Shown: positions 1-64,000 of the stretch, in pieces
How the letters are laid out: the number at the start of each line of letters is the position of its first letter
How positions within the stretch are numbered: the first letter of the stretch is position 1
NCBI GenBank assembly: GCA_016125005.1
Contig: WGMQ01000003.1
Location: 1-64,000 of the forward strand
Length of the DNA stretch: 64,000 nucleotides
From: a bacterium
GTDB lineage: Bacteria; Sumerlaeota; Sumerlaeia; SLMS01
Direction: 5' to 3'
Position numbers and translations under genes: made by a program
Notes under the pieces: model-generated
Seen by the model: only the letters and a program-made list of their open reading frames with translations
Told to the model about the DNA's origin: nothing
Databases searched by the model: none

Positions 1-2
1 AG

Positions 3-128
3 GTGGAGCGGTTTTTCGCTTGGCTCGGGAACTACCGCCGCCTGCTGGTCCGCCACGAGTACTACGGCATGAACTTCCTCGCCTTCGTCCAACTCGCCTG
101 CTCCATCATCTGGCTCAAACAATTATGA
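3..128 (+). CDS. IS5-family transposase, C-terminal fragment (runs off left edge)
   Basis: The frame from base 3 reads VERFFAWLGNYRRLLVRHEY, continues through a hydrophobic FLAFVQLACSI stretch and stops at TGA 126-128. The R(F/W)F.WL..YRRL.VR.E pattern near the C-terminus is typical of DDE transposases of the IS5 group: it carries the catalytic Glu (here HEYY) followed by a last helix. Only about 41 residues are inside the window, so I cannot tell whether the copy is intact. It lies on the element side of the tRNA-Arg attachment fragment at 2013-2057, so it belongs to the mobile region. Confidence 0.72.
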   Translation: MERFFAWLGNYRRLLVRHEYYGMNFLAFVQLACSIIWLKQL

Positions 129-529
129 GACCACTTCTAAAAGAGAGCTAGGGAACCTTTGGTTTTTCATCAGTTCCCCAGACAGCAAGGACACCCTCAG
201 CCAAGTCCTTCAGCTTCAGATTTCAAGTTGCATTGCCCGCTATCTATTCTATCCGATGCTTGAGCCCCCGCCACCGATTGAACACCCGAATGATTGGTTC
301 GGCGTGGCAGAGTATATGGGCTGTCCGATCCGTGTGAGAGGTGATCGCCCCAACCCTGCAAACGATCCGGGTTGATACGGAACTGATCGGCGCGAAGCCT
401 CTTCGGATCTCTGCCAGCCACGACAATGCGCTCCATGGTCATCACTCCCCCTGATCGCAACGGGTACTCTCGGGGTGCTCCGCTGTCAATACCCCTTACC
501 CTGATAGCGGCAGCGCCCCAATACTTCGC
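129..529. other. Gene-poor stretch between IS remnant and integrase
   Basis: About 400 bases with no convincing gene. Two overlapping minus-strand frames (about 60 and 87 codons, 197-460) lack a recognisable domain and a good ribosome site, and their composition does not look coding. The stretch probably holds the downstream end of the IS and decayed element DNA. I did not find a clear IS terminal repeat. Confidence 0.5.
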
Positions 530-1873
530 CTACCCTTCGCCTTTCTTGCCCGCCTTAGCCCTCCCGATCTTCTTCCCGATCACCCCTGCCGCCTGCCGGG
601 CAGCCTGATCCGCTAGGTGCGCATAGCGATCCGTCGTACTGCTTCGGGCGTGGCCCATCGTCTTGCCGATCACCGAGAGACTGAGCCCCTCGCCGATGCC
701 AAGACTGGCGTAGGTGTGCCGTAGGTCGTGGATCCTCGCCGCGGCCAGCTCGGCGGCGGCCTTCACCAGCGGAGGCGGGAGCGGCCCCTTCGGATCCCGA
801 CCCTCCTGCTTCCGGCGCTCCCGCTCACCCTCGACAAGCAGCTCAGCGGCCCGCTTGCGGAGGCGGCGCCAGGCGGGGTGTGCCGTGTTCAGGCGGGCTC
901 CTGGCAACCGCCCGGCAATCACCCAAGGCGTGTTCCGGTTTCGAACCGCGTAGAGCGCCGTCAGGATGTCCATCGCCTCCTGATTGAGCCAGATCGATTT
1001 CTTCCCCGTCTTCGAGTCGGGCAGTTCCACCACGCCGCGGTCGATGTCCACCCACTCCCACCGGCAGCCGACCCATTCCCCCACGCGGGCGCCCGTATAG
1101 ACAAGCAGGCGGAACAGCGCCACGATGGGAGGCGGCATCCCCCGCGCCTCCCTCCCCGTTGCCGTCTCCGAGTCAACCGCCTCCCGAAACTGCTGATGGA
1201 CCGCCGCGAACTCATCCAGCGCCGCGAAGAGCGCCTCGATCTGAGCAAGGGAAAGGAAGGTCTCCCGGCCCTGCTCCCGGTTGAGTGTCACGCCCGAGGC
1301 CGGGTTCTTGCCGTCGTACAGCCCCCACTCGATGGCGCGAGCAATGAGGGTGCGCACGAGCTGCACCACGCGGTTCGCCGTGGTGGGTGTCGCCTTGAGC
1401 GACTGATGCAGGTTCACGATGTCGCGCCGCTCGATGGAGGAGAGTTCCTTGCCGCCCAGCTTGGGCTCGATGTGAACCCGCCATCGCATTCCATGATCCA
1501 GCCGGGTCTTGGGTTTCCAGTCGGAGCGCTCCAGTGTGATCGCCCATACCTCGCGAAGAGTGATCGCCGCGGCCCGGCGCCGCTCAGCCTCCGCCTTCGG
1601 ATCGATCCCGGCCCGGCCCTGCTGAAGGAGTTCCCGCGCCCGCTCGCGAGCCTCTTCGACCGTGAAGGTTCCAAATGCGCCGATGGCGACCCGCCGCTGC
1701 TTCATGGGGCCTCGCACCCAGACATTCGCCAGGAAGGTTTTCCTCCCTGTCGAGAAGACCTGAACCCCGAAAGCCTCAAGGACAGTGTCCCAGATGATGT
1801 AACGATCCGCCGCCGGTTCGGCGGTCTCCACCACCCTCTTGGTCAGCTTGGCCGAGCGCACCGCCTTCCGCAT
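530..1873 (-). CDS. Tyrosine recombinase / integrase (P4-type, tRNA-targeting)
   Basis: A 447-residue site-specific recombinase. The N-terminal part (about residues 10-90, GRKTFLANVWVRG and IGAFGTFTVEEAR) matches the DUF4102 arm-binding domain of P4-like integrases. A SAM-like core-binding domain follows. The catalytic domain shows TGARVGE (first Arg), HDLRHTYAS (H-x-x-R-H), a GHA..STTDRYAHL tail with the nucleophilic Tyr, and a Lys in DSKTGKK. I chose ATG 1873 because GGAGAGG lies 5 bases upstream; ATGs at 1891 and 1906 lack a ribosome site. The gene starts 140 bases from a 3' half-tRNA-Arg and is transcribed away from it, as expected for the integrase of an element inserted in that tRNA gene. 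The gene carries one copy of the GTATAGAC word (1095). Confidence 0.95.
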   Translation of the reverse strand: MRKAVRSAKLTKRVVETAEPAADRYIIWDTVLEAFGVQVFSTGRKTFLANVWVRGPMKQRRVAIGAFGTFTVEEARERARELLQQGRAGIDPKAEAERRRAAAITLREVWAITLERSDWKPKTRLDHGMRWRVHIEPKLGGKELSSIERRDIVNLHQSLKATPTTANRVVQLVRTLIARAIEWGLYDGKNPASGVTLNREQGRETFLSLAQIEALFAALDEFAAVHQQFREAVDSETATGREARGMPPPIVALFRLLVYTGARVGEWVGCRWEWVDIDRGVVELPDSKTGKKSIWLNQEAMDILTALYAVRNRNTPWVIAGRLPGARLNTAHPAWRRLRKRAAELLVEGERERRKQEGRDPKGPLPPPLVKAAAELAAARIHDLRHTYASLGIGEGLSLSVIGKTMGHARSSTTDRYAHLADQAARQAAGVIGKKIGRAKAGKKGEG

Positions 1874-2012
1874 GGAACCTCTCCGGGTCATACTATGATC
1901 ATTCACAGAGCACGCGCGGAGTGTAGGCCCAGAGCGCTAGAGCGCAATCAGAACCGCCTAGAATCGGCACTATTCAACTTGGAGGGGTTCCCAGCGAATG
2001 GCTAAAACCTAT

Positions 2013-2057
2013 CTTCTAAGCAGTTGGTCACAGGTTCGATTCCTGTCGGGAACGCCA
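2013..2057 (+). tRNA. 3' half of tRNA-Arg(TCT): attachment site (att) of the integrated element
   Basis: The sequence reads anticodon loop CTTCTAA (anticodon TCT), 3' anticodon stem, variable loop, a complete T-arm (ACAGG-TTCGATT-CCTGT), the 3' acceptor strand CGGGAAC, a discriminator G and CCA. The bases 5' of the anticodon loop cannot form the anticodon stem or a D-arm, so similarity starts abruptly at the loop, a common crossover site for tyrosine integrases. It is therefore a duplicated 3' tRNA end left by integration, not a working tRNA. The intact tRNA-Arg copy should lie at the other end of the element, beyond the left edge. A pyrimidine/T-run (2058-2066) follows. Confidence 0.85.
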
Positions 2058-2184
2058 CTCTTTTTGGATTGTTGGCTGTCGTTGGAGGAGCTTGTTTCCC
2101 TTGCATGGGCGGGGGGGGCTGTGGTGCATTGCGAGTCTGCGAGCCGTCGTGGCCCGCTATCCTGTCTTTGTGGAGTCCTGAGCC

Positions 2185-2520
2185 TTGGCCATTAAGACGT
2201 TCCGACGGGTCGGAGTTCATGAGGCCGACGACGAGCGCGTTCTCCTGGTGACGAAGCACAAGATCACCGGCGCTGAGCGTTGCGACTGGTGGCCGAGTGT
2301 CGCGGAGGCGGAAGCCAGCGACATGCAGGTCCTTGAGGTGCGCGAGCGCATCCGCATCGAGAAGCGCAAGAGCGACTGGAAGGGTCTGACCTCGCTGCTG
2401 CGCGTGGTACTCGGCCCGAGCGGCGCTCAGGATCATTACGTCCGGGATCGGTCACTCGACCAGAAAGAGTTCTTCGAGTCGGTCGCCGACAAGAAAAAGA
2501 AGATCAACCGCGCCCAGTAA
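2185..2520 (+). CDS. Small conserved-looking hypothetical protein (111 aa)
   Basis: I do not recognise the family. The TTG start at 2185 is supported by GGAG 9 bases upstream and by an in-frame stop two codons before it. The protein is charged and soluble, with a Trp pair (CDWWPSV), a basic stretch RIRIEKRKSDW and a lysine-rich C-terminus (DKKKKINRAQ), which may suggest nucleic-acid contact. It lies 49 bases upstream of rpoZ on the same strand and could share its transcript. It is the first gene on the chromosomal side of the att site, so it is probably core rather than mobile. Confidence 0.75.
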   Translation: MAIKTFRRVGVHEADDERVLLVTKHKITGAERCDWWPSVAEAEASDMQVLEVRERIRIEKRKSDWKGLTSLLRVVLGPSGAQDHYVRDRSLDQKEFFESVADKKKKINRAQ

Positions 2521-2569
2521 CAGGCGGCGCGTCTCCAACCTGATTTCCCCATCGCTAAGGAGTCCATTC

Positions 2570-2806
2570 GTGAGCAAGAACACCCCCGAACTGCCCGGTG
2601 CAGATACTGGTGACGGCAAGTACATGATGGTGAACATCGTGGCTCGCCGGGCCCGTGACCTCAATAAGCGCAAGCTGAACACGCTGTACGATGAGGCCAC
2701 CCCCGATCCGACGGATACGGCGATGCAGGAGTACAAGAACGGGCTGCTGTGCTGGGAGTTCCGCCACCACCTGGTGGGAACCGGCGACGACTATCGCTCC
2801 AACTAA
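2570..2806 (+). CDS. rpoZ: DNA-directed RNA polymerase omega subunit
   Basis: A 78-residue protein with the omega core: the ARRARDLNKR segment corresponds to the AARRARQL motif that packs on beta-prime, and a later acidic/helix stretch (TAMQEYKNGLL) matches the region where the family has a REI.EGL-type helix. Omega helps fold and assemble beta-prime into RNA polymerase. The start is GTG at 2570 with AAGGAG 8 bases upstream. The C-terminus (CWEFRHHLVGTGDDYRSN) differs from the proteobacterial form. A strong intrinsic terminator follows directly, so the 2185-rpoZ unit ends here. Confidence 0.8.
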   Translation: MSKNTPELPGADTGDGKYMMVNIVARRARDLNKRKLNTLYDEATPDPTDTAMQEYKNGLLCWEFRHHLVGTGDDYRSN

Positions 2807-2818
2807 GTCAGGTTCAAG

Positions 2819-2853
2819 AGGCCGGGCGTTCAGCGCCCGGCCTCGTTCTTTTT
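2819..2853 (+). terminator. Rho-independent terminator after rpoZ
   Basis: A perfect 10-bp stem (AGGCCGGGCG / CGCCCGGCCT, 2819-2828 with 2834-2843) with a 5-base loop, followed by CGTTCTTTTT. This is one of the clearest intrinsic terminators in the window. It separates rpoZ from the glycosyltransferase at 2868. Confidence 0.92.
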
Positions 2854-2867
2854 AGGCCAGCTCAGGC

Positions 2868-3977
2868 GTGAAACAAGATTTTTCCAAGTTAAGGGTCGCC
2901 CTCGTTCACGATTGGCTGAACGGGATGCGCGGGGGGGAGCGGGTGCTGGAGCACTTTTGTGCCCTGTTCCCTCATGCGGACCTGTTCACGCTGCTCTATG
3001 AGCCGTCGAAGGTGAGCAGGACGATCCGGCGCATGAACGTGATCGAGTCGCCCTTCGCCCGGATCCCGAAGGCGCGGCGGCACTACCGCCATTTGCTGCC
3101 TCTGATGCCGAGCTTCATCAAGGCGCTGCCGACACCCGACTACGATCTGGTGCTTTCGACGAGTCACTGTGTGGCGAAGGGGGCACGGCCGCCGGCGCGT
3201 GGGGCGCACCTGTCCTACGTGTTCTCGCCGATGCGCTATGTCTGGGACCACTTCCCGGATTACCTGGGCGAATCGGTGCTGAAGAACACGGGTCTGCGGG
3301 TGCTTCGCCCGTTTATGCAGCGCTGGGATCGGGAGAGTTGCTCGCGGGTGGATGCATTCGCGTGCGACTCGGATCACATCGGGCGAAAGATTCGGGATTT
3401 CTGGGGGCGGGAGGCGGTGACGATCTATCCGCCGGTGGAGCTGGATCGCTTCCAGCCGGATGGCCAACCACCGGATGATTATTTTCTGGTCGTTGCGGCG
3501 ATGGTGCCCTATAAAAAGATTCATCGGGCGATTGAGGGGGCCCGACTGGCGAAGAAACGCCTGGTAATCGTTGGGGGCGGGCCGGAGGAGGCCCGGCTTC
3601 GGAGGCTCGCAGGGCCGGAGGTTGAGTTTGCGGGGAAGGTCTCGGACGCCGATTTGCCGCGGTATTATCAGCGCTGCCGGGCTTTGTTATACCCGGGCGT
3701 TGAGGACTTCGGCATCACGTCGCTTGAGGCTCAGGCCTGTGGAAGACCGGTCATCGCTCTGGGGATAGGGGGCGCGGCCGAGACGGTCAAGGACGGGGTA
3801 ACAGGTGTTCACTTCCAGGAGCCGACCGCCAAAAGCCTTGCGAGGGCCATGCGATCCCATGACGATACGCGCTACGACGGGCGGGAGATACGGCGCTGGG
3901 CCGAGTCGTTTTCCCCGGCAGCCTTCCGGGCTTCCCTTCTCCAGTGGATTGAGAACGAGACAAGATTCACATGGTGA
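2868..3977 (+). CDS. Glycosyltransferase family 4 (WbaZ/RfbU-like)
   Basis: A 369-residue GT-B glycosyltransferase. The N-terminal lobe opens with VALVHDWLNGMRGGERVLE, the classic nucleotide-sugar GT4 start with a glycine-rich acceptor loop. An SYVFSPMRYVWD segment sits mid-protein, as in mannosyl/rhamnosyl-type transferases of O-antigen clusters. The C-terminal lobe has VVAAMVPYKKIHRAIEG (donor loop) and EDFGITSLEAQACGRPVIA, the E-x7-E donor-binding motif. The start is GTG 2868, with only a weak ribosome site. The last codons overlap the next gene by 7 bases, so it is probably co-translated with the sugar-phosphate transferase. Confidence 0.93.
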   Translation: MKQDFSKLRVALVHDWLNGMRGGERVLEHFCALFPHADLFTLLYEPSKVSRTIRRMNVIESPFARIPKARRHYRHLLPLMPSFIKALPTPDYDLVLSTSHCVAKGARPPARGAHLSYVFSPMRYVWDHFPDYLGESVLKNTGLRVLRPFMQRWDRESCSRVDAFACDSDHIGRKIRDFWGREAVTIYPPVELDRFQPDGQPPDDYFLVVAAMVPYKKIHRAIEGARLAKKRLVIVGGGPEEARLRRLAGPEVEFAGKVSDADLPRYYQRCRALLYPGVEDFGITSLEAQACGRPVIALGIGGAAETVKDGVTGVHFQEPTAKSLARAMRSHDDTRYDGREIRRWAESFSPAAFRASLLQWIENETRFTW

Positions 3978-5500
3978 AAATTGAGCATCGCGATCGGTTT
4001 GTCATCCTGCAGTACTTCGCCGACTCCCTGGCTGTCGCCAGCGGGCTCTATGCGGCGTGGTGGATAAAGTTCCACAGCGGTCTCGATCCTTTCGCGGTCG
4101 AAGCCGCCAACTATGTTCAACAGTTCTGGTGGGCCTTTCCGCTCTGGATGATTTGCCTGTACTTCACGGGCTGCATCCAGGCGCATCCGCGCGTGATCAG
4201 CTTCAACCGCGGTCGCCGTATCCTGCGCGCCTCCGCACTGGCGATGTTGCTTTGCGCGGTTCGTAACTACTTCTTCCGCGAGCCCGATGTGGCGCGTATG
4301 CTCTACCCGATGGCGTTCTTCATGGTTTCGGGCGCGGTGGTGGTGATGCGCGTGGTGCTTCAGCTGTTCGTCTCTCGCTTCATGATGTCGCGGGGAATCC
4401 TGTCGCGCGTCCTGATCGTGGGATCGGGGCCGGTGGCGATTCGCTTGGGTGCGCGATTCAAGAGCAAGCCGGAGCTTGGCTACGAGTTGGTGGGCTTCGT
4501 GACTCTGAACGGGAATCGCGTGGGGCAGTCGCTGGGTGGCGCGCCGATCCTTGGAAGCAAGGACGACCTGCGGCGAGTCGTGCGCGACAATCAGGTGGAT
4601 GAGGTCTTCGTGACGCAGACCGATATCCCCGGCGACGTGTTCTTCCAGCTCTTCATCGACAGCGAGAAGGAAACGGCGCGCGTGAGCTTTGTGCCCTCGC
4701 TGGTGGATATGATGCGCTCGACGATCCACTATGACGAAGTGGCGGGCATTCCGATCTACTCGATGAAGGAAACGCCTCTGCAAGGCGCCAACGCCTCGAT
4801 CAAGCGGGCGATGGATGTGGTCTGCTCGGGCCTTGGGTTGGTGGCGTTGTCTCCCCTGCTGGTCCTGATTGCGGTGCTGGTACGCCGATCATCGCCGGGG
4901 CCTGTGCTGTACAAGCAGACACGCCTGGGGCTGGATGGTCGCGAGTTCAAGATCTACAAGTTCCGCACCATGACCGTTGAGGCAGAGCGTCATGGTCCCG
5001 CTTGGGGTTCTCAGGAGGATCCGCGCGCCACGGCCATCGGCCGCTGGCTGAGGACGACCAATCTGGACGAGTTGCCGCAGCTCTGGAACGTGCTGCGCGG
5101 TGACATGTCGCTGGTGGGTCCGCGCCCCGAGCGCCCCTGCTTTGTCGAGCGATTCCGCGAGATGTTCCCGCGCTACATGGCGCGTCACGCGGTGAAGACC
5201 GGCATGACCGGTTGGGCCCAGGTCCACGGGCTGCGCGGCGACACGTCGATCCAGCAGCGGCTGCGCTATGACCTGTACTACATCGAGAATTGGTCGCTCT
5301 GGCTGGACGTGAAGATCCTGATGATGACGTTCCTGCCGCAGCGCCATCGCCCGCGTGCGGGCCGCTCGCCGTTCCCGCATCTGATGACGGAGCGCCGCGC
5401 CTCGGCCCCGTCCCCCGTGGCGATCGCCACGCGCACGCCAACGCTCGGCGGCGGCACGCCGTCCGCCATTCGCACCACCAGCCACGCGCCGGAGTCCTGA
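3971..5500 (+). CDS. Undecaprenyl-phosphate sugar-phosphate transferase (WbaP/WcaJ-type PNPT)
   Basis: A 509-residue membrane enzyme that starts glycan assembly by moving a sugar-1-phosphate from a UDP-sugar to the polyprenyl-phosphate carrier. The N-terminal half has about four membrane segments (residues 10-130), then a Rossmann-like CoA-binding fold (RVLIVGSGPVAIRLG). The C-terminal catalytic domain begins KRAMDVVCSGLGLVALSPLL (re-entrant helix) and contains KQTRLGLDGREFKIYKFRTM, DELPQLWNVLRGDMSLVGPRPERP and GMTGWAQVHGLRGDTS, the hallmark motifs of the bacterial sugar transferase family. A proline-rich tail of about 50 residues is unusual. It overlaps the preceding GT4 gene and is followed after 7 bases by an SDR gene, so the three form one glycan operon. 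Confidence 0.95.
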   Translation: MVKIEHRDRFVILQYFADSLAVASGLYAAWWIKFHSGLDPFAVEAANYVQQFWWAFPLWMICLYFTGCIQAHPRVISFNRGRRILRASALAMLLCAVRNYFFREPDVARMLYPMAFFMVSGAVVVMRVVLQLFVSRFMMSRGILSRVLIVGSGPVAIRLGARFKSKPELGYELVGFVTLNGNRVGQSLGGAPILGSKDDLRRVVRDNQVDEVFVTQTDIPGDVFFQLFIDSEKETARVSFVPSLVDMMRSTIHYDEVAGIPIYSMKETPLQGANASIKRAMDVVCSGLGLVALSPLLVLIAVLVRRSSPGPVLYKQTRLGLDGREFKIYKFRTMTVEAERHGPAWGSQEDPRATAIGRWLRTTNLDELPQLWNVLRGDMSLVGPRPERPCFVERFREMFPRYMARHAVKTGMTGWAQVHGLRGDTSIQQRLRYDLYYIENWSLWLDVKILMMTFLPQRHRPRAGRSPFPHLMTERRASAPSPVAIATRTPTLGGGTPSAIRTTSHAPES

Positions 5501-5507
5501 CGAAGAC

Positions 5508-6248
5508 ATGAAGATGACCCCATTCCTTGGAGGCAAGGTTGCCTGGATCACAGGCGCCAGCCGCGGCATCGGCCGCGCCGTGGCGGTGGCGCTCGCGCGC
5601 GCCGGAGCGACCGTCGTGGTCGGAGCCCGAAGTGAGGGCGACCTGGCACAGCTCGTGGAGAGCCTCCGCGCGGAAGGGCACGCGGCACACGCCTTCCCGC
5701 TGGACGTGGCCAGCGCCGATTCGGTGCGGGACTTCGCCCAGCGCTCGCTGGATTTGCTGGGGCCGGTTTCCATCCTCGTGAACAACGCGGGCATGGGCCT
5801 TTTCCGAGACTTCCTGGAGATGTCCTTCGAGGAGTTCGATCGCCAGATCGATGTGAACCTCAAGGGGACCTGGTACATGTCCCGCACCGCGGCGCCGCAG
5901 ATGGCGATTCTCGGGAGCGGTTCCATCATCAACGTCAGTTCCATCGCCGGGGAACACGCGTTCAAGCGCGGTTCGGCCTATTGCCCCGCGAAGGCGGGCG
6001 TGAACGCGCTGAGCGAAGTCCTGATGATGGAGCTTCGCGACCGCGGCATCCGGGTCTCGACCATCGCGCCCGGGTCTGTGCAGACGCGCTTTCATCGCGA
6101 GGCGCTTCCGGCGGCCAACCAGCGCGACGAATCGTGGATGCTCCAGCCGGAGGACGTGGCGGCGGCGGTGTTGCACCTGCTGGCGGCGCCCGAACACGCA
6201 CTGATTTCCCACTACGAAGTGCGTCCGGCAATCGTCGGGAGGAGCTGA
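5508..6248 (+). CDS. Short-chain dehydrogenase/reductase (SDR)
   Basis: A 246-residue classical SDR: cofactor motif ITGASRGIG (residues 14-22), NNAG structural motif, catalytic Ser in INVSS and the Y-x3-K pair in AYCPAKAG. It reduces or oxidises a carbonyl/alcohol with NAD(P)H. The substrate cannot be read from the sequence. The FabG-like length and the location 7 bases after the sugar transferase suggest nucleotide-sugar or lipid-linked work, but this is inference. The convergent gene at 6308 is separated by a hairpin. Confidence 0.93.
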   Translation: MKMTPFLGGKVAWITGASRGIGRAVAVALARAGATVVVGARSEGDLAQLVESLRAEGHAAHAFPLDVASADSVRDFAQRSLDLLGPVSILVNNAGMGLFRDFLEMSFEEFDRQIDVNLKGTWYMSRTAAPQMAILGSGSIINVSSIAGEHAFKRGSAYCPAKAGVNALSEVLMMELRDRGIRVSTIAPGSVQTRFHREALPAANQRDESWMLQPEDVAAAVLHLLAAPEHALISHYEVRPAIVGRS

Positions 6249-6260
6249 CCCAACTGCCAG

Positions 6261-6286
6261 TCAGTACCTCCCGGGGAGGTGGCTGA
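6261..6286. terminator. Hairpin between convergent genes
   Basis: An inverted repeat TCAGT-ACCTCCC-G-GGGAGGT-G-GCTGA with about 11 base pairs lies in the 59-base gap between two convergent genes. It lacks a T-run on either strand, so it may be a weak bidirectional terminator or an mRNA 3' end stabiliser. Confidence 0.45.
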
Positions 6287-6307
6287 TCCCCGCACGGGTA
6301 TGCTAGT

Positions 6308-8272
6308 CTAGACGACTCGTGGAAGGAGCAGGTTGGTGTCTTCCCACCGGGCTTGCAGGCGCTTCGCTTCCTCTCGGACGTAATCCTCCGCGATGGCGGA
6401 ACGCGCCGCCTTCCTGTATAGACGAAGCACCTCGATGCTGTCGGGATCGCGTTGCTCGGCATCGCGCCCAAGCAGCAGGTAGGCGTAGGCGGTCTCGCCG
6501 CTGGCGAGCTGATTCATCTCATAGGTCATGATGGAGCTCTCGTCCGCGTTGCGTGCGGCAGTGCGGATGTGTGCGAGACCGTTCGCGCGTGCGTCTTCGG
6601 CCTGCTGGGATGGGGCACCTGCCTGGCGGAGGAGGCCCTCCTTGAGCCCGAAGGCGGCATGGCGGCGCAGGAACTTCTCATCGGCGAGTAGTGCTTCGAC
6701 ATCGGCCTTTGCCAAATCGAAGAGACCGAGGCGACGGCGGCAACGACCGCGGAGCAGCAGGAACTCAGGAGTCTCACGGCCAGTCAGCGCGGCGGTTGCG
6801 GCAAAGCCCTCCTCCATGGCAGCGGCGTCGCCCTTCTCGCAAGCCACGAAAGCCCGCAGCAGCACCGCGCGTTGCTTCTCGCCCAGCTTTTCCAACTCGG
6901 TGGCGACGGTCTCCGCGTTGTGCGGAAGTGCCCATTCCACCATCATGTCGCCGACGCGTTGGAGTGTCTCTGCGCGTACCTCGCGGCGGAGGACCTCTCC
7001 GAGGAAATGAATCCACGCGTCGAGCCCCGCCACGCGGTCATGAACAGCAAGCTGGGTCAGAATGGTGGTCGCATACTCGTTCACCCACTCAGAGTTTTCC
7101 TTCTTGATGGTGAACGACTTGGCCGCGACCTCGATGGCCGCCTCGACCGAGCGGAGAGCCAGCACGGTGAGGAAGTGTGCCGCCGCCTCGGAGCCGGTCG
7201 TGTGGTCGTAGAACTTCAGCCCAAGCTCGTCCATGGTGCGAAGGGCCTCAGGCAGACGCCGAAGCTGGAACTCGCAGACGGCCTTGATGGAACGGGCATT
7301 GTCGTGGAACTTCATGCGAGGGAGTTCCTCGCGGTGGTCGCGATAGATGTCCAGCACTTCCTTCCACTTTCCCGCGTAGTAGCTGGAAAGGAAGAGCGGG
7401 CCCCAAAGGTTCTGCTGCTTGTTGATGCGGCTGCGGGGGAAGCCCATCAGGACGGCCTGGCGGGCGGCGTCGTGCTCCTCGTGGGAGGAGAAGAGGTAGG
7501 TTGCCCGCTCGACATCGATGCCCTCGAAGGGGAACGGCTTGCGCGCATAGTTGCGTCCGGCACAGCGCACGGCACTGGGCGCCTTGTGCCGGTCGCCCAT
7601 GACCAGAAGCGACGTGATCAACTCGCGGTTCTCCGTGCGGAAGGCCTCCACCATCCCGGCGTGCGAATTGAGCAGGGGGGCGATGGGCGGTTCGATGCGA
7701 TGCTGCTCCAGCCACGTCGCGTAGAAGATCACGTTGTCCGATTCGGTGAGGCGGAACCCTTTCTCCAGAAGCCCGTCGATGAGGGCCACATGCTCGATGA
7801 GGCGATCCTTTTCCGCCCCCGTGGCCATCATGCCCTGCAGGACGATGAACATGGCCTCGAGCGTCCCCGTCCGGCCCGGCGGCTGGAGGAGCGGGTCGAG
7901 GACCTGCTGAACCTTCGCGAACTCGCGGAGCTTTAGTAGCGCATCGGCAGCGCGCAGGTAGAGGCGAAAGCCTTGGATCGACCCTTCGAGCTGGCCGAAC
8001 TGAGCGGTCAGCGTGTCCACGATCCGCTGGAACTCGCCATCCTGCTCGTAGCGGAAGGCCTGCACGAAGGCGAGGTCGGCGGGGTGAAGGGTGCCGTCGC
8101 CGGTGAGGGCCGCCAGAAGCGTGTCGGCCTCGCCAATCTCTCCGCGCGAGAGAGCTTCCCAGGCGAGCACCGCCCGCCGGAAGTCGTCCTCTGGCTTGAG
8201 GTCCAATTCCGCCACGCGGAAGGGATCGAGTGCACGAAAGGCATTCTGGACGTCGGACTTGAGCACAAGCAT
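6308..8272 (-). CDS. Large all-helical repeat protein (TPR/HAT-like), function unknown
   Basis: About 654 residues from ATG 8272, which has AAGGA upstream; the open frame extends to 8368 but without a better start. No signal peptide, no membrane segment and no catalytic motif are seen. It is built of paired amphipathic helices with Ala/Leu/Tyr spacing typical of TPR-like solenoids (for example VLALRSVEAAIEVAA and LLRGRCRRRLGLFDLAKAD), so a scaffolding or protein-protein role is likely. I do not recognise a named family. Its neighbours (SDR, DUF1232) give no functional clue. It carries the word GTATAGAC at 6416, read as RLYRKA. Confidence 0.85.
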   Translation of the reverse strand: MLVLKSDVQNAFRALDPFRVAELDLKPEDDFRRAVLAWEALSRGEIGEADTLLAALTGDGTLHPADLAFVQAFRYEQDGEFQRIVDTLTAQFGQLEGSIQGFRLYLRAADALLKLREFAKVQQVLDPLLQPPGRTGTLEAMFIVLQGMMATGAEKDRLIEHVALIDGLLEKGFRLTESDNVIFYATWLEQHRIEPPIAPLLNSHAGMVEAFRTENRELITSLLVMGDRHKAPSAVRCAGRNYARKPFPFEGIDVERATYLFSSHEEHDAARQAVLMGFPRSRINKQQNLWGPLFLSSYYAGKWKEVLDIYRDHREELPRMKFHDNARSIKAVCEFQLRRLPEALRTMDELGLKFYDHTTGSEAAAHFLTVLALRSVEAAIEVAAKSFTIKKENSEWVNEYATTILTQLAVHDRVAGLDAWIHFLGEVLRREVRAETLQRVGDMMVEWALPHNAETVATELEKLGEKQRAVLLRAFVACEKGDAAAMEEGFAATAALTGRETPEFLLLRGRCRRRLGLFDLAKADVEALLADEKFLRRHAAFGLKEGLLRQAGAPSQQAEDARANGLAHIRTAARNADESSIMTYEMNQLASGETAYAYLLLGRDAEQRDPDSIEVLRLYRKAARSAIAEDYVREEAKRLQARWEDTNLLLPRVV

Positions 8273-8428
8273 GGAGGGTTCCTTGGAGGGACAGCGCACC
8301 GGCGGCATAACCGCTCGGGGCTGTCCTTGATGCGGAGAGGCCCCCTTCAGGGCAAGCGTGGTTATCATCCCCCTTCTGCTTGAGAACGCAGGGGGCTTGT
8401 CGCATGGTGGAAATCAGGAGGAAACATC

Positions 8429-8785
8429 ATGGCGAAAAACGAGGTCGTTGCCAAGCCGGTGCAGAGTACGCGCCCTGAGGAACAGATCGATCGGTTTGTC
8501 GGTTTGATCGGTGGTTTTCGCGCCCTTATGGCCATGATCCGCGATCCCGAATACCGCTTCCCCCTTCGCGTCAAGGTGGCCGTGGTGCTCAGCATCGTCT
8601 ATCTGGTGACGCCCATCGACGTGATTCCGGAAGCGATCTTCCTCTTCTTCGGATTGGCCGATGACCTGGCTCTCCTCGGCGCGACCGCCTACATGGTGAA
8701 CACGGAGGTCCAGGCCTACATCGCCCGGCAGCGCGAAATGACAAGCGCCGCCGAGGACGAATCCCCGGCGGCGCCGCTTTCCTGA
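8429..8785 (+). CDS. DUF1232 (YkvA-like) small membrane protein
   Basis: A 118-residue protein with the DUF1232 signature YLVTPIDVIPEAI followed by FGLADDLALLG: a short hydrophobic hairpin with conserved DVIP and DD. Family members are small membrane-associated proteins of unknown function. The start ATG 8429 has a textbook GGAGG 7 bases upstream. An N-terminal polar region (about 35 residues) precedes the domain. The gene is convergent with the RidA gene, with 15 bases between their stops. Confidence 0.92.
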   Translation: MAKNEVVAKPVQSTRPEEQIDRFVGLIGGFRALMAMIRDPEYRFPLRVKVAVVLSIVYLVTPIDVIPEAIFLFFGLADDLALLGATAYMVNTEVQAYIARQREMTSAAEDESPAAPLS

Positions 8786-8800
8786 CAGACCGAGCGTTGC

Positions 8801-9265
8801 TTACTCGGAAACTTCCACGATCATTTCCACCTCGACCGGGGCGTTGAGCGGCAGCACCGCGACGCCAATCGTCGAGCGGGCGTGACGCCCGGCGTCGCCA
8901 AAGACTTCCTGCAGGAAGTTGCTGGCGCCGTTGGCGATCTTGGGCTGGGTCGTGTAGGCGGGGTTGGAGGCGACAAAGACGCAAATCTTGACGATGCGGA
9001 CGATCTTGTCGAGGTCGCCAATCAGCGCCTTGATGACGGCCAGGTTGTTGATGGCGCAGACGTGGGCGGCCTCCAGGGCCTGCTCCTCGGTGACGTCAGT
9101 GCCGACAATGCCCTTGTAGATCAACTCGCCGGAGCGGGTGGGGAGCTGGCCGCTGGTGAAGACCAGATTGCCGGCGCGATTCGCGGGGATGTAGGAGGCG
9201 ACGGGCTTGGGGGCCTCGGGGAGATGAACGCCAAGTTCATGCAGACGAGCTTCGATGCGGGACAT
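8801..9265 (-). CDS. RidA/YjgF/UK114-family protein
   Basis: A 154-residue protein of the longer RidA-like subgroup. Recognisable segments are VFTSGQLPT, an ALEAAHVCAINNLAVIKA helix and a C-terminal ARSTIGVAVLPLNAPVEVEMI strand whose Arg binds the carboxylate of enamine/imine substrates in RidA. RidA hydrolyses reactive 2-aminoacrylate-type intermediates from PLP enzymes. Whether this subgroup keeps that activity is not certain. It lies 24 bases downstream of a flavoprotein amine-oxidase-like gene on the same strand, which fits imine clean-up next to an amine or imine-forming oxidase. Confidence 0.93.
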   Translation of the reverse strand: MSRIEARLHELGVHLPEAPKPVASYIPANRAGNLVFTSGQLPTRSGELIYKGIVGTDVTEEQALEAAHVCAINNLAVIKALIGDLDKIVRIVKICVFVASNPAYTTQPKIANGASNFLQEVFGDAGRHARSTIGVAVLPLNAPVEVEMIVEVSE

Positions 9266-9289
9266 GCGACGGGTGCCTTTCAGTGGAAA

Positions 9290-10429
9290 TTAGGACTGGA
9301 TTTCAAGACCGAGGAAGGAGCGGCGCCGCGGCAACTGGGCGGCAATCAGCTTGGCTGCCTGCTGGCCGGAACGGGCGGCGTCTTCGGCACGGTTGCCAAG
9401 CACGTAGTCGCCCGCGAGGGCGAACGGAGCCTGGGGCGGGTTGACCGGCCAGCGGCCACCCGCGGGCTCGCCAAGGGGCGGCGAGCTGATGTGGGCCATG
9501 TTCCAGCGCTTGCAGGTCTGCGTGAGGGGCATCTCGGGGAGATCGAAGAGGAGTCGGCGCACGGCAACGTAAAGCGCGCTGAGTGCGTGGGCGTCGCTGA
9601 GCTTCAGCAACTCGTCGGAGAATCGGGCGCCAGCCTGTGCGATGAGGAGCGATTCGTCATCGGCGATACGGCCAGGGGCCTTGAGTTCCTCGAAGGCAAC
9701 CCAACTCAGCACCGAGTCGGAGTCTCCCTTCAGGGCATAAAAGTTGGAATCGGCGCGCGGAATCCGGTACATGCCGGTGAAGCAGGGCGAGTGCTTGACC
9801 TGTTCCAACAGCGGCAGCAGGCCTCCGATAGAGGGACTCTTCTCTGCAATGCGGCGGGCGACGGTCGGGGTCGTGGCCAGGATCACGCCGCTGGCGAGGA
9901 TCGGCTGCTGGGTGGTATGGTCGCGGATCGGCTGGCCGTCCTCGTCCTCGAACCAGAAGACCTGCCCTTCCTTCTCCCACCAGAATGCCTTGGTATCGTT
10001 GTCCCAACGGACCGCGCCAACGGGGCGGTTGTACTGGATATTGAGCGTACCTGCGAGCGCCGTGGTGAGCGAGCCGAAGCCATCGAGCAGGCACAAGCGG
10101 TCCGAATCGTAGCCACCGCCCTGGGGCACAATCACTTGGTTGTTGCCGATGAGCTGGTGAATCGGTCCCTGGATGGAGACACGCCTGGTCTCCATGCCGA
10201 CTCGGCGGATGAGCGCGCCCAACGTCTCGTCGGAGCGGCGGATGAACTGCGTGCCATGATCGGCGAGCCATCCGTCCCCCGCGCGGCTGTTGAACCGCCC
10301 ACCGGGGCGATTGAAGCGCTCGAGGATCAGGTGCGGGATGCCGAGGTCCTGCAACTTCGCTGCTGCGGAAAGACCGGCAAGACCGCCGCCAATGATGACG
10401 ATTGGGTGGCGCGGAGGGGTGATGGGCAT
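9290..10429 (-). CDS. FAD-dependent oxidoreductase (renalase / amine-oxidase-like)
   Basis: A 379-residue flavoprotein. The N-terminus has the ADP-binding Rossmann motif IVIIGGGLAGLSAAAKL (G-x-G-x2-G), then ERFNRPGGRFNSR (the GGR motif of the amine oxidase/renalase superfamily) and HGTQFI. The C-terminus has LAGDYVLGNRAEDAARSGQQAAKLI, the FAD-contacting GD motif. The layout matches renalase-like NAD(P)/FAD oxidases rather than protoporphyrinogen oxidase. It lies upstream of the RidA gene (24-base gap), probably one transcript. Confidence 0.92.
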   Translation of the reverse strand: MPITPPRHPIVIIGGGLAGLSAAAKLQDLGIPHLILERFNRPGGRFNSRAGDGWLADHGTQFIRRSDETLGALIRRVGMETRRVSIQGPIHQLIGNNQVIVPQGGGYDSDRLCLLDGFGSLTTALAGTLNIQYNRPVGAVRWDNDTKAFWWEKEGQVFWFEDEDGQPIRDHTTQQPILASGVILATTPTVARRIAEKSPSIGGLLPLLEQVKHSPCFTGMYRIPRADSNFYALKGDSDSVLSWVAFEELKAPGRIADDESLLIAQAGARFSDELLKLSDAHALSALYVAVRRLLFDLPEMPLTQTCKRWNMAHISSPPLGEPAGGRWPVNPPQAPFALAGDYVLGNRAEDAARSGQQAAKLIAAQLPRRRSFLGLEIQS

Positions 10430-10676
10430 GGAATGTCCTGTAACGTGGCGCAGATTGACAGGCGGGATATAGGAAATCGCCGCCGGGAGACGCTAGGGCA
10501 AAGTCGCAGCGTGGCCATGGTTTTGCCATCGGTCCACGAGTTCAACCACCACAGATAGCGCAAGTTTGCGGGAAAGTTTATCAAGATCGGAGTTCCCCCT
10601 ATCCTGTTGTCGTTGCCCCCTGACGGCGGGGTCGAGGATTGGTTTGCGCCAACTGGTACCAACTGGAGACGCCTTC

Positions 10677-13600
10677 ATGCTGACTTCCCACCTCCCCACA
10701 CCGACCCAGCGGCAGGTTCTTGAGCCGATTGAGCGTCAGGAACTGATTCAGTCCATCTGCCTGAAGCTCGCCACGCTCGGCCTTCCGAGCCCCCGTGTTG
10801 CCGACAAGAACGTGCTGGACCTGACGGAGGGGCTCATCCGCGCCTATCAGGAAAAGTCGCGTCTGCTGGACGAGTATCTCCCCCCGATCGACCAGCGCAT
10901 CCAGGCCTATCTGGATCGCGTCCTGGACAAGACGGGGATTCAGCCTCGGCTTCCGTCCAAGACCATCGTGCTGGACCAGCCGGGACTGGCGCGTGAGCTT
11001 TCCCTCCCGGTGGATGGAAATTACTTCCGCAACGATTTGGTCCAGTCCTATCGACTGCGCCAGGGCGTGCTCCACAACCCCGCCAGTGACCGCCGCACCA
11101 CCAGCGGCGTGTTTCATGTGGCGGAGGAAGGCCTGCCGGTCCCGCCGGACAAGAAGGCGGTGCCGCTGGTGGCTTTTGCCAAGCTGCTGCACTTTGCATT
11201 GAATCCGCCCGGCGACTATCGTGCGCTTCCCTTCCTGGCAAATCAGGCGCCGGACGTGCGCGCCCCCTTCGTGTCGTTGTTGCTTCGCCCGATCGTTTGC
11301 CCGGCCGTTCCGGGTCGTTGGTCGGAAAAGACCATGGAGATTCGCTTCCTGGTTCCGCCCGCCTTTGTCTGCAACGTCGACTTCGTAGAGTCGATCTTCG
11401 GCAACGCGGGCGATCCGTCGCTGCCGGAAAACGACGCGGCGCTGGATGTCGAGCATTGGACGGGGCACACGGGCTGCGTGATTCTGGCCCCGCACCTGAC
11501 CAAGCTGACCAAGAAGGAAGTGGGTCTCCCCCACGTCGACAAGGCGACGCCGCGCCAGATCAAGGATGGCATGTGCTGGAAGTCCGAGGACGAGCTCTAC
11601 AATGATGGCAGCGCCTTCAAGGTGACCTGCCGCAACGAGCTGGGGGTCATGGTCACGCTCATCGCGGACAACTACTTCGGCTATTGCAAGAAGGAGGTGA
11701 AGACCCAGATCTCCTATGCCACGAACCTGTACGGCAACAGCGAGGAGGAGCACGCGGGCGGCGCCATCGCCTTCCCGCGCTTCAACCTAGGCGATCGCTT
11801 CAAGATCGAAAATGTCGAATCTGTCGCGGGGCACACGCTTGCCGAGGTGAAGCGTCTATACGGCGACCGCCTGCACTTCCTGCCGGAAGGTCACGCCTGC
11901 GACCGCGAATATCCCACGATCATCTACCTGCCCGAGAACGCCGAGTTTGACCTGCAAGCTCAGGTTGTCTTCTGGTCTGTCGACGGCGAGCGACGCGAAA
12001 TCCGCATTTCCCCCGATGTGACCTACATCTATCCGCACGGCTACAAGGTGTCGCTTGAGCGTCACCCCGGCGCGCCTTCCTGGCGACTGGTGGGCACCGC
12101 GGCGGAGGGCACCTTCTGCCACAAGCCCTGCACCGTTTCCGGCGGCGGAAAGTCGGAAATTTCCAAGTCCATCCTCGACTTCTTCCAGTTCGGTCCCTTC
12201 TTCGTCAGCGACTTTCAGAAGGACATGGCCGCGGTGGAGGAAATCCTGGCGCGCGACTTCGGCGACCGCTTCCTGCACGAGATTCCCAACAAACGGCAGG
12301 GCCCGTCACGCCCGATCCTGAGTCCGGCTCGCAGCCTTGGCTCGGTCATCAAGCTGCTGACTCCCTCCAAGTCCGACTACACTGAGGCCTACAACAACTG
12401 GCTGGAGAGCATCCCCGATCATATCAAGGCGATGATCTTCATCATCAAGCGGTTCTACCGCCCCGAGTGGGGCGACAACTGGCGCAGCTTCTTCTCCACC
12501 GACCTGATCAACGGCCTGCCAGGCCACGAGCTGAAGTACAAGCGCCGCCGTCTGGTGGCCAAGTACCTGCGCATTGGCCTCGACGAGGATGGTTCGTGGC
12601 GTACCTACAAGATGCGTCAGGACTTTGTCTCCTCGACCAAGATCCAGATGGAGGACGACATCACGGCGTCCACCGTGGTGCCGACGAACTGGCTGGAGAC
12701 GGTCAAGGACAAGCGCCCGTCCATCAAGCTGACCTCCAACTGCGAAAACCGACTCTTCCAACGTCCCGATGAGGCAATCCATCGCGGCGCCGACCGGCAG
12801 ACCGAACTGGAGATGGCCCAGCCGGGTAACTTCGTCTCGAACTTCGAGCCGTTGAACCCTGCGCGGGCGCGGCACATGGTCGAGGAATCCATCCAGTTCA
12901 GCAAGTACACCGATCCCATGCGCACATTGCTTGAGGGTGCCGCGAACGATCCGGAGGGAAGCTGGGTCGTTTCCTCCGCGCATCCGCGCATCGTCGATGG
13001 CAAGCCGAGCAAGAACCCGCGCTACCTTCAAGTGCGTCCGGACCTGCTGGCGCCGCGCACGAAGCTTCTCGCGGAGATGGGTGTGCGCCTGCGTCGCCGT
13101 CTCACCGCAGACCAGCCGGTCGTGTGGCCCGTGAACGCGGTCCTGCCAGGACGCCGGAACAATCCCCCGGACAAGGCCGCAGGCATTCGCGCGCTGGCCG
13201 TGTACAATCCGGTGCACTACCAAGAACTGCCCGAGCTGTTCATGGACTTCATTTGCAGCCTGACCGGCAAGTCGCCTTCCACGACCGGCGCGGGCTCCGA
13301 GGGCGCCCTCACCAAGGGACCGTTCAATGCCCTCAACGCGACCGCCGACCTGAACGGCGCGCTCATCAGCTACATCCTGACCGGCTACAACGGCTTTACC
13401 ACGGCCGCGGGGTACATCGGCCCGAAGTATCGCGTCGACCACGACATCAGCCTCATGATCCCCGAGCTTTGGTGTCGCATGACCGATGAAGAGCGCACCG
13501 CCGAGTACCTGCTGGCGAACGAGTGCTTCGACAAGCTGGAGGACTTCACCCACAACGGGCGCAAGGTGTTGGCCAGCCGCCTCGGCTACCGCATGAATGC

Positions 13601-14132
13601 CGAGTTCCTCCGCGAGTTCTTCGGGCGCCTGTTCGACAGCCCAAGCCGCGTCTTTAACGAAGAGATGCTGAAGCCTGAGCTTCAGGACATGGATGTCTAT
13701 GTCGACGGCATCGACAACATCGTGGAGGCGCAGCAGCGGGTCGCGAAGGGCTACCTGGAGGACGGCAGCGTCGAGGCCGCCATCCCGCCCCTCAAGGCTC
13801 TCATCCACATCATGGCGGAGGGCTCCTGGGAAGGGAAGGACGCGCAGCATCCGGAAGTCCGCGCGATGTTCACGCGCGACTACCTGCTCAAGTCGGACTG
13901 GTACCTGGATCGCCTGATCACGCGCCAGCGCCGCGACGTGGACCTATGGCGACGTCACGTCAAGTCGCTCGAGGACTTCCTCGCACGTCCGAGCCACGCC
14001 GACGAGGCAGCGCGCCTCAAGCTGGCCGACCGACTCGCCTATGCCCGCAAGCAGCTTCAGACCGTTTCCGCCGCCGGATATGCTCGCAGCCTCTTCGGAA
14101 CCATCGGCGCCGATCCGCTCTATCGCGGCTGA
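10677..14132 (+). CDS. Very large cytosolic enzyme, tentatively PPi-type phosphoenolpyruvate carboxykinase
   Basis: 1151 residues from ATG 10677 (GGAGA 7 bases upstream; the frame is open from 10566). There is no signal peptide and no membrane segment. The size, a lysine/glycine P-loop-like SGGGKSEISKS (about residue 488) and the run GVMVTLIADNYFGYCKKEVKTQ resemble the giant PPi-dependent PEPCKs of actinobacteria and Entamoeba, which interconvert oxaloacetate and PEP using pyrophosphate. I make this call from memory of the family, not from an alignment. Other conserved-looking blocks are HLTKLTKKEVGLPHVDK and SPSTTGAGSEGALTKGPFNAL. It stands alone: the renalase-like gene upstream is divergent, and a terminator follows at 14160. 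If correct, it links PEP/oxaloacetate metabolism to PPi. Confidence 0.6.
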   Translation: MLTSHLPTPTQRQVLEPIERQELIQSICLKLATLGLPSPRVADKNVLDLTEGLIRAYQEKSRLLDEYLPPIDQRIQAYLDRVLDKTGIQPRLPSKTIVLDQPGLARELSLPVDGNYFRNDLVQSYRLRQGVLHNPASDRRTTSGVFHVAEEGLPVPPDKKAVPLVAFAKLLHFALNPPGDYRALPFLANQAPDVRAPFVSLLLRPIVCPAVPGRWSEKTMEIRFLVPPAFVCNVDFVESIFGNAGDPSLPENDAALDVEHWTGHTGCVILAPHLTKLTKKEVGLPHVDKATPRQIKDGMCWKSEDELYNDGSAFKVTCRNELGVMVTLIADNYFGYCKKEVKTQISYATNLYGNSEEEHAGGAIAFPRFNLGDRFKIENVESVAGHTLAEVKRLYGDRLHFLPEGHACDREYPTIIYLPENAEFDLQAQVVFWSVDGERREIRISPDVTYIYPHGYKVSLERHPGAPSWRLVGTAAEGTFCHKPCTVSGGGKSEISKSILDFFQFGPFFVSDFQKDMAAVEEILARDFGDRFLHEIPNKRQGPSRPILSPARSLGSVIKLLTPSKSDYTEAYNNWLESIPDHIKAMIFIIKRFYRPEWGDNWRSFFSTDLINGLPGHELKYKRRRLVAKYLRIGLDEDGSWRTYKMRQDFVSSTKIQMEDDITASTVVPTNWLETVKDKRPSIKLTSNCENRLFQRPDEAIHRGADRQTELEMAQPGNFVSNFEPLNPARARHMVEESIQFSKYTDPMRTLLEGAANDPEGSWVVSSAHPRIVDGKPSKNPRYLQVRPDLLAPRTKLLAEMGVRLRRRLTADQPVVWPVNAVLPGRRNNPPDKAAGIRALAVYNPVHYQELPELFMDFICSLTGKSPSTTGAGSEGALTKGPFNALNATADLNGALISYILTGYNGFTTAAGYIGPKYRVDHDISLMIPELWCRMTDEERTAEYLLANECFDKLEDFTHNGRKVLASRLGYRMNAEFLREFFGRLFDSPSRVFNEEMLKPELQDMDVYVDGIDNIVEAQQRVAKGYLEDGSVEAAIPPLKALIHIMAEGSWEGKDAQHPEVRAMFTRDYLLKSDWYLDRLITRQRRDVDLWRRHVKSLEDFLARPSHADEAARLKLADRLAYARKQLQTVSAAGYARSLFGTIGADPLYRG

Positions 14133-14159
14133 CGGTACAGGACAACAACCCGACAGATC

Positions 14160-14192
14160 GCCCCCGGAGGATTCGTTCCCCCGGGGGCTTTT
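14160..14192 (+). terminator. Intrinsic terminator after the 1151-aa gene
   Basis: GCCCCCGG (14160-14167) pairs with CCGGGGGC (14181-14188), followed by TTTT. It lies 28 bases after the stop codon. Confidence 0.88.
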
Positions 14193-14314
14193 CGTGTCTC
14201 ATCCCATCTTGGTCCGAAGCAGGGGCGACGCGCGCCCATGACTCGGATGGACTTGCTCCCGCGTCCTTTCCGCGCGAGGCTTACACTGTCATTCGAATCG
14301 AGAGGATACCCCTG

Positions 14315-15142
14315 ATGCGCGCTTCACTGTTGCTTGCCTTGCTGGCCCTGACTTCCCCCGTCTTCGCGGACGATGCAGCGGTTGCCGAGCCGACCACGGC
14401 CGTGGCGCCGGTGGCATCGACGCAGGACTATCCCTTCCCCGCGGACATCGCCGAGTCGGACCCGAAGCCGGGCAAGTGGGAGCTGCATTACCTCGATCGC
14501 GTGACGAAGTTCCGCGCGGAGAACGCGACGCTCGATCCTACCAAGCGCACCGTGGTGTTCGTCGGCGACTCGCTGACGGAGGGCTTCCCCACGAGCCAGC
14601 TCTTCGGCACGGCGCCGGTGCTGAACCGGGGAATTGTATCGGACGGCACGGCGTTCTTCCCGGGCAAGGTGACGCTCCGCGGAGTAGTCAATCGCATGGG
14701 ATCGTCGATCATCGACTGTCATCCGCGCGTCGTGTTCCTGCTGATCGGGACGAATGACCTGCCGGATCGGGGCATGTCCTACGAGTACCTGCTGGGCCAC
14801 TACGAGTCCATCATCGACACGACGCTCAAGACCTATCCCGACGTGACCTTCGTGATGACGACGTTGCCGCCGACGGGCGAGAAATACAAGAACCACGCGA
14901 CGCTGAATCCGCGCATCGTGGAGTACAATGCGTTGCTGCGTGGGCTGGCGGAAAAGCGCGGCCTCAAGCTGATCGACGTGTATTCCATGTACGTGGACGC
15001 GGACGGCCTGTTGAAGGCGGAGCTGACGCGCGACGGCCTGCACATCATGAAGGAGGCCTACGGGCCCTGGGCCGATGAGGCTCGCAAGATCATGGTCGAG
15101 CAGGGCTTCCCGGAGGCAGCTCAGCCCGATTCCACGCAGTGA
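14315..15142 (+). CDS. Secreted SGNH/GDSL hydrolase
   Basis: 275 residues from ATG 14315 with AGAGGA 8 bases upstream. The signal peptide is clear: MRASLLLALLALTSPVFADD, with cleavage probably after VFA. SGNH blocks: block I VFVGDSLTEG (Ser nucleophile), a Gly in the FPGKVTLRG region, block III LIGTNDLP (Asn) and block V DGLHIMKEAY (Asp/His pair). These enzymes are esterases/lipases, often acting on acetylated carbohydrates; the substrate is not visible. An Ala/Thr/Val-rich linker follows the signal. Flanked by two terminators, it is probably transcribed alone. Confidence 0.94.
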   Translation: MRASLLLALLALTSPVFADDAAVAEPTTAVAPVASTQDYPFPADIAESDPKPGKWELHYLDRVTKFRAENATLDPTKRTVVFVGDSLTEGFPTSQLFGTAPVLNRGIVSDGTAFFPGKVTLRGVVNRMGSSIIDCHPRVVFLLIGTNDLPDRGMSYEYLLGHYESIIDTTLKTYPDVTFVMTTLPPTGEKYKNHATLNPRIVEYNALLRGLAEKRGLKLIDVYSMYVDADGLLKAELTRDGLHIMKEAYGPWADEARKIMVEQGFPEAAQPDSTQ

Positions 15143-15174
15143 TCGTGCGCTTGGCGGCGATCTGGCGCCTTGCC

Positions 15175-15190
15175 CACTGTATAGACAGTG
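15175..15190. repeat. Intergenic hairpin made of the GTATAGAC word (CACTGT-ATAG-ACAGTG)
   Basis: A perfect 6-bp inverted repeat with a 4-base loop that contains GTATAGAC at 15179-15186. This is the only one of the 27 exact copies of the word that lies outside a gene. It sits 33 bases after the SGNH hydrolase stop and 25 bases before the true terminator, so it is not needed as the terminator itself. Confidence 0.8.
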
Positions 15191-15214
15191 ATCGGGCGCA
15201 AGCCGTGGATTATC

Positions 15215-15250
15215 AGGCGAACGGGCGGGCTGGCCCGTTCGCCTTTTTTT
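15215..15250 (+). terminator. Intrinsic terminator upstream of dnaE
   Basis: AGGCGAACGGGC (15215-15226) pairs perfectly with GCCCGTTCGCCT (15233-15244), followed by TTTTTT. It ends the SGNH hydrolase transcript and separates it from dnaE. Confidence 0.93.
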
Positions 15251-15345
15251 CTCTTTGCACGGGGGCTGGCCGGGCATAGAAAAGGGGCCTTGGCGGCCCT
15301 GGTCGCTCCCTCCTTCGCTCGCCCCCAAACAGGATTCCCTCGGTC

Positions 15346-18300
15346 ATGGCCATCAGTCCGGAAGACTTCGTCCATCTTCACGTCCACTCCGAATACTCGC
15401 TGCTCGACGGTGCGAACCGCATCAAGCCGCTGGTGGAGTATGTGAAGGAACTGGGCATGAAGGCCGTGGCGCTGACGGATCACGGCGTGATGTGCGGCCT
15501 TCACGAGTTCCGCGCGGCGACAGAAAAGGCGGGGATCAAGCCGCTGCTGGGTTGCGAGGTGTATATCACGCCCACGCACCGCTCGCGACGCGGCGGCAAC
15601 GAACGCAAGGAAACGTCGCACCTGCTGCTGCTGGCCCAGAACTATCAGGGCTACAAGAACCTCATGAAGCTCTCCAGCATCGGCTTCACGGAGGGTTTCT
15701 ACGGCAAGCCGCGCATCGACATGGAGGTGCTGGAAAAGTACAAGGATGGCCTCGTGGCGACATCCTCGTGCCTGGCCGGACTGATCCCCCAGTCGATCCT
15801 CTCCAAGGACGAGAAGCGCGCGCAGGAATACGTCGGGAAGTTCGTGGATCTCTTCGGCAAGGAACGCTTCTTCGTCGAGATCATGGACCACGGCATGTCG
15901 GAGCAGTACGAGGTGAACCGCGAACTGATCAAGATCGCGAAGGCCACGGACCTCAAGTTGATCGCGACGAACGATTGCCACTACCTGCGGCGCGAGGACG
16001 CGGACATGCACGACGTGCTGCTCTGCATCCAGACGGGCTGCGTGATGGCGGACCAGACACGGTTCAAGTTCCCCGCCAACGAGTTTTACGTCAAGACGCC
16101 GGAGGAGATGACGTACCTTTTCCGCGATCATCCCGACGCCATCACGAACACGCGCCATGTGGCCGAGATGTGCACCGTCGAGTTCCCGAAGAAGAGTTAC
16201 TACCTGCCGAAGTTTCCGTGTCCCGATGGCATGACGGAGCCGGAGCTGTTGGTGAAGAACGTGTGGGACGGCGCAAAGATGCGCTATGGCGCGCGTATAG
16301 ACACCGACAAGGAACTGACGGATCGCATCGCGTTCGAGCTGGACGTGATCCAGAAGATGGGCTTCGCGGCGTACTTCCTCATCGTGGCGGATTTCATCGC
16401 GGAGGCCCGTAAAATGGGCATTCCCGTGGGGCCCGGACGTGGATCAGCGGCGGGTTCGGTGGTGGCGTACTGCCTGCGCATCACCGAGCTTTGTCCCATG
16501 GAGCACAACCTGCTCTTCGAGCGGTTCCTGAACCCCGACCGCGCGACGATGCCCGACATCGACATCGACTTTTGCTTCGAGCGGCGCCAGGAGGTGATCG
16601 AGTACGTCCGGCGCAAGTACGGCAACGAGTGCGTGTCGCAGATCATCACGTTCGGAACGCTGAAGGCGAAGGCCGCGGTGAAGGACGTGGGGCGCGTGAT
16701 GGGGGTGGACCTTAAGCTGGTCGACCGCCTCTCGAAGCTGATCCCGGAAGGCCCGAAGACGACGCTGGCGAGTGCCCTCAAGGAGGCTCCCGAGCTGGCG
16801 CAGATGGTCGACTCGGAACCGATGCTGCGGAAGGTCTTCGACTACGCGACGCGCATCGAAGGCATGGTGCGCCACGCCTCCACCCACGCGGCCGGCGTGG
16901 TGATCGGAGATCGCGACCTGACCGAGTACGTCCCGCTCTACAAGTCGCCGAAGGAAGAAGGCGCGGCCACGCAGTTCACCATGGGTCAGGTCGAGGAAAT
17001 CGGCCTCCTCAAGATGGACTTCCTCGGCATCAAGAACCTGACGATCATCCATCGCGTTGAGGAGTGGCTCAAGAGCCGCGAGGGAATCACGGTCGATTGG
17101 GACGCGATCAACTTCATCGATCCGAAGACGTATAGAAATCTACACAGGGGCCAGACGGCGGGCGTCTTCCAGTTGGAATCGGGCGGCATGACGGCCCTGG
17201 TGAAGGCGCTGAAACCGAGCGAATTCGCCGACTTGACCGCGCTCCTCGCCCTGTATAGACCGGGCCCACTCCAGGCGAACATGCACATGATGTACGTGGA
17301 TCGTAAGCATGGTCGCGTGCCCGTGGAGTACGATCACCCGCTGCTGGAGCCGATCCTGAAGGAGAGCTACGGCATCTTCCTCTATCAGGAGCAGGTCATG
17401 CGCGTGGCGATGAGCCTTTGCGGTTTCACGCGCGGCGACGCGGACGTGCTCCGCAAGGCGATGGGCAAGAAGCAGGCGGATGTGATGGCCAAGATGGAGG
17501 CCAAGTTCATCCAGGGCGCCACGAAGACGAACAACGTGGAGGAGCGCCTCTCGAAGCACATCTGGGATCAAATCGTGACCTTCGCGGGCTACGGCTTCAA
17601 CAAGTCGCACTCGGCGGCCTACGCGGTGCTGACCTTCCAGACGGCTTACCTACGCGCCAACTATCCCGCTTATTTTCAGGCGGCGCTCCTGACGAACGAA
17701 ATCGGCGGCACCACGGACGCGATTGCCAAGTATGTGCTGAACGCCCGTGAAATCGGCATCGAAGTGATGCCGGCGGACGTGAACAAGTCGATCGAGGTCT
17801 TCAACCCGGACGGTGATCGCATCTGGTATGCGCTCGGTGCCGTGAAGACGGTGGGCCAATCCTTCGTTCAGCAGTTGGTGGCGGAGCGTGAGGCCAACGG
17901 ACCATTCAAGTCCATGCAGGACCTGATCACGCGGATGCCTCCGGGAAGCGTCAACAGCCGCACCATCGAGGCACTTATCAAGGTGGGAGCCTTCGATTCG
18001 CTCCACAAGAATCGCGCCGCCATGATGGCTGCCCTTCCGGAAATCATCGAGGCGGCGGCGCTCAAGAATCGCAACGATTCGCCCGACATTTTCGACCTGG
18101 GAGGCAGCGCTCCAAAGTTCGAGGAGGTTCGCCTCCCCAACGTCGCCGACTGGGACGCGAAGCAGCGCGCGACTTACGAAAAGGAGTTCCTCGGCTTCTA
18201 CCTGACGGAGCATCCACTCAACAAGTACCGCATCGAGATGAACAGCTTCAACCATGTGCGCAGCAGCCAGATGAACGAGATGGCGGAGGACATGGCGGGC

Positions 18301-18813
18301 GACGATTCGCGCGACATCGCGATGTTCGGCTACATCACGAACGTGCGCCTGATGACGGGCCGCGAAGGGCGCATCAGTTGGTGCATCGTGACGATGGAGG
18401 ACCTGGAAGGCCCCTTCGAGGTGAAGTTCTTCAACAAGGCCTTCGACACCTATCGGGACCTGCTGGAGGTGGAGCGTGTGCTCCAGGTCCGCGGCAAGCT
18501 GAGCGTGTGGAACAACCGCGCCAGTTTCACCGGGTGGGAAGCCCTCCCCGCCGAGCATCTGCGCGAAAGCGCCGCCGGTGTGGAATTGGTCTTCGGCTCC
18601 TCCAATCTGACGGCGGCGACGTTCCACGAGTTGAAGCAACTGGTGCGGCGCTACGGCGGGAAGCGGTCGCTTCGCATCACGGTCCACCACGATTCCGGCA
18701 ACGAACTGACCTTCACGCCAAACGGCGAGATGCGCGTGGCCATGACGCCCGAGTGCATCAGCGACCTGGCCAAGCTGCCGGGCACGCCACAGGTTCGCTT
18801 CATTCCCACATGA
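15346..18813 (+). CDS. dnaE: DNA polymerase III alpha subunit
   Basis: 1155 residues, the usual DnaE length. The N-terminal PHP domain starts FVHLHVHSEYSLLDGA and has ALTDHGVMCG. The polymerase core holds the catalytic MPDIDIDF motif (about residue 403) and GPGRGSAAGS. Later come GVFQLESGGM, LYRPGPL, YGIFLYQEQVM and GYGFNKSHSAAYA, and finally an OB-fold-like C-terminal segment. It is the replicative polymerase catalytic subunit. Two GTATAGAC words (16295 as R-I-D, 17253 as L-Y-R) and the dyad variant at 17130 lie inside it, using ATA and AGA codons in an otherwise GC-ending gene. surE follows after 76 bases. Confidence 0.98.
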   Translation: MAISPEDFVHLHVHSEYSLLDGANRIKPLVEYVKELGMKAVALTDHGVMCGLHEFRAATEKAGIKPLLGCEVYITPTHRSRRGGNERKETSHLLLLAQNYQGYKNLMKLSSIGFTEGFYGKPRIDMEVLEKYKDGLVATSSCLAGLIPQSILSKDEKRAQEYVGKFVDLFGKERFFVEIMDHGMSEQYEVNRELIKIAKATDLKLIATNDCHYLRREDADMHDVLLCIQTGCVMADQTRFKFPANEFYVKTPEEMTYLFRDHPDAITNTRHVAEMCTVEFPKKSYYLPKFPCPDGMTEPELLVKNVWDGAKMRYGARIDTDKELTDRIAFELDVIQKMGFAAYFLIVADFIAEARKMGIPVGPGRGSAAGSVVAYCLRITELCPMEHNLLFERFLNPDRATMPDIDIDFCFERRQEVIEYVRRKYGNECVSQIITFGTLKAKAAVKDVGRVMGVDLKLVDRLSKLIPEGPKTTLASALKEAPELAQMVDSEPMLRKVFDYATRIEGMVRHASTHAAGVVIGDRDLTEYVPLYKSPKEEGAATQFTMGQVEEIGLLKMDFLGIKNLTIIHRVEEWLKSREGITVDWDAINFIDPKTYRNLHRGQTAGVFQLESGGMTALVKALKPSEFADLTALLALYRPGPLQANMHMMYVDRKHGRVPVEYDHPLLEPILKESYGIFLYQEQVMRVAMSLCGFTRGDADVLRKAMGKKQADVMAKMEAKFIQGATKTNNVEERLSKHIWDQIVTFAGYGFNKSHSAAYAVLTFQTAYLRANYPAYFQAALLTNEIGGTTDAIAKYVLNAREIGIEVMPADVNKSIEVFNPDGDRIWYALGAVKTVGQSFVQQLVAEREANGPFKSMQDLITRMPPGSVNSRTIEALIKVGAFDSLHKNRAAMMAALPEIIEAAALKNRNDSPDIFDLGGSAPKFEEVRLPNVADWDAKQRATYEKEFLGFYLTEHPLNKYRIEMNSFNHVRSSQMNEMAEDMAGDDSRDIAMFGYITNVRLMTGREGRISWCIVTMEDLEGPFEVKFFNKAFDTYRDLLEVERVLQVRGKLSVWNNRASFTGWEALPAEHLRESAAGVELVFGSSNLTAATFHELKQLVRRYGGKRSLRITVHHDSGNELTFTPNGEMRVAMTPECISDLAKLPGTPQVRFIPT
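17130..17145. repeat. Dyad variant of the GTATAGA word inside dnaE
   Basis: GTATAGA-AA-TCTACAC, one base from a perfect inverted repeat with a 2-base spacer. It encodes Tyr-Arg-Asn-Leu-His using TAT, AGA, AAT and CTA codons that are rare in this gene. The spacing is the same as in the sites at 29576 and 30306. Confidence 0.6.
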
Positions 18814-18889
18814 CACGGCGATGCCGATTGCATTCCGGCCGCCGCCCCGCACACTCGCGCGCGCAACACTCCTCTCAGGACCCGACGAA

Positions 18890-19720
18890 ATGACGAACCG
18901 CAAGATCAAGATCCTACTCGCAAACGACGACGGTATCGACGCGCCCGGCATCCAGGCGCTCTATCGCGAGTTGCGCTCCCATTTCGAGGTCACCGTGGTG
19001 GCCCCCATGTACGAGAAGAGCGGCGCGGGCTGTTCGCTCTCCTTGAGCGCCGAGATGGAAGTGGACGAGCGCCGGGACCACGGCAAGACGTGGGGCTATG
19101 CGGTGAACGGCACCCCGGCGGACTGCGTGAAATTCGCGATGGTGGCCCTCAATGGCTATCGCCCCGACCTGGTGCTGAGCGGCATCAACCGCGGCACGAA
19201 CCTCGGCAACTCGGTCTTCTATTCGGGCACGGTGGCTGCCGCCATTGAGGGCACGCTCTACGGCCTTCCCGCAATGGCGTGCTCGCTCGCCTGCTGGGGA
19301 CACCCCGAGGCCTATTATGCGGACGCCGCCAAGGTCGTTCGCCAGTTGGTGCCGTGGCTGCTCTCCTTCGATCACGAGCCGCGTACCCTCTGGAACATCA
19401 ACTTCCCTAACCTGCGCTATGAGGAGCTTGGCCCGATCAAGTTCACCTCGCAGGGCACCTCCTTCTACGAGGACACGTTCGAGCTGTATAGACAGGACGG
19501 CGTGCAGCGTTACTACCGCAACGTCGGCGCCGAACTGAAGGCGTGCGAAGTGAAGGCGGACGCGGACGACCGTGCCGTGGCCGAGGGGAATATATCTCTC
19601 TCACTGCTGCGCACCGACCTGACCATCCCGATTCCCAATGCGGCAGCCCGCGCGCTGGAAACGCAGTGCAACGGGCTGCTGCGCGGAAGTCGCCATCATG
19701 CCGCGACGGCTGGTCACTGA
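18890..19720 (+). CDS. surE: 5'-nucleotidase / survival protein SurE
   Basis: 276 residues from ATG 18890 (AGGA 9 bases upstream). SurE signatures: ILLANDDGIDAPGIQAL with the metal-binding Asp pair, VVAPMYEKSGAG, VNGTPADCVKFA and LVLSGINRGTNLGNSVFYSGTV. It is a metal-dependent phosphatase of nucleoside monophosphates and short polyphosphates. The last 23 bases overlap tilS, so the two are translationally coupled. The word at 19486 encodes Leu-Tyr-Arg. Confidence 0.96.
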   Translation: MTNRKIKILLANDDGIDAPGIQALYRELRSHFEVTVVAPMYEKSGAGCSLSLSAEMEVDERRDHGKTWGYAVNGTPADCVKFAMVALNGYRPDLVLSGINRGTNLGNSVFYSGTVAAAIEGTLYGLPAMACSLACWGHPEAYYADAAKVVRQLVPWLLSFDHEPRTLWNINFPNLRYEELGPIKFTSQGTSFYEDTFELYRQDGVQRYYRNVGAELKACEVKADADDRAVAEGNISLSLLRTDLTIPIPNAAARALETQCNGLLRGSRHHAATAGH

Positions 19721-21125
19721 GTGGCGTAGCCTTCGATTTCCTCCGGGGACGCCTGCGCTGGTCGCTGTCTCCGGAGGCGCAGATTCGGTATTCCTGCTGC
19801 ATTGGCTGATCGAGCAGAAGCTGGGACTTCGTCTATACGTCGCTCATGTCAATCATGGGCTTCGCGGAGACGAATCGGATGCCGATCAGGACTTTGTAGC
19901 CAAGATGGCAAAACGCCTGGGTCTTCCCTTTCGAGTTCAACGCGTGACTCCCGATTCGGTCAGCGAGGCCGACCTGCGTCGCGTCCGGCTGGAGGCCCTC
20001 GAATCCATCGCTGCCGATTGCGAGGCTCGTGCGGTGTTCATGGGTCACCATGCGGACGATCTGGCCGAGTGGCTTCTGCTGGCCGCGCTCCGCGGCAGCG
20101 GACCGCGCGGTCTCGGTGGCATGGAGGAGGTTCGACACACCAACTTCGGAGTCATCGTGCGGCCCCTTCTCGAGTGGCGACGGGCTGCAATCCGCGACTG
20201 GCTCACAGCGCGCTCTATTCCATGGCGCGAGGACTCCTCGAACGACTCGGACCTGTATAGACGGAATCGGATTCGGAACGAAGTGCTGCCGCTACTCGAA
20301 GCGATCAGCCCCGGTGCGGTGGAGTCGCTCGCTACCAGCGCCGCGCAGTGCCGTCGCGTGTCGCGGGTATACGATGAGCGATGCTCGGATATCTACCTCG
20401 GTGCTCTTTTGGCGGGCACAGAGCCGAGCATCCCTGCGGTTGCGCTGGATGTGCGCCGACTCCCCGGGCGGATCGATCCCGATCTCCTGACCGGCGTGCT
20501 TCAGGGCTTTGCAGGGCTTGCCCACGGCGATCACGAGGACTCGCTCCCTCCGATTCGAAGGACGATCGTCGAGCAGGCAGCGGATCGAATTGGTGCTGGC
20601 ATCGAAGAGGAGACACGATTTCGCGCGGGCGGGATCGAACTGGTTCTGACAGCACGCTACTGGGTCGCCTTCGCGTGCGAAGAGCAACTCGCGTGGCGCC
20701 CCTTCAGGAAGGCTCTCCACTTCCTGTTCGCGCTAGACGAAGAGATGTCTATCGATCTAGATTGCAATCAATCTATCCCGCGGCAGGACTGGTTGATTGA
20801 GACTCAGGGCGGGACAATCTCAGCATCGCTGGATCCACGGAAGCCCACGTCGCTACTGGGCGCTGTGATCGACCTATCAAGCGTGCAAGGCGAGCTACGG
20901 CTTGCGCCTGTGCATCCGGACGAGTCAATCCACCTGCGCGAGGGCAGGAAGAGCGTAGCGGACTGTCTCAAGGAATCGCAAGTACCCGGTGCCCTTCGCG
21001 GCTGTGTTTGGGGATTTCGCGATGGAGAAAAGATTGTTTGGATTCCCGGCATTCGTCAGGACGCGCGGACGCTGTATAGACAGGGATCAGCGGCAGTCGG
21101 ATTCCGGCTGGTCCGGCGGGAATGA
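19698..21125 (+). CDS. tilS: tRNA(Ile)-lysidine synthase
   Basis: 475 residues from ATG 19698, with GGAAG upstream inside surE. The N-terminal PP-loop ATPase domain carries ALVAVSGGADSVFLLHWL and VNHGLRGDESDADQ, and GHHADDLAEWLLL follows. A C-terminal substrate-binding region completes a normal TilS length. It converts C34 of tRNA-Ile(CAU) to lysidine so that AUA is read as Ile. It contains three GTATAGAC words (19831, 20255, 21074), encoding RLY, LYR and LYR. Its 3' end overlaps the convergent histidine kinase by 39 bases. Confidence 0.95.
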   Translation: MPRRLVTEWRSLRFPPGTPALVAVSGGADSVFLLHWLIEQKLGLRLYVAHVNHGLRGDESDADQDFVAKMAKRLGLPFRVQRVTPDSVSEADLRRVRLEALESIAADCEARAVFMGHHADDLAEWLLLAALRGSGPRGLGGMEEVRHTNFGVIVRPLLEWRRAAIRDWLTARSIPWREDSSNDSDLYRRNRIRNEVLPLLEAISPGAVESLATSAAQCRRVSRVYDERCSDIYLGALLAGTEPSIPAVALDVRRLPGRIDPDLLTGVLQGFAGLAHGDHEDSLPPIRRTIVEQAADRIGAGIEEETRFRAGGIELVLTARYWVAFACEEQLAWRPFRKALHFLFALDEEMSIDLDCNQSIPRQDWLIETQGGTISASLDPRKPTSLLGAVIDLSSVQGELRLAPVHPDESIHLREGRKSVADCLKESQVPGALRGCVWGFRDGEKIVWIPGIRQDARTLYRQGSAAVGFRLVRRE

Positions 21126-22520
21126 CTCGCGGAAAAGCGGCGCGCGGGGAATCAGGGTCGAGGCGCGGGGATCGGGGAACTCGAGGGCGATGAGTGCACC
21201 GCCGAGGTCGCTTTCGCCGGCGCGGATCTGGCCGCGGTGACCCGCCATGATCTTGCGAGCGATCGACAGGCCCACGCCCGTTCCGCCACACTGCTTGCTG
21301 ACGAATGCCTTGAAGATGACTTCGCGCTCGTTTTCCGGGATGCCAGGCCCCGAGTCCTCGACCAGCAGGCCGATCGCCTTGCGATCCTTCTCGGTACGGA
21401 CGCGAACGACGCGCGGCCCTTGGTAGCCGCACTTCGACAGTGCCTGTCGCGCATTGAGCAGAACGTTCATCAGGACCTGGTGCAGCGCGCCGTGATCGCC
21501 GAGGATGGTCAGTTCCTCCTCGGGCATCTCAACCTTCAGCTCGATCTGGTTGGCGGTAAATTCGGGCTGGAGAAAGTTGGTGGCCTCGCGGACCAGATGG
21601 TCGAGGCGCATCTCCGTCAGCGAAAGGCGGCACGGAAGCGAAAGGTTCAGGAAGTGACCCACGATGCCATTGAGGCGCTCGATTTGCTGCTGCACACGCC
21701 CGATGGTCTCGCTGGTCTCGGCGGGGTCCATCTTGCCGCCGTGTGAGAGTTCGTCGATGTCCTCGCGAACGACCTCGAGGTGCAGGTTCATGGCGTGAAG
21801 CGGATTGCGAATTTCGTGTGCGAGGCCGCTCGCCAGAGCCCCGAGATCAGCCAAGTGCTCGGACTCCGCGGTGCGCTGCGCGAAGTTCATCTGGCGCATG
21901 AAGGCGATATAGACGAGCGCCATCGTCAGAATCAGAATCGCAAACGTGACGAGCACCATCAGCGTCAGGCTGGAGGTGATCTGGGCGCCGAGGATCTCGA
22001 TCCGGTTGAGCGCGAGTTGACGCGAGACGCCGAGTTGGAAGACGCCGACCTCCACACCATTGCGACGCAGCGGTATGGTGACGGGAATCAGGTTGTCGGC
22101 GCTGAAAGGGCCGTCGCTCGGGAACTCAACAGAGACAGCCATGGGGGGATTGGTCCCGGGCTGAGCGGTGGGCAGCGCGGTTGATGTGACGGAGGCGGTC
22201 TGCTGGCGACAGACGACATTGCCGATGGAGTCGCGAATCTCGACCATGCGGACACCGGCGTCGCTGGAGATGCGCGCGAGGCTGCGCTGCACGTCCGGGT
22301 GGTGGACTGCCTCGGAAAGGGGCATACCCTCCAGACGATTCACGATCTGCTCGATCTCATGACAGGCCGACATGGTGGAGAGGCGGGCTTCCTCGCGGAG
22401 CTCGTCCACCAGCATTTCCTTGAGGTCCTCGATGACGTAAGCGGTGCCGAAGACCGTCAGGGAGGCGGCGATGACCAGCCCGACAACGGCGGTCAACAGG
22501 ATGGGGGTTCGCACGAGCAC
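21087..22520 (-). CDS. Membrane sensor histidine kinase (NtrB/ZraS-like), orphan
   Basis: About 477 residues if GTG 22520 is the start. That start puts a membrane segment (PILLTAVVGLVIAASLTVFG) directly at the N-terminus; the frame stays open to 22640. Two membrane helices flank an extracytoplasmic sensor region of roughly 160 residues, then comes the kinase core: H-box LASGLAHEIRNPLHAM, N-box LMNVLLNARQAL, G1 VEDSGPGIPENE and G2 GGTGVGLSIARKI. It autophosphorylates on the H-box His. No response regulator is adjacent, so its partner is elsewhere. It ends convergently inside tilS (39-base overlap), so the two transcripts are antisense there. Confidence 0.9.
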   Translation of the reverse strand: MLVRTPILLTAVVGLVIAASLTVFGTAYVIEDLKEMLVDELREEARLSTMSACHEIEQIVNRLEGMPLSEAVHHPDVQRSLARISSDAGVRMVEIRDSIGNVVCRQQTASVTSTALPTAQPGTNPPMAVSVEFPSDGPFSADNLIPVTIPLRRNGVEVGVFQLGVSRQLALNRIEILGAQITSSLTLMVLVTFAILILTMALVYIAFMRQMNFAQRTAESEHLADLGALASGLAHEIRNPLHAMNLHLEVVREDIDELSHGGKMDPAETSETIGRVQQQIERLNGIVGHFLNLSLPCRLSLTEMRLDHLVREATNFLQPEFTANQIELKVEMPEEELTILGDHGALHQVLMNVLLNARQALSKCGYQGPRVVRVRTEKDRKAIGLLVEDSGPGIPENEREVIFKAFVSKQCGGTGVGLSIARKIMAGHRGQIRAGESDLGGALIALEFPDPRASTLIPRAPLFRESFPPDQPESDCR

Positions 22521-22692
22521 CCGGTTCGGGTTCCCGCTGCACGCCCATTTCTTTACACCACCAACACTCAATTGACTAGCGCCCCGCTGAAAAGCTGCTA
22601 CGGCAATCACAATAGAAAGCAAGTCACGGGACAGTCGCACAGAATCGCAAGAGAAAGGTTAACCGCTGGCAATTCAATCACTTGTAAGTCGT

Positions 22693-23871
22693 GTGGGCCG
22701 CATCGTTGATGCGCATCGCCAGATGGCAGCCCAGTTCCAGCGCCCCGTGGTGCGCCGCCCTGTCACGCCCGGACGACGCCGTCCACTGGTCCTCTGTTCG
22801 CAGGTTGCCTGGGACACCGTGTGGCAGCGTCCGCAGGAACAGGCGATGGGTCTTTCGCGCTACCGTCCCGTGCTTTTCTTTGGCCCTGTCCAGCTCCATG
22901 AATTGACGGATCGCTTGGCGAGTCGCTGGAAACCGGTTCGGATCCTCAATGGCGGCAGGCTGACCGTGGTTAGTCCCGTTCTCTTTTCAGGTGAATATCG
23001 CTCGGAAACAGTCCGGCGCATCAATCGCCGAGTGCTGACGATGATTGCGTCAAGGTATCCTGCCTTTCACCGAGGCATCTTCCTGACAAATTCTCCCTTT
23101 TACGGCTGGCTGTCGGACGCATTTCGAGCCAAGTCGGTTGGCTACGACCTCATCGACGACTTTTGTGCCTTCGGCTGGGCTCCGAAGGAGGGGCCCGTCA
23201 TGGAAGATCGCTTGATAGAATCCTGCGATTTCGGTCTGGCGGGGACCGGCTACCTTCAGGAGAAGTACGACGGACGGCTTCCTGATCTCCAGTTCTTCCC
23301 GAGTGGCGTCCAGTTTGATCGCATGACGGCGGCAAAGGAGGAGCCAAAGGAACTGGCCGGCCTACCCCACCCCCGGGCTCTCTATGTAGGGACGTTGAAT
23401 GATCGACTAGACGGGAGCCTCTTCCTCACCACAGCGAGGGCGTTGAAGACAGGAACTCTGGTCGTTGTGGGGCCGAAGCACGAAACCTTCAAAGCGCCGG
23501 AGTTGCCGAGCAACGTCAAGTTCCTTGGCCTGATGCCGCACGAACGCCTGCCTGAGTTCTACCAGCATTGCGATCTGGGGATCATGCCGTTTGCTGACTC
23601 TCCAGCGGCGCGCGCGATCAATCCGGTCAAGACGCTTGAGTATCTGGCCTGCGGGCTCCCGGTGCTTTCCACGCCGGTCCCAGATGTGATCAAGTATTAC
23701 CCGGAAGTGGTGCGGGTCGAGAAGGCAGAGAACTGGGAAAAAGCCATTTGTGAGCTACTTGCCGGGGACTCGCCCGCCCTTCGGGATGCGCGAAGTCGAT
23801 TCGCGATGGGGAGATCGTGGGACCGTCTGGTCGTTGCCTTAGAGAAGCGACTGAGGAACTTTGACGCATGA
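22693..23871 (+). CDS. Glycosyltransferase (GT4-like, TuaH-type)
   Basis: 392 residues from GTG 22693; an ATG at 22723 is an alternative, since neither has a strong ribosome site. Features include VLCSQVAWDTVWQRPQE near the N-terminus, as in glycosyltransferases that begin with a W..RPQ motif, VGYDLIDDF, RALYVGTLNDRLD (start of the C-terminal Rossmann lobe), LGLMPHERLPEFYQHCDLGIMPF and NPVKTLEYLACGLPVLST (E-containing donor site). It probably adds a sugar to an envelope polysaccharide. ATGA overlap with the next gene shows co-translation. Confidence 0.88.
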   Translation: MGRIVDAHRQMAAQFQRPVVRRPVTPGRRRPLVLCSQVAWDTVWQRPQEQAMGLSRYRPVLFFGPVQLHELTDRLASRWKPVRILNGGRLTVVSPVLFSGEYRSETVRRINRRVLTMIASRYPAFHRGIFLTNSPFYGWLSDAFRAKSVGYDLIDDFCAFGWAPKEGPVMEDRLIESCDFGLAGTGYLQEKYDGRLPDLQFFPSGVQFDRMTAAKEEPKELAGLPHPRALYVGTLNDRLDGSLFLTTARALKTGTLVVVGPKHETFKAPELPSNVKFLGLMPHERLPEFYQHCDLGIMPFADSPAARAINPVKTLEYLACGLPVLSTPVPDVIKYYPEVVRVEKAENWEKAICELLAGDSPALRDARSRFAMGRSWDRLVVALEKRLRNFDA

Positions 23872-25553
23872 AATTTCTGTTTGTGACCTATCGCTGGGGG
23901 AACGATCTGGTCGGAGGGGCGGAGATCCATCAGCGACGCCTGGCGGAAGAACTGCGCGACGCGGGTCACGAGGTGGAGGTGCTGACAACCACGGGTCACC
24001 AGTTGGAAGGGTTCTGGCACTGGGGCGTCCAGTGGAAGGACGTGACGGGTGAGCCACCCAGCGACTTCACCGTCAAGCGGCTCTCCAGACGGAACATGGG
24101 TCGATGGCCTTTGGCGCTCGGCTGCAAGCTCGTACAGCAGCGGATGGAGCACGAAGAGGCCGCCATGCCAGCTCCGCTGCGGGACAAGATCGCTTCGCAG
24201 TTCCGGGAACCTTGGGGTGTCTTCCTGATGCACGGTTGGCACTACCCGGAGATCAGCAACGGCGAGGTCGCCCGATGGACCCATCCTTCCGCGTGGGTAA
24301 CGGTCCGCACAGACAACGCCGAGAGAACAGAGATCGTCTATCGTGGACAGGCGAACCAACCGCTGACCCTGTCGGTGCGCGCCGGAGATGCGGTGCTTGG
24401 CGAGAAGCGGTGCCAGCCCGGATATGTGGAGTTCCCGGTCGCGCTACCCGCTGGCTTTCAAGGACTTCTGGAGCTTCGTGTCTCGCCGGTGAGGCGATGG
24501 GCTCGGGACCATCGGACGCTTGGATGCTGGTTCAATAGCATCGAGTTGCGGGCCCCGGGACGATCTTCCTGGTGGACTGATTTCTCGGAGGACTTCCGCT
24601 CGCTCGGCCGTCAAGTTCCAGATGAATGGCAGGCATGGTTGCTTGACAGGGCCCGCACCCGCCCACGTTTCTATGGATGGATGTTCGACCGAACGCGCGG
24701 CCCGATTGCCGCCGGCCTGTCTCAAGCCATCAATCAGGCGCGCGCCGACATGGTGATTCACTGCAATCTGCCGTGGGGGAACTTCACATCTGTCAGGCAG
24801 GGAGACATGGCAATGCCTCTCTGGCATATCGACGACGAGTTCTACTACTGGCAGCACTGGATCGAGGCCATGCAGCGCGCTCGGTTGGTCTTGGCGAATA
24901 CCCCTCACACCGCCAATTCTTTCTTTCCGCCGTTCGGCATTCGTGCGGCATTCGTTGGGCCGCCGATTTGGGAACCGGATCGCCCTCAGCCGGAAGTAGC
25001 TCGCGCCTTCCGTCATGCACATGGCATTGACAATGATGAGATTCTAGTCCTCACCGTGTGCCGCAAGGCGGGCGAAAAGCGGTACGATTCGATTGCGCGT
25101 GCTGTGACCAGACTACGAGGGGAATCGATACCGGTTCGCATGATCGGCATCGGCCCTGATGTGGACGGCCTGCCTTTCGCCTTCGACGGTTGTCGCTGGC
25201 TTGGAAAACTGAGTGGCCAAGATTTACAGTGTGCCTACGCGGCCTGCGACATCTTCGCCCTGATGTCCGAGAGCGAGAGCTTTGGCATGGTGGTGCCGGA
25301 GGCCTGGCACCACGGTAAGCCGGTTGTTGTCAACCGACTCTGCCAGCCCGTGGCGTCATTGGTCGATTCGGGGGTGGATGGCGTCGCGACCGTGCCCGGA
25401 GAAGAGCTGGTCGGGGACCTTCGGCGGCTTGCGGGCTCGGCAGAACTGAGAGCCAGCATGGGGGAAGCGGGGAGGCGTAAGGCTTTGGAACATTACACCA
25501 AGGGGGCAGCAGCTCGGCGCTTGTTGAAGGCGATGGAGAATCAGGCTTCCTGA
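23868..25553 (+). CDS. Glycosyltransferase family 4 with inserted beta-rich domain
   Basis: 561 residues, about 180 longer than a normal GT4. The N-terminal lobe begins KFLFVTYRWGNDLVGGAEIH; the acceptor-lobe continuation ARADMVIHCNLPWGN comes only near residue 300. Between them, about residues 145-225 form a beta-rich insert (TVRTDNAERTEIVYRG, LTLSVRAGDAVLGE, LGCWFNSIELRAPG) that looks like a carbohydrate-binding or sandwich domain. The C-terminal lobe is standard: LVLTVCRKAGEKRYDSI and FALMSESESFGMVVPEAWHHGKPVV. It is translated with the preceding glycosyltransferase and ends convergently (13-base overlap) with a GT2 gene. Confidence 0.9.
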   Translation: MKFLFVTYRWGNDLVGGAEIHQRRLAEELRDAGHEVEVLTTTGHQLEGFWHWGVQWKDVTGEPPSDFTVKRLSRRNMGRWPLALGCKLVQQRMEHEEAAMPAPLRDKIASQFREPWGVFLMHGWHYPEISNGEVARWTHPSAWVTVRTDNAERTEIVYRGQANQPLTLSVRAGDAVLGEKRCQPGYVEFPVALPAGFQGLLELRVSPVRRWARDHRTLGCWFNSIELRAPGRSSWWTDFSEDFRSLGRQVPDEWQAWLLDRARTRPRFYGWMFDRTRGPIAAGLSQAINQARADMVIHCNLPWGNFTSVRQGDMAMPLWHIDDEFYYWQHWIEAMQRARLVLANTPHTANSFFPPFGIRAAFVGPPIWEPDRPQPEVARAFRHAHGIDNDEILVLTVCRKAGEKRYDSIARAVTRLRGESIPVRMIGIGPDVDGLPFAFDGCRWLGKLSGQDLQCAYAACDIFALMSESESFGMVVPEAWHHGKPVVVNRLCQPVASLVDSGVDGVATVPGEELVGDLRRLAGSAELRASMGEAGRRKALEHYTKGAAARRLLKAMENQAS

Positions 25554-26431
25554 TAACCCTCGAGGAACGCCTTCGCGATCCGACTCTCCATTTGCTCCAG
25601 ACCGTCAAGCCTTCCTGCAAGACGGCGGAGCAACCCGCGGACCCCTTCCATGCGCTTTGCCTGCCATTGATACTCGGATAGGATGCGCTCTGCCAGCTCA
25701 GGGTAGAGGGCGAGGAAGTGCCGGGCGCTACGTCCACGCATCCTTGATTTTTCAAGATATGCGTCGAACTCGAAGTGATGGACGTGATACAGTACCGCGT
25801 CGTAGGCCAAGGTAATCCGCAGGCCATCGCGGCAGAGCCGATAGCCCAGTTCCGTGTCCTCGAAGGCGGGATCGGGGAACCGCTCGTCAAAGCGCGCCCC
25901 CAACTCGTCGAACCACCGGCGGTCCACCGACAGGTTCATGGTGTGGAAGTATTCCCACGTCGCCTCGCGGGGGGCCGGGATGAGGTAGTAGAAGGAATCG
26001 TGGTGGGCGACCCAGTGCATGAAGTCGTCGGTGATGACCTCCGGCGCCCAGCGGGTGTTGCCCATGACCGCGTGGCCGGGACGGTCGCGATGGGCGCGAT
26101 CGTGGGCGGTTAGAAGCCCCGGTTCGCAGCGAATGTCATCGTTGAGGAAAAGAATCAGTTCGCCCCGGGCCTTGGGGAGCACGGCGTTGCGGGCCTTCGC
26201 CGGGCCACCTGCGGGGAGATCAACCCAGGTGGAGGTCCAGCCGGGGGCGTTCAAAAGCTCGCCCGCCTCGCGACGGAGCGACGTTGGTCCACCGTCGCAC
26301 GCGACGATGAGTTCGCCGGTGGCCTCGGACTGCAATGGGCGCAGGGACTCGATGCACGAGCGGAGTCGGTCGAGCCGGTCCTTCACGCAAATGAGCAGCG
26401 TAAATCGGGGTCTGAGCGCAGGCGTGTCCAT
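25541..26431 (-). CDS. Glycosyltransferase family 2
   Basis: 296 residues from ATG 26431; ATG 26503 (AGGG upstream) would add 24 residues. GT-A fold: FTLLICVKDRLDRLRSCIESL (nucleotide-binding start), LIVACDGGPTSL, GELILFLNDDIRCEPG (DxD-like acidic motif), an AVMGNTRWAPEV loop and the acceptor-side FEDTELGYRLCRDG (ED motif). It adds a sugar to a growing envelope glycan. The gene diverges from the TPR gene at 26540 and overlaps the convergent GT4 gene by 13 bases. Confidence 0.9.
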   Translation of the reverse strand: MDTPALRPRFTLLICVKDRLDRLRSCIESLRPLQSEATGELIVACDGGPTSLRREAGELLNAPGWTSTWVDLPAGGPAKARNAVLPKARGELILFLNDDIRCEPGLLTAHDRAHRDRPGHAVMGNTRWAPEVITDDFMHWVAHHDSFYYLIPAPREATWEYFHTMNLSVDRRWFDELGARFDERFPDPAFEDTELGYRLCRDGLRITLAYDAVLYHVHHFEFDAYLEKSRMRGRSARHFLALYPELAERILSEYQWQAKRMEGVRGLLRRLAGRLDGLEQMESRIAKAFLEGYQEA

Positions 26432-26539
26432 GAGGAAAAGGCACGTTTCGGGGCGCTGGAACGCAAGCCGCAAGTTTCCACTCGCGCGGGGTCGGCGTGG
26501 CATGGAAGGTACCCTGCATGGCCTTGAGGTTCGACGCAC

Positions 26540-28441
26540 ATGGATGACGAAAATCCCCTAAGACCTTCGCGCGCGGTGGCGATCTTCCCGTTCGGCGTCT
26601 CGGCCAGCCCGGTCGAGGGTCGGCAAGCGGACTTGTGTCGCGGTCTGGCGGTGTTGGTGGAACGGCGCCTTGGCCGACTGCCGGGGGTGCAACCGCTTCT
26701 TCAGAACCTCTTCGTCTCGCCCGAGTCGGACCCGGGCAAGAAGGGGTGGCTGCTGACCAACAGCCTATGGTCGGTGGAGCAGGCGCTGGCGCTGCCGATC
26801 GTGAACGGCGAGAACCCGTCGCATCTGATCCAAGGGCTGCTGACCTTCGAGGACGATTCGCTGCGGTTGGAGATGGAACTGATCGACCTTGAGGGGGGCT
26901 ACTCGCTGGCGCGGGAAAGCCACGAGGCACCGGCGACGGAGCTGTCCGAGACGTTCTTTCGAGTGCTGCGGCCTATCGCGGCGTCGCTGATGGAGTCGGC
27001 GGCGGCAGGGCGCGTGGTGACGCGCCTGCCGACGCGGGACGCGGACGCTTTCGAGTTGCTGGTCCTGGGGCTGGCATCGGCCCAGGCCCATGCGCTGGGG
27101 ATGGTGGGCTCGGTCATTCCGCTGCATCTGCTGACAGAGGCCGTTGAGAAGGATGGCGAACTGATCGAGGGACTTCAAGAGCTCGAGCGCCTGATCGCAG
27201 GGCTTAATCTGGAAGACGAAGAGAATCGCGCGACCGCGATCGAGTGCTTGGGGCGTGCCCGGGCCGCGGCGCCGTGGAACACCGGGTTGCTGGCAGTCGA
27301 GGGACTGATCCACGCGCGTCAAGGGCGCGCCACGGACGCGGTGCCGCTGCTGGAGAAATTTCTGGAGCACGACAAGCGGAGCGAGCTTGCATCGCAGGCA
27401 ATGGCCGCGCTGGCGCGCATCCAGCGGGATCGGAACGACCTGGCCGCGGCGCGGCGGCTGCTTCATGCGGCCATCGCGGCGAGCCCCGAGAACGCCTCGG
27501 CGTGGGAGGATCTGGCGGCGTGCCACCTGGCTGCGGGAGAGATCGCGCAGGCGGAAGAGTGCTGGCGGCGCGCGTTGCAGGAAGATCCGGATCGGCCGGT
27601 CGCGCTGCTTTCGCTGGGCGAGGCGCATATCAAGCGCGGCGACGCGGAGCGGGCGACACCGCTGCTCCAACGAGCGCTTGGGCTCGGGATGGATCGGGCT
27701 CGCGTCGTGCCGCCGCTGGCAGAGAGTCACCTGGCCGCAGGGCGCCTTGAAGAAGCGGACGATCTGGTAACCGAATTGGTGGAGGAGAATCCCGAAGCGC
27801 TCTCCGGATGGATGCTGCTGGCGCGTGTGCGGCAGCGGCGTCAGGACACGGCGGCGGTGGCGCGGTGCCTGCGCGAGTCGCGACGGTTGGCCGCGTCGGC
27901 GCGCGAGCGAGCCGACGCGGAATTGCTGGATTTCTCCCTGCGCCAGCCGTTCGAGCACGCGGAGTACCGCCGCCTGCTGATGATGCCGACTCCCGGGGCG
28001 AAGGAGGCAGAGTCGTTTGCGTGGAAGCTGACGAATGGTGTCTTCGGACGCGAGCAGCACCCGGATATTCTGCTTCTTGCGGCGCGGTTTGCGGAGCGAG
28101 CAGGACAGCCCGCCAACGCGGCACGGTGGATTCAGGCCGCCACGACGCGGCTCGGGGGCAACAGGGCTGCGGATCAGGTCCGCATCGCGCGTCTATACAT
28201 CGATGCTGGCGAGCGGGACGAAGCGCTCGCTGCTCTGGCGCATCTCGATAAGCTGGACCCACAAAACGCGGAAACAGCAGGGCTGCGTCGGCGGCTTGAT
28301 GCGGTTCCCGCACCGGAGCAGGAGGTCGAGTCTCCGGTCCCCATCGCGCCGATAGATGAAAAGCAGCCAACTCTGGACAAAGCGGAGCGACCGGGGTTCC
28401 TCAGTCGCATCGCGCATCTGGTGCGTCGTCTATTTCCCTGA
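26540..28441 (+). CDS. TPR-repeat protein, cytoplasmic
   Basis: 633 residues with no signal peptide. The N-terminal 130 residues (VAIFPFGV, IQGLLTFEDDSLRLEMELID) resemble the region found in front of TPR arrays in adenylate-cyclase-like or TolB-associated proteins: a beta-rich fold that starts AIFPF. From about residue 230 come repeated TPR units (LAALARIQRDRNDLAAARRLLHAA, WEDLAACHLAAGEIAQAEECW, LLSLGEAHIKRGDAERATPLL). It probably scaffolds a complex of the glycan region; no enzymatic motif is seen. Word GTCTATAC at 28191 encodes R-L-Y. It overlaps the convergent GT2 gene by 12 bases. Confidence 0.88.
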   Translation: MDDENPLRPSRAVAIFPFGVSASPVEGRQADLCRGLAVLVERRLGRLPGVQPLLQNLFVSPESDPGKKGWLLTNSLWSVEQALALPIVNGENPSHLIQGLLTFEDDSLRLEMELIDLEGGYSLARESHEAPATELSETFFRVLRPIAASLMESAAAGRVVTRLPTRDADAFELLVLGLASAQAHALGMVGSVIPLHLLTEAVEKDGELIEGLQELERLIAGLNLEDEENRATAIECLGRARAAAPWNTGLLAVEGLIHARQGRATDAVPLLEKFLEHDKRSELASQAMAALARIQRDRNDLAAARRLLHAAIAASPENASAWEDLAACHLAAGEIAQAEECWRRALQEDPDRPVALLSLGEAHIKRGDAERATPLLQRALGLGMDRARVVPPLAESHLAAGRLEEADDLVTELVEENPEALSGWMLLARVRQRRQDTAAVARCLRESRRLAASARERADAELLDFSLRQPFEHAEYRRLLMMPTPGAKEAESFAWKLTNGVFGREQHPDILLLAARFAERAGQPANAARWIQAATTRLGGNRAADQVRIARLYIDAGERDEALAALAHLDKLDPQNAETAGLRRRLDAVPAPEQEVESPVPIAPIDEKQPTLDKAERPGFLSRIAHLVRRLFP

Positions 28442-29398
28442 TCGCTTCGCGGTCGCGCGCTGGTAGTCGTATACGTCCGCCCGTCCCTCGAACAGTCCGC
28501 AGAGACCCTGAAATCGCACGCGGCGCTCGGGGCTCTGCCACGGCTTCATGCGCCACCAGGCGCGGGCCATGCGGAGGGGCAGGGTCCAGCGCTGCACGGG
28601 AGGCCAGGGCGAGATGCCATGGACGGCGAGCAGCATCGCCCACGAGCGGTTACACCCGCGATGGAGCTTGCCCTGATACTCAACGGTCAGGCGGGCCGAT
28701 GCAATGAGGTGATCAAGGCGAAGTAACGGAGAGTAAGCAACGACCCATCCCCAACGGAGGGTGGCAAGGACCATGTCATTGTCGCCTCCCGACGAGAGCG
28801 ATTTACCCACCCGATCGAATAGCGGACGGTCGCTCTTGGCATGGAGCATCTCCGCATACCGGGCTGCGATCTCTCGGCGGATCACCATGCCTGCGCCGAC
28901 GGGGCTGAACCAGGGAAAGCGCTCTTTCCACTCGCCATCCTTCCAACTGGCCAGCAGCTCCTTGTCGCCCGGGTCGCGGCACGCCAGCAGCGAAGTACCA
29001 GTCTTCTCCAGCCAGTCGGGCGGTGGGGTTTCGAACTCGGGGATATTGCGTCCGCCAAGGCACCCCCAATTGGGATGTTCATTCATAATGCGAAGCGCAT
29101 GCTCCAGATAGTCTGGGGCAAGCACATTGTCGTCATCGACGAAGATGATGATCTCTCCACGAGCCGCGCCAGTGCCGCACAATCTGGCGTAGGTTATGCC
29201 GAGCGTTGGCTCGTGCAGCACCTGGGCGAAGGGGGCAGGCGAGATATCGATGGGATCGCGCGACGCATTGTCGACGACGAGAAGCTCCCACTGATCACGG
29301 GACAACGTCTGCTGGGCAAGACCGGAGAGCGTCCGGCGAATCACGTCGGGACGGGGGTTGTGGGCGCAAATGATGACGCTGATGAGGGGACCGGTCAT
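28430..29398 (-). CDS. Glycosyltransferase family 2
   Basis: 322 residues, GT-A fold: ISVIICAHNPRPDVIRRTL, LLVVDNASRD, GEIIIFVDDDNVLAPDYL (D-D-D acidic motif), SPVGAGMVIRRE and SSGGDNDMVL (ED-equivalent). It is the last gene of a three-gene minus-strand unit with Wzt and Wzm (its ATG follows the wzm stop by 3 bases), so it most likely builds the glycan exported by that transporter. Confidence 0.93.
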   Translation of the reverse strand: MTGPLISVIICAHNPRPDVIRRTLSGLAQQTLSRDQWELLVVDNASRDPIDISPAPFAQVLHEPTLGITYARLCGTGAARGEIIIFVDDDNVLAPDYLEHALRIMNEHPNWGCLGGRNIPEFETPPPDWLEKTGTSLLACRDPGDKELLASWKDGEWKERFPWFSPVGAGMVIRREIAARYAEMLHAKSDRPLFDRVGKSLSSGGDNDMVLATLRWGWVVAYSPLLRLDHLIASARLTVEYQGKLHRGCNRSWAMLLAVHGISPWPPVQRWTLPLRMARAWWRMKPWQSPERRVRFQGLCGLFEGRADVYDYQRATAKRSGK

Positions 29399-29401
29399 GA
29401 T

Positions 29402-30229
29402 CTATACGACGTCCGCAAACGAGTTCTCGACGCGGCGGAAATGGCGAATGCCGAGCGCGAGCAGGATCAGCACCAGCAACATCGAGCAGCCGAACGCCCC
29501 CCAATTGACCGATATCTTGCCGCCAAGCAGGCACCAACGGAATCCGTCGATCACCCCCACCATCGGATTCATGCCGTATAGAAATCTATACCGGTCCGGG
29601 ATGGCCGAGCTTGGGAAGCCAACAGGCGAGAGATAGACGCCCAGCTGGATCACGAATGGCACCACGAATCGGAAGTCGCGGAACTTGACGTTAAGGGCTG
29701 CGAACCAAATCCCCGCTGCGATAGATGTCAACATGGCGCCGAGCAGGAAAATGGGAAGAGCAACGATCTCGGGCCCCGGCATAATACCATACCAGCCCAT
29801 GAGGACCCCGAGCAGGACAAACGCGATGGCGAAGTCGACCAGGGCGACAACCGTTGAACTGACGGGGATGATGAGGCGCGGGAAGTAGATCTTGCGCAGC
29901 AGGTTGGCATTGGAGACGAGCGAACCACTGCATCCGGAGAGCGCCGTGGAGAAGAACTGCCAGGGGAGTACGCCGGCGTAGACCAGGATCGGATAGGGAA
30001 GTCCCTCGGCGGGCATCTTGGCGAGGCGGCCGAAGACCAGCGTGAAGACCACCATCGTGACAATGGGTTGGATCAACGCCCAGCAAATGCCGAGGAACGT
30101 CTGCTTGTATCGCACGGTGACGTCGCGCCAGGCGAAGAAGGCAAACAGCTCGCGATAGGCCCATATCTCCGACCAATAGCGCTCCGCCGTACCGCCGGGA
30201 CGAATCAGGATCTCGCCGTCCTTACGCAT
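29402..30229 (-). CDS. wzm: Polysaccharide/O-antigen ABC exporter, permease (Wzm/TagG-like)
   Basis: 275 residues from ATG 30229, with GGAGG 6 bases upstream. It is an ABC-2 permease: an amphipathic start (ERYWSEIWAYRELFAFFAWRDVTVRYKQT) is followed by six membrane helices, including ALIQPIVTMVVFTLVF and the PRLIIPVSSTVVALVDFAIAFVLL pair. It moves undecaprenyl-linked glycan to the periplasm using Wzt. The start overlaps the wzt stop by 8 bases. The stop codon TAG is itself part of a near-copy of the word (GTATAGAT, 29400-29407), and the dyad 29576-29591 lies within the gene. Confidence 0.94.
   Translation of the reverse strand: MRKDGEILIRPGGTAERYWSEIWAYRELFAFFAWRDVTVRYKQTFLGICWALIQPIVTMVVFTLVFGRLAKMPAEGLPYPILVYAGVLPWQFFSTALSGCSGSLVSNANLLRKIYFPRLIIPVSSTVVALVDFAIAFVLLGVLMGWYGIMPGPEIVALPIFLLGAMLTSIAAGIWFAALNVKFRDFRFVVPFVIQLGVYLSPVGFPSSAIPDRYRFLYGMNPMVGVIDGFRWCLLGGKISVNWGAFGCSMLLVLILLALGIRHFRRVENSFADVV
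29576..29591. repeat. Dyad of the GTATAGA word in wzm
   Basis: GTATAGA-AA-TCTATAC: two perfect 7-base inverted arms with a 2-base spacer. On the coding (minus) strand it encodes Tyr-Arg-Phe-Leu-Tyr with TAT AGA TTT CTA TAC. A second dyad of identical geometry lies 730 bases away in wzt. Confidence 0.75.
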
Positions 30230-31439
30230 GGATCGCCTCCCGTGTGGCATTCCAGCGGATGGGGACCGGGCCGTGGTGACGAACGTTCAGTTCGCTCCCG
30301 GTTCCGTATAGATCTCTATACGGAAGCTCGAAGGACAGCATCCCCGTCTCGCGCAGGAGCATCTTGTCCTTCACGAACCAGACCGTAACCAGATAGCGAC
30401 CGGGAGAGAGCAGTTCGTCGATGCGGGGCGCCGTGAAGATGGCCCGTTCCCCCACGGAGGCGTTGAAGTGCGTCATCAGGCTTCCCTGAGTGGAGACGCG
30501 GGTTCCGTCCTGCGTGGTGATCTCGATCCCGATTCCGATGGGGCCCTGCTGCTCGCCGAAAATGTCCAGCGACAGTTGCAGCGACAGGCCGCCGTCCGCA
30601 GGAATGAGCGCACTCTGGGCGTTGCGAAAACCGACGCGATTGGCGGTCGAGTAACACTCGGGCGATTCGGCGGCCCGGCGCAGCACGCGATCCATGTATT
30701 GCTCGATGACGGCAGTTGCTTCGCCGTCGCCAACCACACCCCCCTTGTCGAGCGTGATGACACGCGGGCAAAGGAGGCGAATCGCCGCCATGTTGTGGCT
30801 GACGAAAAGGACGGTGCGCCCCTCGCCGCGCACGACCTCCTTCATGCGCTCCAGGCACTTCTGCTGAAAGGCCGCGTCGCCGACGGACAGCACCTCGTCG
30901 ACGATGAGAACCTCAGGCTCCAGATGGGCCGCGACGGAGAAGGCGAGGCGCACGAACATGCCGGAGGAGTATTTCTTCACGGGGGTGTCGAGGAAGCGCT
31001 CGACCTCGGCGAACTGGACGATCTGGTCGAAGCGGGCGCGGATTTCCTGGCGGGTCATGCCAAGGATCGAGCCATTGAGGTAGACGTTCTCGCGGCCGGT
31101 CAACTCGGGGTGAAAGCCGGTGCCGACTTCCAGTAGGCTGGCCACCCGGCCGCGCAGCCGTACGGAGCCGGTAGTCGGCTCGGTGATGCGGCTTAGGATC
31201 TTGAGCAGGGTCGACTTGCCGGCGCCGTTGTGTCCGATGATGCCGACGGCCTCGCCCTCGTCGATACGGAAGGCCACGTCGCGAAGCGCCCAGAACTCGC
31301 CGCGCAATTGCTCGTCTGTCGGACGCCGGAGCAGCCGTGAAGCGCCGGAGACGAGGGATTCACGAAGCGTCCGGTAGGATGCCTTGTCGGGGTTGTGTTG
31401 CAGAATGTAACGCTTCCCCAGCGACTCGGCCAAAATCAT
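30222..31439 (-). CDS. wzt: Polysaccharide/O-antigen ABC exporter, ATPase with C-terminal glycan-binding domain (Wzt-like)
   Basis: 405 residues from ATG 31439. The nucleotide-binding domain has AVGIIGHNGAGKSTLLK (Walker A), TGRENVYLNG, KKYSSGMFVRLAFSVA (signature), PEVLIVDEVLSVGD (Walker B) and FVSHNMAA (H-loop). Residues from about 255 to the end form the beta-sandwich C-terminal domain of O9a/O12-type Wzt that recognises the capped glycan end, with SLQLSLDIFGEQ and YLVTVWFVKDKML strands. The presence of this domain predicts export coupled to chain-terminal recognition. It overlaps wzm by 8 bases. The dyad 30306-30321 lies near its 3' end. Confidence 0.95.
   Translation of the reverse strand: MILAESLGKRYILQHNPDKASYRTLRESLVSGASRLLRRPTDEQLRGEFWALRDVAFRIDEGEAVGIIGHNGAGKSTLLKILSRITEPTTGSVRLRGRVASLLEVGTGFHPELTGRENVYLNGSILGMTRQEIRARFDQIVQFAEVERFLDTPVKKYSSGMFVRLAFSVAAHLEPEVLIVDEVLSVGDAAFQQKCLERMKEVVRGEGRTVLFVSHNMAAIRLLCPRVITLDKGGVVGDGEATAVIEQYMDRVLRRAAESPECYSTANRVGFRNAQSALIPADGGLSLQLSLDIFGEQQGPIGIGIEITTQDGTRVSTQGSLMTHFNASVGERAIFTAPRIDELLSPGRYLVTVWFVKDKMLLRETGMLSFELPYRDLYGTGSELNVRHHGPVPIRWNATREAIHA
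30306..30321. repeat. Dyad of the GTATAGA word in wzt
   Basis: GTATAGA-TC-TCTATAC, extended by CC on the left and GG on the right so that both arms are 9 bases. It encodes Pro-Tyr-Arg-Asp-Leu-Tyr-Gly on the minus strand, using TAT AGA and CTA TAC. Spacing is identical to the dyads at 29576 and 17130. Confidence 0.78.
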
Positions 31440-31608
31440 GTGGCGTCCAATACGCGGCCCTCCTGCACTCGCGGGGAGGGGCTCCGTTCGATTCGTGCCA
31501 TGTGATTCCGGGGATCGGAGATGGGTCAAGGTCGTCCTGCCTTGACCTTTCCCTCGGGCGGGTTTGCAATCGACCGATATTCGACATGCGAAGGTGGTGC
31601 TCACGGAC

Positions 31609-33123
31609 ATGATCTCCTCAACGACGGCCGCGCGTGCGGGGCTCGTGATCGGGCCGATTCTGGGGCTGTTGGCGTGGTGGTTCCTGCAAGGTGAGGTGGA
31701 CCCGGTGGCCGCGCGCACGGCGGGGATCGCGGTGCTGATGGCCACCTTCTGGATGACCGAGGCGCTGCCGCTGGCGGCAACGGCGCTGATCCCGCTCGTG
31801 GCGTTTCCCCTGCTCGGCGTCAGCAAGGGGGGTGACGTCGCCTCATCCTACGCGAACGACATCATCTACCTGTTCCTCGGCGGCTTCCTGGTGGCCATCG
31901 CGATGGAGCAATGCGACCTGCACCGGCGCATCGCGCTCTTGATCCTGCGCCGGGCGGGATCGCGGCCAGGTGCGTTGATCGGCGGGTTCCTGGGGGCGAC
32001 GGCATTCATCTCGATGTGGATCTCGAACACGGCCACCGCCATGATGATGGTGCCGATCGCCATGGCGCTGCTGGCGCGTATAGACGAACTTGCCGAGTCC
32101 CGCGCCGTGCGGCCCTTCGGCGTCGCGATGATGCTGGCAATCGCCTACGGCGCGAGCATCGGCGGCGTCGCTACGCTGGTGGGAACCCCGCCAAATCTGG
32201 TGCTGGCGAAGCAACTCCACTCGGCCTTTCCCGAGGCGCCGCCCTTGGGCTTCACCGAATGGATGATCTTCGGCGTGCCGCTGGCGCTCGTGCTGCTGGC
32301 TGCCACCTGGGGATGGCTGACCTGGAGCTGTCGCGGTCAGAAGCTGGACCTTTCCGGCGCGGAGGCCACGATCCGCGAGCAATACGAGGGGCTGGGTCCT
32401 TGGAAGCGCGATCAGGTTATCGTCGCGATGGTCTTCGCGGCGCTGGCGATCCTGTGGATCACACGCGTCGACGTGAACACGGGGAGTGTGACGCTTCCCG
32501 GGTGGCAGCGGCTCCTCCCGGTGAAGGACTTTGCCACAGACGGCACGGTCGCCATCGCCGCTGCGTTGGTGCTCTTCCTGATCCCCACCGCGGCAAAATC
32601 GGGCGGAATGTTGCTCGCGCCCAAGTCGATCAGCAAGGTGCCGTGGGACATTGTGCTGCTCTTCGGCGGCGGGTTTGCGCTGGCCGATGCATTCGCCAAG
32701 TCGGGACTTTCCGCGTGGGTCGGCGGCCAGACCGAGGTGCTGCGCGGGATCAATCCGCTGGTCATGATGATCCTGATTTCGTTGCTGGTGACGTTTCTGA
32801 CCGAATTGACATCGAACACGGCGACCGCCCAGATCCTGCTCCCGCTCTTCGCGGCCAATGCGGTGGCGCTCGGGATCGACCCGCGTCTGCTGATGATCCC
32901 GGTGGCGGTGTCGTGCTCCATGGCCTTCATGCTCCCGGTGGCTACGCCGCCGAACGCGATCGTGTTCGGGTCGGGGCGTCTTCAGATCGGCGACATGATG
33001 CGCGCGGGTCTCTTCCTGAACCTGGTGGGTGCCATCGTGATTCCGCTGCTCATGTGGGTGCTGGCGGACATGGCTTTCGGTATAGACATCAACTCGATGC
33101 CAAAGTGGGCGGCGCTGAAATAA
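31609..33123 (+). CDS. DASS-family (SLC13) sodium/anion symporter
   Basis: 504 residues from ATG 31609; GTG starts just upstream are possible. About 11-12 hydrophobic helices. The two inverted-repeat signature loops are present: ISMWISNTATAMMMVPIA and LTELTSNTATAQILLPLF, each with the SNT motif that binds sodium and the carboxylate/sulfate substrate. ATPPNAIVFGSG and VGTPPNLVLA complete the family pattern. It takes up dicarboxylates, sulfate or related anions with sodium. It sits between the divergently read Wzt unit and the convergent Gfo/Idh gene, whose stop abuts directly. Words at 32078 (R-I-D) and 33080 (G-I-D). Confidence 0.95.
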   Translation: MISSTTAARAGLVIGPILGLLAWWFLQGEVDPVAARTAGIAVLMATFWMTEALPLAATALIPLVAFPLLGVSKGGDVASSYANDIIYLFLGGFLVAIAMEQCDLHRRIALLILRRAGSRPGALIGGFLGATAFISMWISNTATAMMMVPIAMALLARIDELAESRAVRPFGVAMMLAIAYGASIGGVATLVGTPPNLVLAKQLHSAFPEAPPLGFTEWMIFGVPLALVLLAATWGWLTWSCRGQKLDLSGAEATIREQYEGLGPWKRDQVIVAMVFAALAILWITRVDVNTGSVTLPGWQRLLPVKDFATDGTVAIAAALVLFLIPTAAKSGGMLLAPKSISKVPWDIVLLFGGGFALADAFAKSGLSAWVGGQTEVLRGINPLVMMILISLLVTFLTELTSNTATAQILLPLFAANAVALGIDPRLLMIPVAVSCSMAFMLPVATPPNAIVFGSGRLQIGDMMRAGLFLNLVGAIVIPLLMWVLADMAFGIDINSMPKWAALK

Positions 33124-34161
33124 TCAGACCGGCTCGGGAACGACCGGAACGCCGCCACCGCGCAGGGACCGCTGGCACGCTTCCAGCACGCTAATGATCC
33201 GGAGCGCCGCGTCTCCGGAGCCTGTGGGCTCAGTCCGCGTGCGGATGCACTCGGCGAAGTGGGCGACTTCCAGCGACAGGGGCTCGCGTTTCTCCACGTC
33301 TATACGCTCCTCGGGGCCGGGACGCACCACGAGGCGGAAGTGCTCGAAGCTACCGTCGGTTGTCGGCGCGGAAACTTCGGAAAGACCGCGGTCGTAGAGC
33401 ATCAGCGGCTTCTCCTGGTCGACGTCATCGTAGACCAACATGCGCTCCGACCCAACGACGGTCATGGCGCGCACCTTCACCGGATTGAGCCAACTGACCT
33501 GAAGCGACACCATGCGCCGGTCAGGGAATTCGAGCGTCGCCATCACGAGGTCCTCCTGCTCATGGCGCTCGTGGAATGCAAGGCCGCGCGCGACGACGCT
33601 GGTGGGCATCGCGTCGAGCCAATGGAGCAGGATCGAGATGTCGTGCGGCGCCAGGTTCCAGAGGGCATTGCAGTCCTGCCGCACCTGGCCCAGTGACAGG
33701 CGTTGTGCGGAGATGAACTGCACACGGCCCAGACGCCCGGAATCGATGATGGAGCGGACCCGCTGCACCGCGGGATTGAAGAGGAACGTGTGACCCGTCA
33801 TGAGCACGCGACCCAAGGCACGGGCCAACAGGACGAGGTTCCTTGCGCCATCAAGCGTCATCGCGAGCGGCTTCTCGACCAGCACGTCCTTCCCGGCGCG
33901 CAGCAGGGTCGCGGCTTGCTCCTCATGCAGTCCAGCGGGGGTGGCGAGCACGACCGCTCGGATGACGGGGTCGGCGGCAACCTCCTCCAGCGTGCTGTAT
34001 AGACGCGCGCCGGGATGGAGAGGGGCGAAGCGCTCCAGCCGACCGGCATCGCGGTCGCAAAGAGCAGCCACCTGAAAGTCGCCGCCCTCACGCAGGTTAC
34101 GCAGCAGGTTCGGCCCCCACTGGCCGAGGCCGATCATCGCGACAGGGATCAGCTCAGCCAT
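33124..34161 (-). CDS. Gfo/Idh/MocA oxidoreductase (WlbA/WbpB-like)
   Basis: 345 residues. The N-terminal Rossmann motif is AMIGLGQWGPNLLRNL, followed by LATPAGLHEEQA and VLVEKPLAMT (the catalytic EKP motif). The C-terminal alpha/beta substrate domain has LWNLAPHDISILLHWL, with the conserved H-D-I triad. The sequence resembles WlbA-type dehydrogenases that oxidise C3 of UDP-GlcNAcA. The adjacent hexapeptide N-acetyltransferase (8-base overlap) supports an amino-sugar role, though no aminotransferase is in the window. It is the last gene of the six-gene minus-strand operon. Confidence 0.93.
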   Translation of the reverse strand: MAELIPVAMIGLGQWGPNLLRNLREGGDFQVAALCDRDAGRLERFAPLHPGARLYSTLEEVAADPVIRAVVLATPAGLHEEQAATLLRAGKDVLVEKPLAMTLDGARNLVLLARALGRVLMTGHTFLFNPAVQRVRSIIDSGRLGRVQFISAQRLSLGQVRQDCNALWNLAPHDISILLHWLDAMPTSVVARGLAFHERHEQEDLVMATLEFPDRRMVSLQVSWLNPVKVRAMTVVGSERMLVYDDVDQEKPLMLYDRGLSEVSAPTTDGSFEHFRLVVRPGPEERIDVEKREPLSLEVAHFAECIRTRTEPTGSGDAALRIISVLEACQRSLRGGGVPVVPEPV

Positions 34162-34774
34162 GATTGCGGCGTCCCACGGGAGGTTCCGGACTGGTCAGCA
34201 CGAGGCGATTGGCGGATTGCAGCAGATAGACATCGCCGGTCTGGGGGCAGGTGTAGCTCTCGCCGACCAGGAGGGGCTTGATGGTCTCTCCGTGGATCGT
34301 GACCCAGCCAATGCGGCGGGCGGGAATGCCCACCATGAGGGCGAAGTCCGGGACGTCCTGTCGGACAAAGGCACCGGCACCGATCATGGACCAGGCACCG
34401 ATGGTGAAGCCACAAAGGATCGTGGCGTTGGCGCCGATGGTGGCACCGCGGCGAACAACGGTGTCCCGGAATTCGTCCTTCCGCGGGACGGCGGCGCGGG
34501 GGTTGATGACGTTCGTGAAGACCGCGCTGGGGCCGACGAAGACCTCGTCCTCCAGCCGCACATTCTCGTAGATTGACACGTTATTCTGCACGCGGCAGCC
34601 TGTCCCGATGCGCACCCCTGCGCCGACGTAGCAGTTCTGGCCGAGCTGGACATCGGGGCCAATCACGGCCCCCGCACGCACATGGCAGAAATGCCAGATG
34701 CGGGTGCTTGCGCCGACGGTGCATGGCTCGTCGACATAGGCACTTTCGTGAATCTGGGCGGTCGGGTCGATCAT
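34154..34774 (-). CDS. Left-handed beta-helix sugar N-acyltransferase (WlbB/WbpD-like)
   Basis: 206 residues from ATG 34774 (GGAG 7 bases upstream, ATGA overlap with the preceding gene). Hexapeptide repeats run through most of the protein: AQIHESAYVDEPCTVGASTR, GAVIGPDVQLGQNCYVGAGV and IGANATILCGFTIGAWSMIGAG. The NVINPRAAVPRKDEF loop is typical of enzymes that acetylate a 3-amino sugar nucleotide. It probably acts after the Gfo/Idh dehydrogenase and a transaminase encoded elsewhere. Confidence 0.94.
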   Translation of the reverse strand: MIDPTAQIHESAYVDEPCTVGASTRIWHFCHVRAGAVIGPDVQLGQNCYVGAGVRIGTGCRVQNNVSIYENVRLEDEVFVGPSAVFTNVINPRAAVPRKDEFRDTVVRRGATIGANATILCGFTIGAWSMIGAGAFVRQDVPDFALMVGIPARRIGWVTIHGETIKPLLVGESYTCPQTGDVYLLQSANRLVLTSPEPPVGRRNHG

Positions 34775-36168
34775 GGCGGCGCTCCGGCGAGTTTTTTCTC
34801 CAAGGCTGCTGCAGGACCGTACTGCACGCGGGCAGTGTCCGCAAGGCCTTGGAAGCGCGCGCCGGTCGATTGGGCGCGCCGGATCAGGTCGAAAAGGAGC
34901 GCCTTCCACCCGGGGCGGACGCACTCGTGGAAATGATGCGGATGCATGACGAGGACAAAGCAGCCGCCGACCAACCGGCACCGATCCATCAGCGTCGCGA
35001 GGCGGTCGAAGGTGCGCTCCGGCGAGAGGCGCAGGTGGTAAATGAAGGTCGAATCCATCGCAACCGGGGGCAGTTCGATGACGGACGGGCTCGTGGCGAA
35101 CGGGAAGCAGGTGCCGTGACGAAAGCCGGGAATCTCGCCGAAGCCGAGGCTTGAATCCACGAGCGATTCACTCTCTTCACGGCCTGTATAGACAGCCTGT
35201 CTGGTGCGAAGATAATGCGCCCGATGGACGGGCGTGATGCGGTCGCCGAGCACACGACGCAGGCGATCCCACTGGGCGGAGAATGCCTTGGCAGGGCGCT
35301 CGCTGGTTGTATAGCTCGAGTGCAGGCCCACCTCATGGAACTCGTTGTCGAGCACATGAGCAAGTTGCCGCGCCAGCGGCGTCCCGGAACGAAGCGCGTA
35401 GCTGTCCAGCCGATGCCAGCGATGAGTCTGCACGAGGAACGTCGCCGGGACACCGATGGCCTCCAACTGCTCGCCCAGCTCACGAAGGCGAATCTCCGGG
35501 TCCACTTTCAGACGCGCAGCGGCCTGCGCCACATCCCCGGCGAATTGACGCAGGCGGCGCGGGTCACGTCGCGAAAGCTCCATTGCCTGCCGGGCGAGGC
35601 GCTTGGGATGGAGCAGCCCGTCGGTGTCGATGTCGAAGGTCGCGCAGAAAGTCCACACAGGAGGAGGCGGAGTCGGAAGGCCCGCCAGCCCGCAGACAAT
35701 CGCCAGAAACGCGCGGGCCAACTCGTCCACCACGGGATGATCTAGCTGATCAAGGCGATGCAACAGGTTCGCGCTCGGCGCGATGCGACCGTGCTCGTCC
35801 CGCTCCTCCTGGTGCTCAAGCCGCGGCGAGAGCAGATCCGCAACCAACCGGACCAGATCGATCCCAAGGGTCGACTGTCTATACGGAGACGATTGCAGCT
35901 CCCGGGCTTGCAGCTCGTGCGGCGCCTTGAGCAGTGCGGCGTGCTGATCGAGCGACGTGGTCGCGACACGAGGGATCAGGAGGCTCGGGCGCGCGAGTTG
36001 GGACTCGTCTCCGTAAAGCAGCACGACGTCCGCCGCTGCGGCCTCCACGACCTGCCCGGCGATTCCCGCGCGAAGCAGCAGGGCGGCGAAGCCCCGCCGC
36101 TCGTCCGCGGACAGCGATGTTGTATAGACAATCGCGACCGTCGGGAGCCGCGGCGCCGCTCCGGTCAC
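34771..36168 (-). CDS. Polysaccharide deacetylase-like protein (DUF7033-type N-terminus)
   Basis: 465 residues. The central/C-terminal part has the NodB-like fold: CATFDIDTDGLL (motif 1 Asp), EVGLHSSYTT (motif 2, one His instead of the usual HxxxH pair), RAHYLR, and a C-terminal VMHPHHFHE segment. The N-terminal 140 residues (TVAIVYTTSLSADERRGF...) form a separate domain seen with this subgroup. No signal peptide is seen, so it acts in the cytoplasm, perhaps on a lipid-linked or nucleotide-linked amino sugar. Activity is uncertain because the metal site is not canonical. Three exact words (35186, 35877, 36122) fall here. It overlaps both neighbours by 4 bases. Confidence 0.8.
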   Translation of the reverse strand: MTGAAPRLPTVAIVYTTSLSADERRGFAALLLRAGIAGQVVEAAAADVVLLYGDESQLARPSLLIPRVATTSLDQHAALLKAPHELQARELQSSPYRQSTLGIDLVRLVADLLSPRLEHQEERDEHGRIAPSANLLHRLDQLDHPVVDELARAFLAIVCGLAGLPTPPPPVWTFCATFDIDTDGLLHPKRLARQAMELSRRDPRRLRQFAGDVAQAAARLKVDPEIRLRELGEQLEAIGVPATFLVQTHRWHRLDSYALRSGTPLARQLAHVLDNEFHEVGLHSSYTTSERPAKAFSAQWDRLRRVLGDRITPVHRAHYLRTRQAVYTGREESESLVDSSLGFGEIPGFRHGTCFPFATSPSVIELPPVAMDSTFIYHLRLSPERTFDRLATLMDRCRLVGGCFVLVMHPHHFHECVRPGWKALLFDLIRRAQSTGARFQGLADTARVQYGPAAALEKKLAGAPP

Positions 36169-36932
36169 CGCGCTTCCACTTCGGGCGGAAGGCCTGCGGT
36201 GAAAGGCGCAATCGCCTCGCGATCGGAGACGAGGTTGCTGGCGCGGAGCAGGGACTCAAAGGTTCCCGCGTCCGTCCACCAGCCGTCCATCTGGCTGTAA
36301 CCGAGGTCGCCGCGACGCAGGTAGGCGTTGTTCACGTCGGTGATCTCCAGCTCGCCACGCCCGCTTGGCTTGAGGGTCTTGATGACCTCCCAAACGTACT
36401 CGTCGTACATATAGATGCCGGTCACGGCCTTGTTGCTGGGCGGGTTCTTGGGCTTCTCGATGATGCTCTTGATGGCGCCGGTGGAATCGAACTCGCAAAC
36501 GCCAAAGCGCTCCGGGTCGGGAACGTCGCGCAGCACGATATGGGCGCCGCTCTTCTGGCGGGCATAGGCCTCGACGTAGGGCTTGATGCTCTTCTCGACC
36601 ACGTTGTCGCCGAGGATCACGCAGCAGCGGTCGCCATCGACGAAGTGCTCAGCCAGGCTCAGCGCCGCCGCGATGCCGCCCTCGCCTTCCTGATAGGTGT
36701 AGTGGATGTCGTGAAGGCCGAACTCGCGCCCGTTGCCCAGCAGTTGCAGGAACGCGCCCGCGAAGTTGCCGCCTGTGACGATCATGATGTCGCGAACTCC
36801 GGCCTCGACGAGGGCCAGCAGGGGCCAATGGATCATGGGGCGGTTGTAGACCGGCAGCAGGTGCTTGTTGGTGATCTTGGTGAGGGGGAAAAGTCGGCTG
36901 CCGAGGCCGCCGGCCAGGATGATGCCCTTCAT
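36165..36932 (-). CDS. Sugar-1-phosphate nucleotidyltransferase (short RmlA-like)
   Basis: 255 residues from ATG 36932; a GTG at 36941 overlapping the previous stop is possible. Signatures: MKGIILAGGLGSRLFPLTKI (nucleotide-binding loop), NKHLLPVYNRPMIHWPL, VILGDNVVE (metal-binding Asp), EKPKNPPSNKAVTGIYMYD and DGWWTDAGTFESLL. It makes dTDP- or UDP-sugar from NTP and sugar-1-phosphate; the short form lacks the C-terminal extension of UDP-glucose pyrophosphorylases. It lies between the GT2 and deacetylase-like genes, with overlap to the latter (ATGA). Confidence 0.94.
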   Translation of the reverse strand: MKGIILAGGLGSRLFPLTKITNKHLLPVYNRPMIHWPLLALVEAGVRDIMIVTGGNFAGAFLQLLGNGREFGLHDIHYTYQEGEGGIAAALSLAEHFVDGDRCCVILGDNVVEKSIKPYVEAYARQKSGAHIVLRDVPDPERFGVCEFDSTGAIKSIIEKPKNPPSNKAVTGIYMYDEYVWEVIKTLKPSGRGELEITDVNNAYLRRGDLGYSQMDGWWTDAGTFESLLRASNLVSDREAIAPFTAGLPPEVEAR

Positions 36933-36937
36933 GATGG

Positions 36938-37969
36938 TCACTTTCCTGCCGCGGTCTCGCGGCTGGTGGATTTCCCGGCGGAGTCGTCTCCCCGGGGCGC
37001 TTCGCTTTCGTCCGACTCGATAACCTCGCGCACGAGGTACAGCGGCCGACCCTTCACTTCGTCGAAAATGCGACTGATGTACTCACCCAGCACGCCGATC
37101 ATCACCAACTGGACACCGCCGAGGAACAACACGGAAATCGTATTGGAGGCCCAGCCGGGCACCGTGCCGCCGGTCCAGCCCTGATAGAGCACCCGCAGCG
37201 AATAGAGGAACGCGATGGCCGCGGCGGTCAGGCCCACCCAAAAGGACAGGTGCAGCGGCAGCGCCGAGAAGCTGGTGATGCCGTCCATGGCGAAGCGGAT
37301 CATCTTCTGGAGCGGGTACTTCGTCTCGCCCGCAAAGCGCGCCTCGCGCGTGTAGTAGATGGGCTCCTGATGAAACCCGACCCAGGTGAAGAGCCCCCGC
37401 AGGAAGCGGTTGCGCTCGCGAAGTTCCAGCACCGCCCGCAGGGCGCGGCGGTCGATCAGGCGAAAATCGCCCGTGTCGAGCGGGATGTCGATCTTGGTCG
37501 ACCAGCGTAGCAGCCGGTAAAACGCCGCCGCCGTCAGCAGCTTGAACCAGCTTTCGCCCTGGCGCTTCTCACGGACGGCAAACACCACGTCCGCACCCGC
37601 GCGCCACTTCTCGATCATCTGCGGCAGCAACTCGGGCGGGTCCTGCAAATCCGCGTCGATCATCATGATGACCTCGCCGCGGGCGTGATCGAGCCCGGCG
37701 GTGAGGCAGACCTGATGGCCAAAGTTCCGCGACAGGTCCACGGCCCGCACATGCGGGTCCTGCTCCACCAGCGAGCGCATGATCTCCAGCGTGCGATCAC
37801 GACTGCCGTCATTGGCGAGGATGATCTCGTAACGATCCGTGCTCTCCGCCAGCACGCGCGACAGGCGTTCGTGCAGGGCCGGGAGGGACTCCTGCTCGTT
37901 ATAGCAGGGGACCACGACAGAAACGAAGGGGCGCGGACCGCGGGTCAGCATGGTGGAACGGGTGGTCAT
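36938..37969 (-). CDS. Polyprenyl-phosphate glycosyltransferase (GT2, DPM1/ArnC/GtrB-like)
   Basis: 343 residues. GT-A domain: VSVVVPCYNEQESLPAL, ILANDGSRDRT, VIMMIDADLQDPPELLP (D-x-D plus QDPPE) and GDFRLIDRRA. Two membrane helices near the C-terminus (LSFWVGLTAAAIAFLYSL and SVLFLGGVQLVMIGVLGEYISRI) match GtrB-type enzymes that make undecaprenyl-phosphate-linked sugars for periplasmic transfer. It could feed the GT-C transferases near 56.6-60.9 kb. It overlaps the TPR gene by 4 bases (ATGA). Confidence 0.94.
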   Translation of the reverse strand: MTTRSTMLTRGPRPFVSVVVPCYNEQESLPALHERLSRVLAESTDRYEIILANDGSRDRTLEIMRSLVEQDPHVRAVDLSRNFGHQVCLTAGLDHARGEVIMMIDADLQDPPELLPQMIEKWRAGADVVFAVREKRQGESWFKLLTAAAFYRLLRWSTKIDIPLDTGDFRLIDRRALRAVLELRERNRFLRGLFTWVGFHQEPIYYTREARFAGETKYPLQKMIRFAMDGITSFSALPLHLSFWVGLTAAAIAFLYSLRVLYQGWTGGTVPGWASNTISVLFLGGVQLVMIGVLGEYISRIFDEVKGRPLYLVREVIESDESEAPRGDDSAGKSTSRETAAGK

Positions 37970-38295
37970 TCGGAGGTCAGCTTCCTAAGGAAAACCTGCA
38001 ATTCCTTCACCGTCTGAAGGTCGCGATTCGCTTCGGCGACGGCCAGCCCCTGGCGGTACGCCTCAAGGGCCTTCTCGTTGTCGCCCGCCTTGCGCCACGC
38101 ATCGCCGAGCTGCTTCCAAGCAGCGGAATAGTCGGGCTTCGCCTCGACCGCGCGGGCAAACGCTCCGGCGCCATCCGCGGGGCGATTCTCCTCCAGATAG
38201 AGGCGACCGAGCAGAAACCAGCCGGTATAATCCGACGGGTCATCGGCAAGGATCTTCTCGAGTCCTAGGATTTTCTCCTCGTTGCTAAAGCTCAT
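37966..38295 (-). CDS. Small TPR protein
   Basis: 109 residues with about three tetratricopeptide units: GWFLLGRLYLEENRPADGAGAFARAV, SAAWKQLGDAWRKAGDNEKALEAY and a final capping helix. No signal peptide. It is the first gene of the six-gene overlapping operon (33124-38295), translationally coupled to the GT2 gene, so it probably helps assemble or regulate that glycan machinery. Confidence 0.88.
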   Translation of the reverse strand: MSFSNEEKILGLEKILADDPSDYTGWFLLGRLYLEENRPADGAGAFARAVEAKPDYSAAWKQLGDAWRKAGDNEKALEAYRQGLAVAEANRDLQTVKELQVFLRKLTSE

Positions 38296-38381
38296 CAGGC
38301 GGCCGCGATCCTTGGAGGACAGTCGTCGGGACGAGCCGTTTTCGTCCCGGCGCCAAGGCGCGTCAAGGGGAGGGGCAGGGG

Positions 38382-38415
38382 CCGGTGCATCTCATGGCTA
38401 CATGAGACGCACCGG
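38382..38415. repeat. Long hairpin between secreted-protein gene and TPR operon
   Basis: CCGGTGC-A-TCTCATG / CATGAGA-C-GCACCGG with a GCTA loop: 14 pairs with one mismatch. No T-run follows on either strand. It lies 3' of the minus-strand gene 38440-39504 and 5' of the operon starting at 38295, so it could be a terminator-like or mRNA-stabilising hairpin, or an operator for the operon. Confidence 0.6.
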
Positions 38416-38439
38416 ACGGAGTTTGGCCGAGAGACCGCT

Positions 38440-39504
38440 TTAATTCAGCGGCGAAAGGGCCGCTTCAAGGTCCTTGGCCCAGCGGCGAAGCTCCTCCGCC
38501 TTGGTCGGATCCTGGGGGCGCCACAGGGACAGGAGCCGGGGAAGATCCTTCCTGAAGGGGCCGGGCTCCGTCGCTAGGCGTCCGAGGAACGCCTGCGTGG
38601 CGGCGCCCTCTGCCTGATCGGGCAGGTAGCCACCGGCAAGGAACCCGACGATGAATTCTGGCGCAGCGGGCTCCGTTCGCAACGACTCGACGTACTTGAG
38701 GATCTCCTCGCTGACACGGGAATCCACCGGCGCATTGCTCAACTTGGAGAGCATGATCACCTTGTGCATTTGGCTGCCTTTGAGGAAGACATCCTCAAAC
38801 AGCGTCTGATCCCACGGCGGAAGCACGAAGAGGGCGTACGTGGTGACCTCGATGCGCAACCATTCACCGCGGGTGCGTTTCTCGGTCTTGTCCATCAGTT
38901 CCTTCATTTTGGAGAGCGCCGCCGCCCGGTCGGCAGGGGTCCAAGCGCCATCCAGTCCGCGCGTGAGGAATGCCCGCTCCGCCTCATCGACGAGCAGGTC
39001 GGTCGGTGGGAGGCGATAGGACTGCGCCGAAATGAGGCACTGATCAAGTGCTCGGGGAATAGCTCCCCGTAGACGGAGTTCGAAGACATCCATGTCATCA
39101 ATGCGGATAGGATCAGTGAGGCTACCCAAGCCGAGCGTCCAAGGCGGCCCGCCTGTGCGGATTGTGCCGCTATGCATGTAGCGAATATAGGATGCGACCG
39201 CGTAGTTCCACCAGTCGTCGGTCGGCTCTTTGGGCGGGGCGTCAAAACCGGCGGCCCAGGCAAGCGCCTCCTCCTTCGTCTTTTGTGTCAGCAGGGAGGC
39301 ATACAGCGTGGCGGAGGTGTCGGAGTCCGGAAGGTGCATGGCAAACACCGCTTGCACCAGCGGAAAGGTCGATCCCTCCGGGTCCTCGGCCTGCTCGATG
39401 CGCGCGCGGAGGATATCTTGGTAGGGATCAGAGGCGGCGACGGAAGCAGCCGGGATCGATATGGCAACGAACAACAGAACTCCGAGCAATAATTTTAGAC
39501 GCAT
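38440..39504 (-). CDS. Secreted protein of unknown function
   Basis: 354 residues with a signal peptide (MRLKLLLGVLLFVAISIPAA, cleavage probably after SVAA). The mature part is helical and acidic, with no motif that I recognise. Sections such as ADRAAALSKMKELMDKTEKR and SRVSEEILKYVESL look like helical repeats. The start has AGGGGG just upstream. A possible -10-like element lies in the 113-base gap before it, next to TATGAATAGACAG, which resembles a broken copy of the GTATAGAC word. No functional clue from its neighbours. Confidence 0.85.
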   Translation of the reverse strand: MRLKLLLGVLLFVAISIPAASVAASDPYQDILRARIEQAEDPEGSTFPLVQAVFAMHLPDSDTSATLYASLLTQKTKEEALAWAAGFDAPPKEPTDDWWNYAVASYIRYMHSGTIRTGGPPWTLGLGSLTDPIRIDDMDVFELRLRGAIPRALDQCLISAQSYRLPPTDLLVDEAERAFLTRGLDGAWTPADRAAALSKMKELMDKTEKRTRGEWLRIEVTTYALFVLPPWDQTLFEDVFLKGSQMHKVIMLSKLSNAPVDSRVSEEILKYVESLRTEPAAPEFIVGFLAGGYLPDQAEGAATQAFLGRLATEPGPFRKDLPRLLSLWRPQDPTKAEELRRWAKDLEAALSPLN

Positions 39505-39617
39505 AATTCCCCCTGTCTATTCATACAGATTCAAACCCCTCTTGTTGCAGGGGTAGTCGGCTTCGACACTACATTGGGCGGCAACGTTTATTCTAGGGCT
39601 TCGACGACGCTCGCTTT

Positions 39618-42600
39618 TCAGCGTCCCCTCGTCCTTCCCAGCAGGTCGAGAAGTGCTTCCTCGAGGTTCGGGGTGACGGGGGTGGCGTCGGCGGGGAGGG
39701 GGGCCGTGGCGCCTTGGATGACGCGGAGGGCGATGCCGGTGCTGGTGACCCGTTGCGACACGACGCGGTGGCCGGCGCGGACGAGGGCGTCGCGGATGGC
39801 GTCGAGTTCCGTGGGGCGCGGGACGGGAACCTCCCAGAGGCTGACGGTGGAGCGGCGGCGCAGGTCCTCGGGCGGGGCCAGGGCCACCATGCGGCCGTCG
39901 TTCATGACGCCGACCAGCGTGCAGGCTTCGTCGAGGTCCTCGACCAGGTGGGTGGAAAAGATCACGAGGCGGTCCTTGGCCAGTTCGGCCAGAAGCAGGC
40001 GGACCTTCACGCGCTCGACCGGGTCGAGCTTGGCGGTGGGTTCGTCGACCATGATGATGGGGGGCGAGCCGAGGAGCAGGCGCGCGATCCCGGCGCGCTG
40101 ACGCATGCCGCCGGAGAAGGTGTCGAGGCGTCGATCGAGCGCGTGGGAGAGGTTCACCTCGGAGGCGACGCGTTCGATCTCGGCGCGGCGCTGCAGGTCG
40201 GTGTCGAGCGAGCGGAGCTGGTGCAGGAGTTGTGCGACGGGGGAGCCGGGTTCCTCGACGGCGCGGGCGCGGGCCACGGTGCGCGATGACATCAGGGCGA
40301 AGAAGTCGAGGTACTCGCGCAGGGTCATCCAGCCGTAGTAGCCGTGGTCCTGGGGGAGATAGCCGACGAGGGGCGCGATCTGGCCGGGGGCGTCGCGGTG
40401 GGCGACTCCGTATAGACGAACGGTGCCGCGGGCCGGTTCCTGAAGCCCCGCCAGGACGCGCATGAGCGTGGTCTTTCCCGCACCGTTGGGGCCGAGGAGA
40501 CCGAACATGCCACGTTCGAGGGAGAGCGCCACTCCGGATAGCGCGGCGACCTCTCCACCGTCGAGCCGGAGGAGCTTGCGAATGCGGTGCGGCAGGGGAC
40601 GCGCGAGGCCACGCAGTCCCGGCGCCGGGAAGCGGACCTGAAGGTTCGTGGCGGTGATGGCCGGGGTGCCCTCGATGGGTTGGCCCGGATCGACCGCGGC
40701 GGGCAGGGCCTTGCTCTTCCAGATGCCGAGGAGCGTCAGGATATCGAGCGGCACGGTGAGGGCCATGCGAAGCGCTGTATAGACAATGGAGATGGTGGCG
40801 AGGAAGGCTCCCTTGACGATGGCCCAGAGGCCGGGGGCGACGCGGCGACGTCCGCGCAGCACGTCGATCGGGTGCATGACCGCGTTGGCCATGCCTTCGC
40901 CGGTCTCGAACAGGACCGCCAAGAAGCGCATGAAACCGGGGCGCGCCCAGCGGACGAAGTCGTCGCCGAGCAGGTAGAACGATGGGAGGACGACGAGCGT
41001 GAGCACGGTGGCGCTGGTCAATCCGCCGATGATGACAACGGCGACGGGGCGCCATTGGTTGCCTTCCTCGCCAACGAGGGCGAGCGGCAGGAGCCCCAGC
41101 ACGGTGGTCAGCCATGTCATCACGATGGGGCGCAGGCGGGTCAGGGATGCTTCGAAAATGGCGCGCGATCGGTTGATCCCCGCGCGCTGCATTTCCAGGG
41201 CGCGGTCCATCATGACGATACCGTTGTTGACTGCGAGTCCCACCAACAGGATCACGCCGAAGGCGGCCAGGTCGTCGAGCGGGAGCCCGGCCAAATCCAG
41301 CCCCCAGACGATGCCGATCAGCATGAGTGGGTTGGTCAGCAGGATGATGAAGGGGACCCAGAAGCTCTCGAACACGGCGGCCATCACGACGTAGACGAGG
41401 ATGGCTCCGGAGAACATGGTGAACATGAACTGTCCCTGGCGTTCATCGACGCGCTGCGCCTCGCCCTGAAAGGAAACCACCACGCCGCCGGGATTCGGGA
41501 CGCTGCGGGCAATGCGGCGAATGTCCTCGGTGAGGGCCGCGGCGGTTGCCGTGGGCGCGAAGAAATAGGCCACTTCCATCGAGGACTGGCGGTCGGTGCG
41601 GCGAATGCCGGCAGGCTGACGGGACTTGCTAAAGACGCCGATTTCACCGAGCGGAACGTTGCCGTGTGTCGGCGTATAGACAGCAAGGTCCTTCACCTGG
41701 TCGACGGTCGCTCCCTCGGCCTCGCGGATGACGAAGGAGACCTCGGTCACCTTGTCGCCGTCCTTGAGACGCAGCGACGAGACGGTGCCGCGGGAACGTG
41801 TGGCGCCGAGATAACGAACGAGGGTGTCCGCCTTCACGTCGTAGACGCGCGACTTGTCGCGGTCGATCTGGACCAGATAGAGCGGGTCGGTTCGCCCTTC
41901 CTCAATGCGGGCGTTGGTGATGTCGGGGTGGTAGCGGAGCGCCTCGATCAGGTTCTCCGCGTAGCGCCGGACGGTCTCGGGGTCGAGCCCGGACAGTTCC
42001 AGAATTCCCTGATTGCCGAGATCGAGCGGGGGCGATTCGAGGTTATTGGAGAATCGCTGGAGGGAGAGCTCGACCGCTGGAATATCCCCGATGAATTCGA
42101 GCATGGTCTGCTCGATCTCGCGGAAGGGCTTCTCGTCGACGCGGTCCTTCAGCTCCTTGAGGCGAATGTTGGCCTCGCCGCCATCGCTGTTGAAGGACAC
42201 GCGGAAGGTCTTGATGTCGGGATGCTCGGAGAGACGGCGTTCGATGGCCACGGCGCTGCGGTTGACGTCGGACAGCGTGGAGCCGGCGGGGGCGCGGAAG
42301 TAGACCTCCATCCACTCGCGACCGGCCTCGCGCGAGGTGGAGGTCTCCGCCACGCGCTGACAACTTTCCAGCCAGGTAAAGGCCACCGCAAAGGCGATGA
42401 GGAACACGACGCGGCCGCGGTGGCGTAGCGCCGCCTTGAGGATCGTGCCGTAGTAGATCGCGGGACCCCAGCGCTTGCGCATCTTCATGGGACGCTTGGC
42501 GGCCTTGCGCGACTTCGTCTCCAGCACGCCGCGGACGAAGACGGGAACCAGCGTCAGCGCGACCGCGAGCGATAGCAGCAGCGGGAAGATGAGCGCCAGC

Positions 42601-43985
42601 GTCGGCTCGCGCACGATCTCCTTGAACTCGCCGTCGAGGAACGCGATCGGGACAAAGACGACCGCGGTGGTAAGCGTCGATGCGAAGAGCCCGCGACCGA
42701 CCTCGACGCCCCCCTGCGCCGCGGCTTCGCGGGGAGACACACCCTTCTCCCAAAGGCGAAGCGCATTCTCCGTCACCACGATGGCGTTATCCACCAACAT
42801 GCCGACGCCTAGGGCCAGTCCCACAATGGAGAAGATGTTGATGCTCATTCCCGTCGCGTAGAACAAGTTGAACACGGCAATGAGGCTGATGGGGACGGAG
42901 AGGAAGACAATCAATGCCACGCGCAGGGAGCCGAAGAAGATCAGCGGCACGAGGAGCGCCAGCAGAGCACCCTGCATCGAGAGTGACTTCACGTCGTTGA
43001 TGGCGTCCTCGACGTAGTGGGCAAAGTCCTCGTCGATGACGAGCGACACCCCCTGCGGGAGGGCGGCGTTGATCTCTTCCACGCGCTGGCGCGTGACGGC
43101 GGCCAGATCGATCAGGTTCCGGCCCGATTCCTTCTCCATCGTGATGCCGATGGCGTTCTGGCCGTCGGCGCGGGATACCCAGCGATTCACCGCTGACCCG
43201 GCCTCGATGGTGGCCACGTCGCGCAATCGCACGATGCCCTTGGCGTCGACGAAGACGTTCGCCAGTTGCTGGGGGGTCTTGACACGATCATCAAGGCGCA
43301 CGAACCAGGTTTCCGAGGGGAGCCGCAGCTTGCCGAGGAAGGAATCCTCACTGGCGGAGGCCTGCACACGCTGGATCACACTGCCGAAGTCGAGCCCGTA
43401 GGCGGCGAGCAGGTCGGTCTTGAAGTCGACCTCCACGACGGTGGACTGCACGCCGCGTAGCTCGACGTTGGAGACGCCGCTGATGGAACGGAGCTGCTGC
43501 TCCACGTGTTCGGTGGCCAGTTCGTATAGATCCTCTGGGTCGCCCGGGCCGCGGACGCTGAGGAACATGAACATCGAGTCCCACTCGCTGGTGGAGATGG
43601 GGAACGAGTTGATGTAGGTACGCGGGTCGTTGAGCTGCTGTCGGAAGCTATTGAGACGCTCGTCGAGATCCACAGCGGCGTACTCAAGGTCGGTGCCGTA
43701 CTCGAGGTTGACGCGGACGACGACGCGGTTGCTCTCGGTGCGCGAGCGGATGCGCTGCACGCGGGGAAGTTCCGCGATGATTCCTTCGACGCTCTTGGTG
43801 ATATTGTCGAGGTTGTCCTCCGCCGAGCGATCGTTGGAGACGATCACGATGAGCTGGGGGAAATCGATGTCGGGCAGGAGCTGAACAGGAAGCCGCCAGT
43901 ACGAAACCAGGCCGAGCGTGAGCACGGCGAGGAAGATCATCATGGTGGCGACGGGTCGTGCGACGGCCAGCGAGGAAATTTTCAT
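39618..43985 (-). CDS. RND efflux permease fused to a C-terminal ABC ATPase domain (single 1455-aa chain)
   Basis: Residues 1 to about 1035 are a complete HAE1-type RND permease. They start SLAVARPVATMMIFLAVLTLG and have large periplasmic porter regions; TM4 is VGLALGVGMLVDNAIVVTENA (one Asp then Asn, the D-N type) and TM10 is LVGLAVNNGIVMMDRALEM (no Lys). After TM12 a linker with another hydrophobic stretch (FLATISIVYTALRMALTVPLDILTLLGI) leads to a full ABC nucleotide-binding domain: Walker A LGPNGAGKTT (Lys1171), Q-loop GYLPQDHG, signature FSGGMRQRAG, Walker B IIMVDEPTAKLD and H-loop STHLVEDLD, plus the C-terminal tail typical of ABC-2 (CcmA/NatA) ATPases. RND pumps use the proton or sodium gradient; none that I know carries its own ATPase. 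No membrane-fusion protein or ABC permease is adjacent. Three exact words (40410, 40777, 41674) lie within it. Confidence 0.93.
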   Translation of the reverse strand: MKISSLAVARPVATMMIFLAVLTLGLVSYWRLPVQLLPDIDFPQLIVIVSNDRSAEDNLDNITKSVEGIIAELPRVQRIRSRTESNRVVVRVNLEYGTDLEYAAVDLDERLNSFRQQLNDPRTYINSFPISTSEWDSMFMFLSVRGPGDPEDLYELATEHVEQQLRSISGVSNVELRGVQSTVVEVDFKTDLLAAYGLDFGSVIQRVQASASEDSFLGKLRLPSETWFVRLDDRVKTPQQLANVFVDAKGIVRLRDVATIEAGSAVNRWVSRADGQNAIGITMEKESGRNLIDLAAVTRQRVEEINAALPQGVSLVIDEDFAHYVEDAINDVKSLSMQGALLALLVPLIFFGSLRVALIVFLSVPISLIAVFNLFYATGMSINIFSIVGLALGVGMLVDNAIVVTENALRLWEKGVSPREAAAQGGVEVGRGLFASTLTTAVVFVPIAFLDGEFKEIVREPTLALIFPLLLSLAVALTLVPVFVRGVLETKSRKAAKRPMKMRKRWGPAIYYGTILKAALRHRGRVVFLIAFAVAFTWLESCQRVAETSTSREAGREWMEVYFRAPAGSTLSDVNRSAVAIERRLSEHPDIKTFRVSFNSDGGEANIRLKELKDRVDEKPFREIEQTMLEFIGDIPAVELSLQRFSNNLESPPLDLGNQGILELSGLDPETVRRYAENLIEALRYHPDITNARIEEGRTDPLYLVQIDRDKSRVYDVKADTLVRYLGATRSRGTVSSLRLKDGDKVTEVSFVIREAEGATVDQVKDLAVYTPTHGNVPLGEIGVFSKSRQPAGIRRTDRQSSMEVAYFFAPTATAAALTEDIRRIARSVPNPGGVVVSFQGEAQRVDERQGQFMFTMFSGAILVYVVMAAVFESFWVPFIILLTNPLMLIGIVWGLDLAGLPLDDLAAFGVILLVGLAVNNGIVMMDRALEMQRAGINRSRAIFEASLTRLRPIVMTWLTTVLGLLPLALVGEEGNQWRPVAVVIIGGLTSATVLTLVVLPSFYLLGDDFVRWARPGFMRFLAVLFETGEGMANAVMHPIDVLRGRRRVAPGLWAIVKGAFLATISIVYTALRMALTVPLDILTLLGIWKSKALPAAVDPGQPIEGTPAITATNLQVRFPAPGLRGLARPLPHRIRKLLRLDGGEVAALSGVALSLERGMFGLLGPNGAGKTTLMRVLAGLQEPARGTVRLYGVAHRDAPGQIAPLVGYLPQDHGYYGWMTLREYLDFFALMSSRTVARARAVEEPGSPVAQLLHQLRSLDTDLQRRAEIERVASEVNLSHALDRRLDTFSGGMRQRAGIARLLLGSPPIIMVDEPTAKLDPVERVKVRLLLAELAKDRLVIFSTHLVEDLDEACTLVGVMNDGRMVALAPPEDLRRRSTVSLWEVPVPRPTELDAIRDALVRAGHRVVSQRVTSTGIALRVIQGATAPLPADATPVTPNLEEALLDLLGRTRGR

Positions 43986-44019
43986 GGAGCGGCCGACGGT
44001 TCGCGAGGGGCGAGGGTTG

Positions 44020-44042
44020 CGGGGGTCGGTTGCCGACCCCCG
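44020..44042. terminator. Hairpin between clpX and the RND-ABC gene
   Basis: CGGGGGTCGG (44020-44029) pairs with CCGACCCCCG (44033-44042), 10 bp with a 3-base loop, 12 bases past the clpX stop on the minus strand. No T-run follows, so termination may be partial and clpX may read into the RND-ABC gene. Confidence 0.55.
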
Positions 44043-44054
44043 TCGGGGCTAAGG

Positions 44055-45314
44055 TCAGGCGCTTTCCTTCTTTTCGCGCACCACGAAGGTCGGCTCGCCG
44101 GTGCGGTCGATCACCTGCTCGGTGATGCGGACCTCCGAGAACTCCTGCGCCTTGGCGGGAAGATCGAACTGGATGTCCAGCATGATTTCCTCGAGGATGG
44201 CGCGGAGGCCGCGGGCGCCGGTTTGGAGCTTGATGGCGCGGCGGGCGACGTTGGAAAGGGCCGCTTCGTCGAAGTTGAGGACCACGTCCTCCATCTCGAA
44301 CAGGCGGCGATACTGCTTCACGATGGCGTTGCGGGGCTGCGTGAGGATGTTGACGAGTTCCTCCTCGCCGAGCTGGCCGAGGGTCGTCAACACCGGGAAG
44401 CGGCCGATGAACTCGGGGATCATGCCGAACTTGAGCAGGTCGCGGTACTCGACCTGGGTCAGGACCTCGGTCACGTCGTCCTCGCTCTGCTTCTTCACGT
44501 CGGCGCCGAAGCCCATGACGCGCTGGTTCACGCGGCGGCGGATGATGTCCACCAAGCCGCCGAAGGCACCACCGGCGATGAAGAGGATGTTGGTGGTGTC
44601 GATCTTGATGTATTCCTGGTGTGGGTGCTTGCGGCCGCCGGTGGGAGGCACGTTGGCGACGGTGCCTTCCAGGATCTTGAGGAGGGCCTGCTGCACGCCT
44701 TCGCCCGAGACGTCACGGGTGATCGAGACGTTATGCGAGGTCTTGGCAATCTTGTCGATCTCGTCGATATAGACGATGCCGCGCTGTGCCTTCTCCACGT
44801 CGCCGTTGGCGGCCTGAAGGAGCCGCAGGAGGATGTTCTCCACGTCCTCGCCGACGTAGCCAGCCTGCGTGAGCGACGTCGCATCAGCGATGGCGAAGGG
44901 CACATCAAGGATGCGAGCAAGCGTCTGGGCCAGCAGGGTCTTGCCGCTACCCGTGGGGCCGATCATGAGGATGTTGGACTTGGAGATCTCGACCTCGTCC
45001 TTGTTGGCCTGCGAAAGCAGACGCTTGTAGTGATTGTGAACGGCCACAGAGAGGACGCGCTTGGGGCGGTCCTGCGCGATGACGTAGCGATCCAACTCCG
45101 CCTTGATCTCGGTGGGAGTGGGGAGTCGCTTCATTTCCTCGGTGGATTCGGACTCAACGCGTGTCAGCTCGTCGCGCTTGAGGCGCTCGTTGCACGTGAC
45201 CACGCACTCGTCACAGATGTAGACGCTGCCGAGCGTTTCCTTGTTGGTGAGCCCCTTGAAGAGGGTCTTCACCTGGTGTTGGTCGCGACCGCAGAACGAG
45301 CATTTCAAGCGCAT
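44055..45314 (-). CDS. clpX: ATP-dependent Clp protease ATP-binding subunit ClpX
   Basis: 419 residues from ATG 45314 (GAGG just upstream); an in-frame ATG at 45407 without a ribosome site would add 31 residues. The N-terminal zinc-binding domain has [12 protein letters not shown] and YICDECV (C4). The AAA+ domain has [16 protein letters not shown] (Walker A), [10 protein letters not shown] (Walker B) and [11 protein letters not shown], then EFIGRFPVL (sensor region) and [14 protein letters not shown] (sensor 2 Arg). It unfolds substrates for ClpP; no clpP is adjacent. It diverges from lon across about 260 bases. Confidence 0.97.
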
Positions 45315-45575
45315 GGCCTCATCCGTTTCATAAGCACTGCATTCGACATCAGCGAGGAGATTAGACTCACAGCGCTCCGTGTCAGGCAACTCAAAATCCG
45401 CGCCCATGATCAGGTGTCGCCGACGACGGTCCTGAGCCTGCTTCTCCGACGGGCTCCGCTTGTAACCGTTGCGCCGGAGTTCTGGCATGGTTTTGACATT
45501 AGCTGCCGGTGGGGCGCCGAATCCCCGACGACGATGAGACGAACTGCCGCTCTTCAATACATTCAAGGAACGCCC
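45315..45575. promoter_or_regulatory. Divergent clpX-lon control region
   Basis: About 260 bases between two divergently transcribed protease genes must hold both promoters. I see a TTGACA box at 45493-45498 reading toward lon, but no good -10 at 17 bases, and no CIRCE-type inverted repeat. The lon ribosome site AAGGAA is at 45565-45569. Confidence 0.45.
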
Positions 45576-48008
45576 GTGTCGCAAGGAAGCAACTTCCCCT
45601 CTCCCCTCCCTCCGCCCGACGAGATTCCCGGCGAGCTGCCGATCATGCCGTTGGAGGGCGTTGTTCTGTTCCCGCAGATGATCACTCCGATCGTGCTGAC
45701 CGACGACCGGGCGCGCCAGCTCATCGACGACGTGATGAAGACCGACAAGCTGTTCGCCCTCTTCCATCCGCTAGAGTCGTCCAACCCCGAGGATGCGGAG
45801 GCGCCGAAGAGCAAGCACCCGATCCGTGCCGGCGCCGTGCCGGGACTTTTTAACACGGGGACGCTGTGCAGCGTGCTGCGGGTTCTCCGCATCCCCGACG
45901 GTACCGTTCGCGTGCTGCTGAACGGAGTTTGCCGCGTCGCCATCGAGAGCGTGGTCTCGACCGATCCCTACATGCGCGCGGCTGTGAAGGTGGTTGAGGA
46001 CATCGAAGCGACGCCGGGCGACATCGAGGTCGATGGCATGGCGAAGCTGACGGTCGAGAATCTCAACCGTGCCATCGGCATGAATGCGTTGCCCGAGGAA
46101 CTGGCCGTCGCCGTCATGAACACGGAAGGTCCGGGCAAGATGGCCGACCTGGTGGCCGCCAACCTGCCGGTACGCCCCCTCGACCTGTTGCCGATCCTCG
46201 AGGAGCGCCGCGTCAAGGAGCGCCTCTCCAAGCTCCAGTTCCTTCTCGGCCGCGAAGTCCACGTGCTCGAAATCGGCAATCGCATCAACGAGGAGGTTCG
46301 CGAGGAAGTCGACCGCAACCAGCGAGCATACTTCCTCTCCCAGCAGATTCGCGCCCTGCGCCGTGAGCTGGGTGAGATCGACCCGCATGAAACCGAGATC
46401 GAGGACCTGCAGAAGCGCCTGCGCGAGGCGCGGATGCCGGAGCATGCCCGCAAGGTCGCCGAGCGCGAGCTTGGGCGGCTTTCCAGCCTCCCCTCCGCGG
46501 CCGCCGAATACGGCGTCATCCGCACCTACTTCGAGTGGATTCTGGACATTCCGTGGCACGTGTCCACGGACGATCATCTGGACATCCAGCTGGCGCGGGA
46601 AGTCCTGGACGAAGACCACTTCGGGCTCGAGAAAATCAAGGAGCGCATTCTGGAGTTCCTCAGCGTCATTCGCCTGAAGGACGGCGACCTGAAGGGACCG
46701 ATCCTGTGCCTTGTCGGGCCTCCCGGCGTCGGCAAGACGTCGCTTGGCCGTTCCATCGCCCGCGCCACGGGGCGCAAATTCCAGAACTTCTCCCTCGGCG
46801 GAATGCGCGACGAGGCGGAGATTCGCGGCCACCGCCGCACCTACGTCGGCGCCATGCCGGGCCGCATCGTCAAGGCTCTGAAGGACTGCGGAACCAACAA
46901 CCCGCTCATCATGCTGGATGAGATCGACAAGCTCGGCTCGGACTTCCGCGGCGACCCGGCGTCGGCGCTGCTGGAGGTGCTCGACCCCGAGCAGAACAGC
47001 CACTTCAACGACCATTACATGGATATGCCGATCGACCTGTCGCGCGTCATGTTCATCACGACGGCGAACTCGCTCGACAGCATCCCCGAGCCGCTTCGCG
47101 ACCGCATGGAGATCATCCGCATCGCTGGCTACACGGACTTGGAGAAGGAAGAGATTGCTCTCCGCTATCTGGTGCCGCGCGAGTTGGACAACAACGGCCT
47201 GAAGAAGAAGGACATCGGATTCCAGCGCGCCGCCATCCGGCACATCATCCACGAGTACACCATGGAAGCAGGCGTCCGCGGCTTGCAGCGCCAGGTCGCC
47301 AAGGTCTGCCGCAAGGTCGCCATGCGCGTCGCCGAGTTCCAGTCCGAGGTCGAGCGGAATCCCAAGAAGAAGCACGAGAAGCCCGAGAAGGCGAAAATCG
47401 ATCTGGCTTCGGTCGAGTCCTACCTTGGGCCGAAGCTCAGTCACCTGGAGGCGGCCGAGCGTCTGGCCAAGCCGGGCGTTTCCGTGGGTCTCGCGTGGAC
47501 ATCGGTGGGCGGCGCGATCCTCTTCATCGAAGCGGCGCGTTATCGTGGCAAGGGCGAGATCAAGCTCACAGGTCAGTTGGGCGACGTGATGAAGGAATCA
47601 GCCCTCGCGGCCCTTACCTACCTGAAGGCCAACGGAACCCAGTTTGGCATCAAGCCCGAGGACTTCGAGCAGTGGGATTATCACCTGCACGTGCCGGCTG
47701 GTGCGACTCCGAAGGATGGCCCCAGCGCGGGTACTGCCATTTCCACGGCGCTCACGAGCCTCATTACCGGTCGTCAGGTGCGCGACTACCTGGCCATGAC
47801 CGGGGAGATCACGCTGCGCGGCAATGTCATGCCGGTCGGCGGGATCAAGGAGAAGTGCCTCGCGGCCCTGCGTGCCGGCATCAAGGAAGTCCTCCTCCCC
47901 CACCACAACGAAGGGGACTATGGCGAAGTCCCGGAAAACATCCGCAAGGGACTGAAGGTCCGGTTCCTGCGCGAAACATCCCAATTCATTGAGGCTGCCC
48001 TGCGATGA
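45576..48008 (+). CDS. lon: ATP-dependent protease La
   Basis: 810 residues from GTG 45576, chosen because AAGGAA lies 6 bases upstream; ATG 45534 is an in-frame alternative. The N-terminal substrate domain starts [21 protein letters not shown]. The AAA+ module has [20 protein letters not shown] (Walker A, about residue 380) and [16 protein letters not shown] (Walker B). The C-terminal Ser-Lys protease has [18 protein letters not shown] (catalytic Ser, about residue 717) and [17 protein letters not shown] (catalytic Lys). It degrades misfolded and regulatory proteins. It overlaps the lipoprotein gene by 4 bases (ATGA), so the downstream lipoprotein and redoxin may be expressed with lon under stress. 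Confidence 0.97.
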
Positions 48009-48958
48009 AACGTCCCCTCCTGCTCGGCATTGTTCTCCTTGGGGGGCTGGCCATCAGCTCCTGCGGCGAGGAGAAGGCGGCTCCCGCCAAGGACGCGGCC
48101 GGTGCCACGGCGGCGCCAAAGGCCGAGGGAAGGACGTTTCGTTTTGAGTTGGGGGAACACGTGGTGGAGCTGACAGTGCCGCCCCCCGCGCAGCCGCTGA
48201 CCGCAGAGGGCGAGAAGTTTTACTACTACCAGAACCTCCGCGAGGCATCGATCCGCGAGTATCTTGCACAGCAGTTTGACGCCGCCTCTAAGACCTGGGA
48301 CAGCGGCAAGGTGAAGAAGATCTTCGAGGAGAACTGGGCCGAGACCAAGGCCGGCTTTGATCGGATGCGCCAGGAGGTCGAGGCGCAGGGCAAGTTCCTG
48401 GACGCCTATCTGGAAGAGAAGAAAAGTGACGCGGCCTTGAAGGCCACAGACTTCTACACGAGGTTCGAGCAATCCCACAAGGATCGCGCGCCCTTCGAGT
48501 CGGTGACCGAATGGGATCGATTCGCGAAGATGTTCCCCACCTCCAAGGATGTGCAGCAGCTCGTCGCGAATATCCCCCAAACGGTCGAGGAAGCGTGGAA
48601 GATTCACGGCCCCGCCCTCACCGCGCAGAGTTTTGGCGACGAATGGACCTTGGGGGAGCTGCGCAAGCGGGACCCGGAAGCGGAGAAGAAGCTCGGCGAC
48701 AAGGCGGGCTTTGGTACGCTCTTTCCCGAATCCCAATCAACGATGGGACGACTAAACTCTCCGGACAACACACGGGCCCAGGTGATGGCGGAACTGCGAA
48801 ACCGCATCGCGCTGGCGAACCTGCTGGAATCGATCAAGTTTACGTCGCCGGAGGACCAGAAGCTCTTCACCGATGGCGCCCGCAAGGAATTGCAGGAGCC
48901 GCTACCTCAGCCGCTCGAAAGCGTAAAGCTCATCCCCGACGGACCTGTCACCAAGTAA
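48005..48958 (+). CDS. Lipoprotein of unknown function
   Basis: 317 residues. The N-terminus [20 protein letters not shown] is a lipoprotein signal with lipobox AISSC (Cys20), followed by an Ala/Lys-rich linker. The mature domain is helical and charged (EKFYYYQNLREASIREYLAQ, WAETKAGFDRMRQEV). A SurA/peptidyl-prolyl-isomerase-like helical region is possible, but I see no PPIase motif. It is translationally coupled to lon and 13 bases from the redoxin gene, which suggests an envelope protein quality-control role. Confidence 0.85.
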   Translation: MKRPLLLGIVLLGGLAISSCGEEKAAPAKDAAGATAAPKAEGRTFRFELGEHVVELTVPPPAQPLTAEGEKFYYYQNLREASIREYLAQQFDAASKTWDSGKVKKIFEENWAETKAGFDRMRQEVEAQGKFLDAYLEEKKSDAALKATDFYTRFEQSHKDRAPFESVTEWDRFAKMFPTSKDVQQLVANIPQTVEEAWKIHGPALTAQSFGDEWTLGELRKRDPEAEKKLGDKAGFGTLFPESQSTMGRLNSPDNTRAQVMAELRNRIALANLLESIKFTSPEDQKLFTDGARKELQEPLPQPLESVKLIPDGPVTK

Positions 48959-48971
48959 GCAAGGAAGTCCC

Positions 48972-49634
48972 ATGAAGAACAAGAGCCTGATCCTCGTTTC
49001 CGCCGCCCTGGCGCTCGTCCTGGTGGTTGGAACCGTGGCGATCATCGCGCGTGTGCGCCATCTGGCCAGCTCACCCAGCGCCCAGGTCGCCGCTCCCGTC
49101 CTCAAGGCGGGGAACCTCAGCATTGGCGATGCATTCCCAACCGATCTGGTCGTGAAGGACGGCGAGGGCAAGCAGGTGAATCTCTCCAGCTTCAACGACG
49201 GTGAGCACTTCGTTGTCTATACATTCCACCACCCGGACTGTCCCTGCGCCGCAAATTGCGGTGCGCTGATCGGTGAGATGGGGAAGGCCGGTTATAGCGA
49301 CGTCCGCGTCATTGGCATCATGGCGGAGGGCATGGATGACGAACGGGTCATGACGGCGCTCAAGGAGCAGCGCGAGAGCGGCGCCATCACCTTCCCGGTG
49401 TATTTCGACGAGGGGCAGACGGTGATGAATCGCCTCGGCGCGACGCGCACGCCGGAGATGTGGCTCGTGGACAAGGAAGGCAAGGTTCGCTACTGGGGCG
49501 CTCCGGAAAACACGCTCTTCCCGGGCACGCCGGGACACCGCTACTACCTCCGCGAAGCGGTCGACGCGCTCCGGGCCGGGAAATCACCGGAAGTGACGTC
49601 TGCCAAGCCCATCGGCTGCATCATCGGCGGCTGA
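48972..49634 (+). CDS. Membrane-anchored thioredoxin-fold (redoxin/AhpC-TSA-like) protein
   Basis: 220 residues with one N-terminal membrane anchor (LILVSAALALVLVVGTVAIIA). The thioredoxin-fold domain starts GDAFPTDLVVKDGEGK. In place of a CxxC motif it has the cysteine cluster HPDCPCAANCG; the cis-Pro loop is RTPEMWLVDKEG. The C-terminus PIGCIIGG adds a further Cys. It is probably a periplasm-facing thiol oxidoreductase or peroxidase. It follows lon and the lipoprotein in one unit. Word GTCTATAC at 49215 encodes V-Y-T. Confidence 0.9.
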   Translation: MKNKSLILVSAALALVLVVGTVAIIARVRHLASSPSAQVAAPVLKAGNLSIGDAFPTDLVVKDGEGKQVNLSSFNDGEHFVVYTFHHPDCPCAANCGALIGEMGKAGYSDVRVIGIMAEGMDDERVMTALKEQRESGAITFPVYFDEGQTVMNRLGATRTPEMWLVDKEGKVRYWGAPENTLFPGTPGHRYYLREAVDALRAGKSPEVTSAKPIGCIIGG

Positions 49635-49664
49635 GCGGTGGAAATGCGCCGCACATGCACCCAC

Positions 49665-49924
49665 GCGGCAAGGCCTGAAGGGCCGACAGAGCGAAGCCCG
49701 GTCTGACTGAGCAACGCGAGGGAGGGCCGGGTGAGCGCGAGGAGCTTTTGCGGTCTGAAGGACCGCCGCTTCGTCGCGCTGGAGGACGCCTTCCCAGATT
49801 GGTGGAATAAACCTGCGGCGGTCCTTCAGACCGCGTTCCGTGATCGGCCAAGCCCAGGCCTCCCTCGCTATCGCTCGGTCAACCTGGGCTTGGCTCCGAT
49901 GGCCCTTCAGGCCATTGCCCGTTC
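49665..49924. repeat. Large imperfect inverted repeat (about 260 bp, cruciform/long hairpin)
   Basis: The outer arms GGCCTGAAGGGCC (49672-49684) and GGCCCTTCAGGCC (49900-49912) are perfectly complementary. Inside them AGAGCGAAGCCC.. and GCGAGGGAGG (left) pair with CCTCCCTCGC and ..GGGCTTGGCTCC (right), with scattered mismatches. The inner arms are perfect over 20 bases (49750-49769 with 49815-49834). The remaining loop is about 45 bases. Transcribed, it would form one very long hairpin. It follows the redoxin stop by 30 bases. Similar palindromic units may recur elsewhere in the genome. Short frames inside it are not genes. Confidence 0.88.
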
Positions 49925-50144
49925 GGCTTTGATTGGCGGAGGATAGCGTGAATAGTCGACTCATCTCTTCTCTTCGCTCCGGTTCTCACCCCCAGATGTG
50001 AGGCAGCCGCCTCATGACTGCCCCCCTGATGAAGCATCCATCTTGTTGAGCTTCCTCCGCTGACACGCAGGTCGGCGGGCCTTTGGCTTGCGTTGCCCCG
50101 CCGGACGCGGCGACCTTGCCGCATCATTTCGCCGAGGTGCGCCT
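49925..50144. other. Intergenic region before the MEMO-like gene
   Basis: About 220 bases with no gene. It has a small GAGGC-AGCC-GCCTC hairpin and the GAGG ribosome site (50134-50137) of the following gene. No promoter could be assigned confidently. Confidence 0.5.
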
Positions 50145-51461
50145 GTGTTCGAGAACATCAAGACTTACCCGCTGGAGACCCCCGCCCTGCGGCCCCTGGA
50201 GCTGATGCCTGTGGAGGTCCGCGGCCAGCGCCTCATCATGGTCCGCGACCCGCTGGGTGTCATCGAGGGAACCGCGCTGCTGGCGCCCGATCCGATCTTG
50301 ATGGTCCTTTTCGAGATGGCCAACGGTGAGACACCGGTCGGCGAGATGGCGCAGCGCCTCACCATGATGACGGGTCAGATCATCCCCGCCGGTATCTTCG
50401 AGAGCGCGATCAAGCAGCTCGACGAGGCTCTGCTCCTCCAGTCGGATCGCTTTGCGGCGGCCCTGAAGGCCAAGTACGAGGCGTGGAACGCCGCGACGAC
50501 GCGTCCCTATCGTATCTATCAGGCGCCCGGCGCAGACCGCCTGAAGATGATGAAGGAACTGGGCGAGGAGTTCCGTCGCCACAAGATGAGCGCCATCTCG
50601 CCTCCCGAGAACCTGGAACTGGCGAAGGGCGCGGTGGTTGGCGTCGTGTCTCCCCACATCGACTTCCAGCGCGGCGGCGAGCTGTACGCTTGGGCCTACA
50701 AGGCCCTGAAGGAGTACGGTACCGGCGCCAAGACCTTCATCGTGCTCGGCACCAGCCATCGCTCGGGCACCCATCGCTTTGTGGCCACGCGCAAGAACTA
50801 CGACACGCCGCTTGGTGCCATCGATACGGATCAGGCGATCCTGGACGAGTTGGCAACGGAGTTCGGCGGCGAGCTGTTCGAGAATGAGTTCCTCCACCGC
50901 GACGAACACACGATCGAGCTCCAGGCCATGTACCTGCGCCACACGTTCCCCGACACGCCGATTCGCATGGTTCCGATCTTGGTGCCTTCCTTCGATGACC
51001 TGCTCGATGAGGAAGGTACCCCGCGGGCCGACGAGGAAATCACCGCGTTCGTGGCGGCGCTCCGTCGCATCCTGGACAAGCACGGCGACAACGTGGCTGT
51101 GATCGCTGGCGTGGATCTGTCCCACTGCGGCCCCGAGTTCGGCGACGAAGAGCCGAACACGCCCGAGCGCCAGAAGGAAATCCGCCTGGGCGACGAGTTG
51201 TCTTTGGAAAAGGCAGTGGCGCTCGACGCGGATGGCTTCTTCGAGACCTTCCGCCCCGACTTCAACTCGCGCAAGGTGTGCAGCATCGGCACCGTCTGGG
51301 TGATGCTGGAGGTGATGAAGGGTCGCGCCGAAGGCAAGCTGCTGAAGTATAATCAGGCGGTCTCGCCGGACCAGAACACGCTGGTCAGCTTTGCGGCCAT
51401 GGCGTTCTCCAAGGTCGGCGCCGAGGTGAAGCCTCCGTCACGCATCATCCTGCTGCGTTGA
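50145..51461 (+). CDS. MEMO1-family protein (AmmeMemoRadiSam system protein B-like) with extra N-terminal domain
   Basis: 438 residues from GTG 50145 (GAGG 7 bases upstream). Residues from about 165 on are a MEMO/LigB-like fold: GVVSPHIDFQRGGELYAWAY, FIVLGTSHRSG, HRDEHTIELQAMYLRHTF and VIAGVDLSHCGPEFG, with the conserved His/Asp/Cys set that binds a metal in MEMO1. The first 125 residues (MFENIKTYPLETPALRPLEL..., PVGEMAQRLTMMTG) are an added helical/winged-helix-like domain resembling PqqD-type modules. No AMMECR1 protein or canonical radical SAM partner is in the window. The function of bacterial MEMO proteins is not settled. Confidence 0.9.
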   Translation: MFENIKTYPLETPALRPLELMPVEVRGQRLIMVRDPLGVIEGTALLAPDPILMVLFEMANGETPVGEMAQRLTMMTGQIIPAGIFESAIKQLDEALLLQSDRFAAALKAKYEAWNAATTRPYRIYQAPGADRLKMMKELGEEFRRHKMSAISPPENLELAKGAVVGVVSPHIDFQRGGELYAWAYKALKEYGTGAKTFIVLGTSHRSGTHRFVATRKNYDTPLGAIDTDQAILDELATEFGGELFENEFLHRDEHTIELQAMYLRHTFPDTPIRMVPILVPSFDDLLDEEGTPRADEEITAFVAALRRILDKHGDNVAVIAGVDLSHCGPEFGDEEPNTPERQKEIRLGDELSLEKAVALDADGFFETFRPDFNSRKVCSIGTVWVMLEVMKGRAEGKLLKYNQAVSPDQNTLVSFAAMAFSKVGAEVKPPSRIILLR

Positions 51462-51470
51462 TCGGGTCGG

Positions 51471-53321
51471 TCACTCCCCGCCGAACAGACCCTCGATGCC
51501 GGTATGCTCTGCGCTCTCGAAGTCGTGGTCTGTCGACTCGTCGTTGCTGATGATAGCCCCTGCTGTTGAGACGTATATACGCGCCCATCCCGCCCAGATA
51601 TCACGTCCGGGCGGGATGAATGAGGCGTCGTGGCCGAAGATCAGGTTCTCGAAGGTGAGGTCCGCCCACCCCGAGCGCACGTTGGTGATGGGGAGGCGGA
51701 ACCAGTGCCAGAGGCGGCTGTCGGGATCGAGCGCCTGAATGAGGACCTTTTGAAAGAGTCGATAGCTGCGGCCCGCCTGACTGACGCGGACCGAGAAGCT
51801 GACCGGGTGGCGGGATCGCTCACCAGGAAGTGCCGGTTCGAGCAGGATGCCAAAGTGGACGATCGGATCCTTGGGCAGCTTGACCGGCCAGGTAAGCTGG
51901 CAGGGGACGCGCAGGGCGATGACGTCCTGCGAGCCGGCGTTGCCGTGAAACGTGTCTATACAGAACGGCCCTTCGAGCGGTGACCGGACCCGCGCCGATG
52001 CGATGTCCGACATGCCGTCGAGCGCCGCATCCTCGCGCCGCACGACGCGCAATGCCTTGGCGAGCGAGTTGATCTTCTGGATTTCGTTGAGGGCAGCAGC
52101 GGCGTCGCGATAGATCTCCGGCGAAACCTGCGCTGATGGGCGGGAACCGGATGCGCCCGTCATTTCCAGTTCCAACTGATCCCACTGCGGGTTCTCGGGA
52201 AGGGGCTTGTGGAGCTCGCCGACGACGGACGTCGCGCCCGAGGCGCGGGCGAATGCGATGGTGGACTCCAGCGTCTTCAACGACTCACCCGGCGTTCCCA
52301 GGAGCAGGCGTACATGGGTTCGAATCCCGAGCGCCTTGCACAGCGCAAGTGCCTCACGGACCTGGGCGTTGTGCACGTTGACGTCGGAGTGGCGATGGCG
52401 CAGAGGCTCGTTGCCGGACTCCATGCAGATCTCGATACCCTGCATGCCCCCTTGCTTCAGGACGGAGAGCCGTTCGTGATCGAGGTGTTCGCCGATGGTG
52501 CGGATTCGGAACGGGAGGCCCACCTGATCGACCCAAAGGCTCACGAACTCGCTGGTCCAGGCCGGGTCCCACGGAAAGATATCGTCCGCGAAATCGATGG
52601 CCTTTAGCTTGTAGGTGCTGGCGAGCTTCACCGCCTCCTCCACCACCCGGGCCACGGGGCGCATGTGGTAGTAGCTCGCGGTGTCCTGAAGCGCGCGGAT
52701 CATCGGCTGGTCGGTGAAGAGACTCTGAAAGGGGAAACCGCGGCTGGCAAGAATGGGAAGCCGGGCGCCGCGGGTCCGAGACCATTCCATGGGCTTGAGA
52801 CCCTCGGGATTCGGACGCGGCCAACTACCGAGTGATGGATTGTAGGTGCGCCGGGGACCAAGCGCCCACCCCTTGTCGGACCGCCACCAGGTGCCGGGAA
52901 CTTCGGATCCGGGGCGATGCTTCTTGAGCGCGGTAATCAGTTCGGCGGTCGCCTCGACCCACTCGCCCAGCAGGATGGCTCCCGGTACCGTATGATTGGT
53001 GAAATCATGGCTGTTGAGGGTGCCCTCGGCGCCGGCGATGGCCACGCAGCAGCGCGGCGAAATCTGCTTCATCTCGTTGAGAAGCCCCAGCGCGGTGGGA
53101 GACTGCCCGCGGTTGACGATCAGCACGGCCAAGCGCGGCGGGCGCTCGACCAAACGCTGCGCCACGTACTGGCGCTGTGCCTCGGTGCGGACCATGCAAC
53201 CCTCGACGTGGAATCCGCGTTCCTCACACAGGCCGACAGCTTGCGCGGTCTCGACCCAATCCCGTTGGTTGATCGTGTAGCTTTCCTGCAAGAGAATGAC
53301 GCAAACGTCTGTGACCGCCAC
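51471..53321 (-). CDS. Degenerate radical-SAM-like protein lacking all three cluster cysteines
   Basis: 616 residues from GTG 53321 (GAGG upstream). An N-terminal B12-binding-like Rossmann domain (residues 1-140) is followed by a radical SAM barrel: ILASRGFPFQSLFT, a Y.(M)RPVARVVEEAVKLAS helix, IDFADDIFPWDPAWTSEFVSLW, IRTIGEHLDHERLSVLKQGG, IEICMESGNEPLRHRHSDVN and LLLGTPGESLKTLE. In active enzymes the first of these reads RGCPFxCxFC. Here the three cysteine positions are Phe196, Ser200 and Thr203, so a 4Fe-4S cluster cannot be held in the normal way. A C-terminal beta-rich domain (about residues 440-590) may bind carbohydrate. The rest of the fold is well kept, arguing for a functional non-catalytic or altered role. 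Confidence 0.88.
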   Translation of the reverse strand: MAVTDVCVILLQESYTINQRDWVETAQAVGLCEERGFHVEGCMVRTEAQRQYVAQRLVERPPRLAVLIVNRGQSPTALGLLNEMKQISPRCCVAIAGAEGTLNSHDFTNHTVPGAILLGEWVEATAELITALKKHRPGSEVPGTWWRSDKGWALGPRRTYNPSLGSWPRPNPEGLKPMEWSRTRGARLPILASRGFPFQSLFTDQPMIRALQDTASYYHMRPVARVVEEAVKLASTYKLKAIDFADDIFPWDPAWTSEFVSLWVDQVGLPFRIRTIGEHLDHERLSVLKQGGMQGIEICMESGNEPLRHRHSDVNVHNAQVREALALCKALGIRTHVRLLLGTPGESLKTLESTIAFARASGATSVVGELHKPLPENPQWDQLELEMTGASGSRPSAQVSPEIYRDAAAALNEIQKINSLAKALRVVRREDAALDGMSDIASARVRSPLEGPFCIDTFHGNAGSQDVIALRVPCQLTWPVKLPKDPIVHFGILLEPALPGERSRHPVSFSVRVSQAGRSYRLFQKVLIQALDPDSRLWHWFRLPITNVRSGWADLTFENLIFGHDASFIPPGRDIWAGWARIYVSTAGAIISNDESTDHDFESAEHTGIEGLFGGE

Positions 53322-53391
53322 CGGGTTGCCTCACGTGCGTGGAATCCGATGTATCCTCACCAACCCAATCCAAGTAGCAAGGCCAAGCAAC

Positions 53392-54300
53392 TCAATTTAC
53401 GGAAGCCCACTCGGTGGTCAGGTAAGCCACGCTGAGGCGCAACGCCGTCCTCACCTCCTGTTCGGTCTCGACCGAGGGATCGTGCTCGGCCTCGATGGCG
53501 AAATTTCCCGCGTATCCCATCAGCGCCAGCGCCCGGAACATCGAACGGAAGTCAACCTGACCCAGGCCGGGAAATCGGTCGCGGCTGCACCGCGTGTCGT
53601 AGCTGCCGTAGAGCTGCACGGCCTCCTCCAGGATCTCGTGATCCTTCAGGTGCACATGGAGGATCCGGTTGCCGAACTGGCGCAGCATGGCCAGCGGATC
53701 GATGCGTTGCTTGATGCAATGGCTCGGGTCGAACTCCAGGCCCAGCGCCGGGTGGGGAAGCGCATCGAACATCATCTGGCAGGCGTGGGGCGAATAGGCC
53801 ATGTTGATGCCCCGAATCGGATAGCCGCGGTACATGGTGCAATTCTCGAACGCGATACGCAGCCCAAGCGCCTCCGCTTCGTCGGCCAGCGGTGCCCAGG
53901 TGGACACGAACATCGGGAGGTTGTCCTCGACGCTCTTCTCCGGGTCACGTCCGGCAAAGACCGAGATCACCGACACGCCGAAGGCCCGGGCAATCTGGAA
54001 GACAACGCGCAGGCCCGTGGCTTCGGCCTCGCGAATCGCCGGATCAGGGTGCAGGTGGTTGCGGTAGTAGCCGATCGACTCAGCGCGCAGGTTCCTCGCC
54101 GCGAGCAGGTCGCGGGCAGCCGCCACCGCCGCCGGGTCCCACCGATCCGTCGGGATGGGGAACCCCGGACCCAAGCGAAGCTGGATCGCGCGAACGCCAA
54201 TCGACTGGGCACGTTCGATTCGCAGGTCGTCGTAGGGCGCGAGATAGGACAAGCGGTCGGTGAAATCGACGATGGCACTGGGGGTCGGCTGGTCAGACAT
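53392..54300 (-). CDS. Sugar phosphate isomerase/epimerase (xylose-isomerase-like TIM barrel)
   Basis: 302 residues from ATG 54300 (GGAGG 9 bases upstream). AP-endonuclease-2/xylose-isomerase-like barrel: VISVFAGRDP, LRIAFENCTMYRG (metal Glu), LGLEFDPSHCIKQRIDP (Asp/His), ILHVHLKDHE and YAGNFAIEAEHD (final Glu). These enzymes isomerise or epimerise sugars, inositols or hydroxypyruvate-type substrates; the exact one is not visible. It lies between a PfkB kinase and the degenerate radical SAM gene on the same strand. Confidence 0.92.
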   Translation of the reverse strand: MSDQPTPSAIVDFTDRLSYLAPYDDLRIERAQSIGVRAIQLRLGPGFPIPTDRWDPAAVAAARDLLAARNLRAESIGYYRNHLHPDPAIREAEATGLRVVFQIARAFGVSVISVFAGRDPEKSVEDNLPMFVSTWAPLADEAEALGLRIAFENCTMYRGYPIRGINMAYSPHACQMMFDALPHPALGLEFDPSHCIKQRIDPLAMLRQFGNRILHVHLKDHEILEEAVQLYGSYDTRCSRDRFPGLGQVDFRSMFRALALMGYAGNFAIEAEHDPSVETEQEVRTALRLSVAYLTTEWASVN

Positions 54301-54345
54301 GAGAAGGTGCCTCCGGCCAAACGCTCCACCCCTCGGCGGGACGGG

Positions 54346-55281
54346 TCAACCGCTCAACTTTTCCGCGCGGACCTTGGCCAACAACTGCATCACATCGCGG
54401 CGCCGCAGCAGCTGGGTTTCCGGGGTCATGCAGGAGGCGGATCCGCAGGCCACGGCAAGGCGTGAGGCCTCCGAAAACGGCATCCCCTGCGTCATACCGC
54501 GCACCAGCCCCGCCGCGGAAGAATCGCCCGCCCCGGTGGTTCCCTTCACGGTCACCGGCGGCGTGTGGATCAGGAATGCGCCCTCGTCGCTGAGCGCCAG
54601 CGCATTCTCTCCGCCGTTGGAGATGAAGACCGCCTCGGCGCCCTGAGCGCGCAGTTCCTCCGCCCCTTCGCGCATCTCGGCCACCGTCGTGATCGAACGC
54701 CCGAGCGTTTCCTGAAGCTCGCGCCGGTTCGGCTTGGCGACGGAGACGCCCTCCCCGATGGCCGCGAGCAGACCCTCGCCCGTCGAGTCGACGAGCACAG
54801 GGACGTCCTGCTTGCGCGCCAGTCCCGCGAGCCGCGCCCAACTGTCGGGCGCCAGACCCGGCGGGAGGCTACCGCCAAGGCAGACGAAACTCGCCGACTT
54901 GAGTTGCTGCTTGTAGAGTAGGATGAAGTGGTCGAAGTACGTCGGCAGGACCGGCGTGCCCGGCTGGTTGACCTTCAGGATTCGCCCATTTTGCGGGTCG
55001 ATGATGGAGATGTTCGTGCGAACCTCTCCCGGGATGTTGATGTAGATGATGGGGACGGCGGCCTCGCGGGAGAGGCGGCGGAATTCCTGTACCGAGTCGC
55101 TGCCGAGGATCGTGACGGCCGTGGCCGGTTCCTCCAATTCACGCAGCACACGCGCCACGTTGATGCCCTTGCCACCGGCTGTCTTCTGCACGCGCCGCGC
55201 CCGATGCACGTCGCTCGTGCCCCAGTCGGGGACATCCATGCTCAGGTCCAGCGCGGGGTTCAGCGTGACGGTAATGACCAT
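54346..55281 (-). CDS. PfkB-family sugar kinase, 1-phosphofructokinase-like (FruK/LacC)
   Basis: 311 residues. It starts VITVTLNPALDLSMDV, the hallmark of FruK/LacC/Pfk2 enzymes, with AGGKGINVARVL (substrate site), LGGSLPPGL, VAKPNRRELQETL and VKGTTGAGDSSAAGLVRG (anion hole and catalytic Asp). It phosphorylates fructose-1-phosphate, tagatose-6-phosphate or fructose-6-phosphate; no PTS genes are present, so the substrate is open. It lies 9 bases from tyrS. Confidence 0.93.
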   Translation of the reverse strand: MVITVTLNPALDLSMDVPDWGTSDVHRARRVQKTAGGKGINVARVLRELEEPATAVTILGSDSVQEFRRLSREAAVPIIYINIPGEVRTNISIIDPQNGRILKVNQPGTPVLPTYFDHFILLYKQQLKSASFVCLGGSLPPGLAPDSWARLAGLARKQDVPVLVDSTGEGLLAAIGEGVSVAKPNRRELQETLGRSITTVAEMREGAEELRAQGAEAVFISNGGENALALSDEGAFLIHTPPVTVKGTTGAGDSSAAGLVRGMTQGMPFSEASRLAVACGSASCMTPETQLLRRRDVMQLLAKVRAEKLSG

Positions 55282-55290
55282 TGGGAAGGA

Positions 55291-56565
55291 TTACCCGAAT
55301 TGGACGAGGGCGTACTTCTTCTTTCCGGCGCGGAGGATCAGCATGGTCTCGCTCGCCAGGTCCTCGGCGGTGACGGCACGCTTCTCCTGCGGGATGGCGG
55401 TGGCCGCGTTGTTGAGATAGACGCCGCCCTGCTCAAGGAGCCGCTTCGCGTCCTTCTTGCTGGGCGCCAGGCCCGCGCGCACCAGCAGATCCGCCGTGGC
55501 GAGACCCGCGTCCAGCTCGGCGCGGGGAATGGCGACAGAGGGAACTTCCTGAAAGAGCGCCTTCAGCTCGGCGTCGCTCAGGTTGCGAAGCTCGCCTCCG
55601 AAGAGGGCCTCCGACGCGGCCTTCGCCTTCTGTGCCTCGTCTGCGCCGTGGGCCAGGGCAGTCACCTCAAGCGCCAAACGCTTCTGGGCGATGCGCCGCT
55701 CGGGCGCGGCCTGATGCGCTGCCATCACCGTGGCGATCTCGTCGATGGGGACGAGCGTCATCATCTTGAGGAAGCGCTCGACAACGGCGTCCTCCTGACG
55801 AACCCAGAACTGGTAGAACTCGTAGGGGCTGAACTTGTTCGGATCGAGCCAGACCGCGCCCCCCTCCGTCTTCCCCATCTTGCGGCCTTCCGCGTCGGTG
55901 AGGAGCGGCGTCGTGATGCCGAAGACGCGCCCGCCGGACGTGCGGCGGATGAGCTCCGTGCCGGAGACGATATTCCCCCACTGGTCGCTGCCGCCCGCCT
56001 GCACATCGCAGGCGTGGTGGTCGTGCAGGTGCTTGAAATCGCACGCCTGAAGGAGCGAGTAGCTGAACTCGGTGTAGCTGAGGCCGGACTGGGACTCGAG
56101 GCGGCGCTTCACGCTGTCGCGCGTCAGCATTTCGTTCACGCGGAAGTGCTTGCCGACGTCGCGAAGGAAATCGAGGAAGCTGAAGGCGCCCAGCCAGTCG
56201 GCGTTGTTCAGCAGCATGGCCTTGCCATCGCCGAACTCGATGAACTGGGAGAGGTTGCGGCGGATGCCCTCCATGTTGGCGCGAATCTGCTCGGCGGAGA
56301 GCAGGCTCCGCTCGGCGCTCTTGCCGGAAGGATCACCGATCATGCCGGTTCCGCCGCCGACCAGCGCGATGGGGCGATGGCCGCAGAGCTGGAAATGCTT
56401 GAGGATCATGATCGAAACCATGTGCCCGATGTGCAACGAGTCCGCCGTCGGGTCGAAACCGATATAGACAGTATAGGCGCGTTCGGAGCAGAGCTTCTCG
56501 AACTCGGGATCGGTCAGATCCTGGAGGAGGAGGCGTTCGCGAAGGACCTCGACGATGTTGCGCAT
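55291..56565 (-). CDS. tyrS: Tyrosyl-tRNA synthetase
   Basis: 424 residues from ATG 56565. Class I signatures: VYIGFDPTADSLHIGHMVS (HIGH motif), GGTGMIGDPSGKSAER, GGSDQWGNI and GRKMGKTEGGAVWL (KMSKS-equivalent KMGKT). A C-terminal S4-like RNA-binding region has GLAPSKKDAKRLLEQGGVYLNN. It charges tRNA-Tyr. A GATATAGAC variant and a GTATAG fragment of the dispersed word lie at its 5' end near 56461. It is in the same strand block as pfkB. Confidence 0.97.
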   Translation of the reverse strand: MRNIVEVLRERLLLQDLTDPEFEKLCSERAYTVYIGFDPTADSLHIGHMVSIMILKHFQLCGHRPIALVGGGTGMIGDPSGKSAERSLLSAEQIRANMEGIRRNLSQFIEFGDGKAMLLNNADWLGAFSFLDFLRDVGKHFRVNEMLTRDSVKRRLESQSGLSYTEFSYSLLQACDFKHLHDHHACDVQAGGSDQWGNIVSGTELIRRTSGGRVFGITTPLLTDAEGRKMGKTEGGAVWLDPNKFSPYEFYQFWVRQEDAVVERFLKMMTLVPIDEIATVMAAHQAAPERRIAQKRLALEVTALAHGADEAQKAKAASEALFGGELRNLSDAELKALFQEVPSVAIPRAELDAGLATADLLVRAGLAPSKKDAKRLLEQGGVYLNNAATAIPQEKRAVTAEDLASETMLILRAGKKKYALVQFG

Positions 56566-56644
56566 GGGTTGATCAAGCCGTCCTGTGACCCGGGCACGCA
56601 GCCCGGCGATTTTCCGGAAGCGTCCGCAAGCAGGGGGGCGTGGG

Positions 56645-58264
56645 TCAATCCGCGAATCGGGACGGGACTCCGCGTCGTTCATCGAACGGCATTCGCGGCA
56701 AGCCGCCTCGACGCCAGATCACGAAGCGCTTCACCCCGCGACCGTCGATGAAGGCCGGTCCCTGATACACAATCGCCACACGATGGAGAGTAATCGATGA
56801 GTCCGCCTTCTGCAAGTAGAGGCGCGACGGGCGGGAATAACGATACACTGGATGCGCTGCATCGATGTCCCCGGCGGGAATCGCGTGGTGCGCGATGAAG
56901 TCAATACTCTCCGCATCGAGGTAGCTGGCGAGGCCCTGATGAGCAATGTGCTCCTGCATCTGGATGTTGTTAATGAGACCGTCCAGGTTCACCACTCCCC
57001 CGCCGCGATAGTAGCCGAACACGCCACAGTCGCTCATGCCGATGTGCGTCTTCGCGGGGAGGGACTCACGCGTCCACAGGGCCGCCGCATAGCTCTGGGC
57101 TTGAAACGCCCGGGCGTCGCGTCGCCACAGGAACAGCACCTGGCCAAGGAGCCCCACTGTCACCAGAAGGACACAGACCACGCCAACCAGACGCGCCCGG
57201 AATCCTTCATGCTCGACGGCGCCATCGGCCAGGCTACCAATAGCCAGCATGGCAAACGGCCAGTATCCGGTCAGGTGCCACGTATAGACACCCCATCGCA
57301 TGAAAAGCGCCGTATAGACGAGGTGTATAGATTGAAAGACCGCCCCAACAATCAGCAGGTGGCGTAGAGCGGGACGTGATTCCCGTCGGGCGGAAAATGC
57401 GGTCAGTGCCAGCAGGCACGCTCCCATGACAACATAGGGAGCATGGGGCCTTGGAAAGAATACCGGGTTCGGGAAACCGGACTTTAGCTTGCCGGAAATG
57501 GGAGAGAGACTTCCTGTGGTCGCGTAATTGATGGCGAAATAAATCGAGGCGACCAGGATCACGGGCAATCCCCAGCCCAGCGCTTTTCTCCACCAACCCG
57601 GAAAATCCAACAAACGTCGCAAATGGCCCAGGGTAGCCAAGACTCCGAGACCCAGGCAAAGCAGCGCCAAATCCAACCGGGCGAGGAAGAGCATCGACAG
57701 GATCATGCCGAACTCGATCTCCCGTTTCCAGGGGCGCGCGGACAGAATCGCCTCCCGGCTGGCAACAAATGCGAGTCCTCCCAAACCCAGCAGAACCAGT
57801 CCGCTCTCCAGCCCATCCGTGCAGCCGTAGACAACCGGCGGAAGCGCCGCCACAGCGATCATGGCGCAGAGTGCACGAGCCTTAAGGCCCATCCGACGCC
57901 CGGCGGCAAGGAGCAGCAAGATGCCTCCCACGCCGAGAAGCCATTGCAACGACAGGAGGGTACGAGCCTGGTACTCGAGATCGGATAAATCATTTCCCGA
58001 CGGATGAAAAAATACAGCGACAAAGGCGCAGCATAGCATCCACAACGGGTGATAGCCATTGGTGGAATTAGTTCCGTCGAAGGTGCTCCCCACGCCCGCG
58101 GCCAGATTCCTCGAAACCTGAAAATAATAATAGGCGTCATCCGGTGTCTGCGAAACAAAAGCCGACGTGGGAGAAATCCAATGCCAAAGCAGGCGGAAGG
58201 CAAAAATACAAATCACGCCCACCGGCACCAGATGACACCAGCCTGGGACATTACTTGGCTTCAT
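56645..58264 (-). CDS. Polytopic membrane glycosyltransferase-like protein (GT-C)
   Basis: 539 residues with about ten membrane helices. The first periplasmic loop has QTPDDAYYYFQVSRNLAAG, an acidic DD motif typical of GT-C/PMT-like enzymes, followed by a GTNSTNGYHPLW motif. The C-terminal 170 residues are a soluble periplasmic domain (THIGMSDCGVFGYYRGGGVVNLDG, typical of this subfamily). It probably moves a sugar from a polyprenyl-phosphate carrier. It overlaps the upstream GT-C gene by 14 bases (ATG 58264 with GAGG). Two exact words (57282, 57312) and one near word (57325). Confidence 0.87.
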   Translation of the reverse strand: MKPSNVPGWCHLVPVGVICIFAFRLLWHWISPTSAFVSQTPDDAYYYFQVSRNLAAGVGSTFDGTNSTNGYHPLWMLCCAFVAVFFHPSGNDLSDLEYQARTLLSLQWLLGVGGILLLLAAGRRMGLKARALCAMIAVAALPPVVYGCTDGLESGLVLLGLGGLAFVASREAILSARPWKREIEFGMILSMLFLARLDLALLCLGLGVLATLGHLRRLLDFPGWWRKALGWGLPVILVASIYFAINYATTGSLSPISGKLKSGFPNPVFFPRPHAPYVVMGACLLALTAFSARRESRPALRHLLIVGAVFQSIHLVYTALFMRWGVYTWHLTGYWPFAMLAIGSLADGAVEHEGFRARLVGVVCVLLVTVGLLGQVLFLWRRDARAFQAQSYAAALWTRESLPAKTHIGMSDCGVFGYYRGGGVVNLDGLINNIQMQEHIAHQGLASYLDAESIDFIAHHAIPAGDIDAAHPVYRYSRPSRLYLQKADSSITLHRVAIVYQGPAFIDGRGVKRFVIWRRGGLPRMPFDERRGVPSRFAD

Positions 58265-60893
58265 CGGCGTCCTCGTTCAGCCGCTTCAACAGAGGATCGG
58301 CAATCTCCGTGGCAACTCCCGGAGACTGAAACGTGGCGACCCACATCCGACCGCCACTCGTCGGACGCAGCGGCTTGATGGGCATGATCTGGAGTCCGAC
58401 AGAAAGCGCCGCCGCGCCTTCAGGAACAGGAACAACCAAGTCGCGCCGCACCCAAACTCCATCGGGAAGCGTGCCGCGGAAATTGGGACCGTTCGCCGGA
58501 ATCGGACTGCTCATGGGGCGACCAGACTTGTCGATGAAGGTCAAGGCGCCGTTCGATTCGCCATGCTCGAGGCCCTCCCAGCGGGCATAGTAGGAGAACG
58601 CCGCCACCGTGCCCGGCGTGACCGGCGCTGGGGGCGCATAGAAGCCGACCACTTTCTTCGTATCCGCGGGATAGGGGATCACGACAACGGGGTCCCCGCC
58701 TAGACCCGTCAGTGTTGAATCCGCCGCGATTTCACCGATCCCGGTCCACGACCATGATCCGCCCTTTGGGTCACCATAAGTCGGCATCGCATCCCAGCTA
58801 TCGGAGAGCGGCACCGAATCCGGCGCTTGGTCGGTAGGTCCCTTTATCCGCCAATCAGCTCCGTGGAAATTCCACGGGAAATAGGGAGTGTACTGAAGGC
58901 GTGCCGCCGTGAAATAGAGCCCCACACGGTGGAGTCCCGGTTCAAGGGCGATGGGGATCGTCGCCACCTTCTCGGATGCTCCCCCGGGGATTGTATAGAC
59001 AGCCGTCGTGTGCCCGTCGACCGACACTGCCAGAAGAAAATCCGCCGGAAGGGGAGTCGAATTCTTGCGCGCGATGGGATCGTCAGGAAAGCGACCCGAG
59101 TATCGCACGGCCAGCACCCGCTCAGATTCGTCGGGCTGATTAATGACGAACTCCAAGCGATCGTCGCGTTCGAAACGAAGTGCCGTCTTTCCGCCGATCG
59201 TCACAAGGCTTGTGTACTGATGCGTGGGCCAGGCGATGGAATCCAGAGGACCGAAGTGATCCAACGGGACAGGTAGCGTCATCCGTTCCGGCGCCGATGC
59301 CAGGACGACGTCGTACTCCGGACCCATGCGTGACGTGCCACGATATCCGACCTGCATGTCTTTTGTGATCAACTGCCAGAGGCCCGGCGCCTCCGCTTCG
59401 CGCCACGCAGACAGAATCGTCGGAGATGATCCGCTCGCCATCAGAGCACGCAGCGGCATTTCGTAGCGCGCCGCCACTCCGTGCTCGAACAAATAGGCGA
59501 GCGCCGGAGATTCAATCGAGTGTCCTGCCTTCCCGACAAAATAGTCGGCCTGCACCAGATCGTTCCGATGAGGGACGAAAATTCGCTCATCCTTCGGCAT
59601 CGATTCCAGAACCTTCACGGCGCCGTCATAGTTGGACAAATCCGCGGTGAAATAGCGTCCTGAAAAAAACACCGAGCAGACAACGCAAAGTCCAAGACAA
59701 ACCCGAGGAAAAATAAATCGAACGCGCGATTCCGAGGTCTCGCCCTCGGCACCGAAAAATGCCACCATCAATCCCAGGAAAGTCGGAACCAGAAAAATAA
59801 AGTAGCGGGTATAGTAGGCGCGCTGAACGGTGAGACTGAAAAGCGTGAAATAGGCTGCGACGGGAAGAAGCATCGCCAAGACAAGACCAGACATGGCTGC
59901 CGGTGAAAGACGTCGCATTCCACCGCGGAACACTGAAATTAGGGATGCTGCAATGGCTGCTCCGGGTAGCAGTAGAAGCAGTCTGCTGTCCTCTCCTGCG
60001 CGGAAGAAATTGACGACAAGAGCGAAGACTTCATCCAGAAGAAATCCCACACTGGGCGACACATTGGTCAGCTTGGAATTGCCCGGCTCGATGAGCCGAA
60101 AAATCGACGAGCCCTTTGTGACCAGAAAGAAAAACACCGCGACCAACAGCAAAATCGCGAGCGGAAGAAATGGTCTTCTCGGCCAGTCTGTCGGACTAAC
60201 GGAAATCATTTCCCGCCGCAGGTCGACGAACACAAAAGGGCCTATCAAGACAGCGCAAGCAACGGCACCGGTCGGAAGGAGAAATACCGGATGATTGAAA
60301 AATCCCGCGGCGGCAGCGAGTCCAATGAAACCCACACCTGGCCACACCGCTCCCCGATAGAAACATGCCATCCCGACGAGCAGCACCGCTGTATAGAAAG
60401 TCATACCGCCGTAGTAGTTGGCGTCCTGTGCATACATGATGAGGAAGCAGTTCGTTGCAGCGAGGGCGCCCATCCACGGCACGGCACGCCTGCCAAAGCA
60501 AAGTCCCGCCCACAGTGCCAGCAGCGGAACGGCCGACGAGCCAAGCAGAGCGCTCCAGAATCGCAACGCCCAGTTGCTCGATCCGAGGAGACTCAGGCAC
60601 CACTCCACTGGGACGAGGTGCGCCGCGTGTGTGCCGAACGAGATGATCGAATACTTCCCCGCCGATGCTTCCTTGAGCATCACGATTTCGTCCATCCAGA
60701 GGTTGCTCTCCCCCAGTTGGAAGAAGCGGATCATGAACGCGAGAATCGCGATGACGCCGAGCATGGGTAGCATGGCGCGTAACTCGTCGAGCAACACCGG
60801 CCCCTGCGGTTCGGGATCATTGGCTATCGCGGTCGGCACGAGGCTTTCACTGGATGTAGCCGCAGCACTGGCCTTCGATCGTTTGCGTGCCAT
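58251..60893 (-). CDS. Large GT-C (GT39/ArnT-like) membrane glycosyltransferase with C-terminal beta-rich domain
   Basis: 880 residues from ATG 60893 (TGATG overlap with the preceding stop). After the first helix comes ESNLWMDEIVMLKEA, the Asp-Glu acceptor/metal motif of GT39-like enzymes. About ten membrane helices follow, to residue 430. The C-terminal 400 residues are periplasmic and beta-rich: LAVRYSGRFPDD, DFLLAVSVDGHTTAVYTIPG and LEPGLHRVGLYFTAARLQ, then a second carbohydrate-binding-like part (AFSYYARWEGLEHGESNGAL). It probably glycosylates a lipid or protein outside the inner membrane. The donor could come from the GT2 at 36938. Word at 58993 (V-Y-T). Confidence 0.87.
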   Translation of the reverse strand: MARKRSKASAAATSSESLVPTAIANDPEPQGPVLLDELRAMLPMLGVIAILAFMIRFFQLGESNLWMDEIVMLKEASAGKYSIISFGTHAAHLVPVEWCLSLLGSSNWALRFWSALLGSSAVPLLALWAGLCFGRRAVPWMGALAATNCFLIMYAQDANYYGGMTFYTAVLLVGMACFYRGAVWPGVGFIGLAAAAGFFNHPVFLLPTGAVACAVLIGPFVFVDLRREMISVSPTDWPRRPFLPLAILLLVAVFFFLVTKGSSIFRLIEPGNSKLTNVSPSVGFLLDEVFALVVNFFRAGEDSRLLLLLPGAAIAASLISVFRGGMRRLSPAAMSGLVLAMLLPVAAYFTLFSLTVQRAYYTRYFIFLVPTFLGLMVAFFGAEGETSESRVRFIFPRVCLGLCVVCSVFFSGRYFTADLSNYDGAVKVLESMPKDERIFVPHRNDLVQADYFVGKAGHSIESPALAYLFEHGVAARYEMPLRALMASGSSPTILSAWREAEAPGLWQLITKDMQVGYRGTSRMGPEYDVVLASAPERMTLPVPLDHFGPLDSIAWPTHQYTSLVTIGGKTALRFERDDRLEFVINQPDESERVLAVRYSGRFPDDPIARKNSTPLPADFLLAVSVDGHTTAVYTIPGGASEKVATIPIALEPGLHRVGLYFTAARLQYTPYFPWNFHGADWRIKGPTDQAPDSVPLSDSWDAMPTYGDPKGGSWSWTGIGEIAADSTLTGLGGDPVVVIPYPADTKKVVGFYAPPAPVTPGTVAAFSYYARWEGLEHGESNGALTFIDKSGRPMSSPIPANGPNFRGTLPDGVWVRRDLVVPVPEGAAALSVGLQIMPIKPLRPTSGGRMWVATFQSPGVATEIADPLLKRLNEDADEAK

Positions 60894-62467
60894 CAGTTCT
60901 TGGCCTTCCGTTTCTCCGCGAGCGCCAGAAAAGTGCAATCGTTGCAGGACTTCTCGTTCAAGGCGCAGCAATCGGCGAATACCTTGTAGAGCGACTGCTG
61001 CACGATCTCTCGGTCGAAGAGCCCTTTCTCGTGGGAATCCGCCAGCAGGCGGCGCCTCATGAAACGGGAAACCGAAGTGGCCTCAAGCGCAGGAAAGCAG
61101 TGTATCGCTTGCCAGATAGACGCCTCGCGGGGGCGATTCTTCTCCTCCCGTGCCTTGAGGATGAGCATTGGCAGGAAGACGTTGAAGAGCAGGCTCATGG
61201 CGTGCGGCTCGCCGATGAGGGCCTGTGGCTTCTGCTTCTTGCCACCGATGGTGAAGTGGGTACTGAAGTAGGAGGCCTCGCCATCGACGACCAATTCGGC
61301 GGCGAGACTCTTCCAGGTCCGCCCAAGGTCACGACCATTCAGCGAGGGCCAGTCCTGGGCGCTAATCGCCCTTTCCAACCTCGCAAGCAAAGGGTCGGTG
61401 GTGTCCAGCAGCCGCGTGCAGAGGATGGCCATCGCAGCAAGGCGCCTTGGGGGAAAGCTGACAGGTCGAATACCTGCGAACCAGCGTCGCGTGGGCGGCA
61501 TGAGTCGATCCGACAAATAGGGCCTCGCGTGGCGCCAATGACGCTCAAGGCGCTGGATAAAGTCCTGCGTTTCCGGATCCTCCGGAATCAGATCCTGCTG
61601 CTCTGGCATCAATCGGGCAACGTATAGCAAGATAGACAGATAGATGTCTATACGGTTGTTCGAATGGGCCTCGCTCGCCTGTTCCCGCAGCTCGTCGATG
61701 GGAGCGCGCTTCGAGAGAAGGAAGTAGAGCGTCTTGGAGGACTTGTAACCCTGGGCCACCAACAGGGCCTGGTAGACAACCTGAAGGAACGAAGCAGTGG
61801 CACGCTGGGCCTTGAAGCGGGCGACCTTCGCCTCCACGCGGGAACGCCCCGCCGCCAGCAGGAAGTCGCGCAGTTGCGCGGGCGGAAGCCGCAGGAACTG
61901 TTGATGGCAGAGACCGTGGTCGTCCGGCGTTCCGTAGGGATAGTCGCCGGGATTGATCGACTGACGAATCGTGTCGAGGTCCGGTTCAAGGAAATCACCG
62001 AGTACGAGTCGCTCGAGGCGCTCGCTGTTCTGCTTCTGCTCGTACGGACGATCGTCGGAGGCCCGCAGCACGGCGTGGAGTACCGTGCGGTTGTACTCGA
62101 AATCCCGATCATGACCGTGGCGATGCCAGTCTGCGGACTCGACGTGGATCTCCACGTCGCCCTGGAGCACCTCGCCCGCCACGACGATGCGAGCGTCGAG
62201 GAAATCCGGTCCGCGACCCGTGTTCCAACGGCCGGGCTCGAGTACCTGGACTGCCTTGCCGCTGGCAGTGGAGAGCTCGGCTCCGCGGAGCAGTTGATCG
62301 GCCCAGATGGCCTGCACCAGTCGTTCATCGAGTGGCGCAGTGACGCGGGGAGTCTCCGAAGCCTCCGCGGCAGGAAGGCTCGCGGCCATCTGCAACGCGA
62401 AGTCGCGATGGGCGGCCTGCCAGACCTCCTCGATAATTTCCGGTTCGAATCGCAAACTGCCGTCCAT
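60893..62467 (-). CDS. DUF2851 family protein
   Basis: 524 residues from ATG 62467. The DUF2851 N-terminal pattern is clear: DERLVQAIWADQLL, VQVLEPGRWNTGRGPDFLDARI, GDVEIHVESADWHRHGH and YNRTVLHAVLRA. This block has a PD-(D/E)xK-like look (GPDFLDA...GDVEIHV), so a nuclease-related fold is possible. The C-terminus has clustered cysteines, CCALNEKSCNDC. Function unknown. It is the first gene of the minus-strand block ending at 56645 and diverges from the membrane-fusion gene at 62626. Word at 61646 (R-I-D), plus a partial copy at 61622. Confidence 0.9.
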   Translation of the reverse strand: MDGSLRFEPEIIEEVWQAAHRDFALQMAASLPAAEASETPRVTAPLDERLVQAIWADQLLRGAELSTASGKAVQVLEPGRWNTGRGPDFLDARIVVAGEVLQGDVEIHVESADWHRHGHDRDFEYNRTVLHAVLRASDDRPYEQKQNSERLERLVLGDFLEPDLDTIRQSINPGDYPYGTPDDHGLCHQQFLRLPPAQLRDFLLAAGRSRVEAKVARFKAQRATASFLQVVYQALLVAQGYKSSKTLYFLLSKRAPIDELREQASEAHSNNRIDIYLSILLYVARLMPEQQDLIPEDPETQDFIQRLERHWRHARPYLSDRLMPPTRRWFAGIRPVSFPPRRLAAMAILCTRLLDTTDPLLARLERAISAQDWPSLNGRDLGRTWKSLAAELVVDGEASYFSTHFTIGGKKQKPQALIGEPHAMSLLFNVFLPMLILKAREEKNRPREASIWQAIHCFPALEATSVSRFMRRRLLADSHEKGLFDREIVQQSLYKVFADCCALNEKSCNDCTFLALAEKRKAKN

Positions 62468-62625
62468 GTCCCGCCCCTGCGGAAGATATGCAACTAATGA
62501 CGATACCGGACACGGTGTGAAGGAGAAAGCGCAGTATGACAAGATGGCGCGAAGGAATGGAGAGGGCAGGTCGTTGACTGTAAATGACGGCGGCAGCGCC
62601 GTCATCCCAACCCCCAGCGGATCCA

Positions 62626-63939
62626 ATGAAGCGCACCCTGATTCCAATCATCCTCATCATCCTCATACTCGCCGCCGCGAGCGCGGCGTACCTTGCCGAC
62701 AACAGCAGCTCGACGACCGAGGCACCGCCCCTGATCGACGTGAGGCGCGGCACCATCAAGACCACGGTCGACGCGTCGGGAACCGTGTATGCAGATCGCG
62801 AAGTTGAGATCAAAGCCAAGGCCAGTGGCGAGATCGTTGAACTGCCGTTCGATGTGGGCGACCGCGTTAGGAAGGGCGACCTTCTTGTCAGGTTGGATCC
62901 GATCGACGAGCAGCGGTCGCTGCGCAAGGCGGAGATCGCGACGTCCTCCACGCTGGCGCGGCTGGCCCAGGCGCGCATCGACGTTTCAACGGCGGAGCGC
63001 AATCTGGCCTCGAACCGAAGCCGTGCGGCCGCCAGCCTCGCTGCGGCCGAGGCAACCGCCGTCGACCGGCGACGGAAGGCAGAGCGTGCACTCGACCTCT
63101 ATGTCCGCAAACTCGCAAGCGAGCAGGAGCGCGACGAGGCGGTTTCCGCAGCCGCGACTGCCGACTCCGAGGTTGAGGGGGCGCGCATTCGGCTGACGGA
63201 ACTCGATACCGAGGAGCTCACCATCGAGCGCCTGAAGCGCGCTGTGGAGTTGGCCGAGGCGGATCGCGAGTCGGCGCGCATCTCCCAACTCGACGCACGG
63301 GAGCGACTAGCCGAAACGCAGATCTACGCGCCGATTGATGGAGTTGTCTCGGAGCTGAACGTCCAGGTGGGCCAGATCATTTCGTCGGCAATCAGCAACG
63401 TTGGTGGCGGCACGTCGGCGATGGTACTCAGCGACCTTGGCCGGATGTTTGTCTACGCGTCGGTGGATGAGACGGACGTCGGCAAGCTGGCCCTCGGTCA
63501 GACGGTGACGGTGCGGGCGGATGGCTACGGGGACGAGGAGTTCGTGGGCAAGGTGGAGCGAATCGCCGTGAAGGGCGAGGAGGTATCCAACGTGGTGACC
63601 TTCGAGGCGGGCATCCAGATCACCAGCGCGAATCGCACGAAGCTCAAGCCACAGATGACGGTCACCGCCTCCATATTGCTGGAGGAGCACAGTGACGTGA
63701 CGGTTGTGGCGAACGAAGCCCTGATTGAGGAGGGCGGACGAACCTTCGTCGAAGTTCAGGGGAGCGGTAATGCCACCGCTCGCCGAGTGATCACGACGGG
63801 ACTGACGGACGGGGTGGACGTTGAGGTGCTGACGGGCCTTCAACCGGGCGAGCGAGTCGTGAGCCAGGGCACCATCAAGAGCCGATGGACAGCGAAGTCC
63901 GAGCAGAAGAGCAGCCTGCCGCCACCGCCGGGGTTGTGA
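62626..63939 (+). CDS. Membrane-fusion (periplasmic adaptor) protein, MacA/HlyD-like
   Basis: 437 residues from ATG 62626. An N-terminal anchor (LIPIILIILILAAASAAYL) is followed by DVRRGTIKTTVDASGTV (start of the MFP core), the lipoyl half AKASGEIVELPFDVGDRV, a coiled-coil hairpin (about residues 100-220, many ARL.QA and AERAL repeats), the second lipoyl half AETQIYAPIDGVVSELNV and a beta-barrel (TVRADGYGDEEFVGKV). The tail is proline-rich. With the ABC gene 8 bases downstream it forms a MacAB/Lol-like exporter unit. Confidence 0.93.
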   Translation: MKRTLIPIILIILILAAASAAYLADNSSSTTEAPPLIDVRRGTIKTTVDASGTVYADREVEIKAKASGEIVELPFDVGDRVRKGDLLVRLDPIDEQRSLRKAEIATSSTLARLAQARIDVSTAERNLASNRSRAAASLAAAEATAVDRRRKAERALDLYVRKLASEQERDEAVSAAATADSEVEGARIRLTELDTEELTIERLKRAVELAEADRESARISQLDARERLAETQIYAPIDGVVSELNVQVGQIISSAISNVGGGTSAMVLSDLGRMFVYASVDETDVGKLALGQTVTVRADGYGDEEFVGKVERIAVKGEEVSNVVTFEAGIQITSANRTKLKPQMTVTASILLEEHSDVTVVANEALIEEGGRTFVEVQGSGNATARRVITTGLTDGVDVEVLTGLQPGERVVSQGTIKSRWTAKSEQKSSLPPPPGL

Positions 63940-63947
63940 GGACGATC

Positions 63948-64000
63948 ATGAGCGACGTCATTACCGCACGTGACCTGCGCAGGACCTACCATGTGGGCGA
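63948..64000 (+). CDS. ABC transporter ATP-binding protein, MacB/LolD-like (5' end only)
   Basis: ATG 63948 begins MSDVITARDLRRTYHVG, the usual first strand of a MacB/LolD-type nucleotide-binding domain (I.ARDL.R.Y..G). Only 17 codons are inside the window. It follows the membrane-fusion gene by 8 bases, so it is its partner ATPase. Confidence 0.8.
   Translation, partial: MSDVITARDLRRTYHVG

Follow-up and report, generated by a model that had tools for sequence, protein, structure and literature searches.

A near-palindromic word dispersed through genomes of one family of Sumerlaeota and kept by a force on the DNA itself

Only a handful of short words dispersed through whole genomes have been described well, namely the uptake sequences of two bacterial families, Chi and HIP1. 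Uptake sequences are the best-established cause of words that lack a fixed orientation and alter the proteome, and Chi is present in about 1,000 copies in the 4.6 Mb genome of E. coli. Within the genes of bacteria with uptake sequences one orientation prevails (PMC2346458), and temperate phages gather the uptake sequence (PMC6776037). The stretch of DNA analyzed here as a whole (64,000 nucleotides, hereafter the window) contains the octamer GTATAGAC, the core of a new dispersed genome word that is of the same kind as uptake sequences, Chi and HIP1 and that tests did not place in any of these classes. Among the papers listed in a literature search for the octamer, all were unrelated.

A sequence-only reading of the window had listed 27 exact copies of the octamer against about one expected at an assumed GC content of about 63%, and all 27 were recovered at the same positions and strands (Table 1). 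Dinucleotide shuffles of the window (n = 100) yielded a mean of 0.14 copies and a maximum of 1; the GC content was 63.3%, for which composition alone predicts 0.85 copies. The frame contexts were likewise reproduced (V-Y-T 9, R-L-Y 6, x-I-D 6, x-Y-R 5), and the copy at 15179 is the only one between genes. The proposed shuffling of synonymous codons in the window genes, with the proteins kept (1,000 trials), gave a mean of 1.44 and a maximum of 6 copies versus the 26 genic copies observed, and shuffling of codon order gave 0.31.

Table 1. Copies of the octamer in the window, with the peptide that each encodes and its gene context.
Position	Strand	Peptide	Context
1095..1102	+	VYT	tyrosine recombinase gene (530-1873, -)
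6416..6423	+	RLY	
11854..11861	-	RLY	
15179..15186	+		intergenic, upstream of dnaE
16295..16302	+	RID	dnaE (15346-18813)
17253..17260	+	LYR	dnaE
19486..19493	+	LYR	surE-like gene
19831..19838	-	RLY	PP-loop gene (if its start is 19638)
20255..20262	+	LYR	PP-loop gene
21074..21081	+	LYR	PP-loop gene
28191..28198	-	RLY	
32078..32085	+	RID	sodium:sulfate symporter family gene
33080..33087	+	GID	sodium:sulfate symporter family gene (same as for 32078)
33298..33305	-	RID	GFO/IDH/MocA gene
33997..34004	+	RLY	GFO/IDH/MocA gene (same as for 33298)
35186..35193	+	VYT	
35877..35884	-	PYR	
36122..36129	+	VYT	
40410..40417	+	RLY	AcrB-ABC fusion gene; codons identical in species G004
40777..40784	+	VYT	AcrB-ABC fusion gene
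41674..41681	+	VYT	AcrB-ABC fusion gene
49215..49222	-	VYT	AhpC/TSA family gene
51954..51961	-	CID	radical SAM gene
57282..57289	+	VYT	
57312..57319	+	VYT	30 bp from the copy at 57282
58993..59000	+	VYT	
61646..61653	-	RID	DUF2851 gene

Other features of the window were noted in passing. The tyrosine recombinase near its start belongs to the phage integrase family and has the word, as VYT, in its conserved core. The AcrB-ABC fusion gene (39618-43985) joins an AcrB-type RND transporter to an ABC ATPase domain in a protein of 1,455 residues. At 49646-49922 lies a dispersed repeat of ~270 bp with internal inverted symmetry, many copies of which occur in the same genome in both orientations (80-86% identity).

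All genomes used were fragmented assemblies of uncultured bacteria. In the source assembly (G000; 4.69 Mb, 112 contigs, 88.5% complete) the octamer occurs 1,078 times (0.23 per kb), whereas the reversed word, used as control, occurs 22 times (576 + 502 versus 10 + 12 copies), so that the genome-wide count is not near expectation. Detailed analyses were made on a sample of 832 kb with 0.30 words per kb, which is slightly rich because part of the contigs were chosen from a list of hits. The full motif is the ten-letter near-palindrome YGTATAGACR, with TGTATAGACA as its best form; 902 of the 1,078 copies fit it, versus 3 for the control. An earlier remark on a preferred left base was thereby borne out and extended to a pyrimidine on the left and a purine on the right, and no conserved flank was found among these copies past one base on each side of the octamer. 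In TGTATAGACA 8 of the 10 positions obey the two-fold symmetry, so that it is not a perfect palindrome, and it is an AT-rich word in a GC-rich genome.

The force behind the word was quantified with a codon model, in which, for each peptide that can be written with the word, the expectation from codon usage alone was computed and the log-odds needed to account for the observed spellings were expressed as scaled selection, S. Genes were called with a simple Markov caller of our own, and the S values assume that neighboring codons are independent and codon use is homogeneous among genes. Sampled G000 genes contained 224 word spellings versus 16.6 expected. For the complementary orientation S was 5.7, 5.6 and 5.2 in its three frames; for the direct orientation it was 4.8 and 5.0 in two frames, the third containing a stop. 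Such similar values across the five usable frames, whichever the orientation, point to one force of about equal strength throughout, and a single protein motif is, as had been argued, insufficient (S 4.8-5.7). Pooled S was 4.8 in G006, 4.4 in G002, 3.7 in G004 and 2.9 in G001, and in the species G003 it did not differ from zero. The earlier remark that VYT is spelled with the word extends through the G000 sample, where 105 of 107 VYT tripeptides are written in this way. Amino-acid frequencies predict only 25 VYT; the tripeptide is fourfold too common, and the proteins have therefore been changed. The same effect was absent from G003 (0 of 2 VYT spelled with the word).

Preferences at individual positions were resolved with the same model. 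S was 7.0 with flanks T..A, 4.7 with T..G, 4.3 with C..A and 2.5 with C..G, and low with most others; the additive and similar contributions from the two sides are as expected if a protein touches both halves alike. Within the core symmetry is incomplete, since GTATAGAT (S 4.1) exceeds ATATAGAC (1.7), and the perfect palindrome GTATATAC is weaker than the word itself (2.4 versus 5.2). The apparently depleted neighbors GTGTAGAC and GTATACAC are alternative VYT spellings.

When sampled genes were ranked by GC3, the lowest fifth had 0.60 words per kb and the highest 0.19, a trend expected if a force on the DNA works against codon selection. WD40, TPR, glycosyltransferase and orphan proteins are among the products of the genes richest in words. 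Genic copies lie opposite to the sense of the gene in 173 cases and along it in 51, a bias explained by codon cost and the in-frame stop TAG. No strand bias was seen beyond gene orientation (32/81 versus 92/19) in this fragmented assembly, and a strand-polar signal was rejected as far as counts corrected for gene orientation allow. An idea that TATAGA might represent a -10 promoter element was dropped for lack of any conserved sequence upstream. Counts per 20 kb were over-dispersed (2.4), and one word-free stretch of 20 kb contains ordinary core genes, including a secretin, and is thus not simply foreign DNA. In G000, 75.7 kb of intergenic stretches below 1 kb contained 8 words, which is 0.11 per kb versus 0.32 per kb in genes; no such deficit was found in G004 or G006. 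Terminator-like inverted pairs did not stand out in the G000 sample (three within 80 bp, all in genes). A 40 kb sample of contig C30 (L067-L068) showed a strong negative GC skew (-0.197) and few words.

Conservation in relatives, suggested earlier as a check, was assessed in orthologs. Between G006 and G002, which belong to one genus, 9 of 16 aligned words were letter-identical, rare ATA, CTA and AGA codons included, versus 0.39 predicted from independent codon conservation. Between genera, word sites mostly differ and often encode another peptide, and a gap was never seen at the site. Words therefore arise by substitution and not by insertion, and are created by point substitutions where the protein tolerates change. 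Together, the independence of frame and orientation, the retention between species beyond codon conservation and the absence from a sister lineage strongly support the proposal that the DNA as such is under selection or an equivalent drive. A force that acts on double-stranded DNA, blind to reading frame and strand, keeps the word with a scaled strength of about 5, rising to about 7 for TGTATAGACA.

Seven species of the family contained 1,078, 969, 930, 477, 274, 247 and 26 copies. Six are thus word-bearing and the seventh, G003, is at background; families elsewhere in the order, class and phylum are at or near background for the word. In a ClpX tree rooted with the neighboring family, G003 is the first to diverge and the six word-bearing species cluster together (support 86/86). 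With G003 as sister and the other families wordless, the word arose or expanded once within the family, one gain being the simplest history. Dialect-like shifts were found between genera (GGATATAC, GATAGACG, C..G flanks). A separate dispersed repeat family of ~330 bp, 77-86% identical, was seen in G006 (L123:16925-17260) and on many contigs of G002, where it has tens of copies.

Viral contigs were scanned for two nearby word copies, which identified one word-dense phage lineage. In its 18.5 kb contig (L366 and L344, as L459) 25 words were counted over 18,043 bp, YR flanks being present at 20, whereas composition predicts 0.21 words; the contig encodes a terminase, portal, major head protein, primase, helicase and Sak4-like annealing protein; a 5.1 kb relative has 14 words. 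In contrast, a close relative with 87-89% identical terminase and head protein, and ~77% DNA identity over 8.5 kb, has a single word in 18.5 kb, and 78 other viral loci with a homologous primase hold 17 words in 1.2 Mb, which is below the control. The phage has therefore gained the word after parting from its relatives. Its density (1.39 per kb) is six times the G000 average and its S (6.9-8.3) exceeds the 5.2 of this putative host, the true host being possibly an unsampled species with higher word density. Weaker relatives of the phage lie on contig C89 of G000 and in G002. Contig C89 (L551, L552), 40 kb long, represents a phage or prophage and encodes a terminase, a portal and tail proteins; its 10 words correspond to a host-like 0.25 per kb, and it also carries a DNA methyltransferase gene with a ParB-like domain, and a large ATPase. 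A scan for relatives of this contig found none. Another viral contig (L418, GC 0.69) has eight TGTATAGACA-like sites, several in pairs spaced 23-24 bp, which are probably operators for a regulator that this phage itself encodes and have nothing to do with the host word.

The sequence-only reading had offered an uptake-type sequence, a Chi-like or segregation signal, or a binding site as functions. A classical oriented Chi or segregation signal is disfavored by a near-palindrome without strand bias beyond gene orientation, whereas an uptake-type word or the site of a two-fold symmetric protein would fit. Our preferred reading, held at somewhat less than even confidence, is that YGTATAGACR may be a dispersed self-DNA word acting as an uptake-like label. 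On this view a protein whose recognition is nearly two-fold symmetric would take the word as marking DNA that belongs to the cell, word-bearing DNA would be favored in transformation and recombination, as with the DNA uptake sequence, and phages long resident in such hosts would accumulate it too. The suggested search for competence genes found ComEC in 7 of 7 genomes; it does not discriminate, as it is present in the wordless sister too. Three observations speak against uptake and would be better accommodated by an intracellular dimeric reader: the word is nearly palindromic, it is not enriched between genes, and a phage carries it more densely than the sampled host does.

Such an intracellular mark, read in the cell by a dimeric DNA-binding protein that spares or repairs self DNA or organizes the chromosome, is a serious possibility, little less probable than the uptake-like label and likewise below even odds. 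Variants would be a Chi-like effect on a helicase-nuclease or a defense that spares word-bearing DNA. The near-palindrome with additive symmetric flanks suits a protein dimer, and a phage lineage that gained 25 words in 18 kb, with an S above that of the putative host, where a relative has one and the 78 primase-homologous loci are at background, agrees with it as well. On the other hand, classical Chi and polar segregation signals are strand-biased, which is not the case here once gene orientation is corrected for, and the density of the phage may merely mirror that of an unsampled host. A bolder and rather improbable reading is a self-identity code in unmodified DNA, by which the cell would accept DNA as its own according to how densely it carries TGTATAGACA-like words and treat wordless DNA as foreign, and which phages would counter by writing the word at several times the host density.

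The word might instead stem, as has been proposed for HIP1, from biased mismatch repair linked to methylation, or be kept by a methyltransferase. Like HIP1, it is palindromic in character, dispersed, mostly genic and spread by substitution (PMC4390886). We regard this origin as unlikely, however: among the two families searched (PF00145 and PF01555), the C5 methyltransferase PF00145 is absent from the word-bearing G000, G001, G002 and G005 and present in the wordless G003, and the N6/N4 family PF01555 is scattered, with none found in G005 (75% complete). The graded tolerance of variants such as GTATAGAT and GTATATAC is also unlike a strict methylase site. A protein- or RNA-level cause, with either the tripeptide VYT or a signal in the mRNA under selection, would agree with 77% of genic copies reading GTCTATAC in the sense strand and with VYT as the commonest frame; it is very improbable, since the same-strand RID and LYR are about equally enriched after codon use (S 4.8-5.0) and nearly all of the excess VYT is written with the word, and as the sole cause it is refuted by the similar S across frames. 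Scars or target sites of a mobile element, which the many dispersed copies might recall, are hardly credible and are refuted by gap-free ortholog alignments with no indels at word sites, synonymous replacement in place and a flank conserved for one base per side only.

The phenomenon is secure, and bacteria of this family probably carry a "my DNA" label of their own, a view drawn from a ten-letter word present in about a thousand copies and kept by DNA-level selection strong enough to alter proteins. An unrelated lineage thus supplies a further word of this sort. Its sister is wordless, its six species differ by degrees in density, dialects exist, and of two related phages one has the word and the other lacks it, which makes the family a natural comparison for studying the origin of such words and their readers. 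The codon method also converts synonymous choice into a binding-like table of preferences, which predicts the specificity of the reader (TGTATAGACA best, GTATAGAT tolerated).

Among known systems, KOPS and other polar segregation signals share with the word that they are short dispersed octamers; they are polar by definition, which the word is not, as far as a fragmented assembly shows. Chi of RecBCD/AddAB has a similar copy number per genome and lies mostly in genes, but is non-palindromic and oriented along replication, a bias not seen here in the fragmented assembly. HIP1 of cyanobacteria (GCGATCGC) is likewise a dispersed palindromic octamer spread by substitution and of unknown function. 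It differs in being a perfect palindrome, the perfect form being the weaker one here, and in accompanying GATC and CGATCG methyltransferases, while the word genomes share none of the two families searched. The uptake sequences of Neisseriaceae (DUS) and Pasteurellaceae (USS) are not near-palindromes like this 10 bp word; they are not scarce between genes and often form inverted terminator pairs, a usual rather than a strictly defining trait, whereas the G000 word is sparser per kb there. The present word moreover saturates one tripeptide, sits in an unrelated lineage, and is denser in a phage than in the sampled host, beyond the known accumulation of uptake sequences in prophages. Shared with DUS and USS are hundreds to ~1,500 dispersed copies on both strands, one prevalent orientation within genes, dialects between genera and carriage by temperate phages (PMC2346458, PMC3630211, PMC6776037), and the strong genome-wide over-representation on both strands that characterizes uptake sequences is equally found for this word (1,078 versus 22).

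Follow-up and report, generated by a model that had tools for sequence, protein, structure and literature searches.

A conserved fusion of an RND permease and an ABC-2-type ATPase, retained together with a second RND permease and an ABC-2 permease, suggests a candidate exporter using two energy sources

The window analysed here is a bacterial DNA stretch of 64,000 nucleotides. On its minus strand, a single open frame runs from an ATG at 43985 to a stop at 39618 and encodes 1455 aa with no internal stop. A preliminary description of this DNA had proposed that the product joins a full HAE1-type RND permease and a complete ABC nucleotide-binding domain (NBD) in one chain, with intact NBD motifs including Walker A Lys1171. 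This was confirmed by the open frame and by Pfam, and all five motifs were located as described. The fused RND half is called RND-2 below and its unfused partner RND-1. The features of the gene are the following:

39618 to 43985, minus strand: RND-2::NBD fusion gene (open frame, Pfam, orthologous fusions in relatives)
40926 to 43985, minus strand: RND permease part, HAE1 type, 12 TM, residues 1–1020 (ACR_tran; MdtB nearest solved relative)
42789 to 42791, minus strand: D399 of TM4, within the RND permease part
40590 to 40925, minus strand: linker, residues 1021–1132, with predicted TM12 extension, amphipathic/hydrophobic helix at about 1051–1077 and disordered tether (AlphaFold, hydropathy)
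39621 to 40589, minus strand: NBD and C-terminal extension, residues 1133–1455, ABC-2/M1-exporter subtype (ABC_tran, NBD tree, foldseek)
40467 to 40493, minus strand: Walker A GPNGAGKTT, residues 1165–1173, with Lys1171 (motif check)
Residue 1208 of the fusion protein: Q-loop GYLPQ, with Q1212 (motif check)
40104 to 40118, minus strand: ABC signature FSGGM, residues 1290–1294 (motif check)
40038 to 40058, minus strand: Walker B IIMVDEP, residues 1310–1316 (IIMVDEPT at 1310; motif check)
39948 to 39950, minus strand: H-loop His1346, in STHL at 1344 (motif check)

The Pfam model ACR_tran (PF00873) matches residues 3–1006 over model positions 1–1019 of 1021 (E 1.5e-180), and ABC_tran matches residues 1150–1318 (E 1e-25). 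The nearest solved relative of the RND part is E. coli MdtB (E 1.2e-85). RND permease models of NCBIfam match the fusion, whose C-terminal part is closest to the ABC-2-type ATPases DrrA and GldA. Foldseek neighbours of the NBD (TM_1403, ABCA proteins and NosF) include ABC-2-type NBDs. By its nearest models, tree neighbours and foldseek, the fused NBD is thus of the ABC-2 subtype. The five motifs (Walker A, Q-loop, signature, Walker B and H-loop) are intact in 24/24 fusions from three phyla. In the window's family and order, the NBDs contain, between Q-loop and signature, an insert (1238–1262, about 25 residues) that other fusions lack.

A hydrophobic segment in the linker had been suggested to keep the ATPase inside. 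The segment does exist but is weak, with two Kyte-Doolittle peaks (1.62 and 1.48) within 1049–1086. The proposed role was not retained, since a 13th TM would bring the NBD outside and since, by hydropathy, the more distant class members lack the stretch or have a different one. The AlphaFold model of residues 820–1455 has a long TM12 helix (979–1043), a low-confidence helix at about 1051–1077 and disorder up to about 1125, followed by the NBD with pLDDT mostly >90; from this model, a surface helix or hairpin is the more likely form of the segment. With a long extension of TM12 and a disordered linker as its tether, the NBD is predicted to be able to reach a partner. Three Bacteroidota fusions (L059:12114-16817, L061:10738-15447 and L068:11344-16074) have a linker with about six extra hydrophobic segments. 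In Bacteroidota fusions a stretch like the first NBD strand, e.g. INIKIRKLVKIYD, lies about 180 residues ahead of the remaining NBD. It is as if a multi-helix insert had split the ATPase domain, the first piece of which gives a very weak HMM match.

We searched related genomes for the same fusion. In the window's class it is full-length in 13 of 39 genomes from five families (1444–1500 aa) and truncated by contig ends in G010, G034, G032 and G027. Among the matches listed, it is also present in at least Bacteroidales, Carboxylicivirga and the gammaproteobacterium TMED1. The order of Carboxylicivirga has it in 32/247 genomes (24 over the full length) and that of TMED1 in 4/195, TMED1 included, so that its known spread is at least three phyla and at least 24 Bacteroidota genomes. 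Two candidates picked out by long open frames (G011:C286 and G017:C137) proved to be ordinary unfused RNDs. The window genome (88.5% complete) also holds several further RND genes, all unfused. That a sequencing or assembly artefact joined neighbouring genes is extremely improbable: the window assembly is fragmented (112 contigs), but the idea is refuted by conservation of the fusion, in the same order and at full length, across dozens of independent assemblies, and both halves form single clades.

In the NBD tree, the fused NBDs form one clade (SH-aLRT 98); two of its rows, although marked as stand-alone, are pieces of fusions cut at contig edges. The stand-alone NBDs of the fusion operons form a separate clade (92). 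A large clade related to the fused NBDs comprises stand-alone NBDs from Xanthomonas, Flavobacteriaceae, Acidobacteriota and others, most of which adjoin an ABC-2 permease whose M1 aminopeptidase domain has HExxH. In the RND tree, all fused RND halves group in a single clade (100), and so do the unfused RND-1 partners (100), whose clade includes a gene of the window genome (G000:C64:10702-13755). Their sisters are respectively the second and the first RNDs of unfused tandem-RND operons of Gammaproteobacteria and Acidobacteriota, in trees built by a quick method with a single-matrix model, where the clades themselves are more certain than the order of the deep branches. Descent of RND-1 and RND-2 from the MdtB/MdtC duplication was rejected, as E. 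coli MdtB and MdtC form a clade of their own (100), separate from those of RND-1 and of the fusions. Since the fused RNDs and the fused NBDs are each a single clade, the fusion arose once. The trees indicate that the second subunit of an independent two-RND pump acquired an ABC-2 NBD, in one event.

The preliminary description had overlooked the partners encoded in full operons, namely ABC-2 permeases, a stand-alone NBD, an adaptor and an outer-membrane channel. In Bacteroidota, the operon has seven genes (families assigned by Pfam) in the order ABC ATPase (NBD), ABC-2::M1-like permease, TolC-type OMF, HlyD-type MFP, RND-1, RND-2::NBD and a short six-helix protein. The long ABC-2 permease bears an M1-peptidase-like ectodomain and, in L061, also a golvesin-type domain. 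Elsewhere in the window's class, homologues of all seven genes are present, arranged differently. In G016, OMF-MFP-NBD-6TM-RND-1 lie on one contig and the end of RND-1, ABC-2::pseudo-M1 and the fusion on another; in G032, one contig carries MFP-NBD-6TM-RND-1-ABC-2 and another ABC-2-fusion; in G018, MFP-NBD-6TM-RND-1 are together, with the fusion and the ABC-2 permease elsewhere. Two Gammaproteobacteria have the fusion followed directly by a short ABC-2-like gene, only these two being together.

Both ABC-2 components were compared between phyla by profile comparison. The short six-helix proteins of two phyla are homologous (probability 93, E 3e-7); they give a weak ABC-2 Pfam match, and searching the PDB by sequence with this short permease returned no relevant match. 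The permeases of the class match those of Bacteroidota with a probability of 98.6 (E 6.6e-16). For the long permease the ABC-2 and M1-like Pfam matches are weak and the structure model is poor (mean pLDDT 63), so that only the M1-like match was taken from it, cautiously. HExxH was absent from 12/12 class permeases and from 5/5 Bacteroidota/TMED1 permeases checked.

The window genome retains three components at separate loci: the fusion, RND-1 alone on contig C64 and the ABC-2::pseudo-M1 permease on contig C8, a dispersal typical of the window's family and order. No MFP, OMF, stand-alone NBD of the operon clade or short permease lies beside these three genes, so the reduced system may work differently. 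No classical MFP/OMF operon was found around the fusion gene, whose neighbours are clpX on the upstream side and, downstream, a gene for a protein of unknown family. The position of the fusion directly downstream of clpX (window 44055-45767) is repeated in at least four other genomes of its family or order (G001, G005, G008 and G009). The gene at 62626, of HlyD type, was rejected as a partner, being part of a MacAB-like set that runs past the window end. This set (window 62626-63939 and beyond, L219:2627-5842) consists of an HlyD-type adaptor, then an ABC ATPase and a MacB-like permease, and is an ordinary one. Elsewhere in the window (29402-31439), a glycosyltransferase cluster holds a 405-aa ABC ATPase and a membrane protein resembling an O-antigen (Wzm/Wzt-type) exporter, the family being assigned by inspection of the sequence.

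The orphan permease family of the window genome aligns with the operon permeases nearly at full length (775 columns, probability 100, E 1.2e-40). In three genomes of family f1 it lies near another ABC ATPase + permease pair, and this pair could serve it.

Across the 39 genomes of the class, fusion and permease occur together in 16, the fusion only in 1, the permease only in 2 and neither in 20 (Fisher p 6e-8, shared ancestry ignored). The fusion-only genome is G003 (80% complete). The permease-only genomes are G036 and G031, where the contig ends inside the permease gene. RND-1, at 42–78% identity to the G008 RND-1 query (self 100%), was found in 16/17 fusion genomes and in G031, and fusion-free genomes other than G031 reached at most 37%. 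In the sister genus g3 (G002 and G006), within the window's family, the fusion, the permease and RND-1 are all absent, which is consistent with their joint loss. Together, a single ancient origin, retention in three phyla and this joint loss suggest functional interdependence.

The preliminary description had counted three ATPase domains, which assumes a homotrimer. An unfused RND-1 of the paired lineage is however present in nearly every fusion genome. Because RND-1 and the fusion are retained as a pair, we propose a heterotrimer; judging from this gene content, an RND heterotrimer with one or two NBDs would be at least as likely.

We also re-examined the proton-relay residues. D399 (AcrB D407), R950 and T957 are conserved in 16/16 aligned fusions, while the second TM4 Asp is an Asn (N400) and the TM10 Lys is also an Asn. 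The D-N pair of TM4 and the lack of a TM10 Lys are therefore as first described, but the altered proton coupling drawn from them was rejected because both are common among unfused RNDs: in our sample, 30/47 have D-N and 31/47 have V-N-N in TM10.

Several known systems share parts of this organization. Active MdtBC is a B2C heterotrimer (PMC7015380, PMC12802153), and MdtB2C would offer a precedent by analogy for a mixed RND trimer in the fusion system. MdtABC and MuxABC likewise have two paralogous tandem HAE1 RND genes and an adaptor; however, their duplication is separate from that of RND-1 and RND-2, and only the fusion system has an NBD on RND-2 and ABC-2 subunits. Closer relatives are the unfused tandem-RND operons L060, L062 and L063, which share the gene order MFP-RND-RND and whose RNDs are the sisters of RND-1 and fused RND-2, but which have neither NBD nor ABC-2 subunits. 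These operons, from Gammaproteobacteria and Acidobacteriota, are two-RND pumps outside the MdtB/MdtC duplication. On the ABC side, ABC-2 exporters with an M1-aminopeptidase ectodomain (e.g. in Xanthomonas and Flavobacteriaceae) have a related NBD lineage and the same ABC-2 + M1-like permease layout. In contrast to the fusion system, their NBD is separate, HExxH is kept and there is no RND. ArsB-ArsA provides a case of an ion-gradient-capable carrier that also couples to an ATPase; the families are unrelated to those of the fusion, and ArsA is not ABC and not fused to ArsB. Finally, MacAB-TolC is an ABC motor cooperating with an adaptor and TolC (PMC5673888). This combination resembles the fusion system, but it involves no RND, and MacB is one ABC protein that has a periplasmic domain of its own. 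For an RND-ABC fusion itself, no description was found in the open-access PMC literature, the nearest match being Snf7 fused to an RND-family transporter (PMC11237479).

We favour, with moderate confidence, an MdtBC-like two-RND pump in which the NBD of an ABC-2 exporter is attached to RND-2, so that ATP- and proton-driven steps would be tied together. We infer complex formation, stoichiometry, substrate, direction and coupling as follows. The fused NBD, with or without the stand-alone NBD, would power in trans the ABC-2 membrane subunits, i.e. the long one with an M1-peptidase-like ectodomain lacking HExxH and the short six-helix one. These would export an amphipathic or lipid-like substrate from the cytoplasm or inner leaflet. 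At the outer face, the RND-1/RND-2 heterotrimer, proton-driven via D399/R950/T957, would pick it up and hand it via the HlyD-type adaptor to the TolC-type channel, and the fusion would hold both engines together. A difficulty is that the symmetries of an RND trimer and an ABC dimer disagree unless the trimer is mixed; a 2:1 mixed RND trimer would ease this mismatch of threefold and twofold.

It is unlikely, in our view, that the NBD drives or gates the RND cycle directly, ATP replacing or assisting proton coupling and the ABC-2 subunit being unnecessary. This would agree with the absence of an ABC-2 permease beside the fusion in the window's family and order, with the 80% complete genome in which the fusion but no permease was seen, and with the full set of catalytic motifs in fused NBDs. 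However, the NBD lineage pairs elsewhere with ABC-2::M1 permeases, and the fusion has ABC-2 genes next to it in Bacteroidota, in Gammaproteobacteria and in part of the class; moreover, the Asp, Arg and Thr of the proton relay are kept and the predicted tether is long and disordered. We give still less credit to two independent exporters merely tethered, where the fusion would aid only co-expression or localisation, with no hand-over of substrate. Each part does belong to its own recognisable family and the disordered linker would permit independence, but the one ancient origin, the maintenance of the fusion across three phyla and the apparent joint loss in g3 argue against it.

If the favoured two-RND reading is carried further, the system would be an undescribed envelope-spanning exporter, with ABC-2 and heteromeric RND parts in one complex, joined by one polypeptide, and ATP and protons energising successive steps; we hold this tentatively, at slightly below an even chance. 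RND and ABC transporters are classed apart by energy source. The retention of the fusion in at least three phyla with conserved partner genes suggests that both mechanisms can be combined in one machine. With the fusion, dual energy coupling in envelope export becomes directly testable, and there is reason to recheck proteins that annotation pipelines likely call simply ‘RND permease’.
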